A DNA stretch of 34,777 nucleotides, taken from positions 1 to 34,777 of the IMG/VR virus record IMGVR_UViG_3300010149_000064. The stretch is one strand, 5' to 3'. The DNA comes from a virus. Shown one piece after another: positions 1 through 34,777 of this stretch. Position numbers and translations under genes: made by a program. Below the pieces are notes generated by a model. That model made no database searches, had not been told where the DNA came from, and saw only the letters and a list, made by a program, of their open reading frames with translations. The number at the start of each line of letters is the position of its first letter. The first letter of the stretch is position 1.

Positions 1-188
1 ACTGGAAGGTATTTCCCCGCCTGATGATGTTTGTTGTCACGGTGCTGACCTATCAGGCAGTGCATTGGTTTATGAGCTTGCCACCAGAGTCACACACTAC
101 ACAGTCAGCGGGTCTGGTATCTGTCTGCATGGGCGCACTCACAGGTTGTTTTGGCATCTGGATGAGCAAAGAAGCGGGGTCTAAGTAA
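1..188 (+). CDS. Small membrane protein, 5' end outside the window
   Basis: An open frame enters from the left edge (first full codon at 3) and ends at TAA 186-188, leaving about 61 residues. Two hydrophobic stretches are visible, one around LMMFVVTVLTYQAV and one around GLVSVCMGALTGCFGIWM, so this looks like a small protein with two membrane helices. The stop overlaps the next start by one base (TAATG), so the two are translationally coupled. It lies two genes upstream of a 3TM-type holin, so a lysis role such as a second holin or pinholin is possible, but I do not recognise a family and cannot see the N-terminus. Confidence 0.7.
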   Translation, partial: WKVFPRLMMFVVTVLTYQAVHWFMSLPPESHTTQSAGLVSVCMGALTGCFGIWMSKEAGSK

Positions 189-1018
189 TGGGTTTTTTTT
201 ATGATATCTCATACGGCCTTGGTATTTCTGATAGCAAGCCTTCTGGCTATGATGAGAGAACTGCCAATACTATAGAGAAAAACCAAGGCAGTGCAGCGGC
301 TGATAGGTATAGAGATGAAAAGGGGATTGGATCTGGAAGTTTTTCGTCACCCTCAGATGAGCTTGGCGGTGCTTCGTATACACCTTTGCCAGCGCCCACA
401 ACGCTAGTAAGCTATGGACCAAAGCCTGATTTCGTCAGAGACGCTATGCTTGATCGTAGGATAGGCGCTAAGAATTTTATGAATTTTGGCAAGCCATTGG
501 AGCCTTTTGGAGAAGGTGATGACCGCGTAACCCAAGAGATGATTGACGCTTACAATCAGAGGACAGCTTTCGCCAAGAACAGAGCAGACCAAGACTTCAT
601 GGGCACGGGGCTAACCCAACAGCAGTATGCCGATGGTCAGCAGTATGGGTTTACTAACTTTAGCGATGGTAGAGTGGGTGTTAGTTCTGGTGATAGAGGC
701 CCAGCACCTACTGTGGGGCTTCCTGCGGCGGCAGATTCTACAGACTTTAATCCTAACAATGCTTTCTTGCGTGGCCGTATGGCTCAAATGCGCGAACAGC
801 AGGGTATGCTACCACCCCCACAAATACCGGGTTTGCCACCGCAACCTAGACCTCAGATGCCACAACAACTAGCAGGCATCATGCAGTTACAAGACAGGTC
901 TAATATTAGCCCTGCGATGCGCTACGCTGCTGAGAACTACAACAGGTTAGGTGGTAGGCAGATGACGAATGATGAGTATGAGCGTGGTCGTGCAATGATA
1001 CAGGGTCAGAGTGTATGA
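188..1018 (+). CDS. Disordered Pro/Gln-rich phage protein, probably virion-associated
   Basis: This 276-residue protein has no recognisable catalytic motif. It is rich in Gly, Ser, Asp and Gln, with a Pro/Gln-rich segment around residues 205-235 (for example MLPPPQIPGLPPQPRPQ), suggesting a largely disordered polypeptide. The ATG overlaps the upstream stop and the 3' end overlaps the holin start by 4 bp, so it sits inside a tightly coupled late operon. Position among lysis and virion genes suggests a minor structural or internal protein. That is inference from context only. Confidence 0.7.
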   Translation: MGFFYDISYGLGISDSKPSGYDERTANTIEKNQGSAAADRYRDEKGIGSGSFSSPSDELGGASYTPLPAPTTLVSYGPKPDFVRDAMLDRRIGAKNFMNFGKPLEPFGEGDDRVTQEMIDAYNQRTAFAKNRADQDFMGTGLTQQQYADGQQYGFTNFSDGRVGVSSGDRGPAPTVGLPAAADSTDFNPNNAFLRGRMAQMREQQGMLPPPQIPGLPPQPRPQMPQQLAGIMQLQDRSNISPAMRYAAENYNRLGGRQMTNDEYERGRAMIQGQSV

Positions 1019-1404
1019 GTATCTTTACAGCCGCATTAGGCCCGATAGCTAACCTTGCTGGATCATGGTTGCAGGGTAAGGCTGATAAGAACGCTGCCGC
1101 TGCGGAACTAAAGCTGACTGAAGCGAAGGCGAAAGCCCAGATATTATTGTCGAAGGAAACAAGCGTTGCCGACTGGGAGCGCATTATGGCAGAGGGTGCC
1201 AAGTCTAGCTGGAAAGACGAATGGTTCGTTATTGTCCTGTCGATACCGTTGATCTTAGCGTTTATCCCCGGTGCTGAAGGCTGGGTAGATCGTGGGTTTG
1301 AACAGCTTTCCAAAGCTCCCGACTGGTATTTTTACAGCCTTGGAATTGCAATTTCAGCCAGTTTTGGTGTGCGCGGGGCGCAGGCATTTTTTAAGAGGAA
1401 GTAA
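1015..1404 (+). CDS. Holin, GTA 3TM-type
   Basis: This 129-residue protein resembles the holin family first described for gene transfer agents (GTA_holin_3TM). It has an N-terminal hydrophobic stretch, an Ala/Lys-rich amphipathic helix (about 25-50), the family-typical KDEW segment, then a hydrophobic segment IVLSIPLILAFIPG (about 74-87), a Pro-Asp-Trp turn and a last hydrophobic helix ending in SFGVRGA before a basic tail. Holins form inner-membrane lesions that let the endolysin reach peptidoglycan. The endolysin gene follows after a tiny ORF, which supports the assignment. Family recognition is from memory of the sequence pattern. Confidence 0.75.
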   Translation: MSIFTAALGPIANLAGSWLQGKADKNAAAAELKLTEAKAKAQILLSKETSVADWERIMAEGAKSSWKDEWFVIVLSIPLILAFIPGAEGWVDRGFEQLSKAPDWYFYSLGIAISASFGVRGAQAFFKRK

Positions 1405-1475
1405 TGGACTACGATAAGTCTAACGATGAAGAGTTTACCGCCGCATGGAACGGGAAATATGGTAGGAGGACGTAA
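1404..1475 (+). CDS. 23-residue microprotein between holin and endolysin
   Basis: A 24-codon frame (MDYDKSNDEEFTAAWNGKYG then RRT) fits exactly between the holin and the endolysin. Its ATG overlaps the holin stop by one base and its TAA overlaps the endolysin ATG by one base. The AGGAGG that serves the endolysin start lies inside its last codons. Such exact TAATG coupling at both ends argues that it is translated, either as a real acidic microprotein or as a coupling leader that carries ribosomes from holin to endolysin. No homologue is known to me. Confidence 0.55.
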   Translation: MDYDKSNDEEFTAAWNGKYGRRT

Positions 1476-1948
1476 TGTCTTTTAAGTTAAGTAGACGCAG
1501 CCTTGATAGGCTTGAGGGAATTGATGAGCGATTACAGTCAGTCGTGAAGATGGCTATCACGCTGTCGAGGACCGATTTTGGAGTGGTGCAGGGCATGAGA
1601 ACCCTTGAGCAGCAGAAAGAATTGGTCGCCAAAGGTGCCAGCAAAACCATGAAGTCTAAGCACCTTGAGGGTAAGGCATTCGATATCATGGCGTTCATAA
1701 ATGGCAGGGCGAGTTGGGAACTCTCGCTCTATGATGATCTAGCTGACGCCATCAAAGAAGCCGCGATACAACTAGGAGTTCCTATTTGTTGGGGCGCTGC
1801 TTGGGGCACACCAGACATGCCGTATCCGATGGATATCCGTAAGTGGGAAGGCACAATGGAAGAAGCGATGAATGCGTATATAGATTTACGCAGATCGCAG
1901 GGGCGGCGTCCTTTTATTGACGGACCGCACTTTGAGTTGATGGATTAA
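1475..1948 (+). CDS. Endolysin, M15-type L-Ala-D-Glu peptidase
   Basis: This 157-residue protein matches the phage M15C/VanY-like L-alanyl-D-glutamate peptidases that cut the peptide stem of peptidoglycan during host lysis. The zinc-site signature SKHLEGKAFDI (residues 61-71, ligands H63 and D70) and the C-terminal GPHFEL (H152, with E154 nearby) are both present with usual spacing. The length is normal for a single-domain T5-type enzyme. There is no signal peptide, so it depends on the upstream holin for export. The start is well defined by AGGAGG five bases before the ATG. Confidence 0.94.
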   Translation: MSFKLSRRSLDRLEGIDERLQSVVKMAITLSRTDFGVVQGMRTLEQQKELVAKGASKTMKSKHLEGKAFDIMAFINGRASWELSLYDDLADAIKEAAIQLGVPICWGAAWGTPDMPYPMDIRKWEGTMEEAMNAYIDLRRSQGRRPFIDGPHFELMD

Positions 1949-1970
1949 CCCGTAGATGCTATGCTCTACG
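1937..1970 (+). promoter_or_regulatory. Weak sigma-70-like promoter and small hairpin after the endolysin
   Basis: TTGATG (1937-1942) and TATGCT (1960-1965) are separated by exactly 17 bp, giving a partial sigma-70 match just upstream of the next gene at 1989. The same stretch holds a 6-bp stem (CGTAGA 1951-1956 with TCTACG 1965-1970) without a T-run, so it is more likely an RNA stem than a terminator. This is the only non-coding break in the rightward arm. Low confidence. Confidence 0.3.
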
Positions 1971-1988
1971 AAACTTTGAGGTAAACAG

Positions 1989-3389
1989 ATGGCCCTACCT
2001 TTTCTTTTAAGTCTTGGACTACCCGCTCTTGGCGCTGCTACAGGTGGCCTTGGTCTTGGCTTGGGCGCTGCTTCTTTAGCTGGTATTGGCGCAGGGCTAG
2101 GTTCGTTCTTGCAAACAGGTGATGTAGGAAAAGGTATTCAGACAGGCCTCGTCGCTGGTCTTGGCGGTAAGTTAATGAGTAGCGCGACGAGTGCTTTGAG
2201 CGGTGCAGGGGCACAAGCGGCACAGACAGCGGCAGGAGCGGCGGCACCAGCAGCGGCGCAAACTACGGGAAATAAGTTTTTAGCAAGTCTTATAGGTGAA
2301 AAAGCTCTTGCAGCGCCTATTGGGGCTACAACTGTGGGAGGGGCTTTGGGTGCAGCAGGGTCCGGTTTTAATACAGGGCTTGTTGCAGACGCCATGAACG
2401 TACCCACCGTAAAAATGCCAGAGAAGAAAACTTACGACACTTCACCGCCTATGCCGCGCATTAGATCTTATCAGCCCAAGACAGACATAAGCAGCACGGC
2501 TGAAGAAGATATGATTAGATACTATAACCCTGTACAAAGAAAGAATCTTGGCGGCATAATGTCCATGTCTGGATCTCACCCTATATTTAATCAGTTTGGT
2601 CAACAGATGTCTGGATATTTGGGACAGGCTCAAGCCCAAGCGAATAAACAAAAAGTTGGTCCGTTTGTGCAACAGGTTGAACAGTTGGCGAAGACCACAT
2701 TTGGAGACGAAGCATTCCAACAGAATCTATCTGACTACACACAACAGGGAGATAGATTCCAAGGCATGTCCCCAAATGACATGTTTAACGAAAGTAGAAT
2801 GTCTTCTGAAGAACAAAAGGATATGGTAGGAATTTTAAGCGGTAAAGGCACTTCTTCCACAGGCGCACAAAGAGGAGTGAATAATTTTGCCCAAGCTCTT
2901 GGTCGTGGCACAGGAAGTATGATGAGCATGATGAGAAGGCCCGGTGCTATGGGCTTTGCAGAGGGCGGTATCGTCTCAGAAGAGATGAACGAGAAAGAGC
3001 TTATCGAAGAGGCTGTGGCTGCTATTAAGGGTGAGTCAGATAACCCCAAAGAAATTTTAGGTATGTTTTTACTTAAATTTGGCGAGGAGCAGCTACGCAA
3101 TCTTGTGGAGAGCGTTCAGTCTGGGGAGCTTGACGAGACTCGCGAGCGGTTTGCGGGCGGCGATAAAGGGATGGTGAACGGTCCCGGCGATGGTTCTGGG
3201 AAAGATGATATGGTGCCAGCCACAATGGATGGTGATCAAGACGTGCTTTTAACTGCTGGTGAGTTTGTAATTAAGAAAGATTCTACAGACGCCATAGAAA
3301 AAGCATTTGGTGGGGGATTTTTAGACGAAGTTAATGACGCCGGTAAGGACGCCCCTAAGAAATTAAAAGAGAAGGTGGCAGTTGCGTGA
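1989..3389 (+). CDS. Virion-associated protein with GPGDG/GEFVI C-terminal motif
   Basis: The 466-residue protein begins with a very Gly/Ala/Leu-rich, membrane-like N-terminal third (about 1-135), followed by a Gln-rich middle. The C-terminal block (about 395-445) has NGPGDGSGKDDMVPATMDG and then LLTAGEFVIKK. I recognise this as a motif recurring in phage structural proteins (GPG-DG-x-D-x-x-PA ... GEFV). A hydrophobic N-terminus plus this motif suggests a minor virion or DNA-ejection protein, but the exact role is unknown. It is preceded by GAGGTAAACAG and overlaps the next start by 4 bp. Confidence 0.75.
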   Translation: MALPFLLSLGLPALGAATGGLGLGLGAASLAGIGAGLGSFLQTGDVGKGIQTGLVAGLGGKLMSSATSALSGAGAQAAQTAAGAAAPAAAQTTGNKFLASLIGEKALAAPIGATTVGGALGAAGSGFNTGLVADAMNVPTVKMPEKKTYDTSPPMPRIRSYQPKTDISSTAEEDMIRYYNPVQRKNLGGIMSMSGSHPIFNQFGQQMSGYLGQAQAQANKQKVGPFVQQVEQLAKTTFGDEAFQQNLSDYTQQGDRFQGMSPNDMFNESRMSSEEQKDMVGILSGKGTSSTGAQRGVNNFAQALGRGTGSMMSMMRRPGAMGFAEGGIVSEEMNEKELIEEAVAAIKGESDNPKEILGMFLLKFGEEQLRNLVESVQSGELDETRERFAGGDKGMVNGPGDGSGKDDMVPATMDGDQDVLLTAGEFVIKKDSTDAIEKAFGGGFLDEVNDAGKDAPKKLKEKVAVA

Positions 3390-3802
3390 GAGTAAGCACA
3401 GTTCCTAAAGAGGCTGTAAAGCATATTTGGAAGGATGTTGAAGAGTTACTAAGGAAGAGCGTTGAGGATACATCTAGGGGGAAGATAAACATCTTGGACG
3501 TTTTAGATGGAATCCTTAGAGACATATACGTTCTTTGGGTAGTTCTTGATGAAGAGGATAATATGGTCGCTGCGATAACCACAAGAATATCAGAATATCC
3601 CAGAAGGAAAGCTATGGTTCTTGATTTTGTTGGTGGCACTAAACTACACAAGTGGAAAGACGCTGTTATTGAAACAATAGGTCGATTCGCAAAAGAAAAT
3701 GACTGTCAACACCTAGAAGGTTATGGCAGAAAAGGTTGGGAAAGAGCTTTACGGGGGAACGGTTTTTACTCAGAATATATAGCATACCGTATGGAGTTAT
3801 AG
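3386..3802 (+). CDS. GNAT-fold-like phage protein
   Basis: The 138-residue protein starts at GTG within the previous stop (GTGA). Its pattern fits small GNAT-like phage proteins: a central strand with AAITTRI, then a hydrophobic strand VLDFVGG, a helix starting W-K-D, and a C-terminal block CQHLEGYGRKGWERAL. Members sit among podovirus virion genes. Whether this one acetylates anything is unknown, since the pyrophosphate-binding loop is not obvious. It could modify a virion or host protein, or be a structural use of the fold. The fold call is from pattern memory, not a search. Confidence 0.55.
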   Translation: MRVSTVPKEAVKHIWKDVEELLRKSVEDTSRGKINILDVLDGILRDIYVLWVVLDEEDNMVAAITTRISEYPRRKAMVLDFVGGTKLHKWKDAVIETIGRFAKENDCQHLEGYGRKGWERALRGNGFYSEYIAYRMEL

Positions 3803-3803
3803 G

Positions 3804-4838
3804 ATGGGCATTGGCAAAGGATCACAAGAAGTACAGGCTGGCGGCACCACAAGAACAGTAGGCCTGCCAGAATACGCAGACCCGTACTTTCGTAGACTTC
3901 TGAAGGGCGCAGAAGAAGCTACACAACCTTTCTATCCTGATGACCCTGCATACGGGGATCTTGCGGGTGAGTCTACATATGTTCCGTATGGCGGTGAGCG
4001 TATAGCTGGATCTGAAGATTATGGTGACATAGGTACATCCCGCGCTATGGTTCGTGGTATTGCTGAAAATCCAGTCGGTGGTCTCACAGACGCTACAAGT
4101 TTGCAGAAAAGGGGTATAGCTGGGCTTGAGGGTCTAGCTCAATACGACCCTGCTTCTTATCAAGCAAGGCAGTTTACATCTCAAGAGGCTCAAAATTACA
4201 TGGACCCCTACATGCAGAATGTAGTGGATGTTCAAAAGCGTAGAGCAATAGAAGATTTTGGCAGAGGTCAGGCCGATAGAGATGCAGCCGCTGTAGGTGC
4301 TGGCGCGTTTGGTGGGTCTCGTCAAGCTGTCATGCAAGGGATGGCACAAGAAGGTCTAGCCGATAGGCTTGGAGACATACAGGCCACAGGAAGCCAAGCT
4401 GCATTTAGCCAAGCGATGCAAGCATTTGATGCCGATAGAGCCGCGCAGAGGGACGCTGCTACGTTTGGAGAGGCGTCAAGGCAGTTTGGTGCAGGTCAAG
4501 GTCTAGCTGGGTATCAAGCCGCGTTGGGCGCTGGCAGGGGGCTTGTGGATTACGGTGAAAGAGCAAGGGCAGCAGACATACAGGGTGCCCAGCTACTTGA
4601 AACCGTTGGTCGTGACATTAGGGGCGAGGATCAGGCTGGACTTGATATTGCATATCAGGACTTCTTGCGGCAGCAAGACTACCCGATGCGTCAGTATGAA
4701 AGATTTGCAGGGATGCTTAGTGGTGTGCCTGTACAGCCTGATATTAGCACAGCAACATACCAAGCATATAATCCACTACAACAAGCCTTGGGAACAGGTA
4801 TATCTGCATTGGGTTTGTATAAAGGATTGGCAGGATGA
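3804..4838 (+). CDS. Ala/Gln-rich internal virion protein
   Basis: This 344-residue protein has Tyr/Pro-rich N-terminal segments followed by a long Ala/Gln/Arg-rich helical region. A central segment, YMDPYMQNVVDVQKRRA and then AVGAGAFGGSRQAV (about 130-180), is the kind conserved in marine podovirus structural proteins. There is no signal peptide or enzyme motif. The next gene starts inside its stop codon. A role in the internal core or ejection apparatus is inferred from composition and neighbours. Confidence 0.65.
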   Translation: MGIGKGSQEVQAGGTTRTVGLPEYADPYFRRLLKGAEEATQPFYPDDPAYGDLAGESTYVPYGGERIAGSEDYGDIGTSRAMVRGIAENPVGGLTDATSLQKRGIAGLEGLAQYDPASYQARQFTSQEAQNYMDPYMQNVVDVQKRRAIEDFGRGQADRDAAAVGAGAFGGSRQAVMQGMAQEGLADRLGDIQATGSQAAFSQAMQAFDADRAAQRDAATFGEASRQFGAGQGLAGYQAALGAGRGLVDYGERARAADIQGAQLLETVGRDIRGEDQAGLDIAYQDFLRQQDYPMRQYERFAGMLSGVPVQPDISTATYQAYNPLQQALGTGISALGLYKGLAG

Positions 4839-7444
4839 ATATACTAGAGCAAACTGAAGCCCTTAAAGATTTGCCAGACGCTGCGTTAATCCAGCAGATG
4901 AAGATGCCTACAGGCGAAATAGCGCCTATATTTATTACATCTGAGCTAAAACGGCGTAAGCGTATGCGGGACGACTACGCTCGTAGAGAAGCCGCTGATA
5001 CACCGACAGTAGCAGAAGAAGTCGTCATGGCTGCGGGTATGCCGCAGGGTGGTATAGCAGACGCAGCGCGAGCATTAGCACCCAAGACTGACATGGGGCA
5101 GAACACTGGCATGGGTGATATGATGCCACGGACTGCTACCCAAGCGCCACAACCTATGGCGAGCGGCGGTATCGTAGGGATGCGTCAGGGCGGTAAGCTC
5201 GTAAAAGTAGGTCGTGCTAGCTTCTACGCATTTCCTGATGGAGAGGTGTTTGTTGAAAACCCTGATGGTAGCAGAGAAGTTGTTACAGACCCTAGAGTAT
5301 TAGGGGTTGTCAGGGCGCAGGCAAACGTAGGGCCAGAAAGACAAGAAAGCGCCGCGCCTTTAGGTTCGGAGATATTGCAAGAGGCTGCTCCAGAAGCTCC
5401 CACTCTTGAGTCTGTGTTGAGTTCAGATAGACCGTTTAGCCCTACTTCAACGGAAGCTACAGACACTCGCCCAGCAGTACCATCTAGTCTTGGCATGGGG
5501 GGCGAGCGGCCCGCTATTGTTACATCTCCCGCGCAACCTAGCTTTAGTCCTGAGTTAGACGGACAAGGGATTGCCTCAATAGCAACTTCTAGCACCGGGG
5601 TAGATCCTTTTGGGGCTGCGCAATCTTTACTACCCCCACCAGAAACAGATGTGTTAAGTATGGTAGCTCCACCCACAGGTGAGAGTGCGGTCAGTACAGC
5701 AGGGACTGACAAACTAGAGAACGCTATCGCCGCTGCACAGAGTGCTATAGATATAGACAAGACCACACCCATAACTCTGACTATGCAGCAGGTGCAACAG
5801 GCTATAGCTGAAGGTAATTCAGATATACTTGAGTTAGCGCAGCAGCAGGGGCTGTTGGACGAAGCTATTGCAACGATGCCCGCAGCGCGGTCTCCAGAAG
5901 ACAGGGCGCTCGCTAAATTTATGGAATCGCAAAAAATGACAAGTGGTAGACCGGGCGGCACTACCATTGAAGATACGCGTATGATGAACATGCTCAACGC
6001 GCAAAGACAAGCAGAGGAAGCTGCTAATTTAGAAGCACTTAGAAAAACCCAGCCTAATGCAGACGTTGGCACTGATCCAAGATTTGGCGACACTATGGGG
6101 CTGCAAGAAGTCTTGGCAGGTGACTTTGATCCTGTGTCTGCTGCGCCTAGCGCCGCTGCGAAGCCGACTGATACAGCAGGTTTGATGAAGCTTTTGCAAG
6201 AACAGATGACCGCAAAAACAGGAACATCTGTAGGCGATAATCAAGGCGTTCCAATGGAGGAAGCTGCGGCGGCGTTGGCAGAAGTTACGGCTAGTGGCCC
6301 GACACAAGGGGAAAAAACTTTTGATCCGGGCACTGGGGAAATGTCTCCCGCTTTACGGGAAGAGTTAGGTTTAGCCCCAATCATAGAAGGGGAAGTAGAG
6401 CAGCTTAACAGAGCTATAGAAACTGCTACAGCTAACAACAATGATTTCTTAGCCGCTACACTGACGACTAAAAGGGATACGTTAGTAAAACAGCTACAGG
6501 GCCAAGAACTAGCCACAGACGTGCAAGAAGCCGTAGGCGGTGCTTTAAGAACTGTAGGGGAGTATGCGAGCGATCTTGGGGGGTTGTTGGCTACTAAATA
6601 TAGAGAGATAATAACAGCTAATATAGACCCTGTTAAAGCAGCGGGAATATTAAAAGAATATGCACAATCTGACGAGTACAAGTTTAACTTACGCGAGCAG
6701 CAGGCAGCGGAAAGAGAAAATACAGAGCGAGCTAGGGAGCAAAGGTTAATAGATCTTAGCGGTAAGTTCCCCGAACAACCCGGTTACGACGACTACCCAA
6801 TGCCTGCTCCGATTACAATGGGCGATGCCCCTGTAGGCGTTGAATCGTTACGGCCTGAAGCGCGTCCTCAAGGTGTTGCGCCTGTAGCAGATACAACTAC
6901 CCCCACAACCCCTGATGCTGGCGGAATAACAACTGTTTCTACCAAAGCGATCAACGATGCCGCTAAGCAATCTAAGGGCCTTAGCACAGATGCGTGGTTG
7001 GCTATTGCCCAAGGTGGTGCGGCAATGGCAGCGTCTAAGAACCCAACACTGCTTGGCGCATTCGGTGAGGGCGCGGGAGTAGCAGCGGCAGGCCTACAGA
7101 AACAACGCGCTGCCGAGAAGACCGCTGGTTTAGCGCAAGCGAAGATAGACGCCACACTGCAAGCTGCACGGATACGAGCGGCGGCTGCGGGTAGAGCAAA
7201 AACTATGGCCCCTCCTACTGGATCAGCCTTATTGACTTATCTATCGACGCAACTGGATCAAGCTAAATTTGCCAGACAACAAGCCGAAGCTGATAGAGGT
7301 AAAGGCCGTGCAGCAGAGATAGTACGGCTAGACAGAGAAATAGCAGATCTTCAGTCGCGTATAGCTGGATTAAGTCCAGTTTTAGCTGCGTCTGCTGGGG
7401 GTACGGGTTCACAAGCTAAAAACATTGACGTATCAAAGGGTTAA
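4835..7444 (+). CDS. Large low-complexity virion protein
   Basis: This 869-residue protein is Ala/Thr/Gln/Pro-rich with no visible enzyme motif. The first 60 residues form a charged helix. A Gly-rich stretch follows around 110-130 (ASGGIVGMRQGGKLVKVG), then a long acidic disordered region, a charged helical part around 580-650, and a C-terminal helical part with LAIAQGGAAMAASKNPTLLG. The two flanking genes are also large and Ala-rich, as in a podovirus internal-protein cluster. It overlaps the previous gene by 4 bp and is followed 3 bp later by the ejection protein. Function is inferred from context. Confidence 0.65.
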   Translation: MNILEQTEALKDLPDAALIQQMKMPTGEIAPIFITSELKRRKRMRDDYARREAADTPTVAEEVVMAAGMPQGGIADAARALAPKTDMGQNTGMGDMMPRTATQAPQPMASGGIVGMRQGGKLVKVGRASFYAFPDGEVFVENPDGSREVVTDPRVLGVVRAQANVGPERQESAAPLGSEILQEAAPEAPTLESVLSSDRPFSPTSTEATDTRPAVPSSLGMGGERPAIVTSPAQPSFSPELDGQGIASIATSSTGVDPFGAAQSLLPPPETDVLSMVAPPTGESAVSTAGTDKLENAIAAAQSAIDIDKTTPITLTMQQVQQAIAEGNSDILELAQQQGLLDEAIATMPAARSPEDRALAKFMESQKMTSGRPGGTTIEDTRMMNMLNAQRQAEEAANLEALRKTQPNADVGTDPRFGDTMGLQEVLAGDFDPVSAAPSAAAKPTDTAGLMKLLQEQMTAKTGTSVGDNQGVPMEEAAAALAEVTASGPTQGEKTFDPGTGEMSPALREELGLAPIIEGEVEQLNRAIETATANNNDFLAATLTTKRDTLVKQLQGQELATDVQEAVGGALRTVGEYASDLGGLLATKYREIITANIDPVKAAGILKEYAQSDEYKFNLREQQAAERENTERAREQRLIDLSGKFPEQPGYDDYPMPAPITMGDAPVGVESLRPEARPQGVAPVADTTTPTTPDAGGITTVSTKAINDAAKQSKGLSTDAWLAIAQGGAAMAASKNPTLLGAFGEGAGVAAAGLQKQRAAEKTAGLAQAKIDATLQAARIRAAAAGRAKTMAPPTGSALLTYLSTQLDQAKFARQQAEADRGKGRAAEIVRLDREIADLQSRIAGLSPVLAASAGGTGSQAKNIDVSKG

Positions 7445-7447
7445 ATT

Positions 7448-10400
7448 ATGGGAACTCTACCCCGCGTAAGCGAAATCAGCGGTCAAGCTTACAACTTTAC
7501 TATAGCTGGGGATGAGCCAACCGTAGACGAGCTACGGCGTATGGATGCAATAATCCGTAAAGAAGACGCGGAGTTTGCGCAATACTTTGAAGAAACCTAC
7601 GGGGAAAGCGCCACTCCCGGCGAGGGTGCGGGTATAGCCAACCTAGCTGGTGAGTTCTTCAAGGGTATAGGTCGCGGCGGTCTTGGGCTTCTTGAGACAG
7701 GCGCTCTGGGTGCGGCTACATTGCTGCCAGAAGAATACGAAGATCCCACCCGTGAGTTTATTAGACGTCAAGGCTACGCAGCTACGCAGGGGCTACAACC
7801 TGATCTTGGGCTAGAAGATACACGCACAGGTAAGTTTGGTGAGGCGGTAGGATCTATTGCGGGTACATACGCCCCTGCCATCATTCCCGGCATTGGGCTA
7901 CCAATAGCGGCAGGTTTAGCTACAGCAGCGGGAGCAGGTGAAGCTAGTGAACGTGCAAGAGCCGAAGGCACTGACGAGGCGACACGTAGTGACGCAGCAC
8001 TAAAAGGCGTGGGTGTAGGCCTGACCGAACTTATTCCGTTTGTAGGACCGCTACAAAGAGCCTTGAGACCTTTCGGTGTGCGAAACCGCATCCTGCGAGC
8101 GTTTGAGCAAGGTGGCATAGAGGGCGCACAGGAAGCTGCGGCTAACACATTACAGAACCTTATCCAGCAAGGGTACGACCCCACACAGCTACTCGCTGAA
8201 GGTAACTTAGAAGCCGCAGGCTACGGCGCAGGTGCGGGTGGGCTGATCCAGCTTATGGTAGATTTGGTAATTCCTAATCGCCGTGCAGGTCCGCCTAAAC
8301 TAACGGACGAAGAACAGAGGTTGGTAGAGAAAGCCGCCGCGCCTAAAGAAGTGGCAGAAGCGGTTACACCAGAGCAGCAGCAAGTTATAAATCAGCAGGC
8401 CGAACAGCTTGCAGAGGAGTTAAGCCCTGAAATAGTAGGAGGCCCAGATGGAACTCAAGCAGATGGAGCTGGCCTTGCGGGTGATGGACAAGGCGTTGGA
8501 GAACCCCAACCCGGAGACGTTCCTAGAAGTCCCACCGGAACTGGAGCATCTCAGCAACAAGGAGTGGGAGAAGGTAGCAAAACTCCTGATCTGTTTGGAG
8601 ACGGAGATGGAACGCAGCCAGATACATTAGAGGTTGTTGAAGAGTTTGAGAACCAAGCTCCCAAAGAAGAAGAGGTTTTAGCGGAGGACGGTGTACCTTC
8701 TGAAGCCGATGCGTTTGAGATGGCAGTGGCGAGAGCAGAGCAGCTCCGCAACGCCAAAGAACCAGAGGATGCAGCGTTTAGGGAAGCCGCCGAGTTTGAA
8801 GCAGAGCAGCGCAAAGCAGCGCGACTGCAAGCCGAGCTTGAAGCAGGGCAAGCGATAGACTACGAGCGCATCCGAAATACTTTGAGTAAAGCGCAGAAGC
8901 AGAAAGACGCGGGAGGCGCGGCATTAGTGTCTCTACCGGCAGCGAAGTACCTTGCTGAAGTGGGGCTTCTAAAACCAGAAGACGCGCTAAATCCTATGAC
9001 AGCCAATGCAAAAGTTCGGATGCTCTTGGATGCCGGTCCAGACGCGGTTCAACAGATTCTTGAGGCCAACGCTCCTAAACCTACTACAACAGCAACGACT
9101 TCAGAAACCGCCCAGCAGCAGCTTGAAGAAGTAGAGCAGAAAGCCAAGGGCAAGCAATTAATTCCCGGCTATCTTTACCCTACAGACCCAGTAACTTTAG
9201 AGACGGGCAAACCATATCCAGAGAGCGATACACGCTATGCTCCAGTACAAAGGCCCCGATCTACCCCCGCGGAACTAGAGCCTAGCGCAATCTCAACAGC
9301 GCCAGAGCCAGTAGCCGCGCTTCCCACCATGCAGGCGCTTGACGAACTAGGTGTGGCTAAAGGCAGTGCAGCGTACCAGATAGCTAAAAACTCTTTGGCT
9401 AAATCTATAGAAGCTAACGACAGAGACGCCGTGCTTGCAGACAGAGATAGTATTCTAGCTGCGTTGAAGAAGTACAAACCTAAAGACGCGGAGTTACAGG
9501 CGCGAGTAGCGGAGTACGTGGCGAAAGCTACACCTAAAGAAACTAGACCCGAAGCTACAGAGCGCCGAGACGATGTGGCTTTAGAACGCCGTAGAGCTAT
9601 AGAAGCCGCAGACGATGCGGTACGAAGCGCAGCGCAACGAGATCAAGCAAAAGCTCTCGCAGAAGAAAAAGGCAATGACCCTACACTGCCTGACACTAGC
9701 GGAGCGCAGCCTGTATCGGAAGCAGACGCACAAGCAAAGCGTATCGCAGATGCGCGTAAAGAAGCGTTGCAAGACCCGAAGCGCCCAAGTGTAGCTTTGG
9801 GCAATCAGCCTGTTCGACCGAGCGATGTAAACGAATTGACTGAAAATGCATTGTTTGAAGAATATGTGCGTAATAACACGTTCATTCGTGACCCTATCTC
9901 CAAGGCAAAAGTGCGTCCTCGCACTAGCCAAGCCCTGTCACCTACGCAGCTTGCTCACGTTGCTCAAGAATTTGGAAAAATACAAGCCGCCAAAAAGGCA
10001 GTAGCAAGAGAGCAGAGGACAGATGATGAGGTTGTTGCAGCGGCGTTTAAAAAGCAAGATCGGATGGAAGCCGCAAGGGTAAAAGCTTTTGAGCGGTGGT
10101 TAAAAACCAGAGAGCAAGACGCGGAAACATTATCCGATGCTGAACTATTGGCGTTGAGAAAAGAGTTTGACGACGATGTTCTAGTCAGCACTGAAAACGG
10201 CCTTAGCGAGTTTATGCCAATCCCGATAGAGTATGTGGTCGGGCTGGATTACCCCTTAGACGCTACCACGTTGACTATGCTTGAGGATAATAACCTTGGG
10301 GATGCGTTGCGGCAGTACGCTAAGACCACGCCAAACCCGAAGTTTGCGCCTATGGCAAAAGCATTGGCACGGGTTGCGGGCAACACACGGGTGGTGTTTG

Positions 10401-13400
10401 CAGATGTAGGAGATCGGATTGCCGGTGCATTCGACCCGAAAACAAATACAATCGTGTTTAACACAAACGTCCCGCTTACCGGGCACACGTTGTTACATGA
10501 AATGCTACATGCAGCCACGTCAGCAACCATAGCCAATAATCCCAGCGCGGCTCCTGTACAGGCTATAGAGCGTATATTTAACGAGGTGCGCGAGAGTTTG
10601 CCTTCCTACTACGGATCAAGCTCACTGCTGGAGTTTGTAGCCGAAGCATTTAGTAACCCTAAGTTCCAACAGCAGCTTGCACAGCTACAAGTTAAGGGCA
10701 AAGGCGAGAGCGCATTTAGTCAGATAAAACGTGCGATTGCGCGCATAGCACGGTCTATCTTCAACGTGCAGATCAAGAACAACGCGATAGAGTACAAAGA
10801 GCCAATCTCTGCGCTTGATGAATTAGAGTTGCAGATCGGCTCACTGCTGGCCCCTGCACCTCAGTATCGTAACGCTGAAGTGTTATTTAATGTTGCCAAC
10901 AATCCCAAACAGGCCAACAAGGTGATGAATAGTGTCTTGCGCAACGGGCCAATATTTAACGATGAGGGCAAGACAAAATACCTTGCGTTCATGGAAGACC
11001 CGATCCGCAACGCAGTGCGCATATTAGGGCAGAAAGCAAATCAAATTTTACTGCGCGCCACGCCGCTACATTACCTAGTGCAGATAGGGCAAAAATACTT
11101 CCCCGATGCGAAAACTGGGAACTTGCTGACAAGGTTAAACACGCTAATGAACACTTCTGCGGGGGCAGCGCAGGAAGAAACAGCTAGGGTGCAGGCGATT
11201 ACCAACGGGTTAGCCAAGTGGGCTAACACCCACAAAGACTTGGCTCCTGCACTAAATAAGTTGTTTAACGAGAGTACCACATATGAAGTTGATCCTGAGT
11301 TAAACGAAGCCGAAGCGCGTATAGCGTATGGCGACACAGAACAGTTTGCACGTTGGGAGGCAGTGCGAGATCTCGTGGTAGAAGTGAACAAAGGCGGTGC
11401 AGATGGGATGCGTCAGTATCGACTTGCGCGTAACTTATTCCGCGATCTACGACAAAAGTTAATATCTTCTTTAGAAAAACGCCTTGATGATGCAGGTGTC
11501 GATGCAGCTACCCGTGCAGCTACTATGCAAAAGTTTAACCAAAAACTTGCGGAGCTAGGCACGATTGAACCGTATTTCCCGCTAGGTCGAGATGGGGATT
11601 ACTGGCTGTACTTTACTGCTCCTGACCCAAACACAGGTAGATTAGAATACTATGCGGAGTCGTTTAAAAGTGATACGCAACGTCAACGAGCAAAGGCAAA
11701 ACTAGAACCAGAGCTGCTACAAAACTTTTTAAACTCTGAGTCGGGTAGAGCAGCCATAGAAGCTGAAAAGCAGTTTGCGGCTCAAAGGGGAGATGAAGCG
11801 GTAGCTAGTATGTCCGACGAACAGATCGCGCAGAGCCTTATAGGTATGGGTTCTGGTATCTCCGCTAGGGACGGGTATAAAAATAGCAGTCGTGTAAGTG
11901 ATACGTTTATAAACAACCTTATGCAGGGGCTTACCAAGGCGGGAGCAGACAATAAAGTTAAAGAAGACGTAACAGAGCTTATCTTAAACTCTCTACCCCA
12001 GACATCGTACCTACAGTCGTTTAGAGGCCGTAAAGAAGGCACGGTTGCAGGGGCAGTTCTCGGCTATAATCAAGATGCCATAACAACCATAACGGATAGA
12101 GCAAAGTCTCTTTCACGGCAGATTGTTCAGATGAACTCCCGTGGAGAGTTTAGTAAAATAAGCTCTGAACTAGATAAGTATTACGAAGAAGTGAACCGCG
12201 CGTTACCTGACAACCAGCAAGAAGCTATGCGCACCATGAAAGAGCAATTAAAATTCTTTGCGGATACAGGCGCGTTTCCTACAAATGGCAAGCTGTCTCG
12301 GTTCCTTACAGGCGTTGCGTTTAACATGACCTTGGGCTTCAACGTGTCCGGTGGGCTGGTAAACTTATCTCAAGTACCACTAATCGTCATGCCGTATTTA
12401 GGGGGTAAGTACGGGTACGGCGCAACTATAGCCGCTATGCGTCAGGCTATGAAAGAAATAAAAGCAGGGGGTAAGCTCCTGTCTAAGAAAACTCGCACCA
12501 TTGAAACCGTAGGCACAGACGAAAACGGCAATCTAATAACGGAAACACGCGAGGTGCCTGCTGGGTATTCTGCTGAAAACAAAGATTATTCTGGTGATAA
12601 CCTTACACAATCCGAAAAAGATATGAAAGTTTTTATACCTATTGCGATAGACTCAGGGCAGTTTAGGCGCTCTCTAGACCATGAGATCCTAGATATTGAC
12701 CGCATGTCTGACGTTGGTGCGAAATTTACCAAGGCATCGGGCTTCTTCTTGTTTCACGGCGAGCGCATGAACCGTGAAGTATCTATGATAGCCGCGTTTA
12801 AATTAGCTATGGCAAGGGCGCGTAAAAAGAACCCAGACATTGACCCTGAATCTGCCGAATACGCACAGATGCAAAAGGATGCGGCCATAGAGGCCATCAA
12901 CGATACGGAGATGATGAACGGTGGTCTTGCCGCAGGGTCTACCCCTCAACTCGCACAGAACGATCTAGGTAGAGTTGTGTTCATGTATAAGCGGTACGGT
13001 GTGTCCATGCTGTCACTGCTACACAAGCTCGCTAAAGAATCTCTACAAGGACAAAGCAAAGAGGCTAAACGCATAGCCGCCTACCAACTCGCAGGTATAT
13101 ACGGTTCCGCAGGGGTGTTGGCGGGGGTCGCGGGTATGCCGCTCTATGGCATGGCATCTCTAATCTTTGATACGTTTGCTGATGACGAAGACGACCCGAT
13201 GGACGATGCAGACACCATCGTGCGTACATATTTAGGCGAAGCTGGGTTCCGTGGGGGGCTAAACTATGTAACTGGCATCAATTTCGCAAGCCGTGTTGGG
13301 CTAGGCGAGCTTTTATTTAGGGATACGTTTATCCGCTCTGACAACCCGCTGCTGTACCAAGCACTGGAATATGCAGGGGGGCCGATTGTGGGTATCTTTG

Positions 13401-13927
13401 CACAAGCAGAGCGCGGAGTAAAATTATTCGGTGAAGGTGAGTTCTATCGGGGCTTTGAGGCTATGTCTCCAGCAGCGATCAAGAACGGTATGAAAGCATT
13501 GCGTTACTCTGCCGAAGGCGTACAGACTGTTGGCGGTGATAAGATCATTGAGGATCTACACCCTGCGCATATCGGATTGCAGACTTTAGGCTTTGCACCC
13601 GCAGAGTATTCTAGGCAGCTTGAAGAGAACGCGGTGCTAAAAGGCGCAGACCGTGCGACTTCTCGTCGTAAGAAGAAGTTGTTGGACATGTACTTCCGTA
13701 ACTACTTTGACGGTGCAGATAACTCGTCGGTGCTGCGTAAGATCGCCAAGTATAATCAGGAGCATCCCAACGATCCGATTACAGCAGAAACTATACGGCG
13801 GTCACGTAAGACCCGTATCTCTGGCAAGCAGTCTCGGTATCATGGGGTTACGTTCAGCCCGAAACGCCGTGACGAGTACATGCTGTATGCACAGCAGTTC
13901 GATAAAAACTCGTCTTTGTTTATGTAA
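7448..13927 (+). CDS. Giant polyvalent ejection-type protein with HExxH metalloprotease motif
   Basis: At 2159 residues this is the largest gene. It starts at ATG after AAGGGTTAAATT. The N-terminal part (about 60-280) has Gly/Ala-rich membrane-like helices, and about 290-900 is acidic, Gln-rich and coiled-coil-like. A zinc-metallopeptidase signature LLHEMLHAAT lies at H1017-E1018-H1021, followed by EFVAEAF (about 1062-1068), which may give a third ligand. The C-terminal third, from about 1615, has hydrophobic blocks (FNMTLGFNVSGGLVNLSQVP and later AGVLAGVAGMPLYGM) resembling the LPD38 domain of phage large polyvalent proteins. Such proteins are packaged in the virion and injected with the DNA. 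A protease that acts during entry or on host proteins is inferred. Confidence 0.85.
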   Translation: MGTLPRVSEISGQAYNFTIAGDEPTVDELRRMDAIIRKEDAEFAQYFEETYGESATPGEGAGIANLAGEFFKGIGRGGLGLLETGALGAATLLPEEYEDPTREFIRRQGYAATQGLQPDLGLEDTRTGKFGEAVGSIAGTYAPAIIPGIGLPIAAGLATAAGAGEASERARAEGTDEATRSDAALKGVGVGLTELIPFVGPLQRALRPFGVRNRILRAFEQGGIEGAQEAAANTLQNLIQQGYDPTQLLAEGNLEAAGYGAGAGGLIQLMVDLVIPNRRAGPPKLTDEEQRLVEKAAAPKEVAEAVTPEQQQVINQQAEQLAEELSPEIVGGPDGTQADGAGLAGDGQGVGEPQPGDVPRSPTGTGASQQQGVGEGSKTPDLFGDGDGTQPDTLEVVEEFENQAPKEEEVLAEDGVPSEADAFEMAVARAEQLRNAKEPEDAAFREAAEFEAEQRKAARLQAELEAGQAIDYERIRNTLSKAQKQKDAGGAALVSLPAAKYLAEVGLLKPEDALNPMTANAKVRMLLDAGPDAVQQILEANAPKPTTTATTSETAQQQLEEVEQKAKGKQLIPGYLYPTDPVTLETGKPYPESDTRYAPVQRPRSTPAELEPSAISTAPEPVAALPTMQALDELGVAKGSAAYQIAKNSLAKSIEANDRDAVLADRDSILAALKKYKPKDAELQARVAEYVAKATPKETRPEATERRDDVALERRRAIEAADDAVRSAAQRDQAKALAEEKGNDPTLPDTSGAQPVSEADAQAKRIADARKEALQDPKRPSVALGNQPVRPSDVNELTENALFEEYVRNNTFIRDPISKAKVRPRTSQALSPTQLAHVAQEFGKIQAAKKAVAREQRTDDEVVAAAFKKQDRMEAARVKAFERWLKTREQDAETLSDAELLALRKEFDDDVLVSTENGLSEFMPIPIEYVVGLDYPLDATTLTMLEDNNLGDALRQYAKTTPNPKFAPMAKALARVAGNTRVVFADVGDRIAGAFDPKTNTIVFNTNVPLTGHTLLHEMLHAATSATIANNPSAAPVQAIERIFNEVRESLPSYYGSSSLLEFVAEAFSNPKFQQQLAQLQVKGKGESAFSQIKRAIARIARSIFNVQIKNNAIEYKEPISALDELELQIGSLLAPAPQYRNAEVLFNVANNPKQANKVMNSVLRNGPIFNDEGKTKYLAFMEDPIRNAVRILGQKANQILLRATPLHYLVQIGQKYFPDAKTGNLLTRLNTLMNTSAGAAQEETARVQAITNGLAKWANTHKDLAPALNKLFNESTTYEVDPELNEAEARIAYGDTEQFARWEAVRDLVVEVNKGGADGMRQYRLARNLFRDLRQKLISSLEKRLDDAGVDAATRAATMQKFNQKLAELGTIEPYFPLGRDGDYWLYFTAPDPNTGRLEYYAESFKSDTQRQRAKAKLEPELLQNFLNSESGRAAIEAEKQFAAQRGDEAVASMSDEQIAQSLIGMGSGISARDGYKNSSRVSDTFINNLMQGLTKAGADNKVKEDVTELILNSLPQTSYLQSFRGRKEGTVAGAVLGYNQDAITTITDRAKSLSRQIVQMNSRGEFSKISSELDKYYEEVNRALPDNQQEAMRTMKEQLKFFADTGAFPTNGKLSRFLTGVAFNMTLGFNVSGGLVNLSQVPLIVMPYLGGKYGYGATIAAMRQAMKEIKAGGKLLSKKTRTIETVGTDENGNLITETREVPAGYSAENKDYSGDNLTQSEKDMKVFIPIAIDSGQFRRSLDHEILDIDRMSDVGAKFTKASGFFLFHGERMNREVSMIAAFKLAMARARKKNPDIDPESAEYAQMQKDAAIEAINDTEMMNGGLAAGSTPQLAQNDLGRVVFMYKRYGVSMLSLLHKLAKESLQGQSKEAKRIAAYQLAGIYGSAGVLAGVAGMPLYGMASLIFDTFADDEDDPMDDADTIVRTYLGEAGFRGGLNYVTGINFASRVGLGELLFRDTFIRSDNPLLYQALEYAGGPIVGIFAQAERGVKLFGEGEFYRGFEAMSPAAIKNGMKALRYSAEGVQTVGGDKIIEDLHPAHIGLQTLGFAPAEYSRQLEENAVLKGADRATSRRKKKLLDMYFRNYFDGADNSSVLRKIAKYNQEHPNDPITAETIRRSRKTRISGKQSRYHGVTFSPKRRDEYMLYAQQFDKNSSLFM

Positions 13928-13954
13928 AAAAGGCCCCCACATATAGTGGAGGCC
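13926..13954 (-). terminator. Intrinsic terminator of the leftward operon
   Basis: Read leftward, a 9-bp stem GGCCTCCAC/GTGGGGGCC (one G-U pair, 5-nt loop) is followed by six T (complement of 13926-13931). It lies between the convergent arms, just after the stop of the rightward ejection gene. Read rightward the stem lacks a T-run, so it is mainly the leftward terminator, although the hairpin could also protect the rightward transcript end. Confidence 0.8.
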
Positions 13955-14000
13955 AGTAAATGGAGAACAACCTGTAGTGTGAGTTGTCAGGCGAAGTATA

Positions 14001-14222
14001 TCACACAGTTCTCCATACCCGTAAACCTAATTTTTTATCTTCTATAACAATTCGTACCTCAACGCCAAAATCTTTCATTTTTGCAACAGATTTGACCTGC
14101 TTTTTAGCTTTGTCGATATCTATGCAGGGTAAAAAGAACGACATCCCAACGTCCATACTCTCCCAATCTACGGTAATCTTTAAACCGTCAGGGTTGAGAT
14201 CATCAATCTTCGCTACCTTCAT
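14001..14222 (-). CDS. Small unknown protein, last gene of the leftward operon
   Basis: A 73-residue protein with mixed charge and one conserved-looking core, LKITVDWESMDVGMSFFLPC, then a Lys-rich helix and a C-terminal strand. Its start overlaps the end of the primase-helicase gene by 20 bp, so it is translationally coupled to it. Small basic proteins after a primase are common in phages, and a replication accessory role is possible. No family is recognised. Confidence 0.6.
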   Translation of the reverse strand: MKVAKIDDLNPDGLKITVDWESMDVGMSFFLPCIDIDKAKKQVKSVAKMKDFGVEVRIVIEDKKLGLRVWRTV

Positions 14223-17025
14223 CTACTATATCCATTTTAAATGTTAGCTCAAGAACCCACACTGCTGGCATGTTTAGTTTAGTGCCTTTAGTGATACGCA
14301 TCTTGGTGCGTTTGGCTCCCAGTTTATCCCGTAGCTCGTTTGTAAGCGAGGTATAGTTAAGCTGATGGTCGGCACTCCATTCTTTCAACGGCTTTGGCAG
14401 CAAGAACAGCTTGTTTGTGTCGGGTTCGTACCGCGCCACAAGCTGACCTCTCGGCACCGCTTCGGGGCGCACAAGGTCGTCTAGTCCGTTCTCGTTCTCA
14501 CCTGCACCGCGCAAGTCTTCGTTGCTGTCGATCATTAGCACATTGTTATAATGCTCTGCGATATAGTTACTCAGAGTTTCCTGCACAGACGAACCCACGT
14601 CATCGACAAAGGCTTTGCGCTCCCGCAACTCAGCCACAAGCCAATCGAACACAGCCTTCACATCATAGTTTACATGCCCTAATTGTTTGGCGATAATTAG
14701 ACCTGCGATCACTGTAGCACACCCCGCAGACCAGAAGCGGTTTTCTGAAGCTAACCCTGCTGCCGCATCTATCCGCCTCTGTGCGTCAAGCACAAGCGCC
14801 TCTGCGTTCTCTCTGTTGTTTATCACCCACTGCACATACTCCACCGCGAGCCAACCGTAATTACGTTCTATGGCTTTTAGAAGCTCGTCAGCATGGCGCT
14901 TTAATCTTGGGTCTACAAGCTTCTGCGGCACCTTTAACTCTAGCAACCGTTGCATCTCTGCTTTCGGTTCGGCTTTTTCTCTGGACAATATATCCCACGC
15001 ACTGGTGTTAGCAGAACTCAGGGCTAGTAATCGCCACGGTTTACCACGCGCACGTTCCGTGTTGCCGCTCTGCGCAAGCCGATTTTTCTGCCTGCCGCCC
15101 GATAGGGCATAGGCATACTCTGACATCTGCAACGTGTTAAGATTTGTCATCTCGTCAGAGACAAGCAGCAGGTTGTGGTACAACTCCCCACGGTTCATGC
15201 GGGAGTTTTGCGTATCGTTCTTCTGCAATATCAACAACTCAGGGTCGCCCCATATAGATAGCGCAGCTTTCGAGGTTGTTGTCTTACCAAAACCTGTCTG
15301 GCTAACGAGATGCACCCCAAGGCTGTTTATACCTGTGAACGGCATAAGCACAGTGCCGTAGCTCATGCCGATAATAAACTGGTGCATCTCCCAATCAGGG
15401 CGGTTGTAGAACTCTAGGTTCGACACAATAGCGTCTTTCTCCCCGCGCTCTATAAACGCTTCTAACATACCTCCAGTTTTTGAAGAGGGTGGGTTGTACC
15501 GAATATCGTTGCCGGTAATTAGTTTATCCCCCAGAACAAACTCTTCCATAATATCATCGTCCACCCAACCAAATTGCCGGTGCGCTTCATCTGCTGTATT
15601 TGTTGCTTGCAATTCTTCAATCCACCGCTGTGTATATGCCATCAATGCCTCCAATGGTTTTATGCCAAACACAGCTACGCCGTGCATGGACATATTTTTG
15701 CGGAACTCATCGCGGGAAGTTACGGATGTTAGAGGCACGGTAAACTCTCGTACCCCATCCCTCGGGAGATGCAGGCAGAACGCGATTACCTCACCCAACT
15801 CTGCATCACGTAGTCGTCGTGTAACGTACAGATCGTTCTGGTACACAACAATTTCTTCGGGGTCGCCTTCTTTATTTACGGTGCGTAAATATACCCCGCC
15901 TGTCTCACCCCTAAAGTACGGACGGGGGAATACAGGTATACTAAAAGTTTTCTCTACAGGGCCACCCAACATGCTCTTGGCTTTGATTTCTACGGGGCCG
16001 CTCGCTTCTTTTATCTTCTGCCCTAGCGTTATCGGAGACTTTATCTTGCCTTTGAACGGGCACTCGCCACACACATTGGGATTAAGCTCGTCAAACTTCT
16101 GGCATGTGTACGGGCCTTTAATCTCAGACAACTTGCGCTGCATCTCGTCGTGGTCGTACCCTTGGTGCTGCTCGGATATCTTTACCGCTGCAACGGTAGC
16201 GTCCTTGCAGAACTTTGCGATAGACAACCCCGCTCGCCATAGCGGTTCGCTGATGGTGTTCTGGTTCTCCCATACGTTCTTTAGCTGCGCACAGCCTCGA
16301 CCGTTCAAAGTCTTAGACACGATAGACTTGAACACGCTCTCTTTGTTTGCAGCCAAAGCTTCTTGCAGTGCGTCTGGCCCTAAATCTATCTGCGTGTTTA
16401 CAGGTTTTAGCTCCGCACCCAACGACTGCATAAACGCCGAAAGCTCCACAGGCACGGGTTCTGTCACACCTATGCGCTCTACTGGTAGCGGGGGATCGCC
16501 TTTATAGTTATGGGTGTTGGGCGGTCGCAATATGCGAGCCGCGTCTGCGGTTACAGCAGGGTCTGCCAACAGCCCACGTTCTGCACAAACTTTCTTTAGC
16601 CGCTCCGCAACAGTTAGCCACTCGACTAACGGCGCAGGTTTTGTCAGGGGCCAGTACACATGTACTCCTCGCCCTGAGTTTATTAACATCGGCTTAGGTA
16701 AGTTTAGCTCCCCTACAAATTTTCGTAGGGCCTGCACCGCTTGCTGCTGATCGGGATACTCCTTGCTTGGGCCACAATCTAAGTCCAAGAACAAAGATTT
16801 AAGAGACGCCACGTTCTCTTTCTTGCGGCTACCTGCTTCTCGCAGGCTACCCAAACCAAAATACACGTCAAAACCGTCTGCATCGAAATGATCTGCGGCT
16901 TTGGCAACAGCTTCTAGGCTATCGTAAAACTTCTGTACCCGTTTATCAGTAGCTGCATTTGCTGCAAATACGCAGTAACACCCACCATCTCCTAGCACAG
17001 AGCGTAAAAATTCTATCGTTTTCAT
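14203..17025 (-). CDS. Primase-polymerase / helicase fusion
   Basis: About 940 residues from the preferred ATG at 17025, because GGAGA sits 8 bases before it while the upstream ATG at 17040 overlaps that site. The N-terminus resembles archaeo-eukaryotic primases: an acidic FLDLDCG motif (D81, D83), SGRGVHVYW (117-125) and a block ending ARILRPPNTHNYK (about 163-175). A Cys cluster at C308, C319, C322 may bind zinc. The C-terminal half is an SF3/DUF927-like helicase ATPase with Walker A SQTGFGKTT (575-583) and Walker B LLLVSDE (619-625). It should synthesise primers and unwind DNA at the phage fork. It follows the ssDNA-binding protein gene. Confidence 0.88.
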   Translation of the reverse strand: MKTIEFLRSVLGDGGCYCVFAANAATDKRVQKFYDSLEAVAKAADHFDADGFDVYFGLGSLREAGSRKKENVASLKSLFLDLDCGPSKEYPDQQQAVQALRKFVGELNLPKPMLINSGRGVHVYWPLTKPAPLVEWLTVAERLKKVCAERGLLADPAVTADAARILRPPNTHNYKGDPPLPVERIGVTEPVPVELSAFMQSLGAELKPVNTQIDLGPDALQEALAANKESVFKSIVSKTLNGRGCAQLKNVWENQNTISEPLWRAGLSIAKFCKDATVAAVKISEQHQGYDHDEMQRKLSEIKGPYTCQKFDELNPNVCGECPFKGKIKSPITLGQKIKEASGPVEIKAKSMLGGPVEKTFSIPVFPRPYFRGETGGVYLRTVNKEGDPEEIVVYQNDLYVTRRLRDAELGEVIAFCLHLPRDGVREFTVPLTSVTSRDEFRKNMSMHGVAVFGIKPLEALMAYTQRWIEELQATNTADEAHRQFGWVDDDIMEEFVLGDKLITGNDIRYNPPSSKTGGMLEAFIERGEKDAIVSNLEFYNRPDWEMHQFIIGMSYGTVLMPFTGINSLGVHLVSQTGFGKTTTSKAALSIWGDPELLILQKNDTQNSRMNRGELYHNLLLVSDEMTNLNTLQMSEYAYALSGGRQKNRLAQSGNTERARGKPWRLLALSSANTSAWDILSREKAEPKAEMQRLLELKVPQKLVDPRLKRHADELLKAIERNYGWLAVEYVQWVINNRENAEALVLDAQRRIDAAAGLASENRFWSAGCATVIAGLIIAKQLGHVNYDVKAVFDWLVAELRERKAFVDDVGSSVQETLSNYIAEHYNNVLMIDSNEDLRGAGENENGLDDLVRPEAVPRGQLVARYEPDTNKLFLLPKPLKEWSADHQLNYTSLTNELRDKLGAKRTKMRITKGTKLNMPAVWVLELTFKMDIVDEGSED

Positions 17026-17045
17026 TATGCTGCTCTCCATTTAAC

Positions 17046-17079
17046 ATCGTGGCGGGGGTTGGACCTGCCCCGCCACGAT
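17046..17079 (-). promoter_or_regulatory. Strong 12-bp hairpin between ssDNA-binding protein and primase genes
   Basis: A perfect 12-bp stem (ATCGTGGCGGGG 17046-17057 with CCCCGCCACGAT 17068-17079) with a 10-nt loop sits between the two genes. No T-run follows in the leftward direction, so a simple terminator is unlikely. It could be an RNA-processing or stability element that lets the abundant ssDNA-binding protein be made in excess over the primase. Function is inferred. Confidence 0.6.
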
Positions 17080-17093
17080 ATGACCCTAGACGA

Positions 17094-17810
17094 TTAGTCC
17101 CACTCGTCTAAGATCGACCCTAAGTCTGTCGCAGGTGCGGGAGCAGCCGCCGCCTTCTTACTGACCTTCTTGGGTTCCGGTGTTTCCTCTGGCAGCTCTT
17201 CTGGCTGTATATCCGCAGAGGAAACTAAGTCTTCAAAAGGTGATGCCGTGTTCTCTTCCACGGAAAAACCTTCTTCTACGTCAAACGGAGAATATGATTT
17301 ACGTTCTTCAAGCTTTGTAACTTGCACTGCTTTCAGCCGTAAAGACACCCCGTGATCTCGCATGGAGTAGGGCACAAATACTACGCTAAGATTTACACGA
17401 CTACCCGATGTCAGTTCAAAACCATCAGGTAGCGATTTGTTCTTAGCGTCTACTTGCAAAGGGGGAGAAGTTATCTCACCCCCGTAAGACCCCTTTAAGA
17501 CAGCCTTACCAACATACATACCATTGTCATCTTTCTTAAATACGTCAGATGCTTTTGGTAATTTATCGGGCCAGTTTTTTTCTTTGGCTGCTCTAGCTTT
17601 ATATGCCTCAGACATAGCGCCATACAATTCTTTGGCCTGATCTTCTGTCATAGTAAAAGAAGTCTCAAACTTTGCGCCTTCTGCATCAGGTTTGCAAGGC
17701 ATTGTTCTGCCCCTATCCCCCGCAGACGGATCGTATTTATACGTCTGATTAAGGCGCGGGTATAGAGCGGTCACATCTCTTATGATGTGCGAAGTAGCAT
17801 TATTAGCCAT
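17094..17810 (-). CDS. Single-stranded DNA-binding protein, DUF2815-like
   Basis: The 238-residue protein resembles the DUF2815 phage ssDNA-binding family, an OB-fold group analogous to T7 gp2.5. Supporting features are the segment with PPLQVDAKNK, the strand SGSRVNLSVVFVPY, the block GVSLRLKAVQVTKLE, and an acidic, disordered C-terminal region ending SILDEWD. Such tails recruit polymerase and helicase. It would coat ssDNA at the phage fork. It starts after GGAGAACACCT and overlaps the upstream gene by 8 bp. The neighbours (primase, polymerase, helicase) agree. Confidence 0.8.
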   Translation of the reverse strand: MANNATSHIIRDVTALYPRLNQTYKYDPSAGDRGRTMPCKPDAEGAKFETSFTMTEDQAKELYGAMSEAYKARAAKEKNWPDKLPKASDVFKKDDNGMYVGKAVLKGSYGGEITSPPLQVDAKNKSLPDGFELTSGSRVNLSVVFVPYSMRDHGVSLRLKAVQVTKLEERKSYSPFDVEEGFSVEENTASPFEDLVSSADIQPEELPEETPEPKKVSKKAAAAPAPATDLGSILDEWD

Positions 17811-18510
17811 AGGTGTTCTCCAATTTATATTGAAACCCGTCTACTTCTGTAAACGGAGATGTTGCCATAACAGGTTCGTGTGACACTGCTACAGTTTGAA
17901 GTGCAGCAATGCTTGCGGCATCACTACGTTTTAATTTTAAAGCTACCTCTAATTCTGTATCTGTAAGAGGCTTTATAGCTTTAAAATATACTTTCGGCAC
18001 CGCGCTAGTCTCGTCGAAATATAGCCGCGTTACTACGGACATAGTGTGTGTCCTGCGGGTGCTTAAAAACTTTGCATATGCTTGTAACCCCATATGCCCT
18101 TTCTTTACTCCACCAAATATGGATGAAGCGGGGAGTTGCAGATGATACACTTGCTGCATGTCATCTACTAGCCCTACGGCAAGTCTTTGAGCAAACTTAC
18201 ATGCGCGACTGTCCATCTTTCCAGAACCTCTAATGTTCTGTGTGCAGTCCATGCACCGCGATGCTTGCTTCCTTGCTTCGGGCACTTCTACTGCCGGTAA
18301 CTGCGTATCCGCAGACCAACAGGTAGGGTACGAAGGTTTGCTACGATCATATTCGTCTGCGTAATATGCCCTAGATATCTTTGCAGCGTTTATGATTACG
18401 ATATCTAAAAAACCTTCTTCGCCTAACGGCATCCTATCCCCGCCCATTAACCCTTGAAAGCGCCCCCCGCGTATACTTATGCGGTGAGTATTACCCTCAA
18501 AGTCACTCAT
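17803..18510 (-). CDS. Conserved phage protein with Cys motif, next to the ssDNA-binding gene
   Basis: A 235-residue protein with a central Cys-rich block: C62 in CWSADTQLP, then SRCMDCTQNIRGSG and SRACKFAQRLAVGLV (about 85-112). This resembles a phage family with a C-x2-C ... GS ... C pattern, which may bind zinc or an Fe-S cluster. Mixed strands and helices follow. It is coupled to the ssDNA-binding gene (8-bp overlap) and to the HTH gene upstream (8-bp overlap), implying a replication-module role. No function is established that I know of. Confidence 0.65.
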   Translation of the reverse strand: MSDFEGNTHRISIRGGRFQGLMGGDRMPLGEEGFLDIVIINAAKISRAYYADEYDRSKPSYPTCWSADTQLPAVEVPEARKQASRCMDCTQNIRGSGKMDSRACKFAQRLAVGLVDDMQQVYHLQLPASSIFGGVKKGHMGLQAYAKFLSTRRTHTMSVVTRLYFDETSAVPKVYFKAIKPLTDTELEVALKLKRSDAASIAALQTVAVSHEPVMATSPFTEVDGFQYKLENTYG

Positions 18511-18727
18511 CAGAGGCCTCTTGCAAGGGGAGTTCCATTTGTTCGGGTTTGCTGCTGCTTGTCAACTCTTTTTCGATAGCAGGGATATTATAGCGGTATG
18601 TTGTACCGCCCCGAATGTAATGGTCACGGGGTATGTGACCCTCTTTCACCCACTTTCTAATGGTGTGAATTGATACGCCAAAATACTCGGCGGTTTTATT
18701 AACATCAGAATAAACGGTATCCGTCAT
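18503..18727 (-). CDS. Excisionase/MerR-like HTH DNA-binding protein
   Basis: The 74-residue protein is a typical HTH_17 or excisionase-type winged helix. NKTAEYFGVSIHTIRKWVKE (about 10-29) gives the helix-turn-helix, followed by the GHIP hinge, a Tyr-rich wing ending in TTYRYN, and the closing helix IPAIEKELTSS. Such proteins act as excisionases or small transcriptional regulators. No integrase is in the window, so regulation of the leftward operon or an architectural role is more likely. It is a candidate, not proven, to bind one of the repeated sites at 33-34.5 kb. RBS GAGG precedes the ATG. Confidence 0.8.
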   Translation of the reverse strand: MTDTVYSDVNKTAEYFGVSIHTIRKWVKEGHIPRDHYIRGGTTYRYNIPAIEKELTSSSKPEQMELPLQEASDE

Positions 18728-19113
18728 TTTTTCCTCACTGAAATTGCATACTCGCTATCCACATTAAGCCCTTTGGGTAGCACATCAGGATGCTCCTCTA
18801 AAAACTGCCGCATGTGGGTTTGGTTAAGCCGCTTCTCCAACAACTCTGGTACCTGATGCTCCATGATAAAGTGGTGCATCTGCTCCCAGTCATTTGTCCA
18901 ATACCGCTGCTTAACGGTTCGATAGAACAACCCTTCTGTTGTCCTAACACTCTCTACGCTATGTTCTTCGCAATGCTCCAACAAGGCGCGCTTGATAGTA
19001 TTCATCTTATCAGCGAGCTTTGCGTCTTCATCTTTGAAGTTAGCCGACAACTCCGCACGTTTTTCGCGTATCTTAATGTACGCTTTCGTAAGCTTCTCTA
19101 CAGGAACTTGCAT
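18724..19113 (-). CDS. Unknown helical phage protein
   Basis: 129 residues from ATG 19113, placed 5-6 bases after GGAGAGTT. The longer reading from TTG 19125 would begin on the ribosome site itself. The first 60 residues are charged and helical (probable coiled coil). The second half has the block YRTVKQRYWTNDWEQMHHF and a C-terminal strand with SEYAISVRK. Proteins of this layout are common in phage replication modules, but I know of no function. The 3' end overlaps the HTH gene by 4 bp. Confidence 0.65.
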   Translation of the reverse strand: MQVPVEKLTKAYIKIREKRAELSANFKDEDAKLADKMNTIKRALLEHCEEHSVESVRTTEGLFYRTVKQRYWTNDWEQMHHFIMEHQVPELLEKRLNQTHMRQFLEEHPDVLPKGLNVDSEYAISVRKK

Positions 19114-19162
19114 AAAACTCTCCAAACTTAGTTATACATGGCATATAGTTAGTAAACATAAG

Positions 19163-20698
19163 CTAGTCAAGCACTTCTTTATACAAATCAATAATTTCTG
19201 TATGCGTACTTATCTTGTCGTCTAGTAGCTTGTACACACGGTTCTCAACAAACGAACCCGCAAGCTGTATCACTGTGCATTTATGCTTCTGCCCCGATCT
19301 GTGGACCCTAGCATTTGCTTGTGCGTAGGTTTCCAACGAGGGTGTCGGCCCCCACCACACAACAGTATTTGCTGCTGTAAGCGTAACCCCGTGTGCTGCG
19401 GCTTGGGGCTGTATAAGCAAGACCTTGGGATCTTTCTCGCTTTGGAACTGCGAAAAGATCTCAGTGCGTTTATGCGCAGCTACATCTCCCCGTATGATAG
19501 CGGACGTTATGCCGTCTTTAGTTAGCTTACCGGCTAACAAGTCTATGGTGTGTCGAAACGGTATAAACACAAGCACTTTCTGCGAGCATTCGTCTATCAC
19601 TTCTTTCAGCACCTTGTACCTGTTAGAGATATCGAACTGCACGGTGTCGCCTTCGTCGGTGTATATAGCCCCTGCCGATATCTGTAGCAGTTTGTTTAGG
19701 TTCACCGCAGCATTCACCGCTGTCACACTCTCACCGGCAACTTGCATGACCATACGCTTACGCAACAGGTCGTAAAATGTTTGCTGCTGTTTGGTCATCT
19801 CTACCCTGCGCTTGGTGTACACCATGTCGGGCAAGTCTAAGCATTCATCTTTAGTGAAGCGTATCGCTGGTTGAAGCGCACGGAAAACCGTACTCTTGGC
19901 GTTCTCTTTCGGCGTCCACTTAAACTGAGTAACTTTTATCATAATCTGATCACGGAACGAACTAAAGAAGCTAGGCACACTCTGCGGGTTCACCAGCTTG
20001 GCAAGGCCGTAGGCATCTAGTGGCGACTGCGCAGCGGGAGTACCTGTCATAAGCCATAACCATGTATCGTCTTTGACAAGCTTCTTGAGCGTTTTCCATC
20101 GTTTGGTCTGCGCGTTCTTGTAGTGCGTTGCCTCGTCTATGATGATTAGGTCAAACCCACCCTTGGCGATAGCATCTGCTACAACCTCAACACCGTCATA
20201 GTTTATAATGACGAAATCGGCCCCGCTGTTTATTATCTTTTTGCGCTTCTCTTTCGCGCCATGCGCAACGTCCACGGTGCGGTGCATAGCAAAACTAAAC
20301 AAATCCTCACGCCATGCGCTGTCCATGATAGATAAAGGACACACAACAAGAACTCGTCGTATAATACCTTGCTTCATCAAGAAGTCTGCGGCCCATATCG
20401 CACTGGCTGTTTTGCCTGTGCCTTGTTCGTTGAAGCAGAAGCCCCGCTTGTTCATGGTAAGAAACGCCGCCGTGTCCTTCTGATGTTGGTAGGGCTTGTG
20501 TTTGCCCACCCACGAATAGCGTTTCTCAATCGGTGAAGGCACCTTTATGTTCAATGCTTTCAGCTTATGGGCCTCGTCGATACCCCAATTCACGACGACT
20601 TCATTCATCGACAACTCCTTACTCTTTGCAATCACTGTTGTGATTTGCTTCGGGTTAGGCAGCGTAAGCAGGATGGCTTTATCCTGTACAATCTGCAT
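19163..20698 (-). CDS. SNF2/DEAD-type superfamily 2 helicase
   Basis: 511 residues from ATG 20698, placed after the shared GGAGAATAAC site. The N-terminal ATPase lobe has YQHQKDTAAFL (Q motif-like), Walker A NEQGTGKTASA (about 91-101), motif II IIIDEATHYKN (about 185-195) and motif III MTGTPA (about 217-222). The second lobe has VLVFIPFRHTID, a motif V region and motif VI QANARVHRSGQKHK. This is the standard order for SNF2-like translocases of tailed phages. It probably remodels protein-DNA complexes or fork structures. A GTTAGC-N6-GCTAAC palindrome lies inside its coding sequence at 19521-19538. Confidence 0.92.
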   Translation of the reverse strand: MQIVQDKAILLTLPNPKQITTVIAKSKELSMNEVVVNWGIDEAHKLKALNIKVPSPIEKRYSWVGKHKPYQHQKDTAAFLTMNKRGFCFNEQGTGKTASAIWAADFLMKQGIIRRVLVVCPLSIMDSAWREDLFSFAMHRTVDVAHGAKEKRKKIINSGADFVIINYDGVEVVADAIAKGGFDLIIIDEATHYKNAQTKRWKTLKKLVKDDTWLWLMTGTPAAQSPLDAYGLAKLVNPQSVPSFFSSFRDQIMIKVTQFKWTPKENAKSTVFRALQPAIRFTKDECLDLPDMVYTKRRVEMTKQQQTFYDLLRKRMVMQVAGESVTAVNAAVNLNKLLQISAGAIYTDEGDTVQFDISNRYKVLKEVIDECSQKVLVFIPFRHTIDLLAGKLTKDGITSAIIRGDVAAHKRTEIFSQFQSEKDPKVLLIQPQAAAHGVTLTAANTVVWWGPTPSLETYAQANARVHRSGQKHKCTVIQLAGSFVENRVYKLLDDKISTHTEIIDLYKEVLD

Positions 20699-20710
20699 GT
20701 TATTCTCCAA

Positions 20711-20998
20711 TTATTTCTTGCGCTTTCCACGGCTTAACGCACCGCCAGCGGCTCTATTTTTCTTGCGGCTTTGTACTTTTACACCGTCTTTATTTTTGCC
20801 ACCCTTACTGAGCGGTTTCTTGTGCGCGATATCTTTACCTTCGCGCTTGTCGGCTTTGCCGTTCTTGTTGGCATCCTTGCCAGTCTTATCCATCTTACGC
20901 CGCGCACGTTGCCGCTCCATGCGGTCGCTATGCTCTTCGCGTTCTTTCTGCTGCTTGTACTCTTTTTTGTACGGGCGGGGTTTGTTTTTATAGGGCAT
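20711..20998 (-). CDS. Very basic small protein with HNH-like remnant
   Basis: This 95-residue protein is more than one-third Lys and Arg. The N-terminal half is a charged helix, and the C-terminal half has GKDIAHKKPLSKGG followed by VKVQSRKKNRAAGG. That pattern resembles the core of small phage HNH-type proteins (D-x-H-H/K ... PLSKGG ... NL-x-V-x-S ... NR). The first canonical His is Ala here (DIAH rather than DIHH or DVDH), so catalysis is uncertain. It may be a nicking enzyme, or just a DNA-binding derivative. It lies directly between the Cas4-like nuclease and helicase genes, with a 1-bp overlap at its start. Confidence 0.7.
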   Translation of the reverse strand: MPYKNKPRPYKKEYKQQKEREEHSDRMERQRARRKMDKTGKDANKNGKADKREGKDIAHKKPLSKGGKNKDGVKVQSRKKNRAAGGALSRGKRKK

Positions 20999-21672
20999 CA
21001 GTTACTCCCGTTGTGGGCACATTCGGTTACAGGGCAATGGCGCTTGCATAGTCCAGAGGGGCGGGGATTCCACACATCTGCTTCAAACGCCTTCTCCATT
21101 GTAGCATAGTTTGAAGCCCATTTCTCCCAAAGATTAGCCCTATCTGCAACTTCATACGTTTCTTTTACGAGTTTGTTTGCCACTACGAATAGTAGCCCTG
21201 CACGTATGCTTGTTATCTTGGGGTAGTGCGCAAAGATCGCCAACGCCATCAACTCTAGCTGCCCTTTGTCTGCGTACTTTGCAGACTTGCCAGTTTTGTA
21301 GTCGATAATCCAACCGATGCCGCTATCCTCGTCAAGGATGGCGAGGTCCACGATGCCACGGAACCATACGTTCCTAGCGCCAAAGCTGCACGGTTCCAAG
21401 TTAGCCGTTACTCCTAACCGCTGCTCACATATCTTTACACCCTTGCGTTGATTCAATTTATCCAACGCATCTTTGATATACATAAACCTCTCGGGGATCG
21501 GCTCGCCCTTACCGATGTAATCTTCGCAGGCTTTGTGGAATTGATTGCCGTAGATCATAGCTTCCGTCTGGATGAACGGGTACTGCTTCAGCACCTTTTC
21601 ATGGTAGAACTGCTTGGGGCACTGCTCGAATGCTTTGATCCGACTGAACGACCACGGCGCTGCTTTACTCAT
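20998..21672 (-). CDS. Cas4/RecB-like PD-(D/E)XK nuclease with probable Fe-S site
   Basis: The 224-residue protein carries the RecB-family nuclease motifs: GNQFHKACEDY (H46), FRGIVDLAIL (D109), then WIIDYKTGK (D124, K126), and a downstream QLELMALA helix. Four cysteines are placed as in Cas4 and AddB iron-sulfur nucleases: C18 in FEQCPKQ and C209, C213, C218 in GLCKRHCPVTEC. It likely trims or recombines DNA ends during phage replication. Its start overlaps the polymerase stop by 4 bp, as expected for a co-translated replication nuclease. Confidence 0.88.
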   Translation of the reverse strand: MSKAAPWSFSRIKAFEQCPKQFYHEKVLKQYPFIQTEAMIYGNQFHKACEDYIGKGEPIPERFMYIKDALDKLNQRKGVKICEQRLGVTANLEPCSFGARNVWFRGIVDLAILDEDSGIGWIIDYKTGKSAKYADKGQLELMALAIFAHYPKITSIRAGLLFVVANKLVKETYEVADRANLWEKWASNYATMEKAFEADVWNPRPSGLCKRHCPVTECAHNGSN

Positions 21673-23513
21673 TCACATTCCCCATACGATTTACCCGTAC
21701 CGCTCTCGCAGTCTATAGGTAGGCCTGCGGCCCAATCTGGTGTCTTGCGCATACATTCTTCTACATACGCTTGCGCTTCGGGAACTTCTTCATCCTTCAC
21801 ACAGCAAACAATCGAGTCATGCACGGTAAGGACAACTTTATATCTTTCGGATATACTTAGCAACTGCTCGCCAATGATACAACGAGCTATGGCTTGGCAT
21901 ACATTCTCTACCACCTTGCCGCCGTAAATTCTGTTTCGGCCCCGCCGTACTTTATATCTATATTCGCGTGACCCCTCTTCGGTCATTTCATACTTCAAGT
22001 CCTCGTAGTGTATACAAAGACCTGATGGCAACTTGATGGCGTTCTCTTTTGATAGAACTTTTAGAACATCCCTACGTCCAAATCGAACTGGACCGTTATG
22101 CGTCATTTGCTCCAGTGCAAACTGCGCATCCTTCCACAGTCTATCTATGCTGTGGTTGATACTGCGATAGATACTTATGATCCGCTTGGCTTCTTCGACG
22201 GGTATCTCAAAGCCAAAGTTTTTTAGCTGAGCTTGAAACTTTATACCGCCCATGCCGTACCCTGCACCAAGAATGGTAGTCTTGCCTACAAAGCGTTGGT
22301 CTTTCGTAACGGTCTCTTCTTCGCAGCCGTATATACGCGCAGCCATTTTTATGTACACATCTTCGCCGTTAGCGAACTGGCTAACCAAATCATTTTGCCC
22401 TGCAAGCCACGCCAGAACTCTAGCTTCGATCTGTGCGCTGTCCGCGTCTATGAGCGTATAACCTTCGGGAGCTATAATACTGCTCTTGAGTTTCTTCGCA
22501 TTCGGCCCTCGGCTCGGCAGGTTTTGCAGGTTGATCTTATCCTGTCCACCCCACCGGCCTGTGTGCGCTGCGTAATACCTAATCGGAACCGGGAGAAGTC
22601 CACGTTTACCAATGGATATAAACCTCTCGGTACGTGTTTCTTCTAAGGTACTTTTAGTACCCAAACGTGCAGAGACTAACGACTGCACTTTATCGTCGTC
22701 ATGTTCTAGCAACGCTTTGAACGCCTCGTCCGACTTAGCAAATGCAAAAGTCTCTTTGCCTGTTGTCGGGCTAATCTTTTTCGGCGGCTCAACGCCAAGA
22801 CTTGTAAGCAACTCAGCGAACCTGTTGTTCGACATCAAATCTTTTTTGTCGGTTATGTTCGCATCGCGCAGCAGCTTGTCCTTGCGTTCACGCACTTCTT
22901 CCAGATGTTGCTCCAACAAGAACAAATCTAGGTCAAGCGTAGGCTCAATAAACATCCGCAACGTGCGATCTATTAGCTGTAACTCTTGTTGTGGGAACTG
23001 GTTTCCAACTATTCCGCTGAACATCAGCTTAAAAATCTCGTATGTCAGGTCCACATCGTTACGAGAATACTCTGCATACTTCGCAATTTCTTCTTCGGTA
23101 AAATCAGTTAGCCGCTTGGCTAACGCACGGGTAACTTCATCACCCTTGGCCCCAACGCCGTAGCGTTCAGCCACAGCCTTTAGGCTCACACTCTTTTCCG
23201 TGCCATGTAACGCACGGGCCATGCACATTGTATCAAGCCACAGCTTTGGCTTCACGCCAAATCGCCACCCTAGTATCGCCCCGTCAAACGCGGTGTTATG
23301 ACAAAGTATGGCGCAGGACGAGAAGTCTACGTGCGATAAGAAACGTGTAGTGAGTTCCTCACCTTGTAGCCAACGTGTTGGCTTATCATTCTTTTTTACA
23401 GCTAACCCAATAACCTCAAATCTATCGTCGCGGATATATTCTTCAGTCGTCATCTTCGACAGGCTGTACTCCTTGTCGTAGTACGTCTCGAAATCCAACG
23501 TCACTATGTCCAT
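21669..23513 (-). CDS. Family A DNA polymerase with 3'-5' exonuclease
   Basis: 614 residues from ATG 23513, which GGAGG precedes by 9 bases; the ATG at 23522 is too close to that site. The exonuclease motifs are present: LDFET (D7, E9), CHNTAFDGA (N73, D77) and YSRND (Y149, D153). Polymerase motifs follow: A LIDADSAQIEAR (D356), B KTTILGAGYGMGG (K411, Y419) and C VVLTVHDSIV (H565, D566). This is the T7-type replicative polymerase without a 5'-nuclease domain. A Tyr at the motif B O-helix position is normal for Pol I-like enzymes that discriminate ddNTPs less. Two exact GTTAGC-N6-GCTAAC palindromes lie inside the gene. Confidence 0.95.
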   Translation of the reverse strand: MDIVTLDFETYYDKEYSLSKMTTEEYIRDDRFEVIGLAVKKNDKPTRWLQGEELTTRFLSHVDFSSCAILCHNTAFDGAILGWRFGVKPKLWLDTMCMARALHGTEKSVSLKAVAERYGVGAKGDEVTRALAKRLTDFTEEEIAKYAEYSRNDVDLTYEIFKLMFSGIVGNQFPQQELQLIDRTLRMFIEPTLDLDLFLLEQHLEEVRERKDKLLRDANITDKKDLMSNNRFAELLTSLGVEPPKKISPTTGKETFAFAKSDEAFKALLEHDDDKVQSLVSARLGTKSTLEETRTERFISIGKRGLLPVPIRYYAAHTGRWGGQDKINLQNLPSRGPNAKKLKSSIIAPEGYTLIDADSAQIEARVLAWLAGQNDLVSQFANGEDVYIKMAARIYGCEEETVTKDQRFVGKTTILGAGYGMGGIKFQAQLKNFGFEIPVEEAKRIISIYRSINHSIDRLWKDAQFALEQMTHNGPVRFGRRDVLKVLSKENAIKLPSGLCIHYEDLKYEMTEEGSREYRYKVRRGRNRIYGGKVVENVCQAIARCIIGEQLLSISERYKVVLTVHDSIVCCVKDEEVPEAQAYVEECMRKTPDWAAGLPIDCESGTGKSYGECE

Positions 23514-23673
23514 CTTCGTCATCCTCCCACGGAGCTTTGGGTAGCGTTACTTTTTTGTCGTTGAAGCGAGCGTCATAAACGCCCGCCCCAATCTTTGCTT
23601 TCTTGGACTTACTAGGCTTACGCACGTAAGGCACTTGCAATCTCTCCACCGCAAGCCATGTACCCCGCACCAT
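23443..23673 (-). CDS. Small basic-acidic protein overlapping two neighbours
   Basis: A 76-residue frame begins inside the DUF6378 gene (56-bp overlap) and ends inside the polymerase gene (71-bp overlap). It bridges the otherwise unassigned 104 bp between them. The N-terminus is basic (RKPSKSKKAKIGAG) and the C-terminus acidic (PWEDDEDG ... EDDD). Bridging such a gap is typical of compact phage operons, but the long overlaps and lack of homology make it uncertain. A shorter start within the frame is possible. Confidence 0.45.
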   Translation of the reverse strand: MVRGTWLAVERLQVPYVRKPSKSKKAKIGAGVYDARFNDKKVTLPKAPWEDDEDGHSDVGFRDVLRQGVQPVEDDD

Positions 23674-24052
23674 CAACCCAATTATCTTTAGACTTTGGGT
23701 TAGACTTTATTCGCGCAACTTTGAGCAGGTTCATCATAACCGCAACATCTGTCGGGGTTATTTGCGCATCCAGATGCACAGACCAGTATCGTGCAATGGT
23801 GTTGAAGTTACTCTCCATGTCACCATGCTCCGCAGCGCGATCCTTCGTCACATAGTCTTTAGCTGTGTCGAGTACTTCGGAGCGTGTTACAGTTAGATTT
23901 ACTGCTTCCAACACCTCTTTCGGTGTGCCGATCTTTTTCTTTAGCAGGTGTATATAAGATGGCGAACACTTACACGCTTTAGCAATTTTTGCTACTGGCG
24001 CTTTTGGATGCTTCACAATGTATGCCCAAACTTTTTCTGCTTTCTTACCCAT
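23618..24052 (-). CDS. DUF6378 protein with N-terminal HTH
   Basis: 144 residues from ATG 24052, because GGAGAATGACT precedes it and the ATG at 24058 abuts the ribosome site. Residues about 1-45 form a winged-helix-like unit (VWAYIVKHPKAPVAKIAKAC, CSPSYIHLLKKKIG). The C-terminal part (EHGDMESNFNTIARYWSVHL through KVARIKSNPKSKDNWVDGAG) matches the phage DUF6378 domain, in which a His, Asp and Asn cluster is conserved. The function of DUF6378 is unknown to me. A fused HTH suggests a DNA-directed role. Confidence 0.78.
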   Translation of the reverse strand: MGKKAEKVWAYIVKHPKAPVAKIAKACKCSPSYIHLLKKKIGTPKEVLEAVNLTVTRSEVLDTAKDYVTKDRAAEHGDMESNFNTIARYWSVHLDAQITPTDVAVMMNLLKVARIKSNPKSKDNWVDGAGYMACGGEIASALRA

Positions 24053-24054
24053 AG

Positions 24055-24558
24055 TCATTCTCCTACTGCTTTATCTTTATCGTCACGCAACACGCGCACG
24101 ATTTCTTCAACTGGAGTTACATCAACCCCATAATTTTCCGCTGCACCGCGAAACCTTTCAAGCCACGCCGCCAAACTTACACCGGCTTGTCTGCGTAGTT
24201 CAGCTTGTGCAACTTCATCGGTAGGGTCAAAAGGTTCGTACCCCCCACCCTCACGCCGCTTTGACACAGGTGAAATATACGCAGGGTATTCTGTCACCTT
24301 TATGGACACAACAGAACTTTCTACTGTCTCCGTTTTTGCCACGATGCGTAGCCCTGACGCCATCTGCCGCGCCAACTGTATACGATGCTGCCTCGCGGCT
24401 TCTACATCGTCAATCCCATAAAACGCTTGGTACGCTTCATGCTCTGGCTCGCCTGCTAACCAATCGACGAACTCTGAAGGCACAAACATATTTGCGCCCG
24501 TAGTTTGCAGGTAATCATCTATGATACGCTGCTTAGTCTTTTTAGAAAACTTAGACAT
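24055..24558 (-). CDS. Unknown phage protein
   Basis: 167 residues from ATG 24558, preceded by GGAGAATAAACTT. The ATG at 24573 overlaps that site. The N-terminal half is helical and basic (MSKFSKKTKQRIIDDYLQTT), the middle has a strand-rich block VVSIKVTEYPAYISPVS, and the C-terminal part has WLERFRGAAENYGVDVTPVEE. Length and position recur upstream of phage polymerase genes, but I cannot assign a family. Confidence 0.6.
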   Translation of the reverse strand: MSKFSKKTKQRIIDDYLQTTGANMFVPSEFVDWLAGEPEHEAYQAFYGIDDVEAARQHRIQLARQMASGLRIVAKTETVESSVVSIKVTEYPAYISPVSKRREGGGYEPFDPTDEVAQAELRRQAGVSLAAWLERFRGAAENYGVDVTPVEEIVRVLRDDKDKAVGE

Positions 24559-24586
24559 AAGTTTATTCTCCATAGTTTTTGTTTGT

Positions 24587-24611
24587 AAAGCAGGCCATCA
24601 CAGCCTGCTTT
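24587..24611. terminator. 9-bp hairpin beside the pentamer tract
   Basis: AAAGCAGGC (24587-24595) pairs perfectly with GCCTGCTTT (24603-24611) around a 7-nt loop. Rightward it is followed by GTTTTTGTT, so it would work best as a terminator of rightward (antisense) transcripts. Leftward the run is TTTACAAAC, so it could act as an attenuator in the 5' leader of the gene starting at 24558. Confidence 0.5.
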
Positions 24612-24617
24612 GTTTTT

Positions 24618-24635
24618 GTTAGTCAGTCGGCTAAC
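24618..24635. repeat. GTTAGY-N6-GCTAAC palindrome (one mismatch), intergenic
   Basis: GTTAGT-CAGTCG-GCTAAC, one base from the consensus, sits at the edge of the pentamer repeat tract in a non-coding gap. It belongs to the dispersed palindrome family described separately. Confidence 0.7.
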
Positions 24636-24875
24636 CACACCGCGCCACGCTACGCCAAACCACAACACGCCTAAACCGCCACGCCACGCTACGCCTCGCC
24701 ACACCGGAACACACCTAGACCGCCTCGCCGTGCCAAACCTAACCTCACTAAAACCGAACTCACCTAGACCGCCTTGCCGTACCACACCATACCCCGTCTC
24801 AACACACCTCGACCGCCTCGACTGGCCGCGCCACGTCTAACCCCGCCAAACCTCAACTCGCCTGAACCGCCATAC
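24631..24875. repeat. Degenerate pentanucleotide repeat tract
   Basis: About 245 bp with a 5-bp beat: CACAC CGCGC CACGC TACGC, later ACGCC ACGCT ACGCC TCGCC, later GACCG CCTCG ACTGG CCGCG. The common unit on this strand is close to ACGCC/ACRCC, with a few phase shifts. A longer partial repeat (CACCTAGACCGCC) occurs twice, 46 bp apart (24712 and 24758). Five is not a multiple of three, so open frames through it on both strands are by-products. It fills the 356-bp gap between two genes and is bounded by hairpins at 24587-24611 and 24891-24906. It looks like a G/C-skewed structural RNA or DNA tract. Function unknown. Confidence 0.75.
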
Positions 24876-24890
24876 CTTATCCGTGAATTA

Positions 24891-24906
24891 GGGCGGCGAA
24901 CCGCCC
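24891..24906 (-). terminator. UUCG-loop hairpin after the RAMP-like gene
   Basis: Leftward transcription gives GGGCGG-UUCG-CCGCCC, a 6-bp all-G/C stem with a stable UUCG loop, 9 nt after the upstream stop codon. Only TAATT follows, so termination is likely partial. The hairpin may protect or process the transcript end before the pentamer tract. Confidence 0.55.
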
Positions 24907-24914
24907 CTCTTCGT

Positions 24915-25682
24915 TTAGGCTGCTCGACGCAACCGCTCTTCTTGCATAAGTCTCATAAGCTCTGCCGTTTGCTCGTCAGCGCATTCGGGGTATTCCATAG
25001 CTAACTCTTGGACTTCACGCGCTTCTTTCGTGATTTCATCCCAAGCCTCTTGGTGTTCACCCATATCTTCTGCGCTTGCTACAGAGAACGTGCCGTATGA
25101 CCCACGCCCCTTCTCTTGGCGAAAGTCTCCTAGCCCTACGATTAGCCCTGCGTTTGTCAACAGCGATACAATGCCGTTGGCGTTCAGCGTAGGCGTCACA
25201 TATTTAATCGTTATTTCTGAACACCAGTTTGGTAGGTATGCTCTGGTACGCACATCTGGAGTTTTGTTTATATCGGCAGATCGCACGATATCCATTTTAA
25301 GGTACGGCTTACCCCAAATCTGTATTTGGCTTTCGGGTAAAAACACCAAGCGTTTTACGTTTGTGCTTTTGATCCCCGCTGTTTCTAACGCTGATGTAAC
25401 CATCGAACCCTTTACACCCGCCGCAGGGAAGCACAGCAACGTGTCGCCCTTTGGTTTAGTATACACACTTTCCCGAAACTCTTGTTCTGGATTGTGTTTA
25501 ATATCTTGCTTCTCCGCAGCGGTTTTCTTCCCCCCGCCGATAAGCAAGTCGCGCATAGCCTTACTGCTCATGCTGTTAAAGTACATCGGCGTTTGACCGA
25601 TCATACGCAGTTTTATCACACCTTGTTTTACGGTGTGGACTGTTAAAGTTTCTGCTACCGCAGTAGTTTTCTTCGTAGGCAT
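24915..25682 (-). CDS. Phage protein of unknown function, possible RAMP-like fold
   Basis: 255 residues, starting after GGAGAATAACT. The family is one I have seen in many phages. It has an N-terminal TPMYFNSMSSKAMRDLL, a Lys-rich linker, LLCFPAAGVKGSMVTSALE (about 82-100), a central RSADINKTPDVRTRAYLPNW, and GLIVGLGDFRQEKGRGSYG (about 179-197). The pair of a KG-x-hydrophobic helix and a C-terminal Gly-rich loop recalls RAMP/Cas7-type RNA-binding folds, but this is a resemblance I cannot test here. No CRISPR array or other cas gene is visible. Acidic helices form the C-terminus. Confidence 0.7.
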   Translation of the reverse strand: MPTKKTTAVAETLTVHTVKQGVIKLRMIGQTPMYFNSMSSKAMRDLLIGGGKKTAAEKQDIKHNPEQEFRESVYTKPKGDTLLCFPAAGVKGSMVTSALETAGIKSTNVKRLVFLPESQIQIWGKPYLKMDIVRSADINKTPDVRTRAYLPNWCSEITIKYVTPTLNANGIVSLLTNAGLIVGLGDFRQEKGRGSYGTFSVASAEDMGEHQEAWDEITKEAREVQELAMEYPECADEQTAELMRLMQEERLRRAA

Positions 25683-25694
25683 AGTTATTCTCCT

Positions 25695-25829
25695 TTAAAA
25701 CGGTGGCTCTTCGCCACTCTTCTTCGGTTTCCAAACAACATCCAAGCCGTGCATGGCGTGAATGAACTCTTCAAGGGTGCGACCGTACAAGCCGCACCCC
25801 CGATCCGTATTACTCGTAGTCAAGTGCAA
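25695..25829 (-). CDS. Possible 44-residue small protein
   Basis: A frame from TTG 25829 to TAA 25695 fills the gap between two genes and stops just before the shared GGAGAATAACT ribosome site of the next. The C-terminal part (LYGRTLEEFIHAMHGLDVVW, then KPKKSGEEPPF) looks protein-like, with charged and aromatic residues. The start is non-ATG, with no clear ribosome site, and it overlaps the preceding gene's end by 20 bp. It may be a coupled small gene or a remnant. Confidence 0.4.
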   Translation of the reverse strand: MHLTTSNTDRGCGLYGRTLEEFIHAMHGLDVVWKPKKSGEEPPF

Positions 25830-26361
25830 ACCACTCGTCGTCGAGCGCCCACAAAACGTAAGACGCTTTTGTTTGCGTACCCTTACGTTCTATCTTTGCT
25901 TCCCATATCTCCCCCGCAGTATGCATACGCTGTAACGCAAGCTGAACTGCTGCGGTGTCAGAAGTTAGCTTACTGGCTAACTCCCCAACCCTGTGCGGAT
26001 ATGAGTGTTCTTCGTCACGCATAAGAGCCGTAATGCGGTCCTCTAGCGTAGCTTGCTGCACCCTCGGTGAAGGTGTTTCGTCAAACGGATCTAGCCCGTC
26101 CAATAGCGCAACCTTACCCACTACCTTGTAAGGAGTGTTAGCCTTGTGGTTGTTTTGATTAGGGGCCACCCGCGCTGTAAAGAAATCGCCTTCTTGCAGG
26201 TTATTGTTTTCGATATAATTCCTGCCGACAAAACAGCTTTCACCCTCGGTGGTGACAGCAAACCCTGCGCCCCCTGCGTTATGCGGAACACGCTCCATAA
26301 TCATAACGACTTCTTTTATTTCGCCAAAAAGTTTTTTCAGTTGTTCTTGTGTGATATCCAT
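25810..26361 (-). CDS. OB-like plus winged-helix nucleic-acid-binding protein
   Basis: 183 residues. The N-terminal part (about 28-86) has GGAGFAVTTEGESCFVGRNY, GDFFTARVAPNQ and TPYKVVGKV, resembling a small OB or cold-shock-like barrel. Residues 106-172 read as a winged helix (EDRITALMRDEE, VGELASKLTSDTAAVQLALQ, TKASYVLWAL). It likely binds DNA or RNA and may regulate the operon. One exact GTTAGC-N6-GCTAAC palindrome overlaps the helix-turn-helix codons at 25964-25981. The start is an ATG whose GGAGAA site is about 14 bases upstream, longer than for its neighbours. Confidence 0.7.
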   Translation of the reverse strand: MDITQEQLKKLFGEIKEVVMIMERVPHNAGGAGFAVTTEGESCFVGRNYIENNNLQEGDFFTARVAPNQNNHKANTPYKVVGKVALLDGLDPFDETPSPRVQQATLEDRITALMRDEEHSYPHRVGELASKLTSDTAAVQLALQRMHTAGEIWEAKIERKGTQTKASYVLWALDDEWFALDYE

Positions 26362-26370
26362 AGCGGCTAT

Positions 26371-26667
26371 CTATTCTCCATTTTGAATTTTTATTATTTC
26401 GGCCTGTAACAGACCAAGATTATCCTCGTTAATAATCAGTGCTATACCTCCTGCTGTGTCTATATCGTCCAAGTTCTTTTGTTGTAGCGGGGTCGGCTTG
26501 TTCTTCCCCGCCTTACATTCGATGCCAAGGAAGTAACCTCCCAGACACGCCACTACATCAGGCACACCACTGCGCCCGTACCCACCCGTCACAGGGTAGA
26601 AGTAATACGCACCCGCATCTTTCAGAATGCGTACTACCTTCTTCTTTACCTTCGCTTCCGGTGTCAT
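26371..26667 (-). CDS. VRR-NUC domain nuclease
   Basis: This 98-residue protein is a compact VRR-NUC (PD-(D/E)XK) domain: GGYGRSGVPDVVACL (D37), then YFLGIECKAG (E50, K52) and a Gln in PTPLQQKNL. The family is common in phages and acts on branched or structured DNA, sometimes as a Holliday-junction-type resolvase. The length is normal. It is coupled at its start to the next upstream gene (4-bp overlap). Confidence 0.92.
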   Translation of the reverse strand: MTPEAKVKKKVVRILKDAGAYYFYPVTGGYGRSGVPDVVACLGGYFLGIECKAGKNKPTPLQQKNLDDIDTAGGIALIINEDNLGLLQAEIIKIQNGE

Positions 26668-26852
26668 ATCTTCACCCCTGCGTTGCGAAGGTTCTTCACG
26701 TAAGTATCCAACTCCTCACGAGCTGCAAAGAGTTCTTGTTTTACGCGGGGCCTCGCATCATTGCGCCATTGTTCTTCTTGCAGGTTGTCTACCTGTCGCT
26801 TGAGCCAACGCAACTGTGCTTGCTGGAACATGCTTAATTCTGTGTCACCCAT
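26664..26852 (-). CDS. Small coiled-coil protein
   Basis: 62 residues, almost entirely charged helix (QQAQLRWLKRQVDNLQEEQW, then QELFAAREELDTYVKNL), so a coiled coil is likely. The start has a strong AAGGAG site six to seven bases upstream, and the end overlaps the VRR-NUC start by 4 bp. It may pair with the nuclease, but no family is recognised. Confidence 0.65.
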   Translation of the reverse strand: MGDTELSMFQQAQLRWLKRQVDNLQEEQWRNDARPRVKQELFAAREELDTYVKNLRNAGVKI

Positions 26853-27225
26853 CTACAACTCCTTCTAAAGGGCGCGTACACTCCAAGGGAATTTTAAGAC
26901 ACACAGAAAACGCCAACATTTCCAACTTGTCTCTACTGACAGGGTTAGCCTCATGGCTAACGTAGAAAACATGACGGTCTTTACGAAGACCTACGCCTTC
27001 GATTATGTGCCCGTAGTCATCTTCCCCCATCATCATAAGCACCGCTAGTTTTCCCTGTATCCAATCTGGCAAATCACTTACATACTTACCAAAGTTTTCT
27101 ATCTCGTAACACTCTGTGCCTAAACACGTTACATCGACAGCAAACGATGAAGGTTGTATGTAAATGCGATATACCGTCTCGTCAAGGGGGGTGTCAAGAT
27201 TTATAATTTTAGGTTTGAGCGACAT
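26845..27225 (-). CDS. Unknown protein
   Basis: 126 residues from ATG 27225, preceded by GGGAGA with proper spacing. The longer reading starts inside the previous gene. The sequence has several strands (TVYRIYIQPSSFAVDVTCLG) and a hydrophobic helix with LAVLMMMGEDDYG. No family is recognised. It overlaps the upstream gene by 17 bp and the downstream one by 8 bp. Confidence 0.6.
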   Translation of the reverse strand: MSLKPKIINLDTPLDETVYRIYIQPSSFAVDVTCLGTECYEIENFGKYVSDLPDWIQGKLAVLMMMGEDDYGHIIEGVGLRKDRHVFYVSHEANPVSRDKLEMLAFSVCLKIPLECTRPLEGVVDG

Positions 27226-28072
27226 AGAACAGTCTCCCTGCGAGAGCATGAAAGCCGACATTCGGAACAAACGTACCTTGCTCAACCATCTGCAATGTGG
27301 ACACCTTACGTTTAAGCTCTTCGTCTAGCTGATCCACATCGCACCCGTAATGATTGCTAGGGTCTGGCTCCCAATTCCATTCCTTACCATCCATGTTAGT
27401 GTACACGTTGGCAGACTGCGTACCGCGTGGCGAGATGTTGATATACACGACATCAAACATATCCTTACCGGAGGACGTGTCCTCCCCACTGTAGTTAAGG
27501 AATGCTTTGATTTGTTCACCAAAGTTTGCATCAAGCCATGTATGTCCCGTGTTCACAAGATTCTTAAGCTCTCGCTCCAAGGGCGAGCTTTTACCACGAC
27601 CTAGCCCATCGGTGACATCGTTAGCCAACTGTCTAACCTTCCGCGAACTGTAGTCGTCTATGTCTCGCATCTGCCTACGCAGGTTTCTAAGCTCGTTTGC
27701 CACAGCTACGTGACACGGTATGGTGCGCAGGTGGCGGGTAGCGTTGGATAGGCCTTTCTCGAAATGCTTGGCAAATGCCATGTAATGCTGCGCGTTGTAG
27801 TCGTTGTACCTACAGTTTTCGATGTTGCGACTGTGAACAATATACGCAGCATCTCCGTTGGCTTTTTCGGTGAAGTCACCGTAACCCACAAAACCTAGCG
27901 CATAGATTTCGTTCTCACGATAGATCCAAACGCTGTTCCTACGCTTGTAACTCCACTTTGCTTTTAGTGCAGCGGCCACAGCATCTGCGAACCTAGCTAC
28001 CTCATTATCCACGTAGCTATTGTTCTCTGTCTGTTTCATCGCTTCTGACGTTAAGTAAGGATTGTATCCCAT
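27209..28072 (-). CDS. Unknown phage protein
   Basis: 287 residues from ATG 28072, chosen because GGAGAATGACT sits at the shared distance. The sequence alternates charged helices with a Tyr/Asn-rich block (YNDYNAQHYMAFAKHFEKG) and a middle region LRRQMRDIDDYSSRKVRQL. The C-terminal part has VVYINISPRGTQSANVY. No catalytic motif or family is recognised. Confidence 0.6.
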   Translation of the reverse strand: MGYNPYLTSEAMKQTENNSYVDNEVARFADAVAAALKAKWSYKRRNSVWIYRENEIYALGFVGYGDFTEKANGDAAYIVHSRNIENCRYNDYNAQHYMAFAKHFEKGLSNATRHLRTIPCHVAVANELRNLRRQMRDIDDYSSRKVRQLANDVTDGLGRGKSSPLERELKNLVNTGHTWLDANFGEQIKAFLNYSGEDTSSGKDMFDVVYINISPRGTQSANVYTNMDGKEWNWEPDPSNHYGCDVDQLDEELKRKVSTLQMVEQGTFVPNVGFHALAGRLFYVAQT

Positions 28073-28092
28073 AGTCATTCTCCATTTTTATA

Positions 28093-29097
28093 TTATGATT
28101 TGAAACCAAGGTGCTTGTTCACCCAGTAATTGTATTTGTTTCGTATTGCTGACAGATCCTCCTTCGTCTCTACTTGTTGCACTTTGTAAGAGGCGTGTTG
28201 CCACCACCCATCGGCTGTGGTTTCCGCGAACTCTACAAACAGATGTAGGCGCAGCGGATGTTCGGGGTCTGTAATGATACTCCTACAATTCTTCACGTTG
28301 TAGGTATCTCTGGATCGTATGTACCCTGCTCCCGTTGTTTCCGAATAATATTCATACGCCTCGGTGCGCATCTTTCGGATGTAGCTGTACTCGTTATCCG
28401 TAAGCGGCAGCATGTTTGCGATTGTCATGCCCCACTCAAAGAACTCTCTCAGCGGCTCCTTGAACTTGGCTTTCAACTCTTTGTTGACACGCGGCGGTAT
28501 CGGCAGACCCTCGCCTGTTTCTGGATCACGCAGCCACTTCCCGTCAGGAGTTAGCTTGAAGGCTAACGCCGTGTTGTCTTTGCGGTGCGTAAAATTTTGC
28601 CAATGGGGGTTCACCTCTTTCGGCACGGTTCTGCCTTTGGCTATGAAATGTCTATCGTTATCCCCGTAATTACTGGTCAGATTGATATACTGCTTCCCGT
28701 TGGACACTAGGAAGTACATACCTCTCGGTGTGTGTCGTGATAAGAACTGATACCTACTGACATGGTTCCACGGCCCTGTGCCGTTGCGTATCTTAACGCT
28801 TGTGGTTCCGTCACGGTGCTTGCGCCACACGACAGCAGCGTAAAATTCGGTATCCGCTTTGGTAACGGTTCTGTCAGCGCCCCACGTTTTAAACACGGGG
28901 TCGCCAAAGCAATATCCGTCAAGAAACGCATAGCAGTAATCGCTGAGCTTAACGATGCGCTCCCACTTACGCTTACGATCTCCGATAGGTCGAACATCCT
29001 CTGCTTTAGTGTGACATTTCGATATCAAAGGTTTGACAGCATTGTAGTGATGCTCCACCTCTGCAAAAGTTTGGAATGCTGAGTATGTAAGTGCCAT
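28093..29097 (-). CDS. Unknown phage protein
   Basis: 334 residues, starting after GGAGAATAACTA. It is rich in Tyr, Trp, His and Arg, with recurring strand-like segments (FYAAVVWRKHRDGTTSVKI, YQFLSRHTPRGMYFLVS). No catalytic motif or family is recognised. The Trp/Tyr-rich, strand-heavy content could suit a nucleic-acid- or carbohydrate-binding protein. It follows a series of small genes in the leftward operon. Confidence 0.6.
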   Translation of the reverse strand: MALTYSAFQTFAEVEHHYNAVKPLISKCHTKAEDVRPIGDRKRKWERIVKLSDYCYAFLDGYCFGDPVFKTWGADRTVTKADTEFYAAVVWRKHRDGTTSVKIRNGTGPWNHVSRYQFLSRHTPRGMYFLVSNGKQYINLTSNYGDNDRHFIAKGRTVPKEVNPHWQNFTHRKDNTALAFKLTPDGKWLRDPETGEGLPIPPRVNKELKAKFKEPLREFFEWGMTIANMLPLTDNEYSYIRKMRTEAYEYYSETTGAGYIRSRDTYNVKNCRSIITDPEHPLRLHLFVEFAETTADGWWQHASYKVQQVETKEDLSAIRNKYNYWVNKHLGFKS

Positions 29098-29342
29098 TAG
29101 TTATTCTCCTGTGTTGGCCGTGCTGTCGGCCTGATTATACTTGAGATGCCCTCCGATACTTCGCAGAACATCATTATGTTATTGCCGTACAAGTCATACA
29201 ACTCGTCGTACAATGGTGCTGCAATATCATTCTGCATCACCGCTCGGCAGTCGGCTTCGGTTTCAAACCACACCACCGCTTCAAGCTCTTTGCCCTGCAA
29301 CTCGTAGTGCAAGACCAAAGCTGTAAAAAATTCAATCATCAT
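29097..29342 (-). CDS. Small unknown protein
   Basis: 81 residues from ATG 29342 (a second ATG at 29339 is equally possible), with AAGGGA upstream. The sequence has two short strands and helices (LVLHYELQGKELEAVVWF, then LYDELYDLYGNNIMMFCEV). No family is recognised. It overlaps the zinc-finger gene by 11 bp and its own stop abuts the next gene. Confidence 0.55.
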   Translation of the reverse strand: MMIEFFTALVLHYELQGKELEAVVWFETEADCRAVMQNDIAAPLYDELYDLYGNNIMMFCEVSEGISSIIRPTARPTQENN

Positions 29343-29517
29343 AATCCCTTTCGATTTCACCAAGCCCCCCACAGTTATCGCACTCTCGCTTGTACTCTTC
29401 CAAGTACCCGTATGGGTTGTCGTTACTCATACAGACTGCTCGCTCTGCGCTTACCTCCCCTTCTCCGCTACATTCGGGGCAGCGGATGAACGGGTTATCT
29501 ATAAAAATATTATTCAT
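29332..29517 (-). CDS. DnaJ-type zinc-finger microprotein
   Basis: 61 residues containing two C-x2-C-x-G-x-G repeats, RCPECSGEGE and ECDNCGGLGE, the hallmark of the DnaJ zinc-binding domain. No J domain is present, so it should not activate Hsp70 by itself. Such free-standing fingers may bind protein or nucleic acid. Some podovirus polymerases carry a DnaJ-like zinc insertion, so a replication link is possible. The start has AAGGAG and overlaps the upstream stop by 4 bp. Confidence 0.75.
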   Translation of the reverse strand: MNNIFIDNPFIRCPECSGEGEVSAERAVCMSNDNPYGYLEEYKRECDNCGGLGEIERDYDD

Positions 29518-29678
29518 CTGGTTTCTCCTTCCTCAAAGGATTGACCCAACACAGGGTCGTCCCAATTACATTCCCCACATACACCACCACTTTTGTCGAT
29601 GTATTCTTCTTTGACACCTTCATGGCAGATCACGCAGTAGCGCCCACTTTTCCCTTCTATGTCGCGCCAATCATCCAT
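29514..29678 (-). CDS. Zinc-ribbon microprotein
   Basis: 54 residues from ATG 29678, placed 7 bases after GGAGG and overlapping the stop of the VWA gene (TGATG). It has two knuckles, RYCVICHEGV and GVCGECNWDD, giving a C-x2-C ... C-x2-C ribbon. It may bind zinc and act as an accessory to the upstream MoxR-VWA pair, to which it is translationally coupled. No enzyme motif. Confidence 0.7.
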   Translation of the reverse strand: MDDWRDIEGKSGRYCVICHEGVKEEYIDKSGGVCGECNWDDPVLGQSFEEGETR

Positions 29679-30889
29679 CACATATCCTCCGATTTGATGT
29701 GAATTGTTTTGCCGTTGGTCGGACGCGCACTCGCATTGTCCAACACGCACCACAGGGTCGGATGATGCCAGTTGCCCCAGCCTCCGAATAGATACCCATC
29801 GGTCAGCAACACGATAGCTTGCGGGTCGAGCTTATGCTCTGTGATGTAGTTAGCCACACAGCTAACATCCGTGCCGCCACCGCCTTCGGGCTGCGTGGTG
29901 TGTATCATGTTGTCCAACTCGTACTGCTCGTACACTTCAGCACGACAGATCTCTGTGTCCCAATACAAGATGCGAACCCGCTCGGGGCGTAGCATATCGC
30001 AGATGGATTTCGTCTCGGTCATAAACGCAGGCAACACTCCCGGCGCGAATGTCGAGCCTGACGTGTCGATGCCAAGTACCAACTCGCCAATGGTCTCGCT
30101 GAACGTCGATGGCAGATACACGTTTTGTGCGATGAACCTACGCTTGGGCTTGCGCCACGTCGAATTGTCGTTACCCGCACAGGTAGCCATGAAGAACTCG
30201 CGGAACGGTTCTTTCCAATCGACCTTGGGCTGCAACAACTCCTCCATGTCACGACTGCCACCGCTTCCGGTTTTGCCTGCCACGATGTTGCCTTGACGGA
30301 TTGCCTCGTCGATCTCACGCTCTAGCTCGCGCTTCTCCTCCTCGGTCATCTCCTTGGCGCTTTCCCAATCGTGATCGTCGAACGGCTTACCGCCGCCATC
30401 GTCGCCACCATCGCCTTCACCGTCACCGCTTTCACCGCCTTCGCGTTCTTTGCGCTTCTTGTAGATGTCATCAAAGATTTTAGCTGTGCCCCAACCACGA
30501 TAGGTCTCGTTGAGACAGCCGCCTTCGATCCACTCCACGAACTCTCCATACTCGTCGAGTATCTTGATGTTGATTTCATAGTCCATCGCACGGTTGGCTG
30601 TGTTGGAACACTTCTTCCAGAGATGCCGCCACGTAATCAAGTGACGATACATCTTGTGATACATCTCATGCAGAACGAGGAAGCGTAGCTGCTTGTCGTT
30701 CAGGTTACGTACAAACTCACGTCCATACCACTCGTCACGTCCATCGGTACATGCCGTGCGTGTCTTGTCACATACAACACGCTTGCCCAACATAACCAAC
30801 CCGCCAATGGCAGGTTGTTTGTGCATGATTTGAACAACGGCTTTTTCGATCCGCTGCTCCTCGGTTAGCTTACCGCCTAACTGTAACAT
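29678..30889 (-). CDS. VWA-domain protein with N-terminal metallopeptidase-like domain (DUF2201-like)
   Basis: 403 residues. Residues 74-83 carry HEMYHKMYRH, an HExxHxxxxH zinc signature, followed by NRAMDYEIN (99-107), as in the DUF2201 peptidase-like domain. An acidic Gly/Asp-rich linker (about 149-175) leads to a C-terminal von Willebrand A domain with a complete MIDAS: DTSGS (D275, S277, S279), GGGTDVS (T340) and LLTDGY (D364). VWA proteins of this type work with MoxR-type AAA ATPases, and one lies next to it upstream. The pair probably remodels or matures a target protein. Two GTTAGC-type palindromes lie in the gene (30864-30881 and 29849-29866). Confidence 0.88.
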   Translation of the reverse strand: MLQLGGKLTEEQRIEKAVVQIMHKQPAIGGLVMLGKRVVCDKTRTACTDGRDEWYGREFVRNLNDKQLRFLVLHEMYHKMYRHLITWRHLWKKCSNTANRAMDYEINIKILDEYGEFVEWIEGGCLNETYRGWGTAKIFDDIYKKRKEREGGESGDGEGDGGDDGGGKPFDDHDWESAKEMTEEEKRELEREIDEAIRQGNIVAGKTGSGGSRDMEELLQPKVDWKEPFREFFMATCAGNDNSTWRKPKRRFIAQNVYLPSTFSETIGELVLGIDTSGSTFAPGVLPAFMTETKSICDMLRPERVRILYWDTEICRAEVYEQYELDNMIHTTQPEGGGGTDVSCVANYITEHKLDPQAIVLLTDGYLFGGWGNWHHPTLWCVLDNASARPTNGKTIHIKSEDM

Positions 30890-30900
30890 TCTTATCCTCC

Positions 30901-32007
30901 TTATTGATCTGCTGAAAACAGATGTGAGTTATCCGCTGCCCACTGCGTGAACTTGCGGTTCTGCATGACCATCGCCTGCTTGCTGTATCTTGGCGCACGG
31001 ACACCATTGGCAAACATACCTTGCGCCTCGGCATCTAGCCGCGCCATGTAGTCCATCCAAGAGTTGAGCCAGTCTTGTTCGATAGCTGCCAGTGTCCGAT
31101 AGACCACCATACAGATACCTGCCGCTGTGGTTGGAACCTTGGCGTTTTTGGGATCGGACTTGATCGACTCCAGACTAGGTAGCTGATCGGCTAACTTGAG
31201 GTGAGCCATCAGATCCATGCCGCCACGCATACCAATCGTACCAATGAGCAACGCGGTCAGAGACTTGTCGTTGAGCTTGTCGCGCATCTTCATGTAGTTT
31301 GACGCCTTGTGCAGAGACCTCGCTGTGCAGAACGATCGACGCCCATTGGCTTTGGGGTGGTTGATGTAGACGTTATCTTCGGGGTCTTTCACATCGTCAG
31401 ACGATGCCAACACCTGCGGGTTGTCCTTGACCCATGCAAGCGTGACGTGATCTAGCTTGTGGTTGATACCCCATTCGATCCACTCCACCGCATTCGGCTT
31501 GCGCATCCGCACGAATGTCACGCGGTTGCAAGTATGCGGCAAGAACGTGTCGCCCACATTCTCGAACCCAAGGTTGGTCGTCGCAAAGACAACGCTCTCT
31601 GGGTGTAGCTCATGCATACCGATCATTCGCTCTTGGAACAAACGGTTGAGCGGGTTCTGGATAGCGCGGTTCTTGCCTGCCTCGTCGATCATAATAATGA
31701 GCGGCGTATCCTTGAGGTGCATACCAAGCTCTTCGTTAGTCGCAAAGCTAACATAGTCGTTGCCTTCCAAATCCTTGAACTTTGGCAACATCAGGTCGCC
31801 TGCATCGGCCTTGGTCGTGCAGTCGAAATAGATCGCCTTGTGGTCAGGCAGATCCTCGGCCAACACCTTGAGGATTGATGACTTGCCGCTGCCCATCTCG
31901 CCCTCGACGATGATGGTTGTCTTATCCTCTGGTGGCAGAGGAACTTGAACTGCGATGGCGTTAGCAATTTCTTCGATGCTCAGTGCATACATTGTATTAG
32001 CTGACAT
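30901..32007 (-). CDS. MoxR-type AAA+ ATPase
   Basis: 368 residues, starting after GGAGAATAACT. Walker A GEMGSGKSS (36-44), Walker B LIIMIDEAGK (103-112), sensor 1 FATTN (141-145) and an arginine-finger region CNRVTF (160-165) are all present, as in the AAA_5 MoxR/CobS-like clade. MoxR ATPases are chaperones for complex assembly and act with VWA partners. The immediate neighbours are a VWA/metallopeptidase gene and a DUF3150 gene, a cluster also seen in bacteria and plasmids. Substrate unknown. Two one-mismatch palindromes lie inside the gene. Confidence 0.92.
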   Translation of the reverse strand: MSANTMYALSIEEIANAIAVQVPLPPEDKTTIIVEGEMGSGKSSILKVLAEDLPDHKAIYFDCTTKADAGDLMLPKFKDLEGNDYVSFATNEELGMHLKDTPLIIMIDEAGKNRAIQNPLNRLFQERMIGMHELHPESVVFATTNLGFENVGDTFLPHTCNRVTFVRMRKPNAVEWIEWGINHKLDHVTLAWVKDNPQVLASSDDVKDPEDNVYINHPKANGRRSFCTARSLHKASNYMKMRDKLNDKSLTALLIGTIGMRGGMDLMAHLKLADQLPSLESIKSDPKNAKVPTTAAGICMVVYRTLAAIEQDWLNSWMDYMARLDAEAQGMFANGVRAPRYSKQAMVMQNRKFTQWAADNSHLFSADQ

Positions 32008-32025
32008 AGTTATTCTCCAATCTGT

Positions 32026-33060
32026 TTATATGTCTAGTGTTGGCAGCGCAGCGATGGCTGCATCTACTTCGGCTTTTGTCTGCTTGCGCAGGGACTCGTC
32101 GTCACGCAGGGCAGCGGGTGTGACTCCAAGCATCGCATCTTCCAGACGCTCTGCCATAGCAGTCATATGAGGTGAGTTAGCCACGTTGCTAACTTTGAGC
32201 AGTCCGACCATCTCGGTCACGTTGGACACAAGCGTATCACGGAATGTTTTGGCTCCGATCTTGCGGCGCTTGGTACGCCCCGCATCGTCCACGTACTCTA
32301 TGATATCGGTCTCGTAGTCGAGGCGCTCCGACATGTTAGACAGCGCGTCATAGGTACGCTTCCATATGTCACCCATCGCGGTCTCGAACTGCGTGGTGTA
32401 GAACTTCTCGTACTTGTTAGCCAACTGGCTAATCCCTTCGTTGGCGATGTCCAAGCGGAAGTCACCAGAGGTAGGTAGCGGCATTTCATCGAGCGTGAAT
32501 GAGAACTTGCGTGACAACTTCTCTAGGCTTGGATAGTCGTCAGGGTTCGCAAGATCACCCAAGAACAGATGCGCATCCTCGACAGCTTGCTCGTAGTTAT
32601 CCAAGAACTCTTGAACCAACTCATAGAACTTGTTCTGCATACCCGTCATTGCTTCGGTGTATTTGAAATACTGCGCGGTAGGGCATAGCTGCCAACCCGT
32701 CTTACCCCAAGGCATCGTCATGCGTGTGTGCATGTCACGCGCCGCAGATACATGCGTCTGTATTGCTTTTAGGTACTCGTTGTTACCCAATAGCTTTTTG
32801 TTGACGTTAGCCATACCGCGCTCGGCGGCGTTAGCGTCCGACACTTCGGCAGACGCTTTGCGATCCAACTTGCGGCCTGCCCAGTTTGATATGGTCATAC
32901 TGACCAACAACGCAGCGGATGAAATCGAAACAATGTCATCTGCGTTGGGAGTGGTAGCTGTGTTGTTCGTGGCGTTAGCTGTGCAGCTAACTTCCACCAC
33001 GTTGTCCATACCGTCAAATAAACTGGACTTACCTTCGCCCATATTACCAATCATATTCAT
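32026..33060 (-). CDS. DUF3150 protein
   Basis: 344 residues, starting after GGAGAATAACT. The central part fits DUF3150, with ISNWAGRKLDRKASAEV, a segment with AARDMHTRMTMPWGKTGWQL, AQYFKYTEAMTGM, and FSFTLDEMPLPTSGDFRLD. The family often occurs beside MoxR and VWA genes, as it does here. An oddity is a Walker A-like stretch at the N-terminus, GNMGEGKSS (5-13), without any matching Walker B, so it is probably not an ATPase. It may be an adaptor or substrate of the MoxR-VWA pair. Three palindromes of the dispersed family lie inside the gene. Confidence 0.82.
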   Translation of the reverse strand: MNMIGNMGEGKSSLFDGMDNVVEVSCTANATNNTATTPNADDIVSISSAALLVSMTISNWAGRKLDRKASAEVSDANAAERGMANVNKKLLGNNEYLKAIQTHVSAARDMHTRMTMPWGKTGWQLCPTAQYFKYTEAMTGMQNKFYELVQEFLDNYEQAVEDAHLFLGDLANPDDYPSLEKLSRKFSFTLDEMPLPTSGDFRLDIANEGISQLANKYEKFYTTQFETAMGDIWKRTYDALSNMSERLDYETDIIEYVDDAGRTKRRKIGAKTFRDTLVSNVTEMVGLLKVSNVANSPHMTAMAERLEDAMLGVTPAALRDDESLRKQTKAEVDAAIAALPTLDI

Positions 33061-33062
33061 AG

Positions 33063-33299
33063 TTATTCTCCAACATATTTATTGAGACCTTTGAGGTCGT
33101 TGCGGTTTGTCACAAGGGTAGCCCCTTGCTTGTGCGCGATAGGTGCGATGCACCAACCTGCGCGTTCTTCACGGGCGCGGAAGTCTCCGCAGTCCATGCA
33201 GTAATTATACCCGATGTTGTAACGCTCGGGGTGTAGCGTATCCTCGCCGCATGAGCGGCAGGTCAGCATCTGAATACCATCCATTGTAAACGCAGCCAT
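33063..33299 (-). CDS. Zinc-ribbon small protein
   Basis: 78 residues from ATG 33299, overlapping the upstream stop (TGATG). It has two Cys pairs, LTCRSCGED and YCMDCGDF, giving a C-x2-C ... C-x2-C ribbon in the middle, followed by a short basic C-terminus. Similar small ribbons flank the MoxR-VWA cluster on its other side. Function unknown. Confidence 0.65.
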   Translation of the reverse strand: MAAFTMDGIQMLTCRSCGEDTLHPERYNIGYNYCMDCGDFRAREERAGWCIAPIAHKQGATLVTNRNDLKGLNKYVGE

Positions 33300-33541
33300 C
33301 ACTCGTCACCCCAACGCTTGCGGGCGTGAATGTCACGCTTGTTGATTGCGCGATAGGATGGCGCGGGGTCGTAGGTTGCAGGCATACGCTCGACAAGAGC
33401 GCGAGCTTTGGTTGGCATGACGCGCACCCCAAAGCCGTGGGTTTGGAAAAGGTATTCTTCGATGGCTTGTGCCTCGTCGCGTGTTAGGCCGTTGGTCAGA
33501 GTGTTAGCTGACCGGCTAACTGTTTCGGTGTTGTAAGACAT
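33299..33541 (-). CDS. First gene after the leftward promoter, unknown
   Basis: 80 residues from ATG 33541 (MSYNTETVSR), chosen over a longer reading because GAGGATCAGTC supports it and the promoter TSS lies about 28 bases upstream. It has a helix TRDEAQAIEEYLFQTHGF and a basic C-terminus. No family is recognised. An exact GTTAGC-N6-GCTAAC palindrome starts 22 bp inside the gene (33503-33520). Confidence 0.65.
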   Translation of the reverse strand: MSYNTETVSRSANTLTNGLTRDEAQAIEEYLFQTHGFGVRVMPTKARALVERMPATYDPAPSYRAINKRDIHARKRWGDE

Positions 33542-33575
33542 GACTGATCCTCGTTGCAAAAGTGAACGTACCACA

Positions 33576-33604
33576 AATATAGCATATATAAGTAAACGTG
33601 TCAA
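33576..33604 (-). promoter_or_regulatory. Near-consensus sigma-70 promoter of the leftward operon
   Basis: Read leftward: TTGACA (complement of 33599-33604), 17-bp spacer, TATATT (complement of 33576-33581). Transcription should start near 33569, giving a leader of about 28 nt before the ATG at 33541. The -35 is a perfect consensus match, implying strong early expression by host RNA polymerase. Palindromes at 33705-33722 and 33503-33520 flank it. Confidence 0.8.
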
Positions 33605-33641
33605 TACTTATCTTGTTGTGAGTAAATGTATTTTGATCAGT

Positions 33642-34001
33642 AATGTTCCGTTACTTGGTGAGTAACTGTGTGTAGACGTGAGTAGCTTGGTATGGGGGGT
33701 GGGTGTTAGCTGGTAGGCTAACTTATTGAAAACAAAGTAATGTTCCTAATGTTCCGTAGTGAAACGGGTAATGTTCCGTTGTAAGTCTTTGTTATTAAAG
33801 CAATGTTCCAATGTTCCGCGATTTTAGGGTACTACAGAGGTATAATGATGTTGTATGGAATATGCTGCATAAGGGGAAGGAAGGGTCACATGGAAGTGTA
33901 GTAATATTTAACGGAACATTTGGAACATTAGGAACATTACTTTAAAATCAATAGGTTAATTGTTCCATTCTTAAAAACCATTTTGGAACATTAGGAACAT
34001 T
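33642..34001. repeat. Iteron-like octamer array AATGTTCC / GGAACATT
   Basis: Eleven exact copies: AATGTTCC at 33642, 33739, 33748, 33770, 33802, 33810 and the complement GGAACATT at 33913, 33922, 33931, 33985, 33994. Neighbouring copies are spaced 9 bp (33739/33748, 33913/33922/33931, 33985/33994) or 8 bp (33802/33810). All left copies point one way and all right copies the other, around a 95-bp spacer containing TATAAT at 33841. This is the architecture of initiator-binding iterons or of a cooperative operator. The binding protein is unknown. Confidence 0.8.
33705..33722. repeat. GTTAGC-N6-GCTAAC palindrome (exact), upstream of the promoter
   Basis: GTTAGC-TGGTAG-GCTAAC lies about 100 bp upstream of the leftward -35 element, adjacent to the 31-bp inverted repeat. 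Part of the dispersed family. Confidence 0.85.
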
Positions 34002-34015
34002 ACTTTGTTTTCAAT
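33725..34015. repeat. Perfect 31-bp inverted repeat flanking the iterons
   Basis: The 31 bases 33725-33755 (beginning ATTGAAAACAAAGTAATG) are the exact complement of 33985-34015 (ending ACTTTGTTTTCAAT). Each arm contains two of the octamers. A third, near-identical copy with four mismatches lies at 33922-33952, in the same orientation as the right arm. The arms are separated by 229 bp and could form a large cruciform or bind the same protein at both ends. Confidence 0.8.
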
Positions 34016-34027
34016 GACTTATGCAAA

Positions 34028-34222
34028 TCGCTCACCGCTCACCGCTCATAAAATAACTGGCATCGCCCAGATAGAGTTAGCCGTGCAGCTAACTGCAACT
34101 TGTGTGGGACAAGACTCCGGTGTACAACATCGCGTGACGACAGCTCGCCCTGTGTCGCTCACCGCTCACCGCTAATACACAGAACTGGTATCATAACTGG
34201 CATCGTAAATAACTGGTGTCGC
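34028..34222. repeat. TCGCTCACC and ATAACTGG repeats
   Basis: An identical 19-mer TCGCTCACCGCTCACCGCT occurs at 34028-34046 and 34155-34173. Each is followed by copies of a short unit near ATAACTGGCATCG (34053-34065, a variant near 34182-34192, 34193-34205, and a variant 34208-34222). The composite repeat suggests a duplication or a second set of protein-binding sites beside the iterons. Confidence 0.6.
34076..34093. repeat. GTTAGC-N6-GCTAAC palindrome (exact), intergenic
   Basis: GTTAGC-CGTGCA-GCTAAC lies between the two TCGCTCACC repeats in the control region. Part of the dispersed family. Confidence 0.85.
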
Positions 34223-34229
34223 GGGGCAC

Positions 34230-34258
34230 AAAAAAGCCCCGACCGTTTCCGGTCAGGG
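34230..34258 (-). terminator. Intrinsic terminator of the genes entering from the right
   Basis: Leftward RNA forms a 9-bp stem (complement of 34250-34258 with 34237-34245, one G-U pair) closed by a GAAA tetraloop, then G and C and six U (34230-34235). This classic terminator ends the transcript of the two right-edge genes before the control region, so the 33541 operon is separately promoted. Confidence 0.88.
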
Positions 34259-34265
34259 CGTGGGG

Positions 34266-34490
34266 TTACATATCGAGCGCATCCACAACATCGGTTGGAT
34301 CGCCTTGATGCCAATGCAGCTCAGCAGATATAGCCTCGGCATCAATGCGCATCGCGTTTTCTACTTGTGCGAGTGCAAGCTTTAGCTCATGCCGTATGGC
34401 ATGAAGATTTTTTGTTTGTTCATGTATTGTGGAAGCAGCAGCCTCGGCATCCAGCAACATATCGGCCAGTGATTCATTCTTATAATTCAT
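34266..34490 (-). CDS. Small helical unknown protein
   Basis: 74 residues, nearly all helical (ADMLLDAEAAASTIHEQTK, then IRHELKLALAQVENAMRID), with a short acidic tail. GAAAG precedes the start. It is the last gene before the terminator. No family is recognised. Confidence 0.6.
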   Translation of the reverse strand: MNYKNESLADMLLDAEAAASTIHEQTKNLHAIRHELKLALAQVENAMRIDAEAISAELHWHQGDPTDVVDALDM

Positions 34491-34519
34491 AACTTTTCTT
34501 TCATGTGAGGGTTAGTGGG

Positions 34520-34537
34520 GTTAGCCGGTTAGCTAAC
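34520..34537. repeat. GTTAGC-N6-GCTAAC palindrome (exact), extended arms
   Basis: GTTAGC-CGGTTA-GCTAAC with three more complementary bases on each side (GGG and CCC, 9-bp arms in all), lying between the two right-edge genes. The longest version of the dispersed palindrome. Confidence 0.85.
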
Positions 34538-34548
34538 CCCGTTGATGA

Positions 34549-34777
34549 TTACTTGAGTTTCGCCATCATTTCATTAAACGCTTCGACATATTCAGCCGGT
34601 ATCGAATCGTCAGGCTTTGCCTTGCTGCATTGCTTTGCAGCCTTGGCAATGGAATCCAAGAACCGGTCGCAATCGGTACGCTCGACCGCATCGCTTGCGC
34701 CATCGCTTGGCTTGTCAGCAGCCTTTTTAAGATCAGTCTTGATATGACCGATAAGTTTGCCGACCTGTTGCTGGATA
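34549..34777 (-). CDS. Unknown gene, 5' end beyond the right edge
   Basis: A leftward frame open from the window edge to TAA 34549-34551 gives about 75 residues: IQQVGKLIGHIKTDLKKA near the edge, then CDRFLDSIAKAAKQCSKAKP, and YVEAFNEMMAKLK at the end. It is Ala/Lys/Asp-rich, helical and clearly protein-like. No start is visible within the window. No family is recognised. Confidence 0.6.
   Translation of the reverse strand, partial: IQQQVGKLIGHIKTDLKKAADKPSDGASDAVERTDCDRFLDSIAKAAKQCSKAKPDDSIPAEYVEAFNEMMAKLK

Follow-up and report, generated by a model that had tools for sequence, protein, structure and literature searches.

What is the function of a palindrome, GTTAGC-N6-GCTAAC, that recurs along one arm of a phage genome? 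We investigated this question in the window, which means the whole stretch of 34,777 nucleotides under study (IMG/VR record IMGVR_UViG_3300010149_000064), and in related phages. Judged from sequence comparison, the palindromes probably serve as operators or stoperators, bound by a dimeric regulator that the phage encodes and that controls its early/replication arm.

Enrichment and Form of the Palindrome

A pattern scan of the whole window found 13 exact and 7 one-mismatch copies, which all lie in the region 16613–34537, and one two-mismatch copy in addition to these 20 (Table 1). The count given by an earlier, sequence-only reading was thereby reproduced. When the gap between half-sites was varied from 0 to 29, gap 6 gave 13 exact pairs, gap 7 gave one, and all other gaps gave none. 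Dinucleotide shuffles of the window (n = 200) contained no exact palindrome (mean 0.000, maximum 0). Synonymous-codon shuffles (n = 300), which covered 27 early genes listed by us, gave a mean of 0.083 exact copies in coding DNA (maximum 2) against 10 observed, and a mean of 0.73 copies with at most one mismatch (maximum 4) against 16 observed. The count is thus far above the codon-shuffled control level, and the earlier claim that this is a site under selection and not a duplicated segment held up.

The site centres fall in genes in 16 of the 20 cases. The in-gene palindromes occupy phase 0 (9 sites) or phase 2 (7 sites), and phase 1 would place a TAG stop in frame. Because two reading phases are used, the palindrome is not a peptide motif. 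The spacer had been described as variable. Its sequence does vary, but within limits: among 21 exact sites that are not orthologous to one another, with both strands read, a tendency to Y-R-N-N-Y-R was seen. Thus, the site (type A hereafter) is an 18-bp dyad that reads approximately GTTAGCYRNNYRGCTAAC, and the suggestion that its symmetry fits a dimeric binder is supported at the DNA level.

Table 1. Palindromes and neighbouring features of the window.
Feature	Coordinates	Strand	Basis
Palindrome, 1 mismatch, within DUF927 gene (putative primase-helicase)	16613..16630		
Palindrome, exact, within SNF2 helicase gene	19521..19538		
Palindrome, exact, within DNA polymerase A gene	22368..22385		
Palindrome-like, 2 mismatches, excluded from the 20	22804..22821		
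Palindrome, exact, within DNA polymerase A gene	23107..23124		
Palindrome, 1 mismatch, outside listed genes	24618..24635		
Palindrome, exact	25964..25981		
Palindrome, exact	26944..26961		
Palindrome, 1 mismatch	27620..27637		
Palindrome, exact	28550..28567		
Palindrome, exact	29849..29866		
Palindrome, 1 mismatch, VWA gene start	30864..30881		
Palindrome, 1 mismatch	31178..31195		
Palindrome, 1 mismatch	31735..31752		
Palindrome, exact	32176..32193		
Palindrome, 1 mismatch	32416..32433		
Palindrome, exact	32974..32991		
Palindrome, exact; starts 55 nt past -10 box of promoter match P2	33503..33520		
Palindrome, exact, intergenic, adjoins iteron block	33705..33722		
Palindrome, exact, intergenic, opposite side of iteron block	34076..34093		
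Palindrome, exact, intergenic, directly downstream of first early gene	34520..34537		
Promoter-like match P2, TTGACA-N17-TATATT	33576..33604	-	pattern match
First early gene, 3' part, candidate regulator	34549..34777	-	

Site Types in Related Phages

The exact type A site was present in all 30 loci with a polymerase identity of at least 78%, which answers the earlier concern that relatives might lack it. In more distant relatives the early/replication arm carries another palindrome, at positions that these relatives have in common. These other types (GTAGTG-N3, CTAGGAC-N2, TTCGGGCA-N2 and others) are dyads as well; type C reads CTAGGAC-N2-GTCCTAG. None of types A–D was found in 12 of 29 loci at 71–73% polymerase identity and in 8 of 21 loci at 65–69%; some of these loci carry type E, F or H, and others are too short to judge. 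The cultured phages RHph_TM3_14A (host Rhizobium etli) and MinM2 (host listed as Synechococcus) each have their own version.

The sites are concentrated in the early/replication arm. All 21 copies of a 61-kb relative lie within it, as do all exact sites of six tested records (G001, 14/14; G003, 14/14; G007, 7/7; G018, 11/11; G019, 12/12; G008, 11/11; shuffle means 0–0.005), where the arm limits were drawn by us and those of G018 and G019 are rough. In RHph_TM3_14A, 4 of 15 exact sites fall outside the early arm. No palindrome set of comparable size was found in KPP25, HTVC023P, HTVC027P, 023Pt_psg01 or DSL-LC04, where the KPP25, HTVC027P and 023Pt sequences were scanned in part, and among 14 loci taken from contigs of bacterial genomes, L230 alone had a dispersed set. 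Nine loci contained no tRNA genes. A search of Rfam gave a single match across six sources, in L155.

GTTAGC-N6-GCTAAC is one version of a diversifying, lineage-specific palindrome system, and such lineage-specific palindromes look like a fast-changing on/off control system.

Placement of the Sites

The type-specific site ends 10–13 nt ahead of the SNF2 helicase match in all six records of types B, C, D and F. It also lies 24–61 nt ahead of the match to the nuclease (26371–26667) in six of seven records of types B–F, the seventh having it at 187 nt. The type A window has no site at either shared place, and the nearest sites are 276 and 1669 nt off. All 11 type D sites are outside genes, where the noncoding share is 11.9% by a hand-edited gene list. 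In MinM2, 16 of 22 sites are outside genes (noncoding share 9.8%), and nine of these 16 are located 17–28 nt ahead of a start codon.

Matches to a TTGACA-N17 promoter (n = 8, defined by consensus match only) were followed in every case by a site that starts 37–118 nt past the -10 box; such a site was found for 19–26% of random positions in the same segments, a control in which the range was picked post hoc. Matches of the P2 form followed by the type-specific palindrome were also present in type B, C and D records, and a scan of L133 for promoters gave no match. Palindromes stand on both sides of an iteron block resembling a replication origin. By inspection, the iteron sequence changes between phages independently of the type of palindrome, and thus the origin has its own recognition.

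Candidate Binding Proteins

The first early gene leads the candidates for the regulator but is contradicted by part of the evidence, and its role is possible but doubtful on the comparisons of loci given here. Its 5' end and promoter are outside the window; a complete copy is found in G001 (40114–40689). First-gene type agreed with site type in all 46 type A, B and D loci. However, type C sites go along with four or more first genes that differ strongly from one another. Between L166 and L212 the first gene is swapped (32% identity) while the flanking regions are 95.0% and 95.7% identical, and both loci have type C sites. The AAA protein of the type D phage L123 is 73–78% identical to those of seven type B phages and 69% identical to that of L133, yet L123 shares its site type and its first gene (53%) with L133. 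Thus, the phage backbone alone does not explain the site type.

The homology among first genes is borderline. The hhalign probabilities, from shallow alignments, were 14.8% (B–A), 17.8% (B–D) and 0.1% (A–D), and profile-to-sequence search was better evidence, still borderline. For the type B first gene, AlphaFold predicted an all-helical fold, which had no usable match by Foldseek (PDB) or VIA-align; the type A model was unusable (pLDDT 40). Profile searches of PDB sequences gave a best E of 0.63 for type B and no match for type D. Pfam and PHROGs had no significant match to any of the four first genes searched, and the RHph_TM3_14A first gene (QIG67493.1) matched none of the four first-gene profiles. 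In MinM2, the first early gene is WEV89279.1.

Three other proteins were considered and rejected. Two of them had been put forward by the sequence-only reading and are now disfavoured. The HTH_17 protein (18503–18727; 43505–43678 in G008) changes its recognition helix within a single site type (RKW, RTW and RNW in type B; RAW, RSW and RTW in type C). The OB/winged-helix protein (25810–26361) is present in type A, C and E loci, but has no match (E up to 1) in type B and D loci that bear sites. The third, the HTH-DUF6378 protein (23618–24058), has an HTH that differs widely among type A loci; L024 has type A sites, yet its HTH resembles the type D version.

Proposed Mechanism and Alternative Explanations

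The regulator would bind approximately 10–20 copies, which begin in the early promoter region. When bound, it would most probably lower early transcription, chiefly as a roadblock to elongating RNA polymerase, given that the sites lie downstream of promoter matches, in gaps shortly ahead of start codons or inside genes. The protein and its sites would drift together, giving each lineage its own sequence while the geometry stays alike (a dyad of some 15–19 bp). Protein binding, the phage-encoded origin of the binder, repression and the block of elongation are what we infer from these patterns. Among the functions suggested earlier, stoperator-like control stands as the best option. Several of the observations above weigh against this reading: the exchange of first genes within type C, the type A window with its mostly in-gene sites and none at the shared places, the RHph_TM3_14A sites beyond the early arm, the L133 scan, the first-gene models without a structural match, and the loci that carry none of types A–D.

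RNA hairpins in early mRNA, acting on translation, processing or stability, would suit the many sites just upstream of ribosome binding sites or start codons in types B, C, D, F and MinM2. However, the 54 single mismatches comprise 14 G-U, 14 A-C and 26 other, and this absence of a G-U preference indicates that the site acts as DNA. The pairs at positions 7 and 12 of 21 sites (C..A 8, C..G 8, T..G 3, other 2) also speak against a hairpin; the degenerate positions are unpaired, favouring DNA over RNA. One G001 site is even upstream of an apparent early promoter, and we regard the hairpin as very improbable. We give as little credit to ParABS-type, centromere-like partition sites, which are known from N15-like plasmid prophages. 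Dispersed palindromes with GTT...AAC half-sites do resemble some parS sequences, but ParA (PF13614) and ParB_N (PF02195) had no match in six of six records, none of known completeness, while the controls were positive (PF13614 in 14/14 and PF02195 in 10/14 control genomes). The confinement of the sites to one arm in the tested type A, B and D records, which counts against partition, also counts against recognition by a modification or restriction enzyme. That earlier suggestion fits the bipartite form of the palindrome, but it is extremely unlikely given 10–16 specified bases, the frequent position just ahead of genes in types B, C, D, F and MinM2, and the change of both sequence and gap between sister clades.

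It is unlikely that the phage protein–DNA sites have a positive role, such as activation, antitermination, replication loading or arm-wide compaction. The sites flank the origin-like iteron block and extend along the whole replication arm, as such a role would have it, but their position downstream of all eight promoter matches and the origin's own recognition argue against it. A host transcription factor or nucleoid protein, which the phage exploits, evades or titrates so that site types follow hosts, is quite unlikely. That the phage proteins considered above include no more than a contradicted candidate, and that type C sites accompany very divergent first genes, would suit a host protein. 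However, type C sites were found in phages of 47 to 63% GC, suggesting several hosts for one site, and types B, C, D and F keep their places whatever the site sequence.

Integrase and resolvase (PF00589, PF00239) had no match in six of six records, none of known completeness, and HTH_3 had none above the cut-off in six records. Together with the missing ParA/ParB matches, this counts against the proposed reading, since a classical immunity role would here be without its lysogeny module.

Comparison with Known Systems

In the Streptomyces phage phiC31, the phage repressor binds about 18 near-identical palindromic operators, the conserved inverted repeats (CIRs), which are spread over the early region. 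The palindromic site studied here is likewise dispersed across the early region; in contrast to it, the CIRs are mainly intergenic and belong to a temperate phage. We know of no clade-by-clade replacement of CIRs.

Cluster A mycobacteriophages (L5, Bxb1 and relatives) have more than 20 dispersed stoperators per regulator, placed in short gaps between genes and in promoter regions and proposed to stop both initiation and elongation (PMC6550527, PMC9283540). From one related phage to another the repressor and the site motifs change in step, a stoperator is found upstream of the repressor gene, and the stoperators are 13-bp, asymmetric, oriented and monomer-bound, in temperate phages with integrase or parABS (PMC6550527, PMC9283540). 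The likeness includes many dispersed copies, also near early promoters (consensus matches), and a site upstream of the repressor gene, the regulator here being a candidate only. The symmetric 18-bp dyad, with its predicted dimeric binder, differs from their monomer site, and the lack of an integrase or parABS match in six of six records differs from their temperate lifestyle. Their intergenic placement is paralleled in type D and mostly in MinM2, but not in the window. Their motif–regulator co-divergence is paralleled in the first genes of types A, B and D, but broken within type C.

The SPbeta repeated element (SPBRE; Bacillus subtilis) was first recognised in silico, and the phage master repressor MrpR was later shown to bind it; SPBRE is 15 bp long and lies in promoter regions, SPbeta is temperate, and MrpR is tyrosine-recombinase-like (PMC10516654). 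The palindrome is similar in being a dispersed phage site spotted in silico, and differs in that PF00589 matched none of six records. We met no description of these palindromes in the literature searched, which left out most subscription papers.

Significance

Read from genomes, a tentative picture would be that apparently non-temperate phages of a large group carry a stoperator circuit with a new binder family encoded by the first early gene, whose palindrome has been repeatedly replaced, often at conserved positions. If true, stoperator-type control would extend to phages without a detected lysogeny module, there would be regulatory (perhaps superinfection-exclusion) groups among lytic phages, and the binder family would represent structurally unrecognised early DNA-binding proteins. 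Alternative operator alphabets would exist across cultured and uncultured phages, in which 10–20 sites must change with one regulator. This touches the old question of how the specificity of a regulator can shift if a whole set of sites has to shift with it. Sequences already exist for related phages whose alphabets differ and for others whose alphabets are the same, and with the two cultured phages, MinM2 and RHph_TM3_14A, the question can be tested.

Type A sites in the window and its relatives

The sequence-only reading had described GTTAGC-N6-GCTAAC palindromes (type A sites) in one arm, and all 20 of them (13 exact, 7 with one mismatch) were confirmed to lie inside the replication arm of the window. 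Codon-preserving shuffles ruled out coding bias as their source, and sites within genes use both stop-free reading phases. The replication arm is on the minus strand and the lysis genes are on the plus strand; other plus-strand genes are, judged from length and order, probably virion genes. The window, a 34,777-base IMG/VR virus record, is probably a fragment, and a comparison of its positions 16500-34777 with 50,697 phage records found nothing close.

Relatives were the best 80 of 262 loci from a polymerase search of viral contigs. All 30 loci with polymerase identity of at least 78% keep an exact type A copy, as that reading would require of related phages, and none of the 30 carries a type B, C or D palindrome. 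The related record G001 (61,378 bases), which we judge near-complete by gene content, has 21 type A sites (at most one mismatch) spanning 39967-58048, with the divergent promoter gap at one end and the DUF927 gene at the other; its structural arm has none at that threshold.

Features of the window, related records (G) and loci (L)
Feature	Location	Strand	Remark
DUF927 protein	window, replication arm	-	named here putative primase-helicase
Enc34-type ssDNA-binding-like protein	window, replication arm	-	match below Pfam cut-off
SNF2 helicase	window, replication arm	-	
PD-(D/E)XK nuclease	window, replication arm	-	
Polymerase A	window, replication arm	-	
Hjc-like nuclease	window, replication arm	-	
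AAA/DUF3150/VWA (DUF2201) trio	window 29678-33060	-	AAA and DUF3150 matches below their cut-offs
Iteron ATGTTCC	window 33643, 33740, 33749, 33771, 33803, 33811		
Iteron GGAACAT	window 33913, 33922, 33931, 33985, 33994		
Repeated element GATRCCAGTT	window 34195-34204, 34183-34192, 34055-34064	-	
G-rich element	G001 39946; G003 17943; L115 8357; L149 1179; L151 9813; L155 9814; L166 2375; L212 7450; RHph_TM3_14A 17659		
Type B palindrome			GTAGTG-N3-CACTAC
Type C palindrome			CTAGGAC-N2-GTCCTAG
Type D palindrome			TTCGGGCA-N2-TGCCCGAA
Type E palindrome	L067		TGTTAGT-N5-ACTAACA; 3 copies; thinner evidence
Type F palindrome	L074		TTTACGGA-N2-TCCGTAAA; 3 copies; thinner evidence
Type H palindrome	L038, L057		GCGTGG-N7-CCACGC; 2 exact (L038), 3 (L057); thinner evidence

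Other palindromes in sister clades and distant phages

A blind search for repeated dyads, performed locus by locus, showed that sister clades carry dispersed palindromes differing from type A. Exact palindromes numbered 5 to 15 in ten records versus 0 to 0.005 expected from shuffles. One B-type match apiece was found in the D-type L079, L080, L081 and G008. None of types A-D was detected in 12 of 29 loci at 71-73% polymerase identity or in 8 of 21 at 65-69%.

Rhizobium phage RHph_TM3_14A (type R; polymerase identity 36.7%) has 15 exact copies of GTTACC-N6-GGTAAC, 11 of them within the early arm. Synechococcus phage MinM2, scanned over 49,015 of its 65,014 bases, has 28 copies of GGTTCAG-N-CTGAACC when up to one mismatch is allowed, 14 of them exact. 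The early arm holds 22 of these 28, and 16 of the 22 fall outside annotated genes, versus 9.8% of the arm being noncoding; nine of the 16 sit 17-28 nt upstream of a start codon. L230, a contig assigned to a planctomycete MAG, has ATTAG-N5-CTAAT eight times versus 0.05 in base shuffles. VWA is detectable in these three site-bearing sequences; L231 and L232 have VWA and DUF3150, yet no palindrome set in 22 kb. A comparable set was also absent from KPP25 and four terminase-related phages (three of the five scanned in part). The 25 dyads GCCGGC-N12-GCCGGC from position 2191 of L234 form a tandem array with 18-base spacing, and were rejected as a dispersed set in favor of a simple repeat.

Inspection of the dyads gives lengths of 15-19 bp across types and places a TA step 5-6.5 bp off the dyad centre in types A, R, C, F, B and E; this common geometry suggests one family of dimeric binders. 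Positions are also shared. Six records (two B, two C, one D, one F) have a type-specific palindrome that ends 10, 10, 12, 12, 13 or 13 nt short of where the SNF2 match starts. For the palindrome ahead of the nuclease match (26371-26667 in the window), the distances in seven type B-F records are 24, 50, 50, 50, 55, 61 and, in G007, 187 nt. The case for shared positions in types B, C, D and F is strengthened by these distances; type A departs from it at both places (1669 and 276 nt).

Read in mRNA orientation, 54 distinct single-mismatch sites, a set still containing some orthologues, gave 14 G-U, 14 A-C and 26 other mispairs. Positions 7 and 12, which are conserved in part, do not pair: among 21 sites they were C..A in 8, C..G in 8, T..G in 3 and other in 2. 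Both results argue that the palindromes act as DNA and not as RNA.

Candidate binding protein

The HTH_17 protein (18503-18727) and the OB/winged-helix protein (25810-26361), proposed earlier as binders, were rejected because their distribution and sequence are not in step with site type. A second HTH protein, HTH-DUF6378 (23618-24058), likewise fails to track the palindrome type. The first early gene was surveyed with three protein queries, which gave 50 loci; 46 were kept after dropping L113 (G001's own contig), L122, L129 and L137 (partial gene). The matching palindrome was present in 46 of 46 loci, covering three types, and a non-matching one among types A-D in none. Of those dropped, L113, L129 and L137 also match, and L122 is without a site.

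Such agreement could come from backbone linkage. Linkage is not the whole cause, however: the D phage L123 shares first gene (53% identity) and site type with L133, although its AAA protein is 69% identical to that of L133 and 73-78% identical to those of seven B phages. When profiles of four first-gene groups were run against 1,892 ORFs with filters off, the best non-self hit of each was another type's first gene (E 8e-6 to 0.0016); hence most first genes look like one fast-diverging family. Alignments between the profiles by hhalign had low probabilities, and none of the four matched the first-gene protein of RHph_TM3_14A. The central segment, selected after viewing alignments, is more conserved than the remainder (77 versus 61% in type B, 82 versus 66% in type D). 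Type C sites are accompanied by four or more mutually divergent first genes. Between L166 (2537-3187) and L212 (6594-7265) the gene has been exchanged (32% identity, with flanks at 95.0% and 95.7%), and both keep type C sites despite this. So clean an exchange is as expected for a gene under diversifying selection. Because type C sites persist across such genes, we regard the first early gene as a rather doubtful candidate for the binder.

Iterons and other elements

A mirrored iteron array (33643-34000), built around an AT-rich core and accompanied by palindromes at 33705 and 34076, is likely a replication origin. Relatives have a like layout with other iterons (TGTACCA, AAGTTCC, TGGTATG; by inspection), independent of palindrome type. 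GATRCCAGTT in relatives often lies a few bases past a palindrome, upstream of the iteron array, and in types B, C and D, by inspection, it has a longer conserved tail.

A G-rich element like GGGGGGTNGGGGGTAGGTGGGG gave a single hit each in 13 of 29 sources scanned, in types A, B and C, with a looser form in R. It lies outside the window, adjoining the first palindrome in the gap 5' of the first early gene, and is possibly a G-quadruplex, packaging or origin element. The terminase large subunit of G001 (37625-39212) is two overlapping ORFs, a frameshift or sequencing error, and a single ORF in G003 (18732-20318). L155 286-338 (minus strand) matches Rfam RF03012 (Mu-gpT-DE RNA) at 69 bits.

Lifestyle, known systems and mode of action

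Inverted repeats of phiC31 have a similar arrangement. Six records, whose completeness is unknown, had no match to tyrosine integrase, serine resolvase, ParA or ParB and a single sub-threshold match to HTH_3, inside the HTH_17 gene of G007. Within the limits of these families and records, the phages look non-temperate. In its action the arrangement would resemble Cluster A mycobacteriophage stoperators (PMC6550527, PMC9283540), and it is reminiscent of SPBRE/MrpR (PMC10516654). We do not file it under either system, because its sites are symmetric and neither integrase nor parABS turned up.

In eight chosen segments near the early-arm start, a consensus scan gave eight TTGACA-N17-TATA-like matches in seven segments (type A two, orthologous; B three; C one; D two) and none in the L133 segment. 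The next site begins 55, 80, 59, 57, 52, 37, 118 and 55 nt past the -10 of these putative promoters. Sites are dense there, and 19-26% of random positions have one 37-118 nt downstream; the chance of seven independent such placements is thus about 3e-5, for a range picked after the fact. In G001, a TTGCGT-N16-TATAAT consensus match lies between sites 1 and 2, and the second site comes before the first early gene begins. Since sites follow promoter matches, directly precede start codons or fall within genes, a block of elongation would suit the arrangement better than a block of initiation.
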